Of a DNA stretch of 50,733 bases, positions 1 to 50,733 are shown piece by piece. Under the pieces are notes generated by a model. That model searched no databases. It was not told the DNA's origin and was given only the letters and a program-made list of their open reading frames with translations. The stretch comes from Lachnospiraceae bacterium (lineage in GTDB: Bacteria > Bacillota > Clostridia > Lachnospirales > Lachnospiraceae), in contig JAILBQ010000072.1 of the NCBI GenBank assembly GCA_024680815.1, positions 1-50,733 of the forward strand, given 5' to 3'. The translations under genes and the position numbers were made by a program. The number at the start of each line of letters is the position of its first letter. Position 1 is the first letter of the stretch.

Positions 1-1
1 G

Positions 2-2323
2 GAGCCTGCGCCTGAGCCGGAACCTGTGGCAGAGCCGGAGCCTGTAGATCCGAATAAGCAGTTATCCGCTGACGAGATAGCTGCGATGTTTGCGGCGGCT
101 GAAGGGCCGGCAGAAGAACCTGCGCCCGAACCTGCGCCCGAACCGGAGCCTGCGCCTGCGCCGGAGCCTGTGCCTGAACCGGAGCCTGCGCCTGAGCCGG
201 AGCCTGCGCCTGAGCCGGCTCCCGTAAGCGATGATCCAAATAAGCAATTATCACCTGACGAGATAGCGGCGATGTTCGCGGCAGCTGAAGCGCCGGCGGA
301 AGAACCTGCGCCCGAGCCTGAGCCTGCGCCTGAACCGGAGCCTGCGCCTGAACCGGAACCTGTGGCAGAGCCGGAGCCTGTAGATCCGAATAAGCAGTTA
401 TCCGCTGACGAGATAGCGGCGATGTTTGCGGCAGCGGAAGGGCCGGCAGAAGAACCTGCGCCCGAACCTGCGCCTGAACCCGAGCCTGTGGCAGAGCCTG
501 AGCCGGCACCCGTCAGTGACGATCCAAATAAGCAGCTTTCCGCTGACGAGATAGCGGCGATGTTTGCGGCGGCAGAAGGGCCGGCGGAAGAACCTGCGCC
601 TGAGCCCGGACCGGAGCCTGCGCCTGAGCCGGAGCCTGCGCCTGAGCCCGAACCAGAACCGGAGTCTGCCCCCGAGCCTGAGGCAGAACCCGAACCCGAG
701 CCTATTGATGAAAACATGAGTCAAACCGTGGCGGGAGACACTATCTCGGAAGACGATCTCTCCATGGCCGAAATTGACGAGCTTTTGAACCTCGGTCAGG
801 GAGCAGACGAGGAGGCGGTTTCCGCCCTGACAGGAGCATCTGCATCGGGAGACGAAGAGGACGGCCTTGCGGATCTGCTTTCCGCCGCAAGCGAAGAAGG
901 CGACGAAGATGTTACTAACCTTCTGGCAAGCATGCAGGATGACGCGGAGCTTTCTGAAATAGGGGATCTGCTGAAGGCCAACGACGGCAACGAAATCGTT
1001 GACGAGGGATTGATGGATCTCTTAAACAGTGCCGGCGATAACGAGGACGAAGAAGGCGGTCCGGAGGGGAGTGCGCTTCCGTCCGAAGGAGAAGGACCGG
1101 GAGAGGAAGCGGAGGAAGCAGAGGAGAAGCCGAAGAAAAAAGGGAAAAAGCCCAAAAAGAAGAAGGAAAAAGAAAAAGATGAAGACGGGAAGCCCAAAAA
1201 GGGATTCCTGGCGAAGCTGATAGCGCTTTTCTTTGATGAAGCCGAGGATGAGGAAGGGGAGATCACCTCTCTCTCCGATGCTACTCTGGTGGCCAACCCC
1301 AGTGAACAGACTCTGGAAAACAACGCGGTTATCAAGGAAGCGGAAGCGGATAACGGCAAGAAAAAGAAAGAAAAAAAGCCGAAAAAGTCCAAGCCTCCGA
1401 AGCCGAAAAAGCCGCCTAAGCCTAAGAAACCGAAGAAAGAAAAGCCGAAGGACAACACACCTCCGGAAAAGAAACTGCCTAAGAAAAAGGTCTTTGCCGT
1501 AACTCTGTTCTTCGGATCCCTGGCACTTATGATAGGCTTCTGCCTTGTGGTTTTCCCGAAGGCAAGCTCCGTAAAAATCAGTACCGATGCCTATATGGAA
1601 GGTGATTACGGAAATGCCTATGAAACCCTGGCCGGGCTTAAGGGACTGGACGAGGAAAGCCAGATGATTTATGACAATTCGGCTCTCGTCATGCAGCTTC
1701 AGAGAAAATATGATAACTATGAGGAGTATATGCGAAGACCCGATCCTCTGGAGGCGCTGGACTGCCTTGTTCAGGGAGCGGGACTCTACCATGAGCTTCG
1801 CCCGCTTGCCGAACAGCGCGGGGTTGAATATGCTTTTGATGAGATATACGGCCAGATTATCGGAGCACTGAGCCGCAGCTTTAATGTGGACGAGGCTCAG
1901 ACAAACGATCTTCTGGGAATAGAGGAAAAGATTCCGTACACCATTGCTCTTATGGATATTGTTGATCCGGGATGGAGGGAAAGGATTCGCGAGCGTCTTA
2001 CCGCGGAGCCGGAGAAGTACGGACTTGTGCCCCAGTCGGAGATGGAGGAGAAGGTTTCCGCTCCGGTCTCCGAGCTGAAATCCGACAACATGACCGCAGA
2101 TGATGCGATGACGGCAATGGAGAGCTCCGGAGAGGGAGAAACCTCATCTCCGGAGGATCAGCAGGAGGGAGAGGATTTACCGGAGGAAGGCAGCGAAACA
2201 CCGGAAGAGCCTCCCGAGAATATGGGTGAGCCCGGAAATGACGTAAGCGCGCCTTCGGAGACCGGAGACCTCCTCTATGAATTCAATGTCCACAAAAACA
2301 GTGACGGGACTTATTCGAATTAA
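2..2323 (+). CDS. Repeat-rich single-pass membrane protein with TPR-like outer domain, 5' end missing
   Basis: The reading frame is already open at base 2, so the true start lies upstream. The visible protein has three parts. The N-terminal part is extremely Pro/Glu-rich and holds four near-identical blocks starting at 47, 233, 383 and 521; each reads [19 protein letters not shown] followed by a PEPA linker. A degenerate fifth motif ([11 protein letters not shown]) follows near base 765. A lysine-rich stretch then precedes one membrane segment (about bases 1489-1557). The C-terminal part, about 250 residues, looks helical and TPR-like and ends in an acidic tail. The repeated SxDEIAAMF motif resembles the short N-terminal EIDALL peptide of FliM/FliN, but this is only resemblance. 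Topology is probably N-in, C-out. Function unknown. Confidence 0.85.
47..592 (+). repeat. Four in-frame repeats of a ~72-bp block separated by PEPA minisatellite
   Basis: Conserved blocks begin at 47, 233, 383 and 521 (spacings 186, 150 and 138, all multiples of three) and encode the [19 protein letters not shown] motif. The linkers are built from imperfect gag-cct-gcg-type units that could expand or contract by slippage without breaking the frame. Confidence 0.85.
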
Positions 2324-2375
2324 TATAGTGTCTCCGGGCACCCACAGTGAGGATCGTTGAGAATCAGGAGCATGG

Positions 2376-2981
2376 ATGATTGCAATTATTGATTATGACG
2401 CCGGAAATATAAAGAGCGTTGAAAAGGCCCTTAAGTATCTCGGTGCCGACCCGGTTCTGACCCGTGATCCGGAGGTGATAGCGGAAGCGGAGCGCGTGAT
2501 CCTGCCCGGTGTGGGGGCTTTTGGAGATGCGATGGAGAGGCTCGGATACTTTGAGCTTACGGAGCCGGTAAAAAAAGCCGCCGGGAGCGGGAAACCGTTT
2601 CTCGGCATCTGCCTGGGGCTCCAGCTTCTGTTTGAGGAAAGTGATGAAGCGCCCGGAGTTAAGGGACTTTCACTGCTTAGAGGAAGAGTGAAAAAGCTTC
2701 CCGGAGGAGAGGGGCTAAAGGTGCCTGATATCGGTTGGAATTCCCTTAAGCTTCCCCGGAAAAGCCGGCTTTTTACCGAAGAGGATGAAGGAGCCTTTGT
2801 CTATTTTGTCCATTCCTATTATCTTGAGGCAGCTGACAGAGGGATAGTAACCTCACAAATTGATTACGGAGTGGCGGTCGACGCCTCGGTGGAGAGCGGA
2901 AACGTGTTTGCGGTGCAGTTTCATCCGGAAAAAAGCTCGGATACGGGTCTTGGGATTCTGCAGCGCTTTCTGAGGGTTTAG
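2376..2981 (+). CDS. hisH: Imidazole glycerol phosphate synthase, glutamine amidotransferase subunit
   Basis: HisH releases ammonia from glutamine and passes it to HisF for step five of histidine synthesis. The 201-residue protein shows the class I glutamine amidotransferase features: the [11 protein letters not shown] segment near the N-terminus, the nucleophile elbow GICLGLQLL with Cys79, and the His/Glu pair in FHPEKS near the C-terminus. Length is normal for the family. It stops 2 bases before hisF, so the two subunits are almost certainly co-translated. No other his gene is in the window. Confidence 0.96.
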
Positions 2982-2983
2982 TC

Positions 2984-3742
2984 ATGGTAACCAAGCGTAT
3001 AATTCCCTGTCTGGATGTTCATAACGGAAGGGTGGTCAAGGGAATCAATTTTGTTAATTTAAGGGATGCCGGGGATCCCGTGGAAATTGCCAGGGTCTAC
3101 GACCGGGAAGGCGCCGATGAGCTTGTGTTTCTGGATATTACCGCTTCCTCGGACAGACGGCGCACGGTGGTGGATATGGTACGTGCCGTGGCTGAGCAGG
3201 TTTTCATCCCCTTTACGGTGGGGGGCGGGATCAGAAGTACCGAGGACTTTAAGGAGATATTAAGAGAGGGCGCCGACAAGATATCGGTCAATTCCGCTGC
3301 CATAGACCGCCCGGAGCTTATAAACGAAGCTGCCGATAAATTCGGGAGCCAGTGTGTGGTGCTGGCCATTGATGCCAGGCGCAGGGAAGACGGATCAGGG
3401 TGGAACGTTTTTAAAAACGGCGGAAGGATTGATATGGGAATTGATGCCGTTTCCTGGGCCGTCGAAGGTGTTAAGCGGGGCGCGGGAGAGATTCTGCTTA
3501 CCAGCATGGATGCCGACGGGACGAAGGAAGGGTATGATATAGCCCTTACAAGGGCAATTGCGGATAATGTCGGGGTTCCGGTTATCGCTTCCGGCGGAGC
3601 GGGAACAAGAGAGCATTTTCTGGAGGCCTTTCGTGACGGACACGCCGAAGCGGCTCTGGCGGCTTCGCTTTTTCATTATCATGAGCTGTCGATAGGCGAG
3701 GTCAAGTCCTATCTTAAGGAACGGGGTGTCAGCATTCGATGA
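2984..3742 (+). CDS. hisF: Imidazole glycerol phosphate synthase, cyclase subunit
   Basis: HisF is the TIM-barrel partner of HisH. It converts PRFAR and ammonia into imidazole glycerol phosphate and AICAR. The 252-residue protein starts with the family signature [19 protein letters not shown], which carries the N-terminal catalytic Asp, and later has the phosphate-binding GGGIRS and SGGAGT loops. AICAR is a purine intermediate, and purine genes lie about 3 kb downstream. The gene overlaps ung by four bases (ATGA). Confidence 0.97.
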
Positions 3743-4428
3743 GCGCGATAAGCAACGACTGGCTTCCCGCACTGGAGGCGGAGTTTAAAAAGCCTTATTA
3801 TGCGGAGCTCTACCGGTTTATTAAGAAAGAATATTCATCACAGGTGGTTTATCCGCCTTCGGGAGATATATTCAACGCCTTCCATTTTACTCCCCTTTCA
3901 GAGGTTCGGGTGGTGATCCTGGGTCAGGATCCCTACCATAATGAACATCAGGCCCACGGCCTGTGCTTTTCGGTTCAGACAGATGTCAGAGGAAAAGACA
4001 TTCCGCCCTCCCTTGTTAATATTTATAAGGAGCTTAAGGACGATCTGGGCTGCAGTATTCCCAACAACGGTTATCTGGAAAAATGGGCCAGACAGGGTGT
4101 GCTTTTGTTAAATACCGTACTGACGGTAAGAGCCCATCAGCCCATGTCCCACAGGGGAAAAGGCTGGGAGGAATTTACCGACGAGGTGATACGGATTCTG
4201 AACAGGCAGGAGAAGCCCATTGTTTTTCTGCTCTGGGGACGGCCCGCCGGAGAAAAGGCTGCGATGCTGGATAATCCCGCTCATCTGGTTTTAACGGCTC
4301 CGCATCCGAGTCCGCTATCGGCAAACCGGGGATTTTTCGGCTGCCGTCATTTTTCAAAATGCAATGAATTCCTTCAGGCACATGGGGAGAAGCCGATTGA
4401 CTGGCAGATAGAAGATCTGCCCGGTTGA
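3739..4428 (+). CDS. ung: Uracil-DNA glycosylase, family 1
   Basis: Ung removes uracil from DNA as the first step of base-excision repair. The 229-residue protein has all family-1 motifs: the water-activating loop GQDPYH with Asp64, the uracil-binding [10 protein letters not shown] segment, and the C-terminal HPSPLSA loop with the catalytic His (residue 189). It overlaps hisF by four bases, implying translational coupling to the his pair although the functions are unrelated. Its stop codon is embedded in a copy of the dispersed 11-mer GGTTGACATAA (4423-4433). Confidence 0.97.
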
Positions 4429-4433
4429 CATAA
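4423..4433 (+). repeat. XerD-arm-like 11-mer, GGTTGACATAA
   Basis: Exact copy of the dispersed 11-mer. It covers the last codon and TGA stop of ung (GGT TGA). It is the only exact copy outside 24.6-45.4 kb. Confidence 0.6.
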
Positions 4434-4459
4434 AAATTTTAAGAGGAGAGGAAAATATT

Positions 4460-5740
4460 ATGGAAAAGAAAGCGTTTTTAAGCAGAGAGAAGGCAGAGGA
4501 GATTGCGGCAAAGTTTCCCACCCCCTTTCATATTTATGATGAAGAGGGAATAAGGAAAAACGCTGAGAGGGTGAAGGAAGCCTTTTCCTGGAACAGGGGT
4601 TTTAAGGAATATTTCGCGGTTAAGGCCACACCCAATCCTTTTATATTAAAGCTCCTTAAGGAATGCGGCTGTGGCGTGGACTGCTCCTCCATGGCGGAGC
4701 TGATGATGTCCCGGGGAAGCGGTTTTTCCGGGGAGGAAATCATGTTTTCCTCCAATGACACTCCCGCGGAGGAGTTTGCCTATGCCCGTAAGCTGGGGGC
4801 GTTTATCAATTTTGATGATCTGACGCTTATCGATTACTATGAAAAGCAGGTCGGGGATTTTCCGGAAACCATGTGCTGCCGTTTTAATCCCGGAGGACAT
4901 TTCAGGATCGCAAATAAGATCATGGATAATCCCGGCGACGCGAAGTACGGGTTTACAAAGGAACAGCTTTTTGAAGGCTTCCGGATTTTAAAGGACAGGG
5001 GCGTAAAGCATTTCGGACTGCACGCGTTTTTAGCCAGCAATACTGTTTCCAATGATTATTATCCGCTGCTTTCGGGACAGCTTTTCGCTCTGGCCCGCGA
5101 GCTGAAGGAGGAGCTTGGGGTACATATCCGCTTTGTGAATCTCTCCGGGGGAATCGGTGTTCCTTACAAACCGGAGGATGAGGAAAACGATATCTTCCGT
5201 ATAGCAGAGGGTGTGAAGGAGCAGTATGACGCCATATTAAAGAGCACGGGCATGGATGATGTGGAGATATATACGGAAATGGGTCGATTTATGCTGGCTC
5301 CTTACGGAGCACTCATTACCCGTGCAATTCACGAAAAGCATATTTACAAGGAATATATCGGAGTGGACGCCTGCGCCGCCGATCTTATGCGGCCGGCCAT
5401 GTACAGTGCATACCATCATATAACGGTGCTGGGTAAGGAAAACAATTCCGCTGACAATATCTACGACGTGACCGGGTCGCTGTGCGAAAACAATGATAAG
5501 TTCGCGATTGACAGGAAGCTGCCGAAGATCGAAACCGGGGATCTGCTTTTTATTCACGATACCGGGGCCCACGGCTATTCAATGGGCTATAATTATAACG
5601 GGCGCTTGAGAAGCGCCGAAGTGCTCCTTCACCCTGACGGCTCCTTTGAGCTTATCCGCCGCGCGGAGAACATGCATGACTATTTTGCCACATTTGACTG
5701 CTTCGATGTGTTGAAGGATATGGAGTATGTTCAGGAGTAA
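4460..5740 (+). CDS. lysA: Diaminopimelate decarboxylase
   Basis: LysA decarboxylates meso-diaminopimelate to lysine, the last lysine step. The 426-residue protein is a fold-III PLP decarboxylase. It has Lys55 in YFAVKATPN for the Schiff base, an E-x-GR segment near residue 275 that contacts cofactor phosphate, the active-site Cys342 in SLCENND, and the C-terminal DTGAHGYSMGYNYN motif. A good ribosome binding site (AGAGGAGAGG) ends eight bases before the ATG. Carboxynorspermidine or ornithine decarboxylases share the fold, but the Cys motif and C-terminus fit LysA best. Confidence 0.88.
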   Translation: MEKKAFLSREKAEEIAAKFPTPFHIYDEEGIRKNAERVKEAFSWNRGFKEYFAVKATPNPFILKLLKECGCGVDCSSMAELMMSRGSGFSGEEIMFSSNDTPAEEFAYARKLGAFINFDDLTLIDYYEKQVGDFPETMCCRFNPGGHFRIANKIMDNPGDAKYGFTKEQLFEGFRILKDRGVKHFGLHAFLASNTVSNDYYPLLSGQLFALARELKEELGVHIRFVNLSGGIGVPYKPEDEENDIFRIAEGVKEQYDAILKSTGMDDVEIYTEMGRFMLAPYGALITRAIHEKHIYKEYIGVDACAADLMRPAMYSAYHHITVLGKENNSADNIYDVTGSLCENNDKFAIDRKLPKIETGDLLFIHDTGAHGYSMGYNYNGRLRSAEVLLHPDGSFELIRRAENMHDYFATFDCFDVLKDMEYVQE

Positions 5741-5746
5741 GGGATA

Positions 5747-6472
5747 ATGGAGAGAGAAAATCTTTTTGAAAAGCTTAAGGCAAATTCTTATCCGGGGCGG
5801 GGAATCGTTCTCGGAAGGAGCGGGGACGGGGAAAAGGCGGTAATTGCATATTTTATTATGGGGAGAAGCTCAAACAGCCGGAACCGGATTTTTGCCGAAG
5901 AGGGGACGGGATTAAGGACTGAGGCTTTCGATGCCTCGAAGCTGGAGGATCCTTCCCTTATCATCTATGCTCCGGTGCGCGTCCTCGGAAACCGGACAAT
6001 CGTGACAAACGGAGATCAGACCGATACGGTTTATGAAAGCCTGCAAAGGGGCGGGAGCTTTGAGGAAGCCCTGCGCACGAGAGAGTTTGAACCGGATGCA
6101 CCGAATTATACCCCGAGGATCTCCGGTCTGGTTACTGCCGGAAAGGGGGCATGCTCCTACACTCTTTCCATATTAAAAAGCAATTACGGCGATCCCGGAC
6201 AGTGCTTAAGGTTTTTTTATGAATATGAGGCGCCGGCAGCGGGCGAAGGACATTTTATCCATACCTATATGGGAGACGGAAATCCTCTTCCGGGGTTCGA
6301 GGGAGAGCCGGAGAGGGTGGCGCTTGAAGGCGGGATTGACGATTTTTCGCAAAAGCTCTGGGAAGTCCTTAATCCGGAAAACAGGGTATCGCTCTTTGTG
6401 CGCTACATCCCTCTTTCCGATCCGGAAGCGTTTGAAACAAGAATAATAAACCGTCATACCGGAAAAGCCTGA
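5747..6472 (+). CDS. purO: IMP cyclohydrolase, PurO-like
   Basis: This 241-residue protein resembles the stand-alone IMP cyclohydrolase family (PF07826, PurO type), which closes the purine ring of FAICAR to give IMP. Visible family-like segments are PGRGIVLG, the GRSSNSRNR segment and the FVRYIP segment near the C-terminus. It follows lysA by six bases and precedes the AICAR transformylase gene by 70. Together the two genes would replace bifunctional PurH. The assignment rests on overall resemblance and on this neighbour. Confidence 0.82.
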   Translation: MERENLFEKLKANSYPGRGIVLGRSGDGEKAVIAYFIMGRSSNSRNRIFAEEGTGLRTEAFDASKLEDPSLIIYAPVRVLGNRTIVTNGDQTDTVYESLQRGGSFEEALRTREFEPDAPNYTPRISGLVTAGKGACSYTLSILKSNYGDPGQCLRFFYEYEAPAAGEGHFIHTYMGDGNPLPGFEGEPERVALEGGIDDFSQKLWEVLNPENRVSLFVRYIPLSDPEAFETRIINRHTGKA

Positions 6473-6542
6473 GAAGGCGGAACAGCATCTCCGGGATAAC
6501 AGCCGGAGCGGAGCCGGAAAATAACGGCAGAAAGGAAAAAGC

Positions 6543-7721
6543 ATGCAGGAGCTGCAATTAAAATACGGGTGTAATCCCAATCAGAAGCCGGCCAGAGTTT
6601 TCATGAAGAGTGGCGGAGAGCTTCCTCTCACGGTTCTTAACGGAACGCCGGGCTATATCAATCTGCTTGATGCCCTTAACGGCTGGCAGCTTGTCAGAGA
6701 GCTTAAAATGGCTGTGAAGCTCCCGGCGGCTGCGTCCTTCAAGCATGTATCCCCGGCCGGAGCGGCGGTGGGGCTGCCTTTAAGCGAGCTGGAGAGGAAA
6801 ACAAATCATGTGGCCGAAACAGAGGTTTTAAGCCCTCTGGCTTCAGCCTACGCAAGAGCCAGGGGAGCAGACAGGATGTCTTCCTTCGGAGATTTTATCG
6901 CTCTTTCCGATGTCTGCGATCTTTCCACTGCCAGGATAATACGGCCGGAGGTTTCGGACGGAATAATCGCACCCGGATATGAGCCAGAGGCCCTGGAGCT
7001 TCTGAAAGAAAAGAAACGCGGAAACTATGCTATTCTCCGGATTGATGAAAACTACAAGCCGGAAAAGACGGAAACCAAAGATGTTTTCGGCATAACCTTT
7101 GAACAGGGCCGGAATGACAGTGCAATTACAAAAGTGCTTCTTGAAAATGTAGTTACAAGAAACCAGACCATTCCGGACCGGGCCGCCATTGATCTTCTTA
7201 TTGCGCTTATTACTTTAAAATATACCCAGTCCAATTCGGTGGCCTATGCCAAAGACGGGGCTGCCATCGGAATAGGAGCGGGACAGCAGTCGAGAATTCA
7301 CTGCACCCGTCTGGCGGGAGACAAGGCGGATAAATGGTATCTCCGGCAGTCTCCGCAGGTTCTGGAGCTCCCCTTCAGGGAGGATATTAAACGCGCGGAC
7401 AGGGATAACGCCATTGACCTTTATACCGGGCCGGAATATATGGATGTTCTTTCCGACGGAAGCTGGGAAAATGTGTTTACGCGGAAGCCTGAGGTGTTTA
7501 CCGAGGCGGAAAAGAAGGAGTGGCTTTCGGGAAACACCGGAGTATCCCTGGCTTCTGATGCGTTCTTCCCGTTTTCCGATAATATTGAGCGGGCATTCCG
7601 CAGCGGAGTGCGCTATGTCGCGCAGCCCGGCGGGTCTGTCAGGGACGATGACGTTATCGATGCCTGCAATGCCCACGATATAGCCATGTGTTTTACAGGA
7701 CTCAGGCTTTTTCATCATTAG
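6543..7721 (+). CDS. purH: AICAR transformylase without the cyclohydrolase domain
   Basis: The enzyme formylates AICAR with 10-formyl-THF, the penultimate step of purine synthesis. The 392-residue protein covers only the C-terminal transformylase half of classical PurH: KYGCNPNQKPA at the start, the catalytic Lys-His pair in SFKHVSPAGAA, and the substrate loop NSVAYAKDGAAIGIGAGQQSR. The N-terminal MGS-like IMP cyclohydrolase domain is missing, matching the separate PurO gene just upstream. The ribosome binding site is AAAGGAAA. Confidence 0.93.
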   Translation: MQELQLKYGCNPNQKPARVFMKSGGELPLTVLNGTPGYINLLDALNGWQLVRELKMAVKLPAAASFKHVSPAGAAVGLPLSELERKTNHVAETEVLSPLASAYARARGADRMSSFGDFIALSDVCDLSTARIIRPEVSDGIIAPGYEPEALELLKEKKRGNYAILRIDENYKPEKTETKDVFGITFEQGRNDSAITKVLLENVVTRNQTIPDRAAIDLLIALITLKYTQSNSVAYAKDGAAIGIGAGQQSRIHCTRLAGDKADKWYLRQSPQVLELPFREDIKRADRDNAIDLYTGPEYMDVLSDGSWENVFTRKPEVFTEAEKKEWLSGNTGVSLASDAFFPFSDNIERAFRSGVRYVAQPGGSVRDDDVIDACNAHDIAMCFTGLRLFHH

Positions 7722-7760
7722 GAACCGGCCCCGCATTATCTGAACAGATGCCGGGGTTCC
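7721..7760 (+). terminator. Stem-loop after the purine genes, possible terminator or attenuator
   Basis: GGAACC at 7721-7726 pairs with GGTTCC at 7755-7760, and an inner ATCTG-AA-CAGAT hairpin closes the top. The U-tract after it is poor (TTGCGGGG), and the next ribosome binding site follows at once, so it may attenuate rather than terminate. Confidence 0.4.
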
Positions 7761-7776
7761 TTGCGGGGGATAATCT

Positions 7777-9813
7777 TTGAAAGATATTCCGTATAAGAAA
7801 AAAACCAAAATCCGCACCCAGATAAGGAACCTGATTCTCGGTGTTTCCGTGACAGCCCTTTTAATTACCTGTGCAATCGGTCTTTCATCTATGATCACGA
7901 TCCGGAGTGAGGGCGAGAAAAAGATCACCGCTGATATTACAGAGGATCTCTTAAATACCCTTCGGGGGAAAACCATGCTGGCGGATTCGGAGCTGGAACG
8001 GTATGAGGGATATGTCAGGGCCTCTGCGGGAATGGCGGAGGATATTTATGCCTGTCCGGAGGAGTATAAACCAAAGCCTGTTTTGCCGCCCGATCCTGAA
8101 GCCGTCGGGAACCTTACCATGCAGCGCTACCTTAAAGACCCGGAGATTAATTATGAAGATGTACGGGAAGAGCTTGAGCTGCTGGGCAATCTGGAGGACT
8201 ACTGGAGGCAGATCATGGAGATGGAGGAGAACATAACCGACATCTACATTGCCACGGAGAGCGGAGGGCAGCTTAGCTATAACAGAAACTCCAATATCGG
8301 AGCTGCGGAGGGAGAGTCCTATTTTGATTACGGTAATTCGGAATGGTACACACAGCCGAAAAACACCCATGATATATATTTTACGGGAGTGTATGAGGAT
8401 TCCTATAACCGGGGGAAAAACATAAGCTGTTCGGCACCGGTATATTATAACGGAAACTTTGTCGCGGTGGTCAGCATAGACATACTGGTGGATGATTTAA
8501 ATGAAATGCTCACCGGGTACAATAATAAAAAAGGCGAGACGCTTTTAATCGACCGCAGCGGGCATGTCATAGCCACAACTTCAAATAATCCGGTTTTTCA
8601 GAGCGGGGAAAGCATTTACAGCATGGATCACGAAATAAGCTCGGTGGCCGGACAGATCGTTTCCGCCCAGGAGGGCATCGCGGTTTCGGAAAAGGGAGAT
8701 TTTTACGCACATTCCAGAATTCCCACTACAAACTGGTATTTCTGCATTGTTGTTCCGAGAGATAAGATATATGCTTCACTAAGGGTGGTTGACCACAGAA
8801 TAAAGTCTGCGATAAGCGGTTTTTTTATCGCCTTTGTCGTGATGGTTGCGGCCGTGATTCTGCTTGCCAGGTTCTTCTCCGCCTCGCTGACAAGGCCGAT
8901 CGACAGACTGAAGGAGGATGTGCGGATAATAAGCTCGGGTAATCTGGACTGGAGGGCAAAGGCGGAAAGCAGAAACGAAATCGGGGATCTGGCGGAGTCC
9001 TTTAACGGCATGGCAGTCTCCCTTAAACAATATATAGAAGATCTGACAAGGATGACTGCGGAAAGGGAGCGTATAGGTGCCGAGCTTTCTATCGCGGCGA
9101 AAATTCAGGCGGACATGCTGCCGGGCACCCTTCCGCCTTTTCCCGAGCGAAACGAGCTGGATCTTTACGCCACCATGGATCCCGCCAAAGAGGTGGGAGG
9201 AGATTTCTATGATTTCTTCCTGACGGATGAGAACCATCTGGCTCTTGTCATGGCTGACGTTTCGGGGAAGGGAGTGCCGGCCGCTCTGTTTATGGTTATT
9301 GCCAAAACCCTGATTATGATGCGTGCCCCGATGGGAGGTCTTCCTTCGGATATTCTTGCGGATGTGAATGAACAGCTTTGCGCCCGGAATGACGAGACCC
9401 TTTTTGTGACCGTGTGGCTCGGAATTCTGGATATCACGACGGGAGCGCTTGTCTCCGCTAACGCCGGTCATGAATATCCTGTGGTTATGACCAGAAAAGG
9501 AGATATAAAGCTTATAATGGAGAAGCATTCGCCGCCTCTTGCCGCCATGGAGGGGCTTTCCTTGCAGGATACGCAGACGGTTCTGAAAAGCGGCGACAAG
9601 CTCTTTTTATATACGGACGGGGTTACGGAGGCCACAGACAGTGAAGAGCGGCTTTTCGGCGAAAAACGCCTCCTTGAGGCCCTTAACTGTAATAAGGAAA
9701 AAGCGCCGGAGGCGCTGTTAAAGGGGGTCAGAAAAAAGATAGATGAATTTGTGGGGGATGCTCCGCAGTTTGATGATATAACGATGCTGTGCATGATTTT
9801 TACGGGGAAATAG
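7777..9813 (+). CDS. Membrane PP2C (SpoIIE/RsbU-type) phosphatase with Cache sensor and HAMP
   Basis: The 678-residue protein likely senses an external ligand and dephosphorylates a STAS-type anti-sigma antagonist. Order: membrane segment at about residues 18-38, extracellular Cache-like sensor to about 340, second membrane segment at about 345-370, a HAMP linker, then a SpoIIE domain from about 430. The phosphatase metal ligands are visible in VGGDFYDF, MADVSGKG and DDITML. The start is TTG at 7777 after a GCGGGGGA binding site; no better ATG is upstream. A STAS-domain kinase lies 5 kb downstream, but a functional link is only inference. Confidence 0.88.
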   Translation: MKDIPYKKKTKIRTQIRNLILGVSVTALLITCAIGLSSMITIRSEGEKKITADITEDLLNTLRGKTMLADSELERYEGYVRASAGMAEDIYACPEEYKPKPVLPPDPEAVGNLTMQRYLKDPEINYEDVREELELLGNLEDYWRQIMEMEENITDIYIATESGGQLSYNRNSNIGAAEGESYFDYGNSEWYTQPKNTHDIYFTGVYEDSYNRGKNISCSAPVYYNGNFVAVVSIDILVDDLNEMLTGYNNKKGETLLIDRSGHVIATTSNNPVFQSGESIYSMDHEISSVAGQIVSAQEGIAVSEKGDFYAHSRIPTTNWYFCIVVPRDKIYASLRVVDHRIKSAISGFFIAFVVMVAAVILLARFFSASLTRPIDRLKEDVRIISSGNLDWRAKAESRNEIGDLAESFNGMAVSLKQYIEDLTRMTAERERIGAELSIAAKIQADMLPGTLPPFPERNELDLYATMDPAKEVGGDFYDFFLTDENHLALVMADVSGKGVPAALFMVIAKTLIMMRAPMGGLPSDILADVNEQLCARNDETLFVTVWLGILDITTGALVSANAGHEYPVVMTRKGDIKLIMEKHSPPLAAMEGLSLQDTQTVLKSGDKLFLYTDGVTEATDSEERLFGEKRLLEALNCNKEKAPEALLKGVRKKIDEFVGDAPQFDDITMLCMIFTGK

Positions 9814-9827
9814 ATGATTTCGGATTG

Positions 9828-9878
9828 TCACCGGCCACCACCTGAAGCGGAGGCCGGTGATTTTTTTTTTTTTTTTTT
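9828..9878 (+). terminator. Strong intrinsic terminator with an 18-T run
   Basis: TCACCGGCC (9828-9836) pairs with GGCCGGTGA (9852-9860), a 9-bp GC-rich stem, followed directly by 18 consecutive T (9861-9878). It ends the phosphatase transcript. Confidence 0.92.
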
Positions 9879-9885
9879 GAAAAAA

Positions 9886-9927
9886 TTGACAAAACCTATT
9901 GACATAGTAGGTAAATAGTGTTAAAGT
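9886..9927 (+). promoter_or_regulatory. Sulfur-gene promoter with probable Rrf2/CymR-type operator
   Basis: The imperfect palindrome CCTATTGACATAGTAGG (9895-9911) has CCTAYT and ARTAGG half-sites. This resembles operators of Rrf2-family cysteine or Fe-S regulators in Clostridia. It contains a -35 box TTGACA (9899-9904), with a -10-like TAAAGT 17 bases later (9922-9927). A second TTGACA sits at 9886. A 15-base direct repeat, GTGYTCAAAACCGAA, follows at 9926 and 9949. Regulator identity is inferred from site shape and the downstream sulfur genes. Confidence 0.6.
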
Positions 9928-9986
9928 GTTCAAAACCGAAGGTACAGGGTGCTCAAAACCGAAAGAACCGAGGAGGAGGTAATATT

Positions 9987-11267
9987 ATGAGTCAGTACAA
10001 ATTTGAAACCTTACAGCTTCATGTGGGACAGGAACAGGCAGACCCGGTTACGGATGCCCGCGCGGTTCCGATTTACCAGACAACCTCTTACGTCTTCCAT
10101 AACAGTAAGCATGCAGCCGACCGCTTCGGTCTGGCGGACGCGGGAAATATTTACGGAAGACTTACAAACACGACCCAGGACGTGCTGGAGAAAAGACTTG
10201 CGGCCCTGGAGGGCGGGAGCGCGGCTCTGGCGGTTGCTTCCGGCGCGGCAGCCATCAGCTATACCATAGAAGCCCTGGCAGCAAACGGAGGGCATGTTGT
10301 TTCCCAGAAGACAATTTACGGCGGAACCTTTAACCTTCTTTCTCATACGCTGCCGCAATACGGGATCAAAACCACTTTTGTGGATATTCATAATCTGAAG
10401 GAGGTTGAGGAGGCCATTACGGAGGACACCAGAACGATTTTCCTGGAAACCCTCGGGAATCCGAACAGTGACATTCCGGATATCGAAGGTGTTTCCGAAA
10501 TTGCCCATAAACACGGAATTCCGGTTGTGATAGACAACACCTTCGGAACACCGTACTTAATCCGTCCTTTCGAGCATGGCGCAGATATTGTTATTCATTC
10601 CGCGACAAAATTCATCGGCGGGCACGGGACAACCCTCGGAGGCATCGTTGTTGAGTCCGGAAAATTCGACTGGAAGGCAGGCGGGAAATTCCCTAATATT
10701 GCCGAGCCGAATCCGAGCTACCACGGAATATCCTTCTATGATGCTGTAGGGCCGGCGGCTTTCGTGACCTATATCCGCGCGATTCTTCTTCGCGACACCG
10801 GTGCGGCCATTTCGCCTTTCAATGCCTTCCTGCTTTTACAGGGGGTGGAAACTCTTTCCTTAAGACTTGAAAGACATGCCGAAAATACGGCGAAGGTGGT
10901 GGAGTTTTTAAGCAGACATCCGAAGGTGGAGAAGGTGAATCATCCCTCGCTTCCGGAGCATCCCGATCATAAGCTCTATGAGAGGTATTTCCCGAAGGGC
11001 GGCGGCTCGATCTTTACCTTTGATATAAAGGGCGGACAGGAGGAGGCCTGGAAATTCATTGATAATCTTGAAATTTTCTCCCTCCTTGCCAATGTGGCGG
11101 ACGTTAAGAGCCTTGTTATTCATCCTGCGTCCACAACCCATTCGCAGCTTTCAACCGAAGAGCTTCTGGATCAGGGAATCAAACCGAATACAATCCGGCT
11201 TTCCATCGGAACGGAGCATATAGACGATATTATCGGCGACCTTGAAAAAGGGTTTGCGGCTATATGA
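9987..11267 (+). CDS. metY: O-acetylhomoserine aminocarboxypropyltransferase (sulfhydrylase)
   Basis: The enzyme makes homocysteine from O-acetylhomoserine and sulfide, with PLP. The start chosen is ATG 9987, behind a textbook AGGAGGAGGT site; the frame is open further upstream, but that part is leader sequence. The 426-residue protein has the Cys/Met-metabolism PLP fold: TYQTTSYVF-like N-terminus (IYQTTSYVF), a GGSAALAVASGAAA cofactor loop, and Lys208 in HSATKFIGGHG. The C-terminal SIGTEHIDDI is typical of the sulfhydrylase group. It lies upstream of cysK in the same direction. Confidence 0.94.
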   Translation: MSQYKFETLQLHVGQEQADPVTDARAVPIYQTTSYVFHNSKHAADRFGLADAGNIYGRLTNTTQDVLEKRLAALEGGSAALAVASGAAAISYTIEALAANGGHVVSQKTIYGGTFNLLSHTLPQYGIKTTFVDIHNLKEVEEAITEDTRTIFLETLGNPNSDIPDIEGVSEIAHKHGIPVVIDNTFGTPYLIRPFEHGADIVIHSATKFIGGHGTTLGGIVVESGKFDWKAGGKFPNIAEPNPSYHGISFYDAVGPAAFVTYIRAILLRDTGAAISPFNAFLLLQGVETLSLRLERHAENTAKVVEFLSRHPKVEKVNHPSLPEHPDHKLYERYFPKGGGSIFTFDIKGGQEEAWKFIDNLEIFSLLANVADVKSLVIHPASTTHSQLSTEELLDQGIKPNTIRLSIGTEHIDDIIGDLEKGFAAI

Positions 11268-11314
11268 TGATACAAACGCCAAAAGGCAGGCTGTAATTTT
11301 ATAAAAATAAAAAG

Positions 11315-11320
11315 TATAAT
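11315..11320 (+). promoter_or_regulatory. Possible -10 box before cysK
   Basis: A perfect TATAAT lies 22 bases before the cysK start in an A/T-rich gap. No good -35 is seen at 17 bases, so cysK may instead be read through from metY. Confidence 0.3.
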
Positions 11321-11341
11321 AAAAAATAAGGAGGATTGGTC

Positions 11342-12274
11342 ATGGCTAACATTTACAAAGGAACTCTGGGACTTGTGGGAAAAACACCCCTTGTTGAGGT
11401 GGTTAATATCGAGAAGGAGCTTTCGCTTGATGCTACGGTTCTTGTGAAGCTGGAATATTTCAATCCGGCGGGAAGCGTTAAGGACCGTATCGCCAAGGCG
11501 ATGATCGAGGACGCGGAGGAGAAGGGACTTTTGAAGGAGGGTTCGGTCATTATCGAACCCACCAGCGGAAATACCGGAATCGGCCTTGCTTCCATCGCCG
11601 CGTCCAAGGGCTATCGGATTATTCTTACGATGCCGGAAACCATGAGCGTGGAGCGCAGAAGCATTCTTAAAAACTACGGCGCCGAGATAGTGCTGACCGA
11701 AGGGGCAAAGGGAATGAAGGGAGCCATAGCGAAGGCCGAGGAGCTCTCGAAGGAGATTCCCGAGAGCTTCATTCCGGGACAGTTTGTCAATCCCGCCAAC
11801 CCTGCGATTCACAGATCTACAACCGGGCCTGAAATCTGGGAAGACACTGACGGCAAGGTGGATATTTTCATTGCAGGAGTCGGCACCGGCGGCACAGTTA
11901 CCGGTGTGGGCGAATATCTGAAGGAGCAGAAGAGCGACGTTAAGATCGTGGCCCTTGAACCCGAGGATTCTCCGGTGCTTTCCGAGGGGAGAGCGGGAGC
12001 TCACAAGATTCAGGGAATCGGAGCGGGCTTTGTGCCTGACGTGCTTAATACGAAGATTTACGATGAGGTCTTCAGGGCTTCGAACAAGGATGCCTTTGAA
12101 ACCGCAAAGCTTCTCGCAAGAAAAGAAGGCATTTCCGTGGGTATTTCCTCCGGGGCCGCTCTTTTCGGAGCACTTGAGTACGCAAAGAAGCCGGAAAACA
12201 AGGGAAAGGTCATCGTGGCCCTGCTTCCGGACAGCGGAGACAGGTACTATTCAACCGCGTTGTTTACGGAGTAA
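11342..12274 (+). CDS. cysK: Cysteine synthase A (O-acetylserine sulfhydrylase)
   Basis: CysK joins O-acetylserine and sulfide into cysteine. The start is ATG 11342, seven bases after AAGGAGG; the frame extends six bases upstream to a TTG that would fall against the Shine-Dalgarno. The 310-residue protein shows PLP Lys47 in NPAGSVKDR, the substrate loop EPTSGNTGIG, the glycine-rich phosphate loop GTGGTVTG, and the C-terminal PDSGDRYYST. These residues are typical of CysK and exclude cystathionine beta-synthase or serine dehydratase. With metY it forms a sulfide-assimilation pair. Confidence 0.96.
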   Translation: MANIYKGTLGLVGKTPLVEVVNIEKELSLDATVLVKLEYFNPAGSVKDRIAKAMIEDAEEKGLLKEGSVIIEPTSGNTGIGLASIAASKGYRIILTMPETMSVERRSILKNYGAEIVLTEGAKGMKGAIAKAEELSKEIPESFIPGQFVNPANPAIHRSTTGPEIWEDTDGKVDIFIAGVGTGGTVTGVGEYLKEQKSDVKIVALEPEDSPVLSEGRAGAHKIQGIGAGFVPDVLNTKIYDEVFRASNKDAFETAKLLARKEGISVGISSGAALFGALEYAKKPENKGKVIVALLPDSGDRYYSTALFTE

Positions 12275-12311
12275 CAGGTATTCAATGAGTTAACACAGGG
12301 GGATATAATAT

Positions 12312-12342
12312 ACGGCCCGGGGGCGGAATGCTTCCGGGCCGT
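12312..12342 (+). terminator. GC-rich terminator-like hairpin after cysK
   Basis: ACGGCCCGG (12312-12320) pairs with CCGGGCCGT (12334-12342). The following ATGCTGTTTT is only a modest U-tract, so termination may be partial. Confidence 0.65.
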
Positions 12343-12364
12343 ATGCTGTTTTGAGCAAAAGCTC

Positions 12365-12497
12365 TTGCAACAATTGAAATTATCACGTATAAAGAGTATG
12401 GAAAACATACCGGTGAGAAACGCCCGGCGGGCGGTTTGTTCTGATCACCGGGTGCATCAGCATCCCGTAAAGGAAGCGGGACGCAGGAAGGGAGTAC
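12365..12497 (+). promoter_or_regulatory. patB promoter and structured ~100-base leader
   Basis: -35 TTGCAA (12365-12370), a 17-base spacer, and -10 TATAAA (12388-12393) form a good promoter. The leader is GC-rich and foldable: ACCGGTGA pairs with TCACCGGGT around an inner AAACGCCC/GGGCGGTTT hairpin, and a TCCCG/CGGGA hairpin lies close to the start codon. It matches no riboswitch class that I recognise. Confidence 0.5.
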
Positions 12498-13667
12498 ATG
12501 AATACAAAATTTGATTTTGACGAGCTTATTGACCGCCATACTCCGGGGGATATTAAATATCAGCCGGTATCCGGCAGGGAGGACGTCATTCCCATGTGGA
12601 TTGCCGACATGGATTTCAGGGCACCCGCAGAAGTGCTTAAGGCCCTGAGAGAAACTGCGGAGCATGGTGTTTTCGGTTATAACGAGACTGATGAGGTTTA
12701 CGACGAAGCTCTTACCTCCTGGTATTTAAAAAGACAGGGCTGGGAAATAAATCCGGAGCATATTCTGAAAATGCCTGGGGTGATGTTTGCCATAGCCCAG
12801 GCCATCCGCGCTCTGACACAGCCCGGGGACGCCATCCTTATCTGCCAGCCCGTTTACCACCCCTTCGAAAGAATAGTGCGTGACAATGACAGAACCCTCG
12901 TGGTGTCTGAACTCGTGCTTTCGGGCGGAAGGTATGAGGTGGATTTCGAGGATGTCGAAAAAAGAATTGCAGACTCTGGCGTGAAGATGCTGCTGTTCTG
13001 CTCTCCGCATAATCCCGTGGGCCGTGTATGGGACAGGGAGGAGCTTTTAAAAATCGCTGAAATATGCTTAAAACACGATGTGTGGCTGGTTTCCGACGAG
13101 ATTCATTCCGATTTTATTTATCCCGGAAAAGCCCATATTCCGATGGCCTCTCTTTCGGAGGAGATTGCCGAAAGGTGCATAACCGCTCTGGCTCCTTCCA
13201 AAACCTTTAATATTGCGGGTTTGCAGGCTGCGAATATTGTGATAAAAAACACTTCGGCCCGAAAGAAAATTTACTGCGCCTATCTTGCCACCGGCTACAG
13301 CGAATTAAACAACATGGCCATTGCCGCGGCGCGGGCAGCCTATCTTTACGGAGAGGAATGGCTGGATGCCCTCCTTCCCTATCTGGCGGAAAATATCTCT
13401 TATGTCAGGGATTTCTCCGGGGAAACAAAAGGACGGATAAAGCTTATCGAACCGGAGGGCACCTACCTTTTATGGCTGGATTGCAGGGAACTGGGGCTTA
13501 AGGGACCGGAGCTTGAAGACTTTTTCCTGAAAAAAGCGGGAGTGAGGCTAAACAACGGAGCGATCTTCGGAAAAGGCGGAGAGGGTTTCATGAGAATGAA
13601 TATAGCCACGCAGGGAAGTGTGGTCAGGAAAGCGTTAAACAGAATCGGGAAAGCACTTGAACGGTAA
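12498..13667 (+). CDS. patB: PatB/MalY-type PLP C-S lyase or aminotransferase
   Basis: This 389-residue fold-I PLP enzyme belongs to the MalY/PatB group, whose members cleave cystathionine or cysteine-like C-S bonds and can act as aminotransferases. The family signature is strong: an N-terminal DVIPMWIADMDF segment, the HNPVGRVWDREEL segment, the VSDEIHSD motif carrying the cofactor Asp, and PLP Lys235 in APSKTFNIAGLQ. It has its own promoter but sits beside metY and cysK, which supports a beta-lyase role in methionine/cysteine interconversion. It ends at 13667, just before mnmA. Confidence 0.87.
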   Translation: MNTKFDFDELIDRHTPGDIKYQPVSGREDVIPMWIADMDFRAPAEVLKALRETAEHGVFGYNETDEVYDEALTSWYLKRQGWEINPEHILKMPGVMFAIAQAIRALTQPGDAILICQPVYHPFERIVRDNDRTLVVSELVLSGGRYEVDFEDVEKRIADSGVKMLLFCSPHNPVGRVWDREELLKIAEICLKHDVWLVSDEIHSDFIYPGKAHIPMASLSEEIAERCITALAPSKTFNIAGLQAANIVIKNTSARKKIYCAYLATGYSELNNMAIAAARAAYLYGEEWLDALLPYLAENISYVRDFSGETKGRIKLIEPEGTYLLWLDCRELGLKGPELEDFFLKKAGVRLNNGAIFGKGGEGFMRMNIATQGSVVRKALNRIGKALER

Positions 13668-13674
13668 TAATTGC

Positions 13675-14787
13675 ATGGATAATAATAAAAACGGGGCGCT
13701 TATAGCCATGAGCGGCGGAGTTGACAGCTCCGTCGCGGCATATCTTATGAAAGCGGAGGGCTATCGCTGCATGGGTACAACGATGCGCCTCTACGAAAAT
13801 AATGATGCCCTCTTCAGGGAAAATAACACCTGCTGTTCAAGGAGAGATTTCCACGACGCCTGTGAAGTGGCCCTGAAGCTGGGTATCCACTATGAGGTGC
13901 TGGATCTTACCAGGGATTTTAAGGAGTGCGTCATAGACAAATTTATCCGTACCTATGAAGAGGGAGGAGTACCCAATCCCTGTGTGGATTGCAACCGTTA
14001 TATAAAATTCGGCCGGCTTTTTGATTTTGCGGACAGGAACGGTTTATGGTATGTCGTAACGGGACATTATGCCAGGATCGGCTTTGATCCCGATTCAGAC
14101 AGATATTTTTTGAAAAAAGCGCGATATCTGGAAAAGGATCAGAGTTATGTTTTGTATATGCTGACCCAGAAGGAGCTTGCGCGGCTGAAGCTTCCGCTGG
14201 GAGAGCTTAAGAAGGAGGAAACCAGAAAAATCGCTGAGGAACAGGGCTTCTGCAACGCGGAAAAGCATGACAGCCAGGATATCTGCTTTGTTCCGGACGG
14301 AGACTATGCCGCGTTTATGGAAAAGGCTTCCGGAAAGAAGTATCCTGACGGGCAGATAAAGGATGAGTCGGGTAATGTTCTGGGTATTCATCACGGAGCC
14401 GTGCGCTATACCACCGGTCAGAGAAGGGGACTGGGAATTGCTTCCGAAAAGCGGCTGTATGTGACCGGAAAGGATATGGAGAGCAATACGGTGTACTTAG
14501 GTCCCGAGTCCGCGCTTTATTCCGACACGCTTTATGCTTCGGAGGTCAACTGGATTTCCGGAGAGGTGCCAAAGGAGCCCTTAAGGGTCAGGGCAAGGGT
14601 GCGGTACCGGCAGGAGGAAAAGCCTGCCACCGTATTTCCTGAGGGGCCGGACAGGCTGATGCTTAAATTTGACGAGCCGTTAAGAGCCATCACGGCGGGA
14701 CAGGCGGCCGTGCTATACGACGCGGAGGACGGGGACACGGTTCTGGGAGGCGGCACCATAGCAGCAGACTTGAATTATAACGGATGA
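13675..14787 (+). CDS. mnmA: tRNA-specific 2-thiouridylase
   Basis: MnmA adds sulfur to U34 of Lys, Glu and Gln tRNAs. From ATG 13675 it is 370 residues. It has the PP-loop MSGGVDSSVAAY, the catalytic Cys103 in NPCVDCN, the second catalytic Cys204 in DSQDICF, the VVTGHYARI motif and the RYTTGQRRGLGI segment of the central domain. A beta-barrel C-terminal domain follows. The ATG has no clear Shine-Dalgarno; an in-frame TTG at 13657, with GGGA upstream and overlapping patB, is an alternative start. The location beside sulfur genes fits its need for a persulfide donor. Confidence 0.94.
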   Translation: MDNNKNGALIAMSGGVDSSVAAYLMKAEGYRCMGTTMRLYENNDALFRENNTCCSRRDFHDACEVALKLGIHYEVLDLTRDFKECVIDKFIRTYEEGGVPNPCVDCNRYIKFGRLFDFADRNGLWYVVTGHYARIGFDPDSDRYFLKKARYLEKDQSYVLYMLTQKELARLKLPLGELKKEETRKIAEEQGFCNAEKHDSQDICFVPDGDYAAFMEKASGKKYPDGQIKDESGNVLGIHHGAVRYTTGQRRGLGIASEKRLYVTGKDMESNTVYLGPESALYSDTLYASEVNWISGEVPKEPLRVRARVRYRQEEKPATVFPEGPDRLMLKFDEPLRAITAGQAAVLYDAEDGDTVLGGGTIAADLNYNG

Positions 14788-14798
14788 GTTTTTATAAT
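14770..14798 (+). promoter_or_regulatory. Promoter for the STAS-kinase gene
   Basis: TTGAAT (14770-14775), a 17-base spacer and a perfect TATAAT (14793-14798) overlap the 3' end of mnmA, 44 bases before the next start codon. Confidence 0.6.
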
Positions 14799-14841
14799 GT
14801 AGTTAAAGTATTTTCCAGGGGGATGAAAGGCGGTTAAGGAA

Positions 14842-15939
14842 ATGAAGAATGAATTTAAGGACGGGGCGCTCACCTTTTATCTGGAGGGGCGCATCGATTC
14901 AAACAATGTTTCCGAGGTGGAAACGGAGCTGGAGAATGAGATTTCCATCTATGACAATATTGATATCGCCTTTGACGCGGGGAGACTGGAATATGTTTCC
15001 AGCGCGGGGCTGCGGGCCTTTCTGAAGATTAAAAAGAAGCATAAGACCCAGATACGCATCACTAACGTTTCGGATGCGGTGTTTGACATTCTGGACGTTA
15101 CCGGATTTACCGATATCTTCGAGGTGGAAAGAAAGATGAGGCAGATTTCCGTAAGAGGCTGCGAACGTATAAGTTCGGCTCTGAACGGAGAAATATTCCA
15201 GCTTTCCGAGGACGAGATGATCAAGGTTTACGGTGCGGACATTCCTCTTTCGGATGTCCGTAAGGAGAGGCAGTATGCCCAGACCGCCATGGCTTTCGGG
15301 GTTCCGACCCTTATTCCCTATGATGTGGTGAAGTGCGAACAGGGCTACGGAATTGTTTATGAAAAAGCGGAGATGACCTCTCTTGCCTATCTGATAAGCC
15401 ACGAGCCCGACAGGCTTCCGGAATATGCCGCCCTTCTTGCGGGAACCCTTAAGGAGCTGCACGAAACGGAAATTCCGGCGGGCAAGCTTCCCGATATCAA
15501 GGAAAGATACCGGGGATGGATCAGCGAGATTGACGATCCTTCCGACAGCAAGGCCGCGGTGTTTTCAAATCTTATCGCGTCAATACCCGACAGCGATAAA
15601 TATGTACACGGGGATATTAACTTAAACAGTGTCATGGTTAAGGGCGATGAGGTGCTGCTGTTAGATATGTCGGGAAGTGCCAGGGGCCATTCGCTTTTTG
15701 ACCTGCAGGCGCTTTTCGCCTCCCTTGTTGCCATAGAAACTACCCAGGAAGGTTATTGCCGGAAGACTTTCGGACTCACAAAGGCCTCCTGCATAAATTT
15801 CTGGAATCAGTTTTTCGCATATTACATGAAGGACAGACAGCAGGAAATCAAATCGATGAACGAGCTGCTTTTAAAATACTTTATTCTGAAGGAAAGTGTT
15901 TTAAATAAAGTTGAGGCAAAGAACAAGACGAAAAGATAA
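14842..15939 (+). CDS. STAS domain fused to an aminoglycoside-phosphotransferase-like kinase
   Basis: The first ~95 residues are a STAS (anti-sigma antagonist) domain, with the DAGRLEYVSSAGLRAFL segment that normally carries the regulatory Ser. The rest is a small-molecule-kinase fold of the APH/fructosamine-kinase type. The catalytic loop YVHGDINLNSVMV has H256, D258 and N260, and a metal-binding Asp275 lies in LLLDMSG. It resembles the TIGR02172 family of putative sensory kinases. Whether it phosphorylates its own STAS Ser, another protein or a small molecule cannot be read from sequence. It precedes a DUF2225 gene by 25 bases. Confidence 0.85.
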   Translation: MKNEFKDGALTFYLEGRIDSNNVSEVETELENEISIYDNIDIAFDAGRLEYVSSAGLRAFLKIKKKHKTQIRITNVSDAVFDILDVTGFTDIFEVERKMRQISVRGCERISSALNGEIFQLSEDEMIKVYGADIPLSDVRKERQYAQTAMAFGVPTLIPYDVVKCEQGYGIVYEKAEMTSLAYLISHEPDRLPEYAALLAGTLKELHETEIPAGKLPDIKERYRGWISEIDDPSDSKAAVFSNLIASIPDSDKYVHGDINLNSVMVKGDEVLLLDMSGSARGHSLFDLQALFASLVAIETTQEGYCRKTFGLTKASCINFWNQFFAYYMKDRQQEIKSMNELLLKYFILKESVLNKVEAKNKTKR

Positions 15940-15964
15940 TGATTATTGAACTGAGGAGAAACAG

Positions 15965-16810
15965 ATGAGAGGGAGTCTGCCGGGAAGCGGGGAAAACAGT
16001 GTGTCCGGAGGAGCTGCGGGCAGCATGATGCCGGGAAGTCCGACAGGGAGCGGATTTGGCGGCGAGTTTGAAGTGGATAATTCGGGGGAGATGGAGCTTT
16101 TGCTGGACAGATCCCATTCCTGTCCGGTCTGCGGGGCTGAGTTCACCACCAGGGTTCTCAGGGCCGGAAAAGCCGCCTCGAACGGTATGGACATGGATCT
16201 GCGTCCCAGATTTAAGAATATAGACGTGATAAAGTACTGGGTGCTCGAATGCCCGGTCTGCGGCTATGCCGATATGCAGAAGATTTTTTCACAGGTAAAT
16301 AAAAAGGAACTTCCGCTGCTTAAGGAAAACAGGGCCGGCAGGAACTCTGAAGCAGTTCCCGAGGAAGGGATCCGCAGTTACGCCGAGGCTTTCAGAAAGT
16401 ACAAGTCCGTTTTAAGATGTAATCTTATCCGTGGGGCAAAGAGCAGCAGGCGGGCGTATGCGGCGCTGTGTACGGCCTGGCTCCTGAGGGGCTGGCGCGA
16501 AAGCCTTGAAGAAGGCGGGAAAACCGTGGGAGAAAAGGATCCCATGAGTGAGAACGAGGAAAACAAGTTTTTATCCTATGCAGTCAAATTTTTCAAGGAC
16601 GCGGAGCAGAAGGAGGATTTCCCCATAAGCGATATGGGTGAGGCAACCTACGATTATCTGATGGCGGCACTGTCCTATAAGCTGGACAATCCTGCCAACG
16701 CACAGCAATATGTGTTTCGCGCGCTTCAGAACAAAGAGATAAAGACCGGCCTCAGGGTTAAGGCCGAGGACCTCCGGGATCTTCTCCGTAAAGAAAAAAA
16801 ACGGGTTTAA
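15965..16810 (+). CDS. DUF2225 protein with two CPVC zinc-binding pairs
   Basis: The 281-residue protein begins with a Gly/Ser/Pro-rich, probably disordered stretch of about 45 residues. It then has CPVC at 53-56 and CPVC at 96-99, likely one zinc site, followed by a helical TPR-like region. This matches the DUF2225 (PF09986) layout common in Clostridia. No enzymatic motif is seen. It has its own GAGGAG site and probably shares the STAS-kinase transcript. Function unknown. Confidence 0.82.
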   Translation: MRGSLPGSGENSVSGGAAGSMMPGSPTGSGFGGEFEVDNSGEMELLLDRSHSCPVCGAEFTTRVLRAGKAASNGMDMDLRPRFKNIDVIKYWVLECPVCGYADMQKIFSQVNKKELPLLKENRAGRNSEAVPEEGIRSYAEAFRKYKSVLRCNLIRGAKSSRRAYAALCTAWLLRGWRESLEEGGKTVGEKDPMSENEENKFLSYAVKFFKDAEQKEDFPISDMGEATYDYLMAALSYKLDNPANAQQYVFRALQNKEIKTGLRVKAEDLRDLLRKEKKRV

Positions 16811-16825
16811 AATACTGCGTACCTG

Positions 16826-16885
16826 TGATAGAATATGCAGGTCTTTTTATTCTTTTGATTTTTAATTTTTCTTTTTTAATTTCCC
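16826..16885 (+). terminator. Weak hairpin and T-rich region before recA
   Basis: ACCTG and CAGGT form a short stem (about 16830-16851) followed by CTTTTTATTCTTTT and further T-rich sequence. It is a plausible but weak terminator for the DUF2225 transcript. Confidence 0.35.
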
Positions 16886-16888
16886 CGC

Positions 16889-16936
16889 TTGACAGAATAA
16901 CGGATTTGTTTTAGTATGTTTACGAACAGTTGTTCG
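16889..16936 (+). promoter_or_regulatory. recA promoter with SOS (LexA) box
   Basis: TTGACA (16889-16894), a 17-base spacer and TAGTAT (16912-16917) form the promoter. Directly downstream lies a perfect LexA/DinR palindrome, CGAACAGTTGTTCG (16923-16936), placed to block transcription initiation. recA is therefore very likely SOS-induced, and recX with it. Confidence 0.9.
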
Positions 16937-16956
16937 ATTTATTAAGTGAGGTTATT

Positions 16957-18051
16957 ATGGATATTAACGAAAACAGACAGAAAGCACTGGAGGCAGCCTT
17001 GTCCCAGATTGAACGGGCCTACGGCAAGGGCGCGGTTATGAAGCTGGGTGACAGCGGCGCAAACATGAATGTGGAGACGGTTCCCACCGGCTCCTTAAGT
17101 CTCGATATCGCCCTGGGGCTCGGGGGAATTCCGAGAGGACGTATTGTGGAGATCTACGGACCGGAATCCTCCGGTAAAACCACGGTTACGCTTCATATGA
17201 TTGCCGAAGTGCAGAGGCAGGGCGGAATCGCCGGCTTTATCGATGCCGAACACGCCCTTGATCCCGCGTATGCGAAAAATATCGGAGTGGATATCGACAA
17301 TCTCTATATTTCCCAGCCGGATTCGGGGGAACAGGCTCTGGAAATCACGGAAACCATGGTCCGCTCCGGCGCCGTGGATATCGTGGTTGTGGACTCGGTG
17401 GCGGCACTGGTGCCGAAGGCCGAAATTGACGGGGAGATGGGCGACTCCCATGTGGGACTCCAGGCAAGGCTGATGTCCCAGGCTTTAAGAAAGCTCACGG
17501 CCGTAATAAGCCGTTCCAATTGCATAGTGGTCTTTATAAACCAGCTCCGTGAAAAGGTCGGAGTCATGTTCGGAAATCCGGAGACCACCACCGGCGGGCG
17601 GGCGCTGAAGTTCTATTCCTCGGTGCGTCTCGATGTTCGCAGGATTGATAAAATCACCCAGGGAGGAGAGGTTATAGGAAACAGAACCAGGGTCAAGGTT
17701 GTCAAGAACAAGATCGCCCCTCCTTTCAAGGAAGCTGAGTTTGACATCATGTTCGGCACCGGGATTTCCACGGTGGGAGACATTCTGGATCTGGCTTCGA
17801 ACTGCAATGTGATTGTTAAAAGCGGCGCATGGTTTTCCTATAACGGGGAGAAGATCGGCCAGGGAAGGGAAAATGCCAAGCAGTTTCTTCAGGAGCACAA
17901 AGACATCTGCGACGAGGTTGAAAAAAAAGTGCGTATTCATTACGGACTGATTTCCGATGGAGAGGGGAAGGAAACCTCCGCGGAAACAGATACATCCGGA
18001 ATCGCGCCTAAAGACGAAGTCCCGCAGACCTCCGCAAAAGCAAAGAAGTAA
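16957..18051 (+). CDS. recA: Recombinase RecA
   Basis: RecA forms filaments on single-stranded DNA, drives strand exchange and triggers LexA cleavage. The start is ATG 16957 behind GTGAGG; upstream in-frame codons lie inside the SOS operator region and are rejected. The 364-residue protein has Walker A GPESSGKT (68-75), the Walker B region VVVDSVAAL, the L2 DNA-binding loop [15 protein letters not shown] and the C-terminal KKVRIHYGL segment. The acidic C-terminal tail is extended and Thr/Ser-rich. recX follows by six bases. Confidence 0.98.
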
Positions 18052-18057
18052 AGAGCT

Positions 18058-18684
18058 ATGATTATTACCGAGCTGCGGCCCAATGGCAGGGGAAAGCGCC
18101 TTGTGTTCCTTGACGGAGAGGCTGCCTTCTGCCTTACGGCTTCAGAAACGGAAGAATACGGACTCTCGGAGGGAGCTGATCTCTCCGGGAGTCTTTATGA
18201 ATTGCTATTAAAGGAAGTGCTCTATAAGCGTTGTAAAAGCAGGGTGCTGCATCTTCTGGATCGCGCGGACCGTACCGAAAGTGAGATACGGAAACGGCTT
18301 TCGGAGGAGTATTATCCCGAAAGCGTGATAGATGCCACGGTGGAGGCGGCAAAAAACGGGCGTTATCTTGATGATGAAAGGTACGCGAACCAGTATGTTT
18401 ATGAAAAATCCAGGAGGAAGAGCCGCCGTATGATCCGCGCGGAGCTTGAAAGCAAAGGGCTTGACCGGGAGCTTATAGACAAGGCCCTGTCGGAGATTCC
18501 GGAGGAAGAAGAGGAGGCGGTTATCGAGCGGGAGCTTTTGAAAAAAACCGGAGGAAGGCTGTCGGAGGATTATAACGAAAAGCAAAAGCTTCTTGCCGCC
18601 CTTTCCCGGAAAGGGTTTGAGCCGGGCCGCTGTGTTAAAGTATATGAAAGGCTGCTGGAGAGGGGCGCCGAAACAGATCTTTAA
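18058..18684 (+). CDS. recX: RecA regulator RecX
   Basis: RecX binds the RecA filament groove and limits its activity. The 208-residue protein has the typical tandem three-helix repeats, seen in LLDRADRTESEIRKRL, in the YLDDERYANQYV segment that is the family hallmark, and in LLAALSRKGFEPG near the C-terminus. It follows recA by six bases and should share its SOS control. Confidence 0.93.
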   Translation: MIITELRPNGRGKRLVFLDGEAAFCLTASETEEYGLSEGADLSGSLYELLLKEVLYKRCKSRVLHLLDRADRTESEIRKRLSEEYYPESVIDATVEAAKNGRYLDDERYANQYVYEKSRRKSRRMIRAELESKGLDRELIDKALSEIPEEEEEAVIERELLKKTGGRLSEDYNEKQKLLAALSRKGFEPGRCVKVYERLLERGAETDL

Positions 18685-18694
18685 GAGGCAAAAC

Positions 18695-18824
18695 TTGACA
18701 TAACATGGTAAATCCTTTATTATTGATAAGTTGAATACTGTGTATTTTTATGCGGTTATTGTCCAGCCGCATTATAATCATAGTTAATTCAAAATAAATT
18801 TCATAAGGAGGTGCTCCTGCACGG
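18695..18824 (+). promoter_or_regulatory. rny promoter and leader with self-complementary Shine-Dalgarno
   Basis: TTGACA (18695-18700), a 17-base spacer and TATTAT (18718-18723) form a promoter. The leader of about 95 bases contains an ATGCGG/CCGCAT hairpin (around 18749-18772). The Shine-Dalgarno itself sits in AGGAG-GTG-CTCCT (18806-18818), which can fold back and hide the site seven bases before the ATG. Confidence 0.7.
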
Positions 18825-20381
18825 ATGAAAGCTGTTGCTGTTTTTATCATTATTGCTCTCATCCTTGTGGCAGCCGCAGTGTTCATTACGGCCAGAGTCG
18901 CGACAAATCTGCATGAACAGAAGATTAAGCGGATTTTCGGTGATGCGGACGTGAAGGCGAAGGAGATCACGGACAAGGCTCAGAAAGCCGCGGACGAGCT
19001 GAAGCGCGAAAAGCTCCTGGAGGTCAAGGAAGAGTCCATAAGGGCTAAGAATGAGCTCGAAAAAGAAGCGAAGGAGAGGCGCGCCGAGGTTCAGCGGATG
19101 GAGAGAAGAGCCCAGCAGAAGGAAGAGGCTATCGATAAGAAGGCCGAGGCTCTTGAGAAACGTGAAGCAAACTGCAGTGCCAGAGAGGAAGAGTTAAACA
19201 GGCAAAAGGAAAAAATCGCAAAGCTGAACGAAGAACGTGTACAGGAACTGGAACGAATTTCCGGATTAACCACTGAACAGGCTAAGGACTATCTTTTAAA
19301 AATCGTTGAAGATGACGTTAAGCACGAGTCCGCTCTGATGATTAAGGAATATGAGTCGCGTGCTAGGGAAGAAGCGGACAAAAAGGCTCGGGAGTATGTT
19401 GTTAATGCCATTCAGCGTTGCGCGGCGGATCATGTGGCAGAGACGACAATCTCTGTTGTACAGCTTCCCAATGATGAAATGAAGGGAAGGATTATCGGCC
19501 GGGAGGGAAGAAATATCCGTACTCTCGAAACCATGACCGGCGTAGATCTTATTATTGACGATACGCCGGAAGCAGTTATTCTTTCGGGTTTTGATCCCAT
19601 AAGAAGGGAGACTGCGAGGATCGCGCTCGAAAAACTCATTGTTGACGGACGTATCCACCCCGCGAGAATCGAGGAAATGGTGGAAAAGGCTGCCAAAGAG
19701 GTGGAGACGATGATCCGCGAGGAGGGCGAAGCGGCGGCCCTGGAGGTTGGTGTACCCAATATCCATCCGGAGCTTGTGAAGCTTTTGGGAAGGATGAAAT
19801 TCCGCACAAGCTACGGACAGAACGCCCTTAAACATTCCATCGAGGTGGCCCAGCTTTCGGGACTGCTGGCCGCGGAGATCGGTGTGGACGTCAGGATGGC
19901 GAAGCGCGCCGGACTGCTCCATGATATAGGCAAGGCGGTGGATCATGAGATGGAGGGATCGCATATTCAGCTCGGTTCCGATCTTTGCCGCAAATATAAA
20001 GAGTCCCAGATCGTCATCAACGCAGTTGAGTCTCATCATGGCGATGTCGAGCCTACATCGCTGATTGCCTGCATCGTACAGGCGGCGGATACAATTTCCG
20101 CAGCCCGTCCCGGTGCCCGCAGAGAGACACTGGATACCTATACCAATCGACTGAAGCAATTAGAAGATATCACGAATTCCTTTAAAGGAGTGGACAAGTC
20201 CTATGCCATACAGGCCGGCCGTGAGGTTCGGATAATGGTGGTTCCTGAACAGGTCAGCGATGCGGACATGATTTTGATGGCCAGGGAAATCGCAAAGAAG
20301 ATTGAAGCGGAAATGGATTATCCTGGTCAGATCAAGGTTAACATGATCAGAGAAAGCAGGGCGACGGAATACGCAAAATAA
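18825..20381 (+). CDS. rny: Ribonuclease Y
   Basis: RNase Y is the membrane-anchored endonuclease that starts mRNA decay in many Gram-positives. The 518-residue protein has one N-terminal membrane segment (residues 5-24), a long charged coiled coil to about 190, a KH domain with [15 protein letters not shown], and an HD domain with [17 protein letters not shown]. Length and order match the family. It is monocistronic between its own promoter and a strong terminator. Confidence 0.97.
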
Positions 20382-20409
20382 TGTGAGCCGTTCCCGGAAA
20401 AGAAAAGAG

Positions 20410-20444
20410 CGGCCGGTTTCAGAAAAATGAAACCGGCCGTTTTT
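20410..20444 (+). terminator. Strong intrinsic terminator after rny
   Basis: A perfect 12-bp stem, CGGCCGGTTTCA (20410-20421) with TGAAACCGGCCG (20428-20439), loop GAAAAA, followed by TTTTT. Confidence 0.95.
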
Positions 20445-20464
20445 AAAAAACGAAAGAGATGTGC

Positions 20465-22309
20465 ATGGAGCTTCTGAAACAATTACTGTCCCCCTATCGG
20501 ATCATACAGAAAAATCTGAAGGGGATTTTTTACTTTGAGCTTGTATACAGGCTGCTGAGCTTTCTGGTATTTTTTCCCTGCCTTGTGGCGCTGGAGAGGG
20601 TGCTGCTTTTTGTGAACAGGAAAAGTAATGTGGCGGCCTTTAACGCGCTCCGTCTCCTTTTAAATCCGCTGACCTGGGTTGTGCTTGCGATGATGGTAAT
20701 TCTCCTGGGGATTTCCGCCCTGGTGGAGCAGTTCGGTCTTTCGGACGCCATGCACGCCGCGTATTACGGGAGAAAAATAACCGGACGGGAGGTTCTCACA
20801 AACGGAATTACCCTGACAATAAAGTACGCTCATCCGCGAAATTTTCTGATTCTTTTGTTTGTGCTGGTTATTCTTCCCTTTGCCGGGATTATGGACAGCT
20901 CAAGCCTGACTAAATTTTTTTCGATACCGGGTTTTATTACGGAATCCATACATAAATACTGGTATTACAGCCTTCTTTATTATTCGATTATAGCCGTCCT
21001 TCTCTATCTCGGTCTCCGCTGGTTTTTCTGTTTGGTCATAATGGTGACCGAGCGGGTTTCAGGCTTCGGCGAGGCCTGCCGGAAAAGCAGTGAATTAACA
21101 AAGGGAAAGTACAAACTGGAGCTTATAATCCTTAATCTCTTCTGGATAGGAGCGCTCGCGGTTTTTATCGCTGTTGCATATATAATCATATCAATTGTTA
21201 TCTGTCTTCTGATTCTGTGGGTGAATGCCGGCAGCCTTGCTTTTTTCAGAAAACTTAACCGGGACGTGATCCAGACCTACACGGTGCTTCTCAGCTTCTT
21301 TTTAACCTGGTGGACTACACCTTTCCTGATAATAAGCGTACAGGGCGCCTATTACCGGAGGATGCTGTCTCTTGGCAAGGAGCTGCCCGGATATACGGAG
21401 AAGGAAAGCATTTTTGAAAAACACGGACGTTTAAAGCCGGTGCTCATCGCACTTGCCGGAATAATTATTTTTGTATCCGTTCCGGCGCGTTATAAACAGG
21501 TTCGCTGGATGATGAGCACGGGTGAGGGGCTGCCGATGATCATGGCACATCGGGGCTATTCCGCGAAAGCCCCGGAAAACACTCTGGAGGCCATGAGAGC
21601 GGCTATGGACATAGGTGTAAAGGCAGTGGAATTTGACGTGCAGATGACAAAGGACGGGGTTATAGTGCTTCTGCATGATGATTCGCTGACCCGTACCACA
21701 GGGGTTAAAAAGAAGATATGGGAGGTCACATACAAAGAAATCCGCGGGCTGGACGCAAGCGTCTGCTTCAGAAAGGAAACGAGAAATTACCGCTATCCCG
21801 CTACCAGGATACCGACCCTTGACGAAACCTTAAAGACGATAAACGGAACAATGTATTGTAATATAGAGATAAAGCGGACCGGCCACGACGAAGGAATTGA
21901 GAAAAAGGTCGTGGAAATAATAAAGGAAAATAATTATCTGGAAAACTGCGATGTGACCAGTCAGAACTACAAAACCTGTCTGGCGGTAAAGGAAGCAGAT
22001 CCTGAGGTAAAGACCGCTTATACCACGGTTATCGGTATGGGAGATATCGAAAGCCTGGAAGCGGCTGACATCATAAGCATTCAGGAATCCTTTGCAAATT
22101 TCCGTGAGGTACAGCGTCTGCATGGAGCCGGAAAGAAGATTTTTGTCTGGACGGTTAATAAAAAGGATACGATGGAGAAGCTTATCAGTCTGAATGTGGA
22201 TGCCATTTTAACAAACAATCCTGCCCTTGGGCAGAGTGTGCTTGAAAAGCACGCGACTACGCTCGGAGATATTTCAAACCGGCTTCAGAAGATTCTTTCG
22301 GGATTTTGA
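20465..22309 (+). CDS. Glycerophosphodiester phosphodiesterase with N-terminal membrane domain
   Basis: The enzyme hydrolyses glycerophosphodiesters to an alcohol and glycerol-3-phosphate. The first ~340 residues hold several hydrophobic segments and match the GPDPase membrane domain type (PF10110). The C-terminal ~250 residues form a GDPD TIM barrel with HRGYSAKAPENT, EFDVQMTKDG and the LLHDDSLTRTTG catalytic region. ATG 20465 is preferred because it sits six bases after AAAGAG; ATG 20459 is too close to that site. It may act on membrane-derived or teichoic-acid glycerophosphodiesters. Confidence 0.9.
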   Translation: MELLKQLLSPYRIIQKNLKGIFYFELVYRLLSFLVFFPCLVALERVLLFVNRKSNVAAFNALRLLLNPLTWVVLAMMVILLGISALVEQFGLSDAMHAAYYGRKITGREVLTNGITLTIKYAHPRNFLILLFVLVILPFAGIMDSSSLTKFFSIPGFITESIHKYWYYSLLYYSIIAVLLYLGLRWFFCLVIMVTERVSGFGEACRKSSELTKGKYKLELIILNLFWIGALAVFIAVAYIIISIVICLLILWVNAGSLAFFRKLNRDVIQTYTVLLSFFLTWWTTPFLIISVQGAYYRRMLSLGKELPGYTEKESIFEKHGRLKPVLIALAGIIIFVSVPARYKQVRWMMSTGEGLPMIMAHRGYSAKAPENTLEAMRAAMDIGVKAVEFDVQMTKDGVIVLLHDDSLTRTTGVKKKIWEVTYKEIRGLDASVCFRKETRNYRYPATRIPTLDETLKTINGTMYCNIEIKRTGHDEGIEKKVVEIIKENNYLENCDVTSQNYKTCLAVKEADPEVKTAYTTVIGMGDIESLEAADIISIQESFANFREVQRLHGAGKKIFVWTVNKKDTMEKLISLNVDAILTNNPALGQSVLEKHATTLGDISNRLQKILSGF

Positions 22310-22348
22310 AGAGGCAGGCTCAGATCAGGCGTGTAAAACCGGGCAGCG

Positions 22349-22377
22349 TTGACAGTGGAAAAAGAGGAAGATATAGT
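22349..22377 (+). promoter_or_regulatory. Promoter of the cobalamin operon
   Basis: TTGACA (22349-22354), a 17-base spacer and TATAGT (22372-22377) lie 19 bases before cbiP. No cobalamin-riboswitch elements are recognisable in the 86-base gap, so control of this operon is not visible. Confidence 0.75.
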
Positions 22378-22395
22378 TGAAAAGGGAAGAGAGAG

Positions 22396-23919
22396 ATGGC
22401 AGGTAACATCATGGTTCTGGGGAGCATGTCCGGAGTGGGAAAGAGTCTTGTGGCGGCGGGACTCTGCCGGATTTTCCGTCAGGACGGACTGTCTCCCGCG
22501 CCGTTTAAGTCCCAGAATATGGCCCTTAATTCCTGTATCACGAAGGAGGGGCTGGAGATGGGCAGAGCCCAGGTAATGCAGGCAGAGGCCGCCATGATCG
22601 AGCCGGAGGCGGCAATGAATCCGGTACTTTTAAAGCCGACGACGGATGTGGGTTCCCAGCTTATCGTGCTCGGCGAGGTTAAAGGACAGATGAGTGCCGG
22701 GGAATACATGGACTATAAGAAAAAACTGCTGCCTGAGATACTCGCCGCCTATGCTTCTCTCAGCGGAAGGTTTCGTCCCATGGTTATAGAGGGGGCGGGG
22801 TCGCCTGCGGAACTCAATCTTATGGAGAACGACATCGTGAATCTCGGATTGGCGGAGCGAATTAACGCTGACGCGATTCTCGTGGGAGACATCGACAGGG
22901 GCGGAGTTTTCGCGCAGCTTCTGGGAACGCTGATGCTGCTGCCGGAAGAGGGCAGAAGGCGGATAAAGGGGCTTGTGATAAACAAATTCCGGGGAGACAG
23001 GAAAATCTTTGAGCCGGGGCTTAAGGAGCTTGAAATGCGATGCGGCATACCGGTAATCGGTGTTCTGCCTTATATGAACTGCACTCTTACGGACGAGGAC
23101 TCTCTAAGCGAAAAGCTTAAATACGGTTTTTGTCACAGGGGAGCTTCACCTGAGGAGACTCTTGAAATCGCCGTGATTCACCTCCCGAGGATTTCAAATT
23201 TTACGGATTTTGATGTATTTGACTGCCTGGAGGGCGTCGTTCTGCGCTTTGTCCGGGAAGCTTCAGAGCTTGGAGAACCGGATTTAATCATTCTGCCCGG
23301 GACGAAAAGCACCATAGCCGATTTAAAATGGCTGAGAGAAAAAGGATTTGCGGACAGGATTTACAAGGCTGTTAAAGACACGCCGGTTCTCGGTATCTGC
23401 GGCGGTTATCAGATGCTGGGAAGGCGGATTTCCGATCCTTACGGGGTGGAGGGAGAGAAAGGAGAAGAGATTCAGGGACTCGGACTCCTTCCCGCGGACA
23501 CGGTTATGGATAAGAAAAAAACACGGGCCAGGGTTACCGGCAGAACAGGAAAGACTGAAGGAATTTTCTCCGCCCTCAGCGGAAAAAGTTTTGAGGGTTA
23601 TATCCTGCACATGGGGGAAACCGACTTAATTGAACCGGAAAAAAGTCTCGGAACCCTTTGTTTTCAGGATGGGAAAACGACTCGTGAAGGTATTTTGGAC
23701 GGAAATGTAATCGGCTCATACGTGCATGGAATCCTGGACGGCTTTCAATTTTTAAATGCACTTTTGAGCAGCGTTTCCAGGGCGCGCGGAAAGAGCTGGA
23801 AGCCGGTAAATCCCCGAAATTACAAGGATATCCGGGAAGATGAGTATAACAGACTGGCTCGTGAAATGAGGGATGCTTTCCGTATGGATCTGGTGTATGA
23901 AATAGCCGGGCTTTTATGA
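22396..23919 (+). CDS. cbiP: Cobyric acid synthase
   Basis: CbiP amidates positions b, d, e and g of adenosylcobyrinic a,c-diamide. The 507-residue protein has an N-terminal ATP-grasping segment GSMSGVGKS (9-17) of the dethiobiotin-synthetase type, followed by FKSQNMALNS. It ends in a class I glutamine amidotransferase domain with nucleophile Cys335 in GICGGYQMLG and a late YVHGIL His motif. It is the first gene of the operon and overlaps cobT by four bases. Confidence 0.96.
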   Translation: MAGNIMVLGSMSGVGKSLVAAGLCRIFRQDGLSPAPFKSQNMALNSCITKEGLEMGRAQVMQAEAAMIEPEAAMNPVLLKPTTDVGSQLIVLGEVKGQMSAGEYMDYKKKLLPEILAAYASLSGRFRPMVIEGAGSPAELNLMENDIVNLGLAERINADAILVGDIDRGGVFAQLLGTLMLLPEEGRRRIKGLVINKFRGDRKIFEPGLKELEMRCGIPVIGVLPYMNCTLTDEDSLSEKLKYGFCHRGASPEETLEIAVIHLPRISNFTDFDVFDCLEGVVLRFVREASELGEPDLIILPGTKSTIADLKWLREKGFADRIYKAVKDTPVLGICGGYQMLGRRISDPYGVEGEKGEEIQGLGLLPADTVMDKKKTRARVTGRTGKTEGIFSALSGKSFEGYILHMGETDLIEPEKSLGTLCFQDGKTTREGILDGNVIGSYVHGILDGFQFLNALLSSVSRARGKSWKPVNPRNYKDIREDEYNRLAREMRDAFRMDLVYEIAGLL

Positions 23920-24983
23920 ACAGACAGGAGCTTTTTAATCTTTCAATTGACCCTCCGGATGAGGAAACGGCATTCAGGGTTCGTGCGCGATGGGATGCTG
24001 TTGCAAAACCTTTGGATGCCCTCGGACGCTTTGAGGAAATGACAATTCGTATCGGCGCGATGTTACGGGACGAGGAGCTGGATCTCTCAAAAAAGACCGT
24101 GGTGACTTTCTGTGCCGATAACGGAATTGTTGCCGAGGGGGTGACTCAGACAGGGCAGAGCGTTACAGCCGCCGTGGCAGAGAGCATTGCGGCGGGAACG
24201 GCCTCGGTTTCCCGGATGGCGGAAACCGTCGGAGCAGGGGTGCTTCCGGTGGATATAGGCATAAATTCCCGGGATAGCGTTCCGGGAGTACTTAACCGCA
24301 GGGTAAGAGCGGGAACGGAAAACTTTCTTGAAACTCCGGCCATGACGGAGGAGGAATGTCTCCGGGCCATTGAATGCGGGATGGAAATTGCGGAGCAGCT
24401 GAAGGTAGAGGGAGTCTCGATAATTGCCTCCGGAGAAATGGGAATTGGCAATACCACCACGGGAAGCGCAGTTGCTGCCGCGCTCCTCGGGCTTTCAGCA
24501 TCCCTGGTCACTGGAAAGGGCGCGGGTTTAAGCGAAAGCGGTTTCAAGCGGAAAATAGAGGTTATAGATCAGGCTGTCGGGAAATATGGTTTACATAAAA
24601 CAGATCCCCTGGCCATACTCTATACTGTCGGGGGGCTGGACATTGCGGGAATGACGGGACTTTTCATAGGCGGAGCGCTTTTTCACCTGCCGGTGGTCGT
24701 GGACGGTATGATAAGCGCCGCGGCTGCTCTTCTGGCCGAGCGGCTTGTGCCCGGGGTAAAAGAATATATGCTTGCCTCCCACATGGGGAAGGAACGCGCA
24801 TGCAGGCTTTTGCTCTCTGAATTGTCTCTTGTACCTGTTATAGATGCCGATCTTGCTCTCGGGGAAGGCACCGGGGCGGTAATGCTTTTCTCCCTCTTGG
24901 ATCAGGTGCTTTCGGTCTATCACGGCAACACCACTTTTTCAAAGCTTTTCCTGAAGCCCTATGAAAGGTTTGAAGGGACATGA
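23916..24983 (+). CDS. cobT: Nicotinate-nucleotide:dimethylbenzimidazole phosphoribosyltransferase
   Basis: CobT activates the lower-ligand base as its alpha-ribotide. The 355-residue protein carries KPLDALGRFE near the N-terminus, the GEMGIGNTTTGSA substrate loop, and catalytic Glu317 in LALGEGTGAVML, the same numbering as the Salmonella enzyme. A copy of the dispersed 11-mer (24588-24598) encodes GLHK just before DPLAILYTVGGLDIAG. ATGA overlaps join it to cbiP and cobU. No dimethylbenzimidazole-synthesis gene is in the window. Confidence 0.96.
   Translation: MNRQELFNLSIDPPDEETAFRVRARWDAVAKPLDALGRFEEMTIRIGAMLRDEELDLSKKTVVTFCADNGIVAEGVTQTGQSVTAAVAESIAAGTASVSRMAETVGAGVLPVDIGINSRDSVPGVLNRRVRAGTENFLETPAMTEEECLRAIECGMEIAEQLKVEGVSIIASGEMGIGNTTTGSAVAAALLGLSASLVTGKGAGLSESGFKRKIEVIDQAVGKYGLHKTDPLAILYTVGGLDIAGMTGLFIGGALFHLPVVVDGMISAAAALLAERLVPGVKEYMLASHMGKERACRLLLSELSLVPVIDADLALGEGTGAVMLFSLLDQVLSVYHGNTTFSKLFLKPYERFEGT
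24588..24598 (+). repeat. XerD-arm-like 11-mer, GGTTTACATAA, in cobT
   Basis: Exact copy, read as Gly-Leu-His in the cobT frame. First of the dense cluster that extends to 45,357. Confidence 0.6.
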
Positions 24984-25567
24984 TGCTTTTATATATAGGA
25001 GGGGCCGCAAGCGGAAAATCGGAGCTTGCCGAGAAGCGGGCAATAGAGCTCTCGGAGAATAATCATGCTGAAGGGCTGCCGCTTTACTATATTGCCACCA
25101 TGCAAAGAACGGACGCCGAGAGCGAAGAGAGGATAAAAAGACATCGTGAAAGGCGGAAAGGCACGGCTTTTCAGACAATCGAAGCGCCGGCGGAATTATC
25201 TGAAGCGGTGAGAAGGGAAGGTGTGCCGGAAAATTCGATTGTGCTTCTGGAGTGTCTTTCCAATCTGGCGGCCAATTCCTTTTTCGCTCCGGAAAATGAA
25301 AAAAGCCGCACTGAGAATCCGGAGGCTTTTCGCGGGCAGCTCTCGGACAGGCTTTTTTCCGAACTTACGGAGCTTGAGGAGAGGGTCGGATATTTGATCA
25401 TTGTTTCCAACAATCTTTTCTGTTCCTCGGAAAAGTATGATAAGGATACTTCGGATTATCTGCGCTTTCTTTCCGTTCTTAACATACGTCTGGCGGAACG
25501 CGCGGAGGAAGTCACGGAGGCTGTCGCCGGAACCGGCGTGCCCCTTAAAAGGTGTAAGGTGATGTAA
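24980..25567 (+). CDS. cobU: Adenosylcobinamide kinase/guanylyltransferase family protein
   Basis: CobU phosphorylates adenosylcobinamide and then attaches GMP. The 195-residue protein has the Walker A GGAASGKS (7-14), the YIATMQRTDAE segment, the RIKRHRERR guanylyl-acceptor region and LLECLSNLAAN. The usual NEVG-x-GIVP motif is replaced by NNLFCSSEKYDKD, which is odd; a second short CobU homologue downstream (26354-26680) retains that motif. It overlaps cobT by four bases and abuts cobS. Confidence 0.85.
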   Translation: MMLLYIGGAASGKSELAEKRAIELSENNHAEGLPLYYIATMQRTDAESEERIKRHRERRKGTAFQTIEAPAELSEAVRREGVPENSIVLLECLSNLAANSFFAPENEKSRTENPEAFRGQLSDRLFSELTELEERVGYLIIVSNNLFCSSEKYDKDTSDYLRFLSVLNIRLAERAEEVTEAVAGTGVPLKRCKVM

Positions 25568-26335
25568 GTGAGTATTATTCGTTCGATCTGCATGGCATTC
25601 GCCATGTATTCCAAGCTTCCGGTTCCGAGGGTGGCCTGGAAAAAGGAAAACATGAAATATGCCCTCTGCTTTTTTCCTCTGATCGGTCTGATCATAGGGA
25701 CACTCTGCATGGGGTGGTATTTTCTGTCAGCTTCCCTGGATAAGCTTACCGAAGTTACCCGGGTGGGTGTTATTATATTGATTCCTCTTGTTATTTCCGG
25801 CGGAATTCATATAGACGGCTATATGGATGTTATGGACGCGCTTCATTCCTGGGCTGACCGGAAAAAGAAGCTGGAGATTATGAAGGATCCGCATGTGGGC
25901 GCGTTTGCGGTTATCCATGTGATTCTCTATTATCTTCTTATGCTCATAGCCCTGTCACAGATAAATACACCCGGGGGAATGTGCGTGTTTTCCGCGGGAT
26001 TCTGTCTTTCAAGAATTTTAAGCGCTATCAGCGCCCTGACGTTTCCGGCGGCCAAGAAGGAGGGTACGCTTTATGAGTTTACTTCCGCTTCAAGCACCGG
26101 AGTCGTGCGCTTCACTCTTATTATGCAGCTCTTAATCTGTGCCGTTGTCATGCTCTGCGCGAACGTGATTTTAGGAGGAGCGGTGCTGGTTGCCAACATC
26201 GGTCTCATGGTTTTTGCCTATTACCTTTTTGTCAAAGAGTTCGGCGGAGTTACGGGAGACACCTGCGGCTTTCTCTCTTCGCTTGTGGAGCTTATTACAG
26301 CGCTGGTGGTGGGGTTGTTGTCTGTTGTCGGATAG
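25568..26335 (+). CDS. cobS: Adenosylcobinamide-GDP ribazoletransferase (cobalamin synthase)
   Basis: CobS is the membrane enzyme that joins adenosylcobinamide-GDP to alpha-ribazole or its phosphate. The 255-residue hydrophobic protein starts with the typical FAMYSKLPVPRVAWKK segment, followed by several membrane segments. It has the metal-binding GGIHIDGYMDVMDALHS motif and the GxxGDTCGF-like GVTGDTCGFLS. The start is GTG, immediately after the cobU stop, behind AAAGGTG. Confidence 0.95.
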   Translation: MSIIRSICMAFAMYSKLPVPRVAWKKENMKYALCFFPLIGLIIGTLCMGWYFLSASLDKLTEVTRVGVIILIPLVISGGIHIDGYMDVMDALHSWADRKKKLEIMKDPHVGAFAVIHVILYYLLMLIALSQINTPGGMCVFSAGFCLSRILSAISALTFPAAKKEGTLYEFTSASSTGVVRFTLIMQLLICAVVMLCANVILGGAVLVANIGLMVFAYYLFVKEFGGVTGDTCGFLSSLVELITALVVGLLSVVG

Positions 26336-26353
26336 GAGCAGGCGGTTGACGGC

Positions 26354-26680
26354 ATGCGGTTGATTATCGGCGGTTTCGCACAGGGGAAAACCACATACGC
26401 AAAGCGTAATTACGGGAATGAGGATATATTCGACGATTTCCATCTCTGGTTCCGCTCGAGACTGAACGAGGGAGGAGAGCCGGAGGAGGAGATAAGCCGG
26501 ATGATAGATGAACATCCCGGTCTTGTCCTGATTTCGGATGAAATAGGGAACGGCGTGGTGCCCGTTTCCGCGGAGGACAGGGAATACCGTGAACGGCTGG
26601 GAAGATGTCTGAACAGTATAGCAGAACGCGCTGATAGTGTGGAACGGGTGTTCTGCGGATTGGGACAGAAACTGAAATGA
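26354..26680 (+). CDS. Short second CobU-like protein
   Basis: This 108-residue protein has a P-loop, GGFAQGKTT (6-14), and a C-terminal half that aligns with CobU: ISDEIGNGVVPVSAEDREYRERLGRCLNSIAERAD. The middle of CobU (the IATxxxxDxE and H-x-RR region) is missing, so it may be only a kinase or a partner of the longer CobU. It lies between cobS and cbiB and overlaps cbiB by four bases. The frame is intact, so it is unlikely to be a decayed duplicate. Confidence 0.8.
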   Translation: MRLIIGGFAQGKTTYAKRNYGNEDIFDDFHLWFRSRLNEGGEPEEEISRMIDEHPGLVLISDEIGNGVVPVSAEDREYRERLGRCLNSIAERADSVERVFCGLGQKLK

Positions 26681-27648
26681 TTCTTGTTCATTTTTTTGCT
26701 TTATTATTCAGCTTCCTTTTGGACGCACTCCTGGGGGATCCTTCATTTGCCGCCCATCCAGTGCGTCTTATCGGATATCTTGTCTCCGCGCTGGAAAAGC
26801 TTTTGTACCGGAAGGGAAAGAAAAAGGAGGAGTTCGGGCGGGGACTTCTGCTTGTCCTGCTCGTTATCATCATTACGGGAGCGGTGACCGCGGTTTTACT
26901 GGTTCTCCTGTATAACCTCTCTGTTTTTGCGGGATTTGCGGCAGAAGTGCTTCTTGGATATTTTACTCTGGCGGCAAAGAGCCTTCGTAAGGAAAGCATG
27001 AAGGTTGAACATCTTTTGGAGGAAGGTGATATCCCGGGAGCCAGAAGGGCGCTTTCCATGCTGGTTTCACGGGATACGGACAAGCTTGACAGGGAGGGAA
27101 TCATAAAGGCCGCGGTGGAGACGGTGGCGGAAAATACCACGGACGGAGTTATCGCCCCGTTATTTTACCTGGCCGCAGGCGGACCCGCAGCAGCCTTTGT
27201 CTATAAGGCCGTAAACACGATGGATTCAATGCTCGGCTATAAGAATACGCGTTATGAATATTTCGGCAGAAGCGCGGCAAGGCTCGATGATGCCGTAAAT
27301 TTCATACCCGCGCGGCTTGCGGCTCTGATAATGCTGCTTTCTGGCAAGGCCTTGCTCTTAGACACCGATAACGCACTCAAAATCTGGTTAAGGGACAGAA
27401 ACAAGACAGCTTCCCCCAATGCGGGACAGACGGAGGCGGTCTGCGCGGGGGCTTTGAGGATTCAGCTTGGAGGGAAAGCTTCTTATTTCGGAAAAGAGGT
27501 TATGCGAGCGGAAATCGGTGATCCGCTTAAGGCTTTGGAAGCGGAAGACATAGAACATGCAGGGATGCTTATGAATAATTCGGCATGCCTGTTTTTACTG
27601 ACAGCACTTTTAATTATTGCGGTCATTGCCCTTTTCTTTTCGTTCTGA
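26677..27648 (+). CDS. cbiB: Adenosylcobinamide-phosphate synthase
   Basis: CbiB is the membrane protein that attaches the aminopropanol (phosphate) arm to adenosylcobyric acid. The 323-residue protein begins with the diagnostic LLDALLGDPSFAAHPVRLIG, contains AVETVAENTTDGVIAPLFY and AVNTMDSMLGYKNTRYEYFG, and has four to five hydrophobic segments. Length is typical. The arm precursor would come from the PLP decarboxylase encoded next. Confidence 0.96.
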   Translation: MILVHFFALLFSFLLDALLGDPSFAAHPVRLIGYLVSALEKLLYRKGKKKEEFGRGLLLVLLVIIITGAVTAVLLVLLYNLSVFAGFAAEVLLGYFTLAAKSLRKESMKVEHLLEEGDIPGARRALSMLVSRDTDKLDREGIIKAAVETVAENTTDGVIAPLFYLAAGGPAAAFVYKAVNTMDSMLGYKNTRYEYFGRSAARLDDAVNFIPARLAALIMLLSGKALLLDTDNALKIWLRDRNKTASPNAGQTEAVCAGALRIQLGGKASYFGKEVMRAEIGDPLKALEAEDIEHAGMLMNNSACLFLLTALLIIAVIALFFSF

Positions 27649-27662
27649 GGAAGGAAACGCGA

Positions 27663-28775
27663 ATGAAGAGATATATACACGGCGGGGAGATCAGAGAGAA
27701 TCGGGTCAGACTTGATTTTTCAGTGAACCTTAATCCTCTGGGGACGCCGGAAACGGTGCGGGAGGCGGTGAAAGATTGCGCAGGACGGCTTCAGGAATAT
27801 CCTGATCCGGCTTACCGGAAATTAAGAGAGGCTCTGGCAGGCTTTTTCGGCATCGGGAAGGATGAAATAATCTGCGGAAACGGGGCCTCGGAGCTGATTA
27901 TGGCCTCGGTGGCGGCAATTAGACCTGAGAGGGTTCTGCTTACGGTGCCTGATTTCTACGGCTATGAACGCGCAGCTGCGGCCCTGGGGACGGAGACGGA
28001 ATTTCTGCCTTTTTGGAAGGATGAGGCGGAGACGGAATCGGAGGGTGCGGAATCGGAGAGTGCGGTCGAGTTATGTAAACTAATCGAAGGGGCCGGATCA
28101 TCTTCCGGGGAAGGTAAAAGAACGCTTGTGATGCTCTCCAATCCGAATAATCCCACGGGCCGTTTTATTATAAAACGGGGGATGACAGACGTTATCGAAA
28201 AAGCGGCGGAACGGGGATTCTTCTTCCTTCTTGATGAAAGCTTTCTGCCTTTTGTGAAGGGAGGAGAGAGGGAAAGTCTTATTTCGGAAACAGGGCGCTT
28301 TCCGGGGCTTATGGTTTTAAGATCGCTTACAAAACAATTCGCGATGCCCGGAGTCAGGCTCGGGGCAATCGTTACGGGTTCATGCGGGCTGCGTGAGAAA
28401 ATCGCGGAGTTTTTGCCGGAGTGGAACGTATCCATACCGGCAGAGGCGGCAGGAATGGCGGCTGTCAATGAATCAAATTATGTCAACCAGACTCCGGTTT
28501 TTCTCGCTGAATCGCGGGAGATGCTGAAGGCCGGAATTGAAGCACTTGGCCGGAAAACCGGCAGGCTTACGGTCTTTCCTTCCGCTGTCAATTATCTTCT
28601 TATAAAAAGCTCTCTTCCGCTGTACAGCAGGCTGCTGGAAAAGGGAATACTGATACGGGACTGCGAAAATTTCCGAGGGCTTGGGCGCGGATATTACCGG
28701 ATTGCGGTGAAATCCGGCGAGGAAAACGAAGAGCTCCTGGCGGCTCTGGGCGACTTATTTTCCGGAAATCGCTAG
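27663..28775 (+). CDS. cobD: Threonine-phosphate decarboxylase-like PLP enzyme
   Basis: This enzyme type makes (R)-1-amino-2-propanol phosphate from threonine phosphate for CbiB. ATG 27663 follows AGGAAGG and gives 370 residues; the open frame upstream lies inside cbiB. The N-terminus HGGEIRENRVRLDFSVNLNPLG is the CobD/CobC signature, and PLP Lys224 lies in SLTKQFAMPGVRLG. Residues around 122-150 form an acidic, duplicated ESEGA/ESESA insert ending in ELCKL, encoded by a near-copy of the 11-mer. HisC-type aminotransferases share the fold, so context decides the call. Confidence 0.88.
   Translation: MKRYIHGGEIRENRVRLDFSVNLNPLGTPETVREAVKDCAGRLQEYPDPAYRKLREALAGFFGIGKDEIICGNGASELIMASVAAIRPERVLLTVPDFYGYERAAAALGTETEFLPFWKDEAETESEGAESESAVELCKLIEGAGSSSGEGKRTLVMLSNPNNPTGRFIIKRGMTDVIEKAAERGFFFLLDESFLPFVKGGERESLISETGRFPGLMVLRSLTKQFAMPGVRLGAIVTGSCGLREKIAEFLPEWNVSIPAEAAGMAAVNESNYVNQTPVFLAESREMLKAGIEALGRKTGRLTVFPSAVNYLLIKSSLPLYSRLLEKGILIRDCENFRGLGRGYYRIAVKSGEENEELLAALGDLFSGNR
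28071..28081 (-). repeat. XerD-arm-like variant, + strand TTATGTAAACT
   Basis: One base from the 11-mer consensus and identical to the XerD arm of the B. subtilis dif site. It encodes Leu-Cys-Lys in a probable surface insert of cobD. Confidence 0.5.
28488..28498 (-). repeat. XerD-arm-like 11-mer, + strand TTATGTCAACC
   Basis: Exact copy, read as Tyr-Val-Asn in the cobD frame. Confidence 0.6.
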
Positions 28776-28793
28776 TAATGCGGAGGGACGGAA

Positions 28794-29444
28794 ATGGATC
28801 CGATATTATGTAAACCAAAGGAAATCGAAAACAAAAGCTTTGAGATTATAAAAGAGGAGCTGGATAAGCGTAAAATCTTTCTGCCGGAGGAAGAGGAAGC
28901 TGTGATAACGAGAGTTATCCACGCAACGGCGGATTTTGATTATGCGGAAACTCTCTGCTTTTCGTCCGGAGCGATGGAAGAAGCAAAAGAACTGCTCCGC
29001 TCGGGTGCGAAAATCGTGACGGATACAAATATGGCTTTATCCGGTATAAACCGTCAGGCTCTTTTTGACCTCGGAATAGAGGCCTTTTGTTTTATGGCTG
29101 AGGAAGAGGTGGAGCGCGAGGCTTTAATGCGCGGCGTAACAAGGGCAGCAGTCTCGATGGAGTTCGCGGCAAAGACGATTTCGGGACCGGTCATGTTTGT
29201 TGTCGGGAATGCGCCAACAGCGCTGATTACTCTCCACGGCCTTTGGAAGAAGGGCGCATACAGTCCGGCCTTTGTGGTAGCGGTTCCAGTTGGGTTTGTC
29301 AATGTGGAGCTTTCCAAGGAGCTTATTCTGGATTCGTCTTTTCCCTACGTTGTTGCCCGGGGAAGGAAGGGAGGCAGCAGCGTCGCTGTGGCTATCGTAA
29401 ACGCAATTCTTTATCAATGTGTTGCAGGGGAAAAGGACAGCTGA
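28794..29444 (+). CDS. cbiC: Cobalt-precorrin-8 methylmutase
   Basis: CbiC moves the C11 methyl to C12, giving cobyrinic acid. The 216-residue protein has catalytic His43 in RVIHATADFDYAE, the same number as in characterised CbiC/CobH, and the VGNAPTALITL and PVGFVNVELSKE segments. Its N-terminus (MDPILCKPKEIE) contains an exact 11-mer copy at 28806-28816, read as Leu-Cys-Lys-Pro in place of the usual start of the family. Stop TGA lies just before cbiD. Confidence 0.95.
   Translation: MDPILCKPKEIENKSFEIIKEELDKRKIFLPEEEEAVITRVIHATADFDYAETLCFSSGAMEEAKELLRSGAKIVTDTNMALSGINRQALFDLGIEAFCFMAEEEVEREALMRGVTRAAVSMEFAAKTISGPVMFVVGNAPTALITLHGLWKKGAYSPAFVVAVPVGFVNVELSKELILDSSFPYVVARGRKGGSSVAVAIVNAILYQCVAGEKDS
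28806..28816 (-). repeat. XerD-arm-like 11-mer, + strand TTATGTAAACC
   Basis: Exact copy at codons 5-8 of cbiC. Confidence 0.6.
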
Positions 29445-29449
29445 TTTCG

Positions 29450-30655
29450 ATGGAGAAAAGACAGGAGTTAAAAAACGGTTTTACCACGGGAAGCTGCGCT
29501 GCAGCCGCGGCAGGGGCTGCGGCTGTTTTTCTGCTGGAGGGCAGAAAGCCTGAATATATTGATATTGAGACGCCCAGAGGGGATATCTTTCACGCAGTGA
29601 TTGAGGAATTTGTCCCTTTGGGCAAGAGCAGAGCGCGCTCCGGAGTAAGGAAGGACGGCGGAGATGATCCGGACGTGACCACGGGGCTGCTGATTGAAGC
29701 TGAAGTGGAATTGGTTGACATAAATCAAGAAAAACAGGTTGACATAAATCGAACGGATCAGAATGATTCGGTTGACATAACAATGAATACTTCTTCCACA
29801 GAATGCCGCATCTTCATTGACGGCGGAAAAGGAGTCGGGAGGGTGACAAAGCCCGGACTTGACAGAAGTGTGGGAGAAGCCGCCATCAATTCCGTTCCGA
29901 GAAGGATGATAGAGGATGAGGTAAGACGGGTTTGCGAGCGAAACGGCTACCGTGGCGGTGTTAAAATCCTGATTAGTGTTCCGGGAGGAGAGGAAATCGC
30001 CAAAAAAACCTTTAATCCGCGGCTTGGTGTTGTGGGCGGAATTTCAATCCTCGGCAGGAGCGGAGTGGAGGAGCCTATGAGTACCCGGGCCATAATTGAT
30101 ACCATAAAGGCCGAGCTCTCCGTCCACAGAGCCGTCGGAGAGGATTATGTCGCCGTTTCACCCGGAAACTACGGGAGGGAACTGATAAACACCCTTTTCG
30201 GTTATGATATTGAAAAAAGCGTAAAGTGTTCCAATTTCATCGGAGATATGCTGGAGCTTGCAGGGGATCTCGGTTTTAAGGGAGTGCTGCTTACGGGTCA
30301 CATAGGAAAGCTTGTGAAGCTCTCCGGCGGGATCACAAATACCCATTCGATGAACGCCGACTGCAGAATGGAGCTAATGGCGGCAGCGGCCTTAAGGGCC
30401 GGAGCAGGGGCGGAAACAGCCAGGGAAATACTGGACTGTGTTTCGACCGAGGAAGCGCTGGGCATCCTTGGACGCTCCGGCCTTTTAAAAGACAGCATGG
30501 AGGAGCTGATGGGGCGGATAATGAATACACTTAAACGTCTGGTCCGGGATGAATTCAGGGTAGAATGTATGCTGCTTTCAAATGAATACGGAGTTCTGGC
30601 GGAAAGTGAGGGTGCCGGAGAGATGCTGAAAATTATTATGGGGAGTGTGCAGTAA
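29450..30655 (+). CDS. cbiD: Cobalt-precorrin-5B C1-methyltransferase with repeat-derived insert
   Basis: CbiD methylates C1 in anaerobic corrin synthesis. ATG 29450 gives 401 residues starting KNGFTTGSCAAAA, the family signature; longer upstream frames run through cbiC. Other hallmarks are IDGGKGVGRVTKPGLDRSVGEAAIN and GHIGKLVKLSGG. Between VTTGLLIEAEVEL and CRIFIDGGKG lies an insert of about 29 residues that ordinary CbiD seems to lack. It contains three VDI triplets (89-91, 97-99, 108-110), each encoded by an exact GGTTGACATAA. The stop overlaps the cbiF start (TAATG). Confidence 0.94.
   Translation: MEKRQELKNGFTTGSCAAAAAGAAAVFLLEGRKPEYIDIETPRGDIFHAVIEEFVPLGKSRARSGVRKDGGDDPDVTTGLLIEAEVELVDINQEKQVDINRTDQNDSVDITMNTSSTECRIFIDGGKGVGRVTKPGLDRSVGEAAINSVPRRMIEDEVRRVCERNGYRGGVKILISVPGGEEIAKKTFNPRLGVVGGISILGRSGVEEPMSTRAIIDTIKAELSVHRAVGEDYVAVSPGNYGRELINTLFGYDIEKSVKCSNFIGDMLELAGDLGFKGVLLTGHIGKLVKLSGGITNTHSMNADCRMELMAAAALRAGAGAETAREILDCVSTEEALGILGRSGLLKDSMEELMGRIMNTLKRLVRDEFRVECMLLSNEYGVLAESEGAGEMLKIIMGSVQ
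29713..29780 (+). repeat. Three in-frame GGTTGACATAA copies inside cbiD
   Basis: Exact copies at 29713-29723, 29737-29747 and 29770-29780 (spacings 24 and 33). All use the G variant and all are read as Val-Asp-Ile. They form most of the extra loop in CbiD. Confidence 0.75.
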
Positions 30656-31422
30656 TGGTTCATTTTGTGGGAGCCGGAAGCGGCGGGGCCGATCTGATTA
30701 CCGTCCGGGGAGCAAAGCTTCTTTCTGAAGCCGGGGTCGTGATCTATGCAGGCTCGCTTATAAATCCCGAAGTTTTGGAAAGCTATGTTTCTCCCGGGGC
30801 AGAGCTTTTCGACAGTTCCCGCATGACATTGGAAGAGGTGGTGGAGGTCATGCGTGCCTCCTTCAGGGAAGGGAAGGAGGTGGTACGTCTCCATTCCGGC
30901 GAACCCAGCATCTTCGGAGCTGTCAGGGAGCAGATGGACGAGCTGGACAGGCTGGGCATCGAATATGATTCCACACCGGGGGTCACGGCCTGCTTTGCCG
31001 CGGCCTCTTCTCTTAATCTGGAATATACCCTTCCCGGTGTTTCCCAGACCTTGATCATTACAAGACTGGAGGGGCGCACCGGGGTACCTGAGAAAGAGAG
31101 TATTGAGTCCCTGGCTTCCCACGGATCCTCCATGGCGGTTTATTTAAGCGCATCAATGCTGGATGAGCTTTCAGGACGGCTTTTAAAGGGAGGACTTTCA
31201 CCTGATACTCCGGCGGCCGTTGTTTATAAGGCCTCCTGGGAGGATGAGAAAAAGGTGATCTGTACGGTCGGAACCCTGCCGGAGGAGGCGGCGAGGGCCG
31301 GGATTAAGAGACTTGCGGTGGTTCTGGTCGGAGAGGCCGTTACACATTCCGCTTTTGAGCGTTCAAGGCTTTATGATCCCTGTTTTGAAACGGGCTATAG
31401 AAAAGGCAGTGAAAATGATTGA
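30655..31422 (+). CDS. cbiF: Cobalt-precorrin-4 C11-methyltransferase
   Basis: CbiF transfers a methyl from SAM to C11. The 255-residue protein has the tetrapyrrole-methylase start VHFVGAGSGGADLITVRGAKLL, then VIYAGSLINPEVL, the LHSGEPSIFGAVREQ loop and the substrate-pocket TPGVTACFAAAS. The start ATG shares its A with the last base of the cbiD TAA, so translation is probably coupled. The tail overlaps cbiG by eight bases. Confidence 0.96.
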   Translation: MVHFVGAGSGGADLITVRGAKLLSEAGVVIYAGSLINPEVLESYVSPGAELFDSSRMTLEEVVEVMRASFREGKEVVRLHSGEPSIFGAVREQMDELDRLGIEYDSTPGVTACFAAASSLNLEYTLPGVSQTLIITRLEGRTGVPEKESIESLASHGSSMAVYLSASMLDELSGRLLKGGLSPDTPAAVVYKASWEDEKKVICTVGTLPEEAARAGIKRLAVVLVGEAVTHSAFERSRLYDPCFETGYRKGSEND

Positions 31423-32485
31423 CGTTATAAGCTTTACCGGAAGGGGAGCGAAGCTTTCCTTTAAAATAAAGGACGCTTTACGGGAAGACGTGGGTCTCTA
31501 TACCGGGCGCAAAAACGAGCCGCTCATGGAGCAGGGGCTGGTTTATGTGCCGGAGCCTCTCGAAGAGTGGACGAAAAGCCGCTTTGAAAACAAAATACCG
31601 ATGATTTTTATCGGGGCTGCGGGAATTGCGGTACGGGCCATAGCGCCCCATGTTTCAGACAAAATGAAGGATCCGCCTGTTATTGTCATGGATGAGGCGG
31701 GACAATTTGTGATTCCGCTGCTTTCCGCTCACTGCGGCGGAGGAATTACGCTCACGGAAATTCTGGCCCGGGAGCTTAACGCAACGCCTGTTATTACAAC
31801 CGCTACGGATGTTAACGGCCTTTTCGCCGTGGACTGCTTTGCCCGAGACAACAAGCTTGCCGTCAAAAATAAGGATGATATAAAAAAGGTGTCTTCCGAA
31901 CTGCTTTCCGGCAGGCGCTTATCAGTAAAGGCTGAGGGAGGCTGCATTAAGGGGCCGCTTCCGGAGGAACTGGAGCTTAAAAGGGAAACGGAAGTGGCTG
32001 ATATCGTTCTTTCCGTTTATGAAAGCTCCGGCGAAAAACATAGGGAGCTTATCCGGCTTTTTCCAAGGGCGGTGCATTTAGGGATTGGCTGCAGGGCGGG
32101 GAAGACGGCTGAAGAAATCGAAGAGGCCGTGAAATCCGCCCTGTCAGGCGCGGGTATTTCGCCGCTTTCCCTTTGCCGTGTCGCTTCCGTCGATCTGAAG
32201 GCCGGGGAAGAGGGACTTCGGAGGTTTGCTGAAGAAAGAAAGCTTCCGTTCATAACGTTTTCGGCTGAGGAACTTAAAAACGCGAAGGGGGATTTTGACG
32301 CTTCTACCTTTGTGGCAGAGATTACGGGAGTGGACAACGTCTGTGAGAGGGCGGCGTGGCTCTCGGCCTTTGTTTCCTCCGGCGATAAGGGTGCACCGGA
32401 ATTGGTGATAAAAAAATCCGCGGGGAACGGTATTACCGTGGCAGCGGCCTGTGAGGCCTGGGAGGTTTGTGTGCAGGATGTGTAA
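31415..32485 (+). CDS. cbiG: Cobalt-precorrin-5A hydrolase
   Basis: CbiG opens the ring lactone and releases acetaldehyde. ATG 31415, overlapping the cbiF stop, gives 356 residues beginning MIDVISFTGRGAKLSFKI. The N-terminal and central parts show IFIGAAGIAVRAIAPH and the family-specific LLSAHCGGGITLTE, followed by TATDVNGLFAVD. The C-terminal domain carries LGIGCRAGKTAEEIEEAV. Length is normal, with no fusion to CbiH. It overlaps the next gene by eight bases. Confidence 0.94.
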   Translation: MIDVISFTGRGAKLSFKIKDALREDVGLYTGRKNEPLMEQGLVYVPEPLEEWTKSRFENKIPMIFIGAAGIAVRAIAPHVSDKMKDPPVIVMDEAGQFVIPLLSAHCGGGITLTEILARELNATPVITTATDVNGLFAVDCFARDNKLAVKNKDDIKKVSSELLSGRRLSVKAEGGCIKGPLPEELELKRETEVADIVLSVYESSGEKHRELIRLFPRAVHLGIGCRAGKTAEEIEEAVKSALSGAGISPLSLCRVASVDLKAGEEGLRRFAEERKLPFITFSAEELKNAKGDFDASTFVAEITGVDNVCERAAWLSAFVSSGDKGAPELVIKKSAGNGITVAAACEAWEVCVQDV

Positions 32486-34532
32486 TAATAAATCAATTCT
32501 GATTTTCGGGGGTACGACGGAGGGCAGGAGAGCGGCGGAATATCTTGCCGGCACAGGGCTTTCCTGCACTGTCTGCGTCGCTACATCCTATGGGGAGAAG
32601 CTCCTTAAAGAGGGAGAGAAGCTTAAGATTCGCTCCGGGAGACTGGATTCAGAGGGGATGGCTGCCCTTATGGAAGAGGGAGGCTTTTCGATTGTTGTGG
32701 ACGCAACCCATCCCTACGCTTCGGAGGCAGGAGAAAATATCCGAGCCGCCGCCAAACGGGCGGGCATAAAATACTTAAGGCTCAAGCGTGCCCTTCCTCG
32801 TAGGGAGAATGAGACGGGAGAGCGTTTCAGAAAGGTTTCGTCGGAACGGGAAGCCGCAGAATGCCTGAAGGAGGAGGAGGGCAATATCCTGCTTACGTCA
32901 GGAGTACAGGGACTTTCGGCATTTACTGAGGCAGGACTTTCAGACAGGCTTTTTGTGCGGGTTTTGCCGTCGGAGGAGAGCATCCGGCTTTGCGCGGAAA
33001 ACGGAATAACCGGCAGACACGTGATTGCTATGCAGGGGCCGTTTTCCGAGGAACTGAACCTGGGACTGATAAAAGAGTTTGAGATAAAACTTCTTGTTAC
33101 GAAGATAAGCGGCAGGGAGGGCGGTTTTGAGGAAAAGCTTCAGGCAGCTGATAAGGAGGGAATAACTGTCCTTGCGATAGAACCCCCGGAGGAAAACGAA
33201 GAAAAGCCGGGCCTTTCCATGGAAGAGATTTTTAAAGAGATCTCAGGGGAACTCGGTCTTTCCTTTCCTCCGGCAAAGGTGATTTTTTCACTTATCGGCG
33301 CAGGAGGCGGAATGAATAAGGACCTCACGTTTGAGGCTCTTTCGGCTTTGAAGGAAGCTGAAATTGTCTTTGGAAGCCCCCGCCTTCTGAAGCTGGCAGG
33401 GGAAGGGGCGAAAGCTTTTCCTTTTTATACGGCGGAGAGGATTGCGGACGCTCTTTTTAAAGAGGCGGAACGGCCCGGGCGGCTTTTTATCAGGGCGGCG
33501 GCACTTTTTTCAGGGGATACGGGCTTCTTCAGCGGAGCGAAGAACGTGGCGGAGAGCTTAAAAACACAGGCGGAAAATAAGGGTATCGAGCTTGAAATGC
33601 GGCTCCTTCCGGGGATTTCCTCCGTTTCCCTGCTTTCAGCCGCTTCCGGAATTTCCTATGATGACGCGGAGCTTATAAGCCATCACGGCCGGAAGGGAAA
33701 TCCGGCAATAAATATAATCCGTAACCGTAAAACCTTTCTTTTGCCTTCAGACGCTGAGGATCTGAAGAAAATCTGTGTATGCCTTTCAAAGAAGGGTTAC
33801 GGAGGGATCCGGCTCTGTGCGGGTTTTGAGCTGTCAAATGAAAATGAGAGGCTGTTACGCACAAGCGCCGGGGAATTTGCCGGGAGTTCTGAAACGGGAC
33901 TTTGCTGCGCTTTTTTTCTTAATGATTCACCGCGGCTTAATCAGCTGACACCCGGATTGCCGGATGATTTTTTTGAGCGGGGAAGGGTTCCGATGACAAA
34001 GGAGGAGCTGCGGGAGCTGATATTATGTAAACTTAAGCTTTCGAAAGAAGCGGTATTTTATGATATCGGAAGTGGTACGGGCTCAATTGCGGTGGAGGCG
34101 GCCAGACTTTCCGGCAGTATAAGGGTTTTTGCGCTGGAAAAGAATGAGGAGGCCTGCGCACTGATACGAAAAAACGCGGAAAAGGCCGGAGTTGAAAATA
34201 TCCGGGTGTGTCAGGGAGAGGCTCCACACATTATAGAGGAGCTGCCGCCTCCAACCCATGTTTTCATCGGAGGCAGCGGCGGAAGGCTTAAGGAGATACT
34301 ACAAAGAGTGCGGCTTTTAGAGGAAGGTCCGGTTCGTGTGGTTTTAAGCGCCGTGACGCTGGAAACCCTTTCCGAAATCCAGAGGATCCTGTCCGGATTT
34401 TCCAATGAAAACGCGGAATTTGTCAGCGTGAATATCAACCGCAGCCGCCAGGCAGGGCGGTATCATATTATGCAGGCGGAGAATATGGTTTATATCATTT
34501 CTTTTGATATTAATACGCCGGACACAATCTGA
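32478..34532 (+). CDS. cbiJET: Three-domain fusion CbiJ-CbiE-CbiT
   Basis: A 684-residue fusion covering three ring-modification steps. Residues 1 to about 255 are precorrin-6A reductase (CbiJ/CobK type): ILIFGGTTEGRRAAEYL at the start, then VDATHPYASEAGENI. About 265-490 is CbiE, the C5-methyltransferase: SLIGAGGGMNKDLTFEAL and ASGDTGFF-like SGDTGFFSG. About 495-684 is CbiT, the decarboxylating C15-methyltransferase: MTKEELRELILCKLKLS and the SAM loop YDIGSGTGSIAVEAA. CbiET fusions are common; the extra CbiJ is less so. ATG 32478 overlaps cbiG. Confidence 0.92.
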   Translation: MCNNKSILIFGGTTEGRRAAEYLAGTGLSCTVCVATSYGEKLLKEGEKLKIRSGRLDSEGMAALMEEGGFSIVVDATHPYASEAGENIRAAAKRAGIKYLRLKRALPRRENETGERFRKVSSEREAAECLKEEEGNILLTSGVQGLSAFTEAGLSDRLFVRVLPSEESIRLCAENGITGRHVIAMQGPFSEELNLGLIKEFEIKLLVTKISGREGGFEEKLQAADKEGITVLAIEPPEENEEKPGLSMEEIFKEISGELGLSFPPAKVIFSLIGAGGGMNKDLTFEALSALKEAEIVFGSPRLLKLAGEGAKAFPFYTAERIADALFKEAERPGRLFIRAAALFSGDTGFFSGAKNVAESLKTQAENKGIELEMRLLPGISSVSLLSAASGISYDDAELISHHGRKGNPAINIIRNRKTFLLPSDAEDLKKICVCLSKKGYGGIRLCAGFELSNENERLLRTSAGEFAGSSETGLCCAFFLNDSPRLNQLTPGLPDDFFERGRVPMTKEELRELILCKLKLSKEAVFYDIGSGTGSIAVEAARLSGSIRVFALEKNEEACALIRKNAEKAGVENIRVCQGEAPHIIEELPPPTHVFIGGSGGRLKEILQRVRLLEEGPVRVVLSAVTLETLSEIQRILSGFSNENAEFVSVNINRSRQAGRYHIMQAENMVYIISFDINTPDTI
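34023..34033 (-). repeat. XerD-arm-like variant, + strand TTATGTAAACT
   Basis: Near-copy in the CbiT part of the fusion, read Leu-Cys-Lys. The residues fit the normal CbiT pattern, so chance is possible for this copy. Confidence 0.4.
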
Positions 34533-34566
34533 GACTTTGTTCTTTGATGCGGAAAACATAAAGAAA

Positions 34567-34658
34567 CTGAAAACACAATCTTAATCTGATACAATTGATG
34601 TATAAGAGGGTTATCCTCATTTAAACTCAAATGAAATGAAATATAAGGTTAACATAAT
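34567..34658 (+). promoter_or_regulatory. Gap before cbiA: possible internal promoter and 11-mer at the start codon
   Basis: CTGAAA (34567-34572), a 17-base spacer and TACAAT (34590-34595) make a weak promoter candidate. A small GAGG/CCTC hairpin follows. An exact GGTTAACATAA (34647-34657) ends one base before the cbiA ATG and occupies the place of a Shine-Dalgarno, leaving only ATAAGG as a ribosome site. Confidence 0.45.
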
Positions 34659-36035
34659 ATGAAAGGATTTTTGGTTGCCTCGCCTCGCAGCGGGGCTGGA
34701 AAAACACTTGTTACCTGTGCGCTGCTTCTGGCGGCGAAACAGCGGGGAATGCGTCCGCATGCGTTTAAATGCGGGCCGGACTTTATTGACCCCGCGTTTC
34801 ACCGGAGTGTTTTGGATATTCCGTCGGAAAACCTGGATTCTTTTTTCCTGCCCCAGGGACTTAAGGAGCTGTTCAGATCGGTTTCTTCGGGTTATGATCC
34901 GGCGGTTATTGAAGGGGTTATGGGGCTTTTTGACGGAGCCGATGTAAATTCCGAACACGGCTCCACTTATGAAATCGCGGAAAAAACCGGGGCGCCTATA
35001 GTGCTATGTATTGACGCAAAAGGGACGGGGCGCTCGATTCTGCCGCTTATCAGGGGCTTTCTTTCGTATGACGAAAAGCATCTGATTTGCGGAGTCTTTT
35101 TAAACCGTGTAAGCTCCGGAAGCTATGAACGGCTGAAGCCTTTGATTGAAAAAGAAACCGGCCTGAAGGTTTTCGGCTTCCTGCCTGAGAGCAGGGAATT
35201 CATCATAGAAAGCCGGCATCTCGGACTTAAGCTGCCTTCCGTAACCGGGGAGCTTTATGAGAGCATAAAAAACGCGGCGGCTTTTCTTGAAGGGACGGCG
35301 GAACTGGATGAGCTTTTTTCCCTTGAGCTTAAAGAGGAGGAACATGAGGAAATGGAGGAGGGGCGCGATAAGGTTTACATAAGTAAATCATATCCCTCCG
35401 TAAGAATTGCTCTGGCACGGGATGCGGCTTTTTCATTTATTTACGAGGAAAACCTTCGGGTTTTACGTCGCTTCGGGGCTGTAATTGTTCCCTTTTCCCC
35501 GATACACGACTCTGCTCTGCCGGAAAATGCAGGTGGAGTGATTTTTCCCGGCGGCTATCCGGAGCTTTTTGCAGCGGAGCTTTCCGGCAATACGGCGATG
35601 CTGGGGAGCGTAAGGCGGGCCATGCTTTCCGGAATGCCTTCAATCGCCGAATGCGGAGGCTTTTTATATCTGCACAGTTCTCTTATAACGGAAGATGATG
35701 CGGAGTACCCTATGGCCGGGATACTTCCTTTCAAAGCGCGTTTTGCCGGGAGAAGCCCTCACTTCGGCTATCTGTCACTTCGGGAGAAGAAGGAGGATTT
35801 TCTGCCGGAGGGAGAGGAAATCCGCGGGCATGAGTTCCACTATTTCGAGTCGGAGTCGGAAGGAGAGGACTGTGCGGCCCGAAAGAAAAACGGAAAACGC
35901 TGGGATTGCGTTCATAAAACGGAAAACGGTTTCTGGGGCTTCCCGCACCTTTATTATGCCTCCAACCCCGCTTTCGCTTTGTCTTTTACGGACAGGGCAA
36001 GAAAATATCTCATGGAGGAAAACAGCCGTGAATAA
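34659..36035 (+). CDS. cbiA: Cobyrinic acid a,c-diamide synthase
   Basis: CbiA amidates the a and c carboxylates of cobyrinic acid with ATP and glutamine. The 458-residue protein has P-loop SPRSGAGKT (8-16), FKCGPDFIDPAFH, and a C-terminal glutamine amidotransferase domain with Cys332 in AECGGFLYL. Between the domains is an acidic linker followed by DKVYISKS, encoded in part by an 11-mer copy (35372-35382). The gene is preceded by a 126-base gap, unlike the tightly packed genes before it. Confidence 0.95.
   Translation: MKGFLVASPRSGAGKTLVTCALLLAAKQRGMRPHAFKCGPDFIDPAFHRSVLDIPSENLDSFFLPQGLKELFRSVSSGYDPAVIEGVMGLFDGADVNSEHGSTYEIAEKTGAPIVLCIDAKGTGRSILPLIRGFLSYDEKHLICGVFLNRVSSGSYERLKPLIEKETGLKVFGFLPESREFIIESRHLGLKLPSVTGELYESIKNAAAFLEGTAELDELFSLELKEEEHEEMEEGRDKVYISKSYPSVRIALARDAAFSFIYEENLRVLRRFGAVIVPFSPIHDSALPENAGGVIFPGGYPELFAAELSGNTAMLGSVRRAMLSGMPSIAECGGFLYLHSSLITEDDAEYPMAGILPFKARFAGRSPHFGYLSLREKKEDFLPEGEEIRGHEFHYFESESEGEDCAARKKNGKRWDCVHKTENGFWGFPHLYYASNPAFALSFTDRARKYLMEENSRE
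35372..35382 (+). repeat. XerD-arm-like 11-mer, GGTTTACATAA, in cbiA
   Basis: Exact copy, read Val-Tyr-Ile (239-241) in the linker between the synthetase and amidotransferase domains. Confidence 0.6.
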
Positions 36036-36282
36036 TTCATTTCGCTTTTTTGAAAACAAAGACTGTCGTTTTTATCCCTGTCATGAGGGGATGGAAGAGA
36101 TAAACTGCCTGTTTTGCTACTGTCCGTTTTTTTTTCTGCGGGACTGCCCCGGAACTCCCCGGATCACGGAAAAGGACGGAAAGAAAATCCGTGTCTGCAC
36201 CGACTGCGCCTTTCCCCACAGACCGGAAAATTACCCGGAAATGATCCGTCTGCTGAAGGATGCCATGAAAAACGAAGGGTGA
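36028..36282 (+). CDS. Cysteine-rich small-domain protein of cobalamin clusters
   Basis: An 84-residue protein with eight cysteines, starting at GTG 36028 nine bases after GGAGG and overlapping the end of cbiA by eight bases. It reads DCRFYPCHEG, then INCLFCYCPF, RDCPG and VCTDCAFPHRPENY. This matches the Cys-rich small domain (PF04071) often found beside or fused to cobalamin genes, where it probably binds metal. The exact role is unknown. It is the last gene of the operon. Confidence 0.82.
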   Translation: MNNSFRFFENKDCRFYPCHEGMEEINCLFCYCPFFFLRDCPGTPRITEKDGKKIRVCTDCAFPHRPENYPEMIRLLKDAMKNEG

Positions 36283-36295
36283 GGCACTCTTATGC

Positions 36296-36325
36296 TTGTA
36301 ATACCAAAGGGGATTGTGATAAAAT
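36296..36325 (+). promoter_or_regulatory. Probable mecA promoter
   Basis: TTGTAA (36296-36301), an 18-base spacer and TAAAAT (36320-36325) lie 47 bases before the mecA start. Confidence 0.45.
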
Positions 36326-36372
36326 ATAACGGATTGTAGCAAGGCCGCGGGATTACGGCAGAAAGAGAAAAT

Positions 36373-37200
36373 ATGAAAATCACGAAAATCAGCGATAATG
36401 AGATCCGGTGCGTGCTTTCCGAGGAAGAGCTTGTAAGCTTCGGAATCAATCTTGATGATATTCTTGAAAAAAGTGAAAAGACCCGGGATTTCTTCCGTCA
36501 GATAATGAATCTTGCAGCCAGGGAGCTTGGAATTGACCAGAGTGAGGGAGTGCACCTTGCCTCCGCCCAGATAACGGTTTTAAAGAATAACAGTCTTTCC
36601 ATCGTATTCCATTCTTCCGATCTTACCGATGCCCTGAAGAGGATAACGGGCGGTGATGTCCAGAAGCTGGTGAAGCTTAAAAGCGATATTACCCAGGCCA
36701 TTGAACAGGGCGGGAACAACGCGCTGACATATGAAATAAAGCGGGATCTTCTGGATATGATGGAGGCCCAGCTTAAAAGCGAGGGCAATGATTCTCCGGA
36801 GGCCTTAAGCGAGCTTAATGAGCTGAGGGCCGATCTTGAGGCACAGGCAGAGGAAGAGGGCATCAAGCTGGAGAAAGAGAGGGAGGAGACGGAGAAGCAG
36901 TGCATGGTGGTGCGCTTTTCTTCGATCGACGATGCCATAGACTACTGTGCGAGGTTTAATCTTCCGGAAGAGGGGATTACCAGCTCTTTCTTCCGAAGTG
37001 AACGGGAAAATGCCTGGTATCTCTTTATCCTCCGCGGCAGAATGAGTGAGGAGCTTTTTAAAAAGCTGAAAATCCTGTCCGGTGAATACGGCGAGCTGAT
37101 GGCGGATAACCTTTCCAGACGCACGTTTATTGCAGATCATTCAAAAATGCTCTTTTCGGGAGATGCTATGGAAAAGCTCTCCATGGCAGTCACGACCTGA
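36373..37200 (+). CDS. mecA: MecA-like adaptor protein
   Basis: MecA-type adaptors deliver substrates to the ClpC-ClpP protease and, in Bacillus, control competence. The 275-residue protein starts with MKITKISDNEIRCVLSEEEL and an early FFRQIMNLAARELGI segment, as in the MecA N-terminal substrate-binding domain. It then has a long Glu-rich linker (residues about 130-175) and a C-terminal domain beginning VVRFSSIDDAIDYCARF. The overall layout fits; the target proteins are unknown. Confidence 0.85.
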   Translation: MKITKISDNEIRCVLSEEELVSFGINLDDILEKSEKTRDFFRQIMNLAARELGIDQSEGVHLASAQITVLKNNSLSIVFHSSDLTDALKRITGGDVQKLVKLKSDITQAIEQGGNNALTYEIKRDLLDMMEAQLKSEGNDSPEALSELNELRADLEAQAEEEGIKLEKEREETEKQCMVVRFSSIDDAIDYCARFNLPEEGITSSFFRSERENAWYLFILRGRMSEELFKKLKILSGEYGELMADNLSRRTFIADHSKMLFSGDAMEKLSMAVTT

Positions 37201-37215
37201 CAGACCTTTAAGGGC

Positions 37216-38400
37216 ATGGGAAACGAAATAATCTGTTCTCTTTCGGAAATGGAGGAGGACAGCAGGGATAAACAGATAGTTGATCTTCGCGCCGGGGCGG
37301 AAAGCCGAAGGGTGATATACCCCGGCGCGATTCATATTTGTAGGGAAGATTTTTCCGACCGTTTCGCAGAATTATCCCCCGAAAAACCCATATATCTTCT
37401 GGGGCGCTCCACCCGCTCCGGTGCTGAAGCGGCACTTTTCCTCAGGGAGAAGGGCATTGAGAGCCGCTGTGTTGAAGGAGGCTTTCAAGCTGTTGTGTTA
37501 AAACGGCTTCAGATCCTGCTTCAGGACAAATCCGCTTCGGAGGAATATTTAAAAAACGCGGAGAGAAGCATAATCAAGCGCTATCGGGATAAGCTGTGGT
37601 CCGGATTTGTGAAGGCCATAGGGGAATACCGTCTTATTGAGGACGGCGACAGAATAGCGGTCTGCATTTCCGGGGGGAAGGACTCAACCCTTTTGGCAAA
37701 GCTCTTTTCCGAGCTGTATGCCCACGGAAAACGGAATTTTGAAGTGCGCTACCTCGTGATGAATCCGGGCTACAGCAGGGTTAATGCCGGTATTATAGAG
37801 AGCAATTTAAGGCTTCTTGACATTCCGGCCGAGGTCTTTGATTCCGAAATATTTAAAATCACGCTGAAGGCGGGAGAGTCTCCCTGCTATCTCTGCGCCA
37901 GGATGCGGCGCGGTGCCCTTTATTCAAAGGCGAGAGAGCTTGGCTGCAATAAAATTGCCCTGGGACATCACTACGACGATGTTATAGAGACCATCCTTAT
38001 GGGGATGCTCTACGGCGGACAGATACAGACCATGATGCCCAAGCTCCACAGCACGAACTTTCCGGGAATGGAGCTGATTCGTCCGATGTATCTTATAAGG
38101 GAAGCGGATATAGTGCGCTGGAGGGACGGAAATGACCTCCACTTTATAGAATGCGCCTGCTCCCTTACTGAAATGGCGGAAGGCGCTCCGGCCGGTGTGA
38201 CGGAATCGAAGCGCGCGGAGGTGAAAGCGCTTATTGCCTCTCTGACGGAAAAAAATCCCTATGCGGAAGCGAATATATTCAGGAGCGTGGAAAATGTCCA
38301 TCTGGATACCCTGATAGCCTGGAAAAGCAAAGGGGTAAGGCATCATTTTCTGGATGACTATGAGTGTAAAGAGGAGAAGAAATGGCAGTCCGGCTCGTGA
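37216..38400 (+). CDS. Inactive-looking rhodanese domain fused to a TtcA-like PP-loop ATPase
   Basis: Residues 1-95 form a rhodanese-like domain, with the family VDLRAGAESRRVIYPGAIHI start. The catalytic-Cys loop reads LLGRSTRSG, so the usual Cys is Gly and the domain should not transfer sulfur itself. The rest resembles TtcA, which thiolates tRNA cytidine. It has PP-loop SGGKDST (152-158), Fe-S-type cysteines 224 and 227 in PCYLCARMRRGAL, ALGHHYDD, and a later ECAC. The Shine-Dalgarno is poor. The gene overlaps corC by 19 bases. Confidence 0.86.
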   Translation: MGNEIICSLSEMEEDSRDKQIVDLRAGAESRRVIYPGAIHICREDFSDRFAELSPEKPIYLLGRSTRSGAEAALFLREKGIESRCVEGGFQAVVLKRLQILLQDKSASEEYLKNAERSIIKRYRDKLWSGFVKAIGEYRLIEDGDRIAVCISGGKDSTLLAKLFSELYAHGKRNFEVRYLVMNPGYSRVNAGIIESNLRLLDIPAEVFDSEIFKITLKAGESPCYLCARMRRGALYSKARELGCNKIALGHHYDDVIETILMGMLYGGQIQTMMPKLHSTNFPGMELIRPMYLIREADIVRWRDGNDLHFIECACSLTEMAEGAPAGVTESKRAEVKALIASLTEKNPYAEANIFRSVENVHLDTLIAWKSKGVRHHFLDDYECKEEKKWQSGS

Positions 38401-39638
38401 TATTGATTGTTTTACTGTTATTATCGGCCTTTTTTTCCTGCGCCGAGACGGCTCTCACAGGAGTCAACCGGATTCGGGTACGTTCCCGGGCGGAGCAGGG
38501 GGATAAAAAGGCTGTGATTTTGATGAAGATTCTGGAGAATAAGGCTAAGATGCTCTCCTGTATTCTGGTCTGCAACAACGTCGTAAATATCGCCGCCTCC
38601 GCCATCGCAACCATGCTTGCCATGAAGATTTCCATGCCGGTCGGGATTATGACGGGTATTGTAACAGGTGTTGTCTTAATCTTCGGCGAAGTCACTCCCA
38701 AGCATATAGCCACCGTTTATTCCGAGCCCGTTTCTCTGGAAATTGCGGGCTTCATACAGGCGCTTATGTTTTTGCTCACTCCTGTTATAGCCTTTATCAA
38801 CCTGATTTCCAGGGGGCTTCTCCTGCTTTTCCGTATTGATCCCGGAGGAGAGGGGGAGGCCATGACGGAAAGCGAGTTAAGGACAATTGTGGATGTAAGC
38901 CATGAGGACGGAGTCATCGAGGGGGCGGAACGGAAGATAATCAATAATGTTTTTGACTTCGGGGACAGCATGGCGAAGGATATTATGATTCCGCGTATCG
39001 ATGTTACGCAGATCGACATCAATGCCGACTACGACACGATCGTGGAGATATTCCGGCTGGAGCGCTATACAAGGCTCCCGGTCTACGCGGAGGATACGGA
39101 TAATATTGTGGGTATACTGAACATGAAAGACTTCTTTGTTGCCGACAGGGAGAATTTCAAGGTCAGGGATATGATGCGGGAGGGTTACTATACCTATGAA
39201 CGCAAGAAAACCAGCGAACTGATGATGGACATGCGGCGGGAGAACGCTACCGTCGCAATTGTAATAAACGAATACGGGGCCTCTGTGGGAATTATCACCA
39301 TGGAGGATCTGCTGGAAGAGATTGTCGGGGAAATCAGGGACGAATACGACGAGGACGAGGTGGATATCATCCAGAAGACAGGAGAAAATGAGTATCTTGT
39401 ACAGGCCCAGATCAGGCTGGATGATCTTAACGACAACCTCGGGACGGATTTCGATTCCGAGGAATACGATTCTCTGGGAGGCTTTATAATCGAACGGCTG
39501 GATCACCTCCCCCATTCCGGAGAGAAGGTAACGGCGGAGAGCGGAGCGACGCTGGAAGTGGTGTCCGTTTTAAAAAACCGTATCGCACAGGTCCGGCTTA
39601 TTCTTCCGGAGAAGGTCGTAAGGGATGAAAGCGGTTAA
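38382..39638 (+). CDS. CNNM/CorC-family membrane protein with CBS pair
   Basis: Members of this family are Mg2+ or Co2+ efflux-related transporters, formerly called hemolysins. The 418-residue protein has an N-terminal CNNM domain with several membrane segments and SAFFSCAETALTG, then two CBS domains (starting around DIMIPRIDVTQID), and a C-terminal CorC/HlyC domain with DSLGGFIIERLDHLPHSGE. A GAGGAG site precedes ATG 38382. Its TAA stop lies inside an 11-mer copy (GGT TAA CAT AA), and three more copies follow in the gap. Confidence 0.92.
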   Translation: MAVRLVILIVLLLLSAFFSCAETALTGVNRIRVRSRAEQGDKKAVILMKILENKAKMLSCILVCNNVVNIAASAIATMLAMKISMPVGIMTGIVTGVVLIFGEVTPKHIATVYSEPVSLEIAGFIQALMFLLTPVIAFINLISRGLLLLFRIDPGGEGEAMTESELRTIVDVSHEDGVIEGAERKIINNVFDFGDSMAKDIMIPRIDVTQIDINADYDTIVEIFRLERYTRLPVYAEDTDNIVGILNMKDFFVADRENFKVRDMMREGYYTYERKKTSELMMDMRRENATVAIVINEYGASVGIITMEDLLEEIVGEIRDEYDEDEVDIIQKTGENEYLVQAQIRLDDLNDNLGTDFDSEEYDSLGGFIIERLDHLPHSGEKVTAESGATLEVVSVLKNRIAQVRLILPEKVVRDESG

Positions 39639-39770
39639 CATAATGTCGAAAACTGAATCACCGGGGTCAGGTTAACATAACTCAATAAACAAAAATGTCA
39701 AAAAGGTTTACATAAATCTAAAAACCTGAAGAGTGCTAAACAAGGTTGACGTAAAAATATTATGTGAAGT
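39633..39770 (+). repeat. Spaced array of XerD-arm-like 11-mers between corC and the LUD gene
   Basis: Copies at 39633-39643 (GGTTAACATAA), 39670-39680 (GGTTAACATAA), 39705-39715 (GGTTTACATAA) and 39744-39754 (GGTTGACGTAA, one mismatch), spaced 37, 35 and 39 bases and all in the same orientation. Five bases after the last, an inverted partial copy TTATGTGAAGT (39760-39770) gives a dif-like pair of arms. The sequences between copies are unrelated and A-rich. No promoter or terminator is obvious in this 190-base gap. Confidence 0.75.
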
Positions 39771-39829
39771 TTTTTGGCCGGAAACCGAAAAAACATTTGC
39801 CGAAGATCGTCGGCAGAAAGGAGAACGAA

Positions 39830-40462
39830 ATGCAGGAAGTCAGAAAAAAAAGGAACGAGCTTCTCGCGCAAACGGTAATTAAGGGGCTTAAGTCCAGAAA
39901 TATGGAGGGATATTATGCCTCCGGCCGGGAAGAGGCCAGGGAGATCGCCCTGTCACTGATTCCGGAGGGAGCGAGTGTCACCAACGGAGGAACGTTTTCG
40001 GCGGAGGAAATCGGCCTTGTGGATGCGGTCAAAGCCGGTAATTACCGCTATATTGACAGAAAGGACTCAAAAGACAGATATACCGCCGAGAGAGAGGCCT
40101 ATTCCTGCGACTGTTTCCTTTCAAGCGTCAACGCGATGACCAACGACGGGATCCTCATTAATATCGACGGAAATGCCAACAGGGTTTCGGCCATAGCTTA
40201 CGGCCCGAAAAAGGTGATTTTTATCGTCGGAATGAATAAGGTCGCGGGGGATGATATCGACAGCGCTTTAAAAAGGGCCAGAAACGAGGCCGCAACCATA
40301 AACGCCCAGCGTTTCGGTCTTGATACGCCCTGTACGAAGACGGGAGCCTGTATGGACTGCAAGTCACCTGACAATATCTGCTGTCAGTTTCTGATTACCC
40401 GCTATTCCAAACATCCGGGGCGGATACATGTTATTCTTGTAAACGAGGAGCTGGGATTTTAG
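39830..40462 (+). CDS. LUD-domain protein (LutC/YkgG-like)
   Basis: ATG 39830 is chosen because AAAGGAG ends six bases before it; a GTG at 39764 in the same frame overlaps the repeat array and would add a basic 22-residue extension. The 210-residue protein is an LUD (DUF162) domain: ASVTNGGTFSAEEIGL, then DCFLSSVNAMTNDGILINIDGNANR, VIFIVGMNKVAGD and a C-terminal cysteine cluster (PCTKTGACMDCKSPDNICC). LutC helps lactate oxidation in Bacillus, but this stand-alone clostridial form is of unknown function and no LutA/LutB is here. Confidence 0.87.
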   Translation: MQEVRKKRNELLAQTVIKGLKSRNMEGYYASGREEAREIALSLIPEGASVTNGGTFSAEEIGLVDAVKAGNYRYIDRKDSKDRYTAEREAYSCDCFLSSVNAMTNDGILINIDGNANRVSAIAYGPKKVIFIVGMNKVAGDDIDSALKRARNEAATINAQRFGLDTPCTKTGACMDCKSPDNICCQFLITRYSKHPGRIHVILVNEELGF

Positions 40463-40570
40463 GGGTATTAAGGAGCTGTTCTTTACTCTTCCTTTTTACG
40501 GAAAAATATGATACAATTCCGGAGTTGGTAAGCATCAGCAGAAATAATCCGAAAAGATAAGGAGAAAACC

Positions 40571-40717
40571 ATGAAGCATATCAGAACATTGAATACCAGA
40601 GATTATAAAAAGAGCACAAAGACGGGCGGCTGCGGCGAGTGCCAGACCTCCTGCCAGTCAGCCTGCAAGACCTCCTGCACTGTAGGTAACCAGACCTGTG
40701 AAAATAAGAAAAAATAA
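40571..40717 (+). CDS. scfA: SCIFF ribosomally made peptide precursor
   Basis: A 48-residue peptide with six cysteines (residues 21, 24, 28, 32, 36, 43), beginning KHIRTLNTRDYKKS. This is the SCIFF (six cysteines in forty-five) family, nearly universal in Clostridia. Its cysteines are cross-linked to neighbouring residues (often Thr) as thioethers by a radical-SAM maturase, which is encoded next. AAGGAG lies six bases before the ATG. The physiological role of the mature peptide is unknown. Confidence 0.96.
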   Translation: MKHIRTLNTRDYKKSTKTGGCGECQTSCQSACKTSCTVGNQTCENKKK

Positions 40718-40744
40718 ATAATATCATCTGATACCGAATGGTCG

Positions 40745-40772
40745 GGGCAGGCGTGCTTTGGCATGCCTGCCC
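40745..40772 (+). terminator. Attenuator-like hairpin between scfA and scfB
   Basis: A 12-bp stem, GGGCAGGCGTGC (40745-40756) with GCATGCCTGCCC (40761-40772), one G-U pair and a TTTG loop, followed by only TCTTT. It probably stops most transcripts after scfA and lets a fraction continue into scfB. Confidence 0.75.
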
Positions 40773-40797
40773 TCTTTGCAATGAAAGAGTCGTCAAT

Positions 40798-42189
40798 ATG
40801 ATTCACAGATATAAAAACAACGGTTACTCAATCGTACTTGATGTGTTTTCGGGGGCGGTACACGTGGTGGACAATGTGACCTATGCCCTGATTCCGATTC
40901 TCGAGGAAAAGCGGGAAGCTTCCCTGGATGAGTTATGTAAACTTATAAAAGAGGCTGAGCCCGGCAATGATTTTTCCAGAGAGGAGATAGCGGAGGCAGC
41001 GGAGGAAATCCGTGAACTCGCAAGGAACAAGACTCTGTATACGGAGGACAGCTACGAAAACTATGTGGCGGACTTCATGGAAAAGCGTCTGGAGAAGCCC
41101 GTCGTCAAGGCCTTGTGTCTTCATGTGGCTCATGACTGCAACCTTCGCTGCAAATACTGTTTTGCGTCTGAAGGAGAATATCACGGAAAACGTGCACTTA
41201 TGAGCTTTGAGACCGGAAAGCGCGCCCTGGACTTTCTGGTTGAAAATTCGGGAAACCGGCGGAATCTGGAGGTGGATTTCTTCGGGGGCGAGCCCCTTAT
41301 GAATTTTGAAGTTGTAAAGGCTTTGGTGGAATACGGACGCTCGGTTGAAAAGGAGAAAAATAAGAATTTTCGGTTCACCCTGACCACGAACGGCGTGCTG
41401 CTGGATGATGAGGTTTTAGATTATGTAAACCGAGAGATGGGAAATCTCGTGCTTTCCATAGACGGGCGGAAGGAGGTTCACGACCGTATGCGTCCCATGC
41501 GCGGAGGCGGTCCTTCCCATGACAGGATCCTTCCGAAGCTGTTAAAGGCTGCCGGAAGCAGGCAGCAGAAAAACTATTATGTCCGCGGAACCTTTACGCA
41601 CTATAATACGGATTTTGCTGCGGACGTGCTCTATCTTAACGACCTGGGCTTTGAGCAGATTTCGGTGGAGCCGGTGGTGGCGCCGCCTTCGGAGGATTAT
41701 GCCCTGAAGGAGAGCGACCTGCCTGTGCTTATGGAGCAGTACGATATTCTGGCCCGTGAGATACTGAAAAGGAGAGCCGGGGGACATTATGTTAACTTCT
41801 TTCATTTCATGATAGATCTTGAAGGAGGGCCATGCGTGGCAAAGCGTCTTTCAGGCTGCGGCGCCGGAGGAGAATACCTTGCGGTCACGCCCTGGGGCGA
41901 CCTTTACCCCTGCCATCAGTTTGTGGGAGAGGAGAGGTTCCTTATGGGAAATGTTTTTGACGGGGTCATGAACAGGGAGCTTGCGGAGAAGTTTGCCCGT
42001 GTCAACGTCTATTCAAAGCCGGAATGCGGGAGCTGCTTTGCACGGTTTTACTGCTCGGGCGGATGCGCTGCCAATTCATGGCATTTTGCCGGAGATATCA
42101 ACGGGAACTACAAAATAGGCTGTGAACTGGAGCGGAAACGGGTGGAATGCGCCATTATGATTAAGGCTGCGGAGGCGGAGAAGGAATAG
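40798..42189 (+). CDS. scfB: SCIFF radical-SAM/SPASM maturase
   Basis: ScfB installs thioether links in the SCIFF peptide. ATG 40798 (after GAAAGAG) gives 463 residues beginning MIHRYKNNGYSIVLDVFSGAVHVVD, the normal family start; the frame upstream runs through the terminator hairpin. The N-terminal peptide-recognition domain is followed by the radical-SAM CNLRCKYC (Cys114, 118, 121), and the C-terminal SPASM region has CGSCFARFYCSGGCAANS and a final CELE cysteine for two auxiliary clusters. The gene contains one exact and two near 11-mer copies. Confidence 0.96.
   Translation: MIHRYKNNGYSIVLDVFSGAVHVVDNVTYALIPILEEKREASLDELCKLIKEAEPGNDFSREEIAEAAEEIRELARNKTLYTEDSYENYVADFMEKRLEKPVVKALCLHVAHDCNLRCKYCFASEGEYHGKRALMSFETGKRALDFLVENSGNRRNLEVDFFGGEPLMNFEVVKALVEYGRSVEKEKNKNFRFTLTTNGVLLDDEVLDYVNREMGNLVLSIDGRKEVHDRMRPMRGGGPSHDRILPKLLKAAGSRQQKNYYVRGTFTHYNTDFAADVLYLNDLGFEQISVEPVVAPPSEDYALKESDLPVLMEQYDILAREILKRRAGGHYVNFFHFMIDLEGGPCVAKRLSGCGAGGEYLAVTPWGDLYPCHQFVGEERFLMGNVFDGVMNRELAEKFARVNVYSKPECGSCFARFYCSGGCAANSWHFAGDINGNYKIGCELERKRVECAIMIKAAEAEKE
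40933..40943 (-). repeat. XerD-arm-like variant, + strand TTATGTAAACT
   Basis: Near-copy in scfB, read Leu-Cys-Lys; identical to the B. subtilis dif XerD arm. Confidence 0.45.
41421..41431 (-). repeat. XerD-arm-like 11-mer, + strand TTATGTAAACC
   Basis: Exact copy in scfB, read Asp-Tyr-Val-Asn-Arg. Confidence 0.6.
41787..41797 (-). repeat. XerD-arm-like variant, + strand TTATGTTAACT
   Basis: Near-copy (one mismatch) in scfB, read Tyr-Val-Asn. Confidence 0.4.
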
Positions 42190-43219
42190 CTTTGGAAGAA
42201 AAATGGGTTATCCGCAGGGTAGGCGGAGATTACGAGGAGCTTGGAAGGAGATACGGCGTTTCTCCCGTTATCGCGAGGATAATGCGGAACCGGGGGATTA
42301 TGGAGGATACAGAGGCTGAACTTTTCCTGAGGGGGTCTGAGGCAGCCCTTTCGGACGGTAAGCTTCTTCCGGACTGTATTCGTCTGGTGGAGCTTTTGTC
42401 GAAAGCGATAGACGAGGGCCGGCATATACGTGTGATCGGAGACTATGACGTGGACGGAGTGTGCGCCACGGCCATATTTTTCGAAGCGATTAAAACCGCC
42501 GGAGGGAAGGCGGATACCAGAATTCCGCACAGAATACGTGACGGCTACGGCCTGAACGAGCGGATTATCAGGGAAGCGGCAGAAGATAAGGTAGAGGTGA
42601 TATTAACCTGTGATAACGGGATTTCCGCCGCGGGAGAAATTAAGCTTGCCCATGAGCTCGGAATGCAGGTGCTCATTACGGATCACCACTCCGTTCCCAG
42701 GGAGGGAGTTCCGGAGGCAGAGGCAGTGGTGAATCCGCAGAGGATAGATAGCGAATGTTCTTTTAAAGAACTATGCGGGGCGGCCGTGGCCTGGAAGGTG
42801 GCGCAGGCTTTGTTTGAAAAGCGCGGAATTCCGGAAAAAAAACATCCGGAATTTTTTGAACTGGCTGCGTTGGCAACTGTAACTGATGTGATGCCACTTA
42901 AAGGAGAGAACCGAATTCTGGTCCGGGAGGGCTTAAAGAAACTTTAGGATACGGAACACATCGGGCTGAAAGCTCTTATGGAGGTTACCGGGCTTTCCGG
43001 AAAGACTCTTTCCTCTTACCATCTGGGCTTCATCCTGGGACCCTGCATCAACGCTGCGGGAAGGATAGACAGCGCGGACGAGGCGCTTATGCTTTTACTG
43101 GAAAAAGATGAGGAGGATGCCCGCGAGCGTGCGGTTCACCTCAGAGATCTGAACGAAAGCCGGAAGGCAATGACGGAAAAGGCCCTGGAGGCTGCGACAG
43201 AGCTGGCCGGACGGGAGGA

Positions 43220-43230
43220 TTATGTTAACC
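43220..43230 (-). repeat. XerD-arm-like 11-mer, + strand TTATGTTAACC
   Basis: Exact copy in recJ, read Asp-Tyr-Val-Asn-Gln-Lys. Confidence 0.6.
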
Positions 43231-43585
43231 AAAAGGTTCTTGTTCTCTTTGTTCCCGACTGTCACGAAAGTGTGGCAGGCATCGTTGCGGGAAAGGTTCG
43301 GGAGCGGTTTAACCGCCCGGCTTTTATACTCTGCCGTGCCCATACCCCAGACGGGCGGGACTGCCTGAAAGGCTCGGGGCGTTCCATCGAGGCCTACAAC
43401 ATGTTTGAAGGAATGAGCCTCGTTGGCGATGTGTTCTTACAGTTCGGAGGCCATTCCCAGGCGGCAGGCCTTTCGATTCTTCCGGAGAGGCTCGAGGAAT
43501 TCCGACAGCGTATAAACGAAGGCTGTTCACTGACGGAAGAAGAGCTTCAGAGTGTGGTTAAGATAGATATGGAGCTCCCGTTTTA

Positions 43586-43596
43586 TTATGTTAACT
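43586..43596 (-). repeat. XerD-arm-like variant, + strand TTATGTTAACT
   Basis: Near-copy (one mismatch) in recJ, read Tyr-Val-Asn. Confidence 0.4.
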
Positions 43597-43792
43597 TAAA
43601 TCTGGCCCGTGAACTGGAGCTGCTGGAGCCTGTGGGTACAGGAAATGAGGCACCGCTTTTTGCTGCCCGGAATATTACCGTTTCGGATATGTGGGTCTGC
43701 GGAAAGAGCCGGAATGTTCTGAAGTGCCGTTTAAGTGACGGAAAGGAAAGAAGGGACGGGGTATATTTCGGAGAAGCTGAGGTTTTTATGGA

Positions 43793-43803
43793 TTATGTAA
43801 ACC
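43793..43803 (-). repeat. XerD-arm-like 11-mer, + strand TTATGTAAACC
   Basis: Exact copy in recJ, again read Asp-Tyr-Val-Asn-Gln-Lys. Confidence 0.6.
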
Positions 43804-43878
43804 AAAAAGCAGGTGAGCCGCTTTCCATGGTTTACAGTATTTCCGTTAACGAATACCGCGGGGAAATGAGCCCCCAGA

Positions 43879-44139
43879 TCACGATCCGCCATTTCCGCTG
43901 ATATCGTTTTTCTTTTCCTTATAGGAATAAGGTTCGTCATAAAGTTTCTTTCCGCGGCGGATATTTATCATCATTAAGAGGAGATGGATCATCACCGGAA
44001 TAATGATGGTTAAAAGAACAGAAAGCAGAAAGAGCCTCATGGCCCATGGCGAACCGATGACGGCGAAGACAAGCGAGGCGATATAGAGCGCGGCCAGAAG
44101 TACTACCCCCGCGAGGGCGAGAATTCTTTTTATGTCCAT
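43879..44139 (-). CDS. Small two-helix membrane protein on the minus strand
   Basis: The only minus-strand gene. From ATG at 44139 it encodes 86 residues: MDIKRILALAGVVLLAALY begins the first membrane helix, a second helix (LFLLSVLLTIIIPVMIHLLLM) follows, then a basic stop-transfer stretch and a charged tail. It resembles small conserved membrane proteins of Clostridia of unknown function. Its 3' end overlaps the recJ 3' end by 23 bases. A GTG six codons upstream is an alternative start, but it would sit within the predicted -10 region. Confidence 0.72.
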   Translation of the reverse strand: MDIKRILALAGVVLLAALYIASLVFAVIGSPWAMRLFLLSVLLTIIIPVMIHLLLMMINIRRGKKLYDEPYSYKEKKNDISGNGGS

Positions 44140-44154
44140 GGGGCAAGTATAACA
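44139..44154 (-). promoter_or_regulatory. Extended -10 promoter giving a leaderless start
   Basis: On the minus strand TGT-TATACT (about 44154-44146) is an extended -10, and the ATG follows six bases later, so transcription would begin at or next to the start codon. No Shine-Dalgarno is present. The -35 (TTTCGG) is poor. Confidence 0.5.
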
Positions 44155-44191
44155 CACCGCGAAAGACTCCGAAAGTCCCTGTTGCGGTTCG

Positions 44192-44220
44192 TTGACATCA
44201 AAGAAAAAGACAGATATAAT
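44192..44220 (+). promoter_or_regulatory. Consensus promoter for the SEC-C gene and thrS
   Basis: Perfect TTGACA (44192-44197), a 17-base spacer and perfect TATAAT (44215-44220), 32 bases before the SEC-C gene. It is divergent from the minus-strand promoter at 44146. Confidence 0.92.
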
Positions 44221-44252
44221 TCAACGAAGATTGATGGAGGTATAAATAAACT

Positions 44253-44756
44253 ATGGCACTATTGAAACAATGGAGAGACAAGGCATATTCCCAGACAGAG
44301 GACAAGGGAAAGCTGCAGAAGCTCTGGCAGGCTTATTTCCTGAAAGAAAAGGAGATCTACCGGCAGCTTTTGAAAAATCCGGATGAGGAAGTTAAGGGGA
44401 CGGTTAAGGAGCTCGCTGAGAAATACGAAGTTGATATTATGACTATGACGGGCTTTCTCGACGGGATAAACGATTCTCTTGTGACCGGAAACGATATCGA
44501 GAATATGGAAGAAGACACAGAGGTGTCTCTGAAATTTGATAAGATCAGTCTTTATAAAAACATGGTCGGGGCAAAGGCGGACTGGCTCTATAACCTGGAG
44601 GAGTGGGATGATATTTTCACGCCCGAAGAGAAGGAGCAGTACTATAAAGAGCAGAAGCGTTCCACGACCTATGTACGTGAAGGCAGGAAAATCGGCCGAA
44701 ACGACCCCTGTCCCTGCGGGAGCGGAAAGAAGTACAAGCAGTGCTGTGGGAAATGA
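44253..44756 (+). CDS. SEC-C zinc-motif protein
   Basis: The 167-residue protein has an acidic, helical N-terminal part and ends in a SecA-C-terminal-type zinc motif, [20 protein letters not shown] (Cys-x-Cys-x8-Cys-Cys). Stand-alone SEC-C proteins are common in Clostridia; in SecA the motif binds SecB and ribosomes, but the role here is unknown. It is transcribed from a near-perfect promoter and lies 37 bases before thrS. An exact 11-mer copy starts right after its stop codon (44758-44768). Confidence 0.85.
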
Positions 44757-44757
44757 G

Positions 44758-44768
44758 TTATGTCAACC
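44758..44768 (-). repeat. XerD-arm-like 11-mer, + strand TTATGTCAACC
   Basis: Exact copy in the 37-base gap between the SEC-C gene and thrS. Confidence 0.6.
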
Positions 44769-44793
44769 AATTCGAAGGAGCGTAAAAACCATT

Positions 44794-46725
44794 ATGAAAA
44801 TCACTTTGAAGGATGGTTCCGTTAAAGAGTATGATGTGCCTAAGACGGTACTGGAAATAGCGGAGGATATAAGTCCCGGACTTGCGAGGGCTTCCTGCGC
44901 GGGAGAGGTGAACGGGGAGAGAGTGGATCTGCGTACGCCCCTTGAAGAGGACGCGGCTTTAAATATTCTGACCGCCGATACTCCGGGAGGACTTGCCACA
45001 ATCCGCCATACCGCATCCCATATTCTGGCGCAGGCCTTAAAACGGCTCTATCCTTCCATACAGCTGGCAATAGGTCCTTCCGTGGATGACGGCTTTTATT
45101 ATGACGTGGATTCCGAGACCCCTATAACGACCGAGGATTTCGAGAAGATCGAAGCCGAGATGAAGAAGATCGTGAAGGAGGATCTGAAGCTCGAGCGCTA
45201 TGAGCTGCCCAGGGACGAAGCTATAGAATTCTTCAGGGAAAAGGGCGAGAGCTATAAGGTTCAGCTTATAGAGGATCTTCCGGAGGACGCGGCCATCAGC
45301 CTTTACCGGCAGGGGGAATTTACCGATCTGTGTGCCGGGCCGCACATTATGTCAACCAAAGGAGTTAAGGCCTTTAAGCTTATGAAGCTGGCCGGTGCCT
45401 ATTGGCGGGGCAATGAAAAGAATAAGATGCTGACCCGGATTTACGGGACGGCTTTCGCAAAGCAGTCCGAGCTGGACGCCTATCTTTACATGCTGGAGGA
45501 GGCAAAGAAGAGGGATCACAGAAAGATCGGCAAAGAGATGGAGCTCTTTATGTTCTCGGACGAGGGGCCTGGCTTTCCTTTCTTCCTCCCGAACGGTATG
45601 GTGCTTCGCAACGAGCTCATGAAATACTGGCGCGAAGTGCATACAAGAAACGGCTATCAGGAAATTGAAACGCCTGTTATGCTTAATCAGCATCTCTGGG
45701 TCACCAGCGGGCACTGGGATCATTATCAGGAAAACATGTACACCTCGGAGATAGATGAGCAGCTTTTCTGCATAAAGCCGATGAACTGCCCGGGCTCTAT
45801 TCTTGTTTACCAGAACCGGCCCAGGTCATATAAGGAGCTGCCCCTTCGTTATGCGGAGGTGGGACTGGTGCACCGTCATGAAAAGAGCGGCGCCCTCCAT
45901 GGCCTGATGAGGGTTCGGGCTTTCCATCAGGACGATGCTCATGAGTTTATCACCATGGAGCAGGTTGGGGATGAGGTGGAACATATTGTCCGCCTTATCG
46001 ATGAGGTATATAAACAGCTGGAATTCGATTATCATATCGAGCTCTCCACGATGCCCGAGGATCACATGGGCTCCGATGAGGACTGGGAGAAGGCCACAAA
46101 CGGTCTTAAGGATGCCCTGGAGCGGATGGGGCTTCCCTATGAAATCAACGAGGGCGACGGGGCCTTTTACGGGCCGAAAATCGATTTCCATGTGGAGGAC
46201 TGCCTCGGCAGAACCTGGCAGTGCGGTACCTGTCAGCTGGATTTCCAGCTTCCGCAGAATTTTGATCTCCATTATGTGGGCGCTGACGGCGAGGAGCATA
46301 TGCCGGTTATGATACACAGAGTGGTGTTCGGTTCGGTGGAGCGGTTTATCGGCGTCATGATCGAAAACTACACGGGGAAATTCCCGACCTGGCTGGCTCC
46401 GGTTCAGGCACGCGTCCTTCCCATTTCCGATAAATTCATGGACTATGCTTATGAAGTGGATGCAAAGCTTAAGGAGGCCGGAATCAGGTCGGAAGTGGAT
46501 GAGCGGGCGGAGAAGATCGGCTTTAAGATAAGAGAAGCCAGACTGGCCAGGATTCCCTACATGCTCGTTGTCGGTGCGAAGGAAGCCGAAAACGGCAGTG
46601 TATCCGTGCGCTCAAGGTTTGCCGGAGACGAGGGGGCAAAAGAGCTTTCCTCCTTTATTGCCGATATCCGGCGTGAAATCGACTCCCGGATTCGTCGGGA
46701 AGAGACGGTTCAGGACGATAAATAA
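44794..46725 (+). CDS. thrS: Threonyl-tRNA synthetase
   Basis: ThrRS charges tRNA-Thr. ATG 44794 gives 643 residues, normal for the family; the open frame further upstream overlaps the SEC-C gene and is rejected. Order: TGS domain (1-60), editing domain with TASHILAQALKRLY, class II core with MNCPGSILVYQ, RYAEVGLVHRHEKSGALHGLMRVR and the HRVVFGSVERFIGVMIE motif 3, then anticodon-binding domain. In the editing-domain end, GPHIMSTKGVKAFKL contains an 11-mer copy where most homologues have a PST motif. No T-box leader is seen. Confidence 0.97.
   Translation: MKITLKDGSVKEYDVPKTVLEIAEDISPGLARASCAGEVNGERVDLRTPLEEDAALNILTADTPGGLATIRHTASHILAQALKRLYPSIQLAIGPSVDDGFYYDVDSETPITTEDFEKIEAEMKKIVKEDLKLERYELPRDEAIEFFREKGESYKVQLIEDLPEDAAISLYRQGEFTDLCAGPHIMSTKGVKAFKLMKLAGAYWRGNEKNKMLTRIYGTAFAKQSELDAYLYMLEEAKKRDHRKIGKEMELFMFSDEGPGFPFFLPNGMVLRNELMKYWREVHTRNGYQEIETPVMLNQHLWVTSGHWDHYQENMYTSEIDEQLFCIKPMNCPGSILVYQNRPRSYKELPLRYAEVGLVHRHEKSGALHGLMRVRAFHQDDAHEFITMEQVGDEVEHIVRLIDEVYKQLEFDYHIELSTMPEDHMGSDEDWEKATNGLKDALERMGLPYEINEGDGAFYGPKIDFHVEDCLGRTWQCGTCQLDFQLPQNFDLHYVGADGEEHMPVMIHRVVFGSVERFIGVMIENYTGKFPTWLAPVQARVLPISDKFMDYAYEVDAKLKEAGIRSEVDERAEKIGFKIREARLARIPYMLVVGAKEAENGSVSVRSRFAGDEGAKELSSFIADIRREIDSRIRREETVQDDK
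45347..45357 (-). repeat. XerD-arm-like 11-mer, + strand TTATGTCAACC, in thrS
   Basis: Exact copy, read Ile-Met-Ser-Thr in thrS, a third reading frame of the motif. Last exact copy of the cluster. Confidence 0.6.
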
Positions 46726-46740
46726 TAAAGAAAAGACCTG

Positions 46741-46777
46741 ATACCCCGAGGCATTGCCGCGGGGTATTGTTTCCTTT
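46741..46777 (+). terminator. Intrinsic terminator after thrS
   Basis: ATACCCCG (46741-46748) pairs with CGGGGTAT (46760-46767), with an inner GGC/GCC stem, followed by TGTTTCCTTT. Confidence 0.85.
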
Positions 46778-46797
46778 GATGCATACCACGGAGGGTC

Positions 46798-49467
46798 ATG
46801 ATTACAAAAGAAGGTCTTTCGGAAGAATATAATAAGGTATTGGAGTTTTGCGGGAAATACAGGCTGGGAGATTACGAGGAGAAGCTTAAGGGTAAGCTCT
46901 CAGAGCTGAAAGCACCGATAAGGCTCATGATTGCGGGAGAGAGGCAAAGCGGAAAGACCTCTCTGTTTAAAGCGCTTACGGGAAAGCCCGGGACTGAGGA
47001 CGGGCCGGAACCGGATAATAAGTGGAGCAGGCCCTGGCCGGAGGAGGACGTTTATATCTCGGACACTCCCGCGTTTGAAAGGTATTTAAACAGTATTTCG
47101 GGGGCTGAAAGCTCTGCGGGTTTTGGCGGAGGAATACGCTTTGCCGCGGGTGAAAGCCTTGATGACATATATTATAAGGCAGATCTTGTATTATGGTGTT
47201 TCCGTACCGACAGCGTAAGTGACATGGAGGTCGGGAAATGCCTCGAATACCTCTCCTCACGGGGGAAAAGGATATTCGGAATCATTTCAAAGACAGACCT
47301 TGAGGAAGCGGGAGCTGATCGGGAGAGGGTTCTGCGTGATATCGGGGATCGTTTCCGTAAATACAATCTCTGCGCCTTAATTCCGGGGTACCTCCCCCCG
47401 ATGCTTGACGGGGACGGGGAAGATGAAAAAAATGAAAAGCAGAGAAAAAGGGAATTCACCACCGGGGAAATAAAGGACGCGGTATGCAATTATATTGCGG
47501 AAAACGGGGAGGAAGCGATAAAGCTTTCAAATTCCGAAAAGTATCTTCAGAAGGCCAGGGAAGACATTGTCCGGATAATGCCGGGGCTTTTCGGATTTTT
47601 ATGTTCAAATTACGATCTGTTCCATAATGCGTGGGATGATTTTTCAAAGGATGACAGTCCGTTTCTGCAAAAGGCGATAAAAGAACTGGAGGAAAACGGT
47701 TTTGCTGATATGGACCGCTATTCCGACACGGCTTTTTTTTCCTCTTTATGGGATAAATCAGGAGCGAACGCAAGGAGGTACGCGGAACTGATTGCCGGGG
47801 ACTTTTCCGGCTGCGGCCTTGTGAGAAGCGGGAAAAGGATTTTCCAGAACTTTCTGTATGACGTGGAAGACGATCTTAAGAGGATTTCCGGAAATATAAG
47901 CTGGACGAGGGTGACTTTTTATCTTCACGGCAGGGGCAGAGGAGCCGAAGAGGCGGAATATGAGCTTGAGGAGAGCGGTTCCGGAAACAGTAATAACGGT
48001 GTTAATCTGGTGATGGCTCTGGAACAGGCCGCGGACAGCTACAGGAGCATGTTCAGGTTTGACAGAGAAGAGTTTACAAGACTGCTTACCAGGGCATTTT
48101 CGGGCGGGATGAGCCCGGAACGTGCTGCCAGCGCGGGAATGACAGGCGTTATTCAAAGCCTGAAGGGACTGCTTGCCCAGGAAAGCTCCGCGATGGCGGA
48201 CTGTTTTAATGAAGCGAAAAAGACTTATCATATCTCTCTGGAGGAAGGGTTTGAGCTCGTGACCGGAATTACTGAGGAGGATCTGCCGGTAAAGCTTATG
48301 GGGCTTGAGCAAAAGCTCTTGAGAATTGTTGATTACAGGAGTGACGGTCTTGTTTATTATCCGCAGAACAGAGACGGGAAGCTGTACTTCTTTGCCTCGG
48401 CCTACAGCAGAAAGTTTCAGATGGAACCCGTCTGCACTCAGGAGGAGCTTAGAAGGCTTTTCGGGGAACTCATCGATTATGTGATTGCCCTGCATAAAAA
48501 AACGACGAATGATATTATGCGTTCCGCCCTTCGTAATTATCGGGGAAAGGAGGAAGTAAGCAGACCCGAAATTTCATCTTACACAAAGATGGAGCAGGAT
48601 GCCGAACTGCTTTCCCATCTTCCTGAGCTTAATAAAATAGAATGGTCCGGTGAACGTGACAATATAGAAAACCTGTATGCCGGGAAACAGAAGAAATATA
48701 GCGACGAGTGCCTCAGAGAATGGGAGAATCTGTCCGAAAAAGCGGAAAAACATGTGCTGCTTGGTAAAGCCGATGAGATGGAGGAGTTTTTCCGGGATGA
48801 ATTTGAATATTTCTGCGATGTCTGGAGGAAACAGGCAGAGGCCGATATAGGCTGGTATATCCGCAGCAATTGTCTGACATCCCAGCCTCCGAACATGGAT
48901 TACAGCGTGTATTACTTTCAGGTTTACCAGGCGCAGCATTGGAACGATAACCTGATTAAGCATATAATTGGCTACAAAAAGCAGGGAAGGCTTCCCGCAG
49001 ACTGGGAATTTAAGTGGCAGGTCATCAGCACAAAGGGAAAGCCGATGCAGACCCAGGTAAAAGCCGTGATCGCCTCCTTTCTGGACAAAAAAGACCGGCA
49101 GCTTTCCAAAATCAGGGAAACGCTGGGGAAGGACTTCTGGGATCCCGGAATCAGGGAAATCGAAGCTTATGGCTGCAGAATATGCGATGAATACTTTTAT
49201 TCTCTGGAGCAATATCTTAAAACCAATATAATACCGTCCTGGGCTGCCTACAAGTCCTCCGGTTCGGGAAACAGGATTTCCAATATACTGGATTATGCGG
49301 CAAAATCCGGAAAACTCCCTGAAAATTTCAGGGACTTTATTACGGGAACGATTCCCGAGCTTAAGATATACGGAAACGTTCTTTCGGGAGACGGCAGGAA
49401 AATGTCCCTGCGCTGGAAAGACTACATCAGGAATAAACTGACGGAGTATCTTGAAAAATGGAAATGA
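46798..49467 (+). CDS. Large P-loop GTPase of unknown, possibly dynamin-like type
   Basis: An 889-residue protein not assignable to a named family by eye. It has G1 GERQSGKTS (47-55), G3 DTPAF (89-93) and G4 SKTD (164-167), so it is probably a TRAFAC-class GTPase. About 650 residues of mostly helical, charged sequence follow, with no membrane segment and no recognisable catalytic motif. GTPase head plus long helical body recalls bacterial dynamin-like proteins, which is a guess. It follows a terminator and overlaps the next membrane sensor gene by ten bases, so the two are probably linked. Confidence 0.85.
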   Translation: MITKEGLSEEYNKVLEFCGKYRLGDYEEKLKGKLSELKAPIRLMIAGERQSGKTSLFKALTGKPGTEDGPEPDNKWSRPWPEEDVYISDTPAFERYLNSISGAESSAGFGGGIRFAAGESLDDIYYKADLVLWCFRTDSVSDMEVGKCLEYLSSRGKRIFGIISKTDLEEAGADRERVLRDIGDRFRKYNLCALIPGYLPPMLDGDGEDEKNEKQRKREFTTGEIKDAVCNYIAENGEEAIKLSNSEKYLQKAREDIVRIMPGLFGFLCSNYDLFHNAWDDFSKDDSPFLQKAIKELEENGFADMDRYSDTAFFSSLWDKSGANARRYAELIAGDFSGCGLVRSGKRIFQNFLYDVEDDLKRISGNISWTRVTFYLHGRGRGAEEAEYELEESGSGNSNNGVNLVMALEQAADSYRSMFRFDREEFTRLLTRAFSGGMSPERAASAGMTGVIQSLKGLLAQESSAMADCFNEAKKTYHISLEEGFELVTGITEEDLPVKLMGLEQKLLRIVDYRSDGLVYYPQNRDGKLYFFASAYSRKFQMEPVCTQEELRRLFGELIDYVIALHKKTTNDIMRSALRNYRGKEEVSRPEISSYTKMEQDAELLSHLPELNKIEWSGERDNIENLYAGKQKKYSDECLREWENLSEKAEKHVLLGKADEMEEFFRDEFEYFCDVWRKQAEADIGWYIRSNCLTSQPPNMDYSVYYFQVYQAQHWNDNLIKHIIGYKKQGRLPADWEFKWQVISTKGKPMQTQVKAVIASFLDKKDRQLSKIRETLGKDFWDPGIREIEAYGCRICDEYFYSLEQYLKTNIIPSWAAYKSSGSGNRISNILDYAAKSGKLPENFRDFITGTIPELKIYGNVLSGDGRKMSLRWKDYIRNKLTEYLEKWK

Positions 49468-50733
49468 CGGAAAAATCAGGAAGTAAACAGGCTGCGCGGA
49501 TTATTGTAATCGGCGGGATTCTCATAGCGCTGATCCTTATACTGACCACGCTGTGGTCGGTGAGGAGCGCCTTAAGGAGCTCGGAGGAAGCCGTAAGGTA
49601 TGTCAGTAATTTCTACCTCGGAGAGCTGGCCGGGAGACGTGAACAGGTTGTGGCCTCCAATCTGGAAAACTGTATAGAAAACATGTATTCCGCAATCGGA
49701 CTTATGGAGGAGAGTGATCTTTCCGACGTGGAGCACCTTCAGGCGTTTCAGGCAAAGATGAAGACACTTTACTCCCTGGAAAAATTCGCTTTTGTGGACG
49801 AGAACGGCCTTATTTATACTTCCCTAGGTCCCCTGGACAATATTGACGAATACAGCTTTGATTACAATACCATCAGTGAACCCGAGATTTCCATAAAGGA
49901 TCTTGGTGAGGGTGACAAAAAGGTTATAATCGCCATTCCCGTGGATGACATACCCTTTAACGGAACAAAGCTTGTGGCAAGCTTCATGGAAATCGACATA
50001 GAACGGATGCTGGAGGGGCTTTCTCTTCAGACCGGTGAAAAATCCTCCACTTTCTGCAACCTCTACTACAAGGACGGGACATCTCTTACCAATTTTGTTC
50101 TGGGAGGACAGGCCGCGGAGAGCAATCTTTTTACGGCGCTGGAGAATGCCGAGTTTTCCTCTGAGAACGGGCTGGATAAGGTGAAGGAAGACTTCAGCGA
50201 AGGCAGGGAAGGGAGCATTGCCTTTACTTATCTCGACACTTCGGAAAACATGTACTATGTTCCGGTGGAGGGCACGGAATGGATGCTGACCTACCTTATC
50301 AGGGACAGCATAATAAGCGGACACCTGAATGCCATTTCCCGGGGAATCATAACAAGAAGCCTGTTGCAGACGATGATAATTGCCATTGTCATGCTCATCG
50401 TCTTCATAATAATCATCAGGCAGAACCGGAAAAACGCCAGAATGGAGCTGGAACGTAAGACAGCGGAGTCTGCAAGCCTCGCGGCACAGCAGGAGCTGGA
50501 AGAACGCCTTGCCCTGCAGGAGGAGCTTTTGCAGCAGGAGAGGCAGCAGCGTCAGGCGGACGCCATGATCACAGCCATGGCTTCTGATTACCGCAGCGTA
50601 TATTATGTGGATTTTGACAGTGATGAGGGGATTTGCTATCGTACCGACCCTGACGGAGAGGGTAAAATGTGGGAACAGCGGCATTTTTCCTACAGTGAGG
50701 AAATGACCTGGTATGCGAATCAATATGTTAAGG
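49458..50733 (+). CDS. Membrane sensor protein, 3' end cut by the window
   Basis: ATG 49458 overlaps the GTPase stop; 425 residues are visible. A first membrane helix (residues about 15-33) is followed by an extracellular Cache-like sensor of about 270 residues. A second helix (LLQTMIIAIVMLIVFIIII), a Gln/Glu-rich coiled coil, and the start of a cytoplasmic domain (MASDYRSVYYVDFDSDEGICYR) come next. In related Clostridia such starts lead into histidine kinase or GGDEF modules, so the output domain is undetermined here. Confidence 0.85.
   Translation, partial: MEMTEKSGSKQAARIIVIGGILIALILILTTLWSVRSALRSSEEAVRYVSNFYLGELAGRREQVVASNLENCIENMYSAIGLMEESDLSDVEHLQAFQAKMKTLYSLEKFAFVDENGLIYTSLGPLDNIDEYSFDYNTISEPEISIKDLGEGDKKVIIAIPVDDIPFNGTKLVASFMEIDIERMLEGLSLQTGEKSSTFCNLYYKDGTSLTNFVLGGQAAESNLFTALENAEFSSENGLDKVKEDFSEGREGSIAFTYLDTSENMYYVPVEGTEWMLTYLIRDSIISGHLNAISRGIITRSLLQTMIIAIVMLIVFIIIIRQNRKNARMELERKTAESASLAAQQELEERLALQEELLQQERQQRQADAMITAMASDYRSVYYVDFDSDEGICYRTDPDGEGKMWEQRHFSYSEEMTWYANQYVK

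Follow-up and report, generated by a model that had tools for sequence, protein, structure and literature searches.

A dispersed 11-mer of a Lachnospiraceae genus as a candidate XerD half-site for binding rather than recombination

The window analysed here, a stretch of 50,733 nucleotides from a Lachnospiraceae genome, is rich in the 11-mer GGTTDACATAA (reverse TTATGTHAACC), and the question is which protein reads this word. An earlier note had matched it to the XerD arm of dif and had taken the cluster for a terminus-proximal field of XerD sites. We recovered all 17 exact copies (D is A in 4, G in 7, T in 6 and C in 0), 16 of them between 24.6 and 45.4 kb as reported; dinucleotide shuffles of the window contain 0.03 copies on average and 1 at most. 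When one mismatch is allowed there are 24 matches, namely the exact 17, six more (28071, 34023, 39744, 40933, 41787 and 43586) and the match in rny at 20336, which agrees with the earlier count. The B. subtilis-type arm AGTTTACATAA is present where it had been placed, at 28071, 34023 and 40933. The remaining positions are also correct, with one blemish: the site given as 28488 actually spans 28478-28488. The sites are as follows.

4423-4433, plus strand: half-site GGTTGACATAA, overlapping the end of ORF 3739-4428
24588-24598, plus strand: half-site GGTTTACATAA, within cobT
28071-28081, minus strand: half-site AGTTTACATAA (A-type), within a CobD-like aminotransferase gene
28478-28488, minus strand: half-site GGTTGACATAA, within the same CobD-like aminotransferase gene
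28806-28816, minus strand: half-site GGTTTACATAA, at the start of the precorrin-8X methylmutase gene (28794-29444)
29713-29780, plus strand: three half-sites GGTTGACATAA in an array (29713, 29737, 29770), in frame within a variable loop of cbiD
34023-34033, minus strand: half-site AGTTTACATAA, within a fused precorrin-6A reductase/CbiE/CbiT ORF
34647-34657, plus strand: half-site GGTTAACATAA, immediately upstream of cobB (34659)
35372-35382, plus strand: half-site GGTTTACATAA, within cobB
39633-39754, plus strand: array of three exact half-sites (39633, 39670, 39705) and a degenerate one (39744); the first shares bases with the end of a CNNM/GldE-type gene (38382-39638), the other three lie in the spacer preceding ORF 39764-40462
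40933-40943, minus strand: half-site AGTTTACATAA, within scfB, at variable residues
41421-41431, minus strand: half-site GGTTTACATAA, within scfB; Y-V-N here, F-A-N in 13 of 14 relatives
41787-41797, minus strand: half-site AGTTAACATAA, within scfB; Y-V-N here, [FY]-I-N in 13 of 14 relatives
43220-43230, minus strand: half-site GGTTAACATAA, within recJ
43586-43596, minus strand: half-site AGTTAACATAA, within recJ
43793-43803, minus strand: half-site GGTTTACATAA, within recJ
44758-44768, minus strand: half-site GGTTGACATAA, just past ORF 44253-44756, ahead of the thrS-coding part
45347-45357, minus strand: half-site GGTTGACATAA, within thrS

The local cluster is real in addition to the motif, because the genome-wide density predicts only 2.5 sites in the window for the 17 found (a 6.7-fold share; Poisson P = 2e-9). 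The whole genome (2.86 Mb) contains 143 copies, about one per 20 kb and clustered, and 0 copies of the reversed control pattern. A check in related genomes showed that the enrichment is genus-wide, the word exceeding the control in 24 of 24 genomes; in the family it is patchy (23 of 298 genomes enriched). The motif is razor-sharp and behaves in an all-or-none manner: it reads [GA]GTT[AGT]ACATAA, and other single-letter neighbours occur at background. Among the variants counted, C was found once at position 5 and G never at position 6. In scfB the half-sites are lineage-specific and go along with amino-acid changes in the alignment to 14 relatives.

Sites are enriched in non-coding DNA (27% of them), and 56 of 77 lie inside genes, on both strands. 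They show no strand bias along the replichores (38 leading, 37 lagging, 2 undetermined); a polar signal of the FtsK/SpoIIIE KOPS or SRS type was rejected on these numbers. In the window, in G211 (contig C12) and in G013 (contig C3), the dense portions span a cobalamin gene cluster. Together with the non-coding share this would suit operators of a transcription regulator, for example of the cobalamin genes. However, most sites are intragenic, other dense regions carry fab genes and rlmB, and the cobalamin loci of the enriched genomes L032, L034 and L043 have no sites, while that of L044 has two A-type ones. A cobalamin regulon was rejected on these four genomes, and we regard operators in general as extremely unlikely.

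The identification of the word as a XerD-type arm held up. The free letter H of TTATGTHAAC is the one that varies among the XerD arms of other bacteria, being A in B. subtilis and T in E. coli. The sequence TTATGTNAAC, which characterizes the XerD arm of XerD-dependent sites, is matched by [GA]GTT[AGT]ACATAA. The three bases that adjoin the word toward what in dif is the central region are A or T in 68, 80 and 64% of 74 sites. Both the motif class TTATGT[A/T/C]AA, which is that of XerD arms, and this A/T-rich inner side support XerD as the reader. The XerD arm of F. alni has C at the free letter, according to the portion of PMC3025954 consulted.

The claim that the XerC arm is absent apparently holds for the window, in which the mixed-arm dif pattern CTATAA-N6-TTATGTHAACY has no match with one mismatch (a single XerC-arm form was searched); no inverted second copy lies within 24 bp of any window site. 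The same mixed-arm pattern was rejected as dif in the genus, where it occurs with one mismatch at 30 places in 21 of 31 genomes, none of which is a common dif. One form recurs in five of these genomes; it is homologous sequence, because its flanks are conserved as well, and is perhaps coding. The match in the genome under study (C60:2720) sits in a transporter-like ORF.

A full-length XerD is encoded in the genome (355 bits, cut-off 329.6), and its catalytic R, K, HxxR, H and Y are present, as judged by eye in an alignment to E. coli XerD. XerD is to be expected in nearly all bacteria of this family. The XerD-profile search also returned a XerS-like protein (139 bits) and four matches below 42 bits. 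XerC was not seen in this search of an assembly that is 92.9% complete, and XerD is therefore without a known partner; XerC may truly be absent from the lineage. The available part of PMC5357621 describes RipX as able to bind both arms of Bsdif, from which it follows that Xer specificity is not strict.

The 11-mer is not an arm of the host's dif. The dif of the genus is a palindrome, TGTTCGYATAA-N6-TTATRCGAACA, sited at the GC-skew flip, and its arms read TTCG[TC]ATAA. A dif has the plan 11-6-11 and is present as a single copy at the skew flip; the 11-mer has 143 copies beside this separate palindrome. Dif-type arms are not dispersed: the 415 kb used for the motif counts contain 6, four of them inside two dif palindromes. 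A comparison of TAA-TTA candidates did not reveal a dif common to G133, G099 and G285. The gene of the XerS-like recombinase is on contig C45 (15331-16260), and its 358-aa open frame is scored best by the XerS model, with 224.5 bits, below the curated cut-off of 267. The dif lies 16.5 kb from this gene; in G009 it lies about 130 bp upstream of the corresponding gene, and a difSL-like sequence precedes the gene in L204, L219 and L224. The XerS-like enzyme presumably acts at the dif of the genus.

A field of XerD sites around the terminus is not supported, because the lone copies are not gathered at dif. The 34 kb of dif contig in the genome under study hold a single lone site; summed over ten contigs of the genus that bear dif, 1 was seen where 10.5 were expected. 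The Poisson P of this depletion is 3e-4, but 0.14 after merging sites within 5 kb, a conservative test in that the merging ratio was derived from site-rich contigs. Hence the depletion loses its significance when clustering is taken into account, and there is no sign of the predicted enrichment. Two more dif contigs, G363 C5 and G366 C3 (80 kb each), have no lone site; they were left out of the count since their genome totals are not known. In G013, the 466-kb dif contig has 0 lone sites and the rpoB-bearing contig 11 of 38 sites. Contig C109 of the genome under study (5 sites) belongs to the block of genes found at the end of this rpoB contig. A GC-skew flip beside the C109 sites was ruled out, as the skew goes back to positive. 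In three closed relatives (G133, G099 and G285) scfB and the terminus are separated by 0.42 to 2.3 Mb. The terminus field does have on its side the XerD-type word, contigs C111 and C56 (5 and 2 listed sites), whose genes are found in G133 and G099 at about 66 and 59 kb from the terminus sites, and scfB in G343, 25 kb from a double site; on balance it is very unlikely. SMC unloading would be expected at the terminus, and that lone sites are not gathered there also speaks against XerD as their reader.

A second form of the word does sit there. This double site consists of two mirror-image copies, RGTTDACATAA-N5-TTATGTHAACY, with a spacer of 5 bp as opposed to the 6 bp of dif. It occurs in 59 of 298 family genomes and is at or near the terminus in all eight genomes where placement succeeded; seven of twelve dif contigs of the genus are without it. 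Whatever its function, it offers a candidate marker, at the level of sequence, of where replication ends in these 59 sampled genomes. XerD by itself does not explain the patchiness of enrichment (23 of 298) and double site (59 of 298), an observation that counts against the XerD reading. The 5-bp spacer, the seven dif contigs lacking the double site and the loose specificity of RipX weigh in the same direction.

Inverted pairs of the word can form hairpins and, with the exact word being enriched in the genus, on both strands and commoner in non-coding DNA, this would fit DNA-uptake words that serve natural competence. Such words, however, typically occur at a much higher density than one per 20 kb and are expected to tolerate near-matches. 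The 11-mer is sparse, clustered and at background in its near-matches, and the inverted pairs are few and sited at the terminus; an uptake signal is extremely improbable. The double site bears also on the idea that the XerS-like recombinase binds the 11-mer as well as dif. The dif arms and the 11-mer have GTT..NATAA in common, and at 7 of the 32 loci listed, as well as in L204, the double site has a xerS-like gene no more than 1.5 kb away. Yet the arms of the double site are unchanged in genera (L204, L219 and, by gene, G133) where a markedly different sequence, resembling difSL, stands ahead of the xerS-like gene, which argues against this enzyme as the binder. Moreover, the C-G of the dif arms is almost never seen in the 11-mer. 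We consider this dual binding unlikely.

The half-sites could instead be bound by another protein of the chromosome-organising or nucleoid kind, comparable to Noc, SlmA or MatP, whose word happens to be XerD-like. Dispersed, non-polar sites enriched in non-coding DNA suit any such protein, an accessory protein would account for the patchy distribution in the family, and lone sites are scarce near dif. Against this, the word falls into the XerD arm class down to its free letter, and the doubled version of it lies at the terminus, in some cases next to xerS-like genes. Such a protein seems to us rather unlikely.

We favor, at slightly better than even odds (about 52%), the reading that GGTTDACATAA is a XerD half-site for binding, not recombination, in a lineage where a XerS-like enzyme probably acts at dif. 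XerD as the binder is deduced from sequence. Besides the arm class, this reading draws on the sharpness of the motif, the full-length XerD, the position of the double site and the amino-acid changes at the scfB sites. According to this model, the tyrosine recombinase XerD would bind the half-sites without recombining them; monomers would occupy the single half-sites and short arrays scattered along the chromosome, and pairs the mirror-image double site of the terminus. Dimers would probably be resolved by the XerS-like single recombinase at the homopalindromic dif. Once bound, XerD may halt SMC complexes or unload them, an analogy taken from B. subtilis, in which XerD unloads SMC at XerD-dependent sites (Karaboja et al. 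2021, as cited in the portions consulted of PMC12322038, PMC8357415 and PMC13220808). A wider proposal can be offered only tentatively: in part of the Lachnospiraceae, XerD may have been freed from dimer resolution, which the XerS-like enzyme and its own dif took over while XerC was lost, and have turned into a dedicated chromosome-organising reader of the terminus double site and, in some genera, of tens to more than 100 exact half-sites in clusters along the chromosome, renewed by selection even at a cost in protein sequence. If XerD does read these words where another enzyme resolves dimers, its proposed SMC role would be separated from the recombinase role in nature. It could then be tested whether the number and spacing of half-sites determine the place at which SMC comes off the chromosome, and for what reason a genus spreads such sites beyond the terminus.

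A literature search on XerD binding sites together with SMC gave no match, and one on XerD and the dif site of Lachnospiraceae gave Lactobacillus work only. MatP/matS, Noc and SlmA sites are dispersed short words read by chromosome-organising proteins; the 11-mer would resemble them in this respect and differs from them in sequence. The XerS/difSL system of streptococci and lactococci, as far as it is described in the part of PMC5357621 consulted, resembles ours in that XerS is the best model for the 358-aa frame, in the dif close upstream of the xerS-like gene of G009 and in the difSL-reminiscent sequence of other genera. It differs in that the frame scores below the XerS cut-off (224.5 versus 267) and that the dif is built as 11-6-11 and lacks an 11-bp central region. 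With dif/XerCD the 11-mer shares the class of arm sequence and the A/T-rich inner side; unlike it, no partner arm was found at 6 bp, and the genus has a separate dif. The B. subtilis sites reportedly have XerD-type arms without an XerC arm and are dispersed, some of them clustered. The sites described here likewise have a XerD-type 11-bp arm, apparently no XerC arm, and a dispersed, partly clustered distribution. They differ from those of B. subtilis in their number of about 143 genome-wide, in not being gathered at dif, in dif arms of a different type and in the mirror-image double form at the terminus.

The 17 exact copies of the 11-mer GGTTDACATAA (reverse TTATGTHAACC) that the earlier note had counted in the window were all recovered, against a mean of 0.03 after dinucleotide shuffling, and the one-mismatch matches were likewise the six it had counted plus the one in rny. 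The genome from which the window comes (G000, with the window as its contig C123; 2.86 Mb in 145 contigs, 92.9% complete) holds 143 copies, 67 on one strand and 76 on the other; a whole-genome search with the pattern read backwards returned none. The window has 17 of the 143 copies, against 2.5 expected for a stretch of its length (P 2e-9), and this excess indicates local clustering on top of a genome-wide word. Some copies are arranged in arrays with a spacing of 22 to 63 bp.

All 24 same-genus genomes searched were above their own control (5 to 96 copies vs 0 to 8). For 16 genomes from other families of the order the range was 1 to 14 copies vs 1 to 25 in the control. In a family sample of 298 genomes spanning 280 genera, 23 genomes, G000 counted, were enriched as read from the table, i.e. 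they had 30 or more copies and no fewer than three times as many as the control. We take G000 as probably a member of the Lachnospiraceae, given the breadth of this family sample and the 23 named relatives of a window protein, most of which are MAGs of rumen Lachnospiraceae and of other Clostridia, with Treponema accounting for five. Four of 23 genomes reached via named loci were clearly enriched.

Copies of the 11-mer in clearly enriched genomes reached via named loci
RUG14112 (locus L032): 64 copies, control 2
RUG14126 (locus L034): 32 copies, control 0
RGIG8044 (locus L044): 60 copies, control 3
RGIG6897 (locus L043): 28 copies, control 3

Properties of the word were read from 415 kb of the G000 genome, comprising 18 contigs or contig parts (the window, 15 chosen for holding sites and two for dif-like palindromes) with 77 copies that have G at position 1 (G-type). 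Single-letter neighbours of the 11-mer occur at background level, except those with A at position 1 (A-type; 18 vs 0.3 expected). The flanks of 74 sites show a weak preference only: G rarely precedes the word (3), and the three bases on its 3' side are A/T in 68, 80 and 64%. By a rough ORF call, 21 of the 77 copies are non-coding, while non-coding DNA makes up 5.0% of the bases (P 1e-10). The coding copies divide into 24 sense and 32 antisense, and neither orientation prevails with respect to replication (38 leading, 37 lagging, 2 undetermined).

The window gene scfB carries three sites, at 40933, 41421 and 41787; none was found within scfB of 14 relatives (13 from the genus and G211). At 41421 the window encodes Y-V-N, compared with F-A-N in 13 of the 14 relatives and F-V-N in one; at 41787 it encodes Y-V-N, compared with [FY]-I-N in 13 and G-F-N in one. 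The site at 40933 falls on residues of a variable stretch. In cbiD, three in-frame copies lie within a loop. Most of the 21 homologues shown have a short loop here; in L031 and L043 it is nearly as long, without the word, and L049 does not cover it. These alignments indicate that new sites arise, in some cases at a price in protein sequence, and from the scfB residue changes and the cbiD loop copies the DNA word itself seems to be under selection. Relatives do hold some sites in common at matching positions, which counts against general turnover; examples are an A-type site present in five genus genomes and two site pairs common to the genus members G013 and G366.

Directly before the scfB maturase gene is a small Cys-rich open frame (40572-40718), which we take to resemble a SCIFF ranthipeptide precursor, with scfB as its maturase gene. 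The window gene recJ (42192-43901) is broken by an in-frame TAG (42945-42947), with both halves in the same frame; this may reflect real decay, recoding or an assembly error.

The likeness of the word to the XerD arm of dif, on which the earlier note had built, is supported by sequence: the word equals the XerD arms of B. subtilis (TTATGTAAACT) and E. coli (TTATGTTAAAT) as the earlier note gives them. It also equals the XerD arm of F. alni, TTATGTCAAGT, as given in an excerpt of PMC3025954. The dif of the genus is the palindrome TGTTCGYATAA-N6-TTATRCGAACA, which 21 of 31 genus genomes carry, among them 12 of the 14 good ones, with up to two mismatches allowed within the inner 26 letters. Each of these 21 has one such place, except G000 (2), G011 (2) and G366 (3). 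GC skew changes from plus to minus at dif in G013, G363, G366, G012, G016, G019, G001, G009, G024 and on contig C45 of G000, one side being just a few kb long in G000, G001, G009 and G024; in G011 and G020 dif is too close to the contig end for a skew reading. Contig C45 has genes in common with the terminus blocks of G013, G363, G366, G099 and G133, and with that of G285 by three genes. The dif arms have C-G at the place where the dispersed word has D-A, and hence the genus's own dif does not have the word as an arm. The second dif-like palindrome of G000 (contig C68, 32590-32615) has a different centre and lies on a contig other than the terminus block; it could be a dif-integrated element or a relic.

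A mirror-image double site, RGTTDACATAA-N5-TTATGTHAACY with a 5-bp spacer, occurs with up to one mismatch in 59 of the 298 family genomes, and its reversed control in none of them. It is commoner in the half-site-enriched genomes (10 of 23 vs 49 of 275; P 0.006). Three single-contig genomes that carry it were followed, G133 (one-mismatch form), G099 and G285, and in each the skew flip is no more than about 10 kb away. G099 has a second copy at a distance of 22 kb, G285 one at 2.3 kb. The double site was absent from the seven other genus dif contigs read.

Distance of the double site from dif
G000: 5 kb
G363: 6 kb
G013: 70 bp and 43 kb
G366: 70 bp and 33 kb
G009: 0.4 and 1.4 kb

Within 1.5 kb to either side, 20 of 30 double-site loci carry a homologue of some protein from the G000 dif contig, compared with 2 of 59 control loci (scfB loci and loci of lone sites, i.e. 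11-mers outside any double site). With a wider terminus gene set, drawn from that contig and from G013, G099, G133 and G285, the last three of which also contribute one locus each, the counts were 26 of 30 vs 5 of 59. The five bases outside the 11-mers are palindromic with differing letters (90 of 135 complementary; 27 sites). As L212, L214, L232 and L198 show, the double site can sit at the centre of an inverted repeat that is much longer, hairpin- or terminator-like; at L212 all ten outer bases shown are complementary, and the outer letters vary between genomes.

The terminus-proximal field of XerD sites proposed in the earlier note was not borne out. Ten genus dif-bearing contigs (eight fetched whole, C45 and 166 kb of G013 contig C1) hold 1 lone G-type site vs 10.5 expected, a depletion that is insignificant once clustering is allowed for (P 0.14); a three-fold enrichment would mean about 30 lone sites. 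In G013, none of the 38 listed sites is a lone one on the 466-kb dif contig, and 11 are on the 320-kb rpoB contig. Gene matches place G000 contig C109 (5 sites) with the block at the end of this rpoB contig. Evidence pointing the opposite way comes from G000 contigs C111 and C56, which carry genes located 66 and 59 kb from the terminus sites of G133 and G099. The gene scfB is 0.42 Mb from the terminus in G133, 2.3 Mb in G099 and 1.3 Mb in G285, but in G343 a double site lies 25 kb from it, and in G271 the distance is 0.39 Mb.

The XerD of G000 scores above the curated cut-off, and alignment to E. coli XerD shows, by eye, the catalytic residues. Besides XerD, a search of G000 with a XerD profile gave one strong Xer-class match, a 358-aa frame on the dif contig with XerS as best model, at a score below its cut-off; no XerC was detected with this XerD profile in the 92.9% complete assembly. 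In G009 about 130 bp separate the xerS-like gene from dif. At L204, L219 and L224, which represent three further genera, the XerS-like gene has a conserved difSL-like sequence (CTATACGACAAA ... TTTTTC) in front of it, and this suggests dimer resolution of the XerS/difSL type in the family. The double site keeps its letters in genera with this arrangement; since it is unchanged while the sequence before the xerS-like gene is difSL-like, XerD is a likelier reader of it than the XerS-like enzyme. Upstream of xerD itself (L060, G000 contig C16) is a one-mismatch word, TGTTAACATAA, which is probably there by chance because words with T at position 1 show no enrichment elsewhere.

The dispersed words are best read as predicted XerD-binding half-sites, which would act without recombination. 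Excerpts of PMC5357621 describe XerS as a single recombinase with a link to difSL and state that both Bsdif arms are bound by RipX. In B. subtilis, according to passages of PMC12322038, PMC13220808 and PMC8357415, XerD unloads SMC near ter, and by analogy the half-sites might serve SMC unloading here. Two things are new: a double site located at the terminus, and the separation of dif arms from XerD-type arms.
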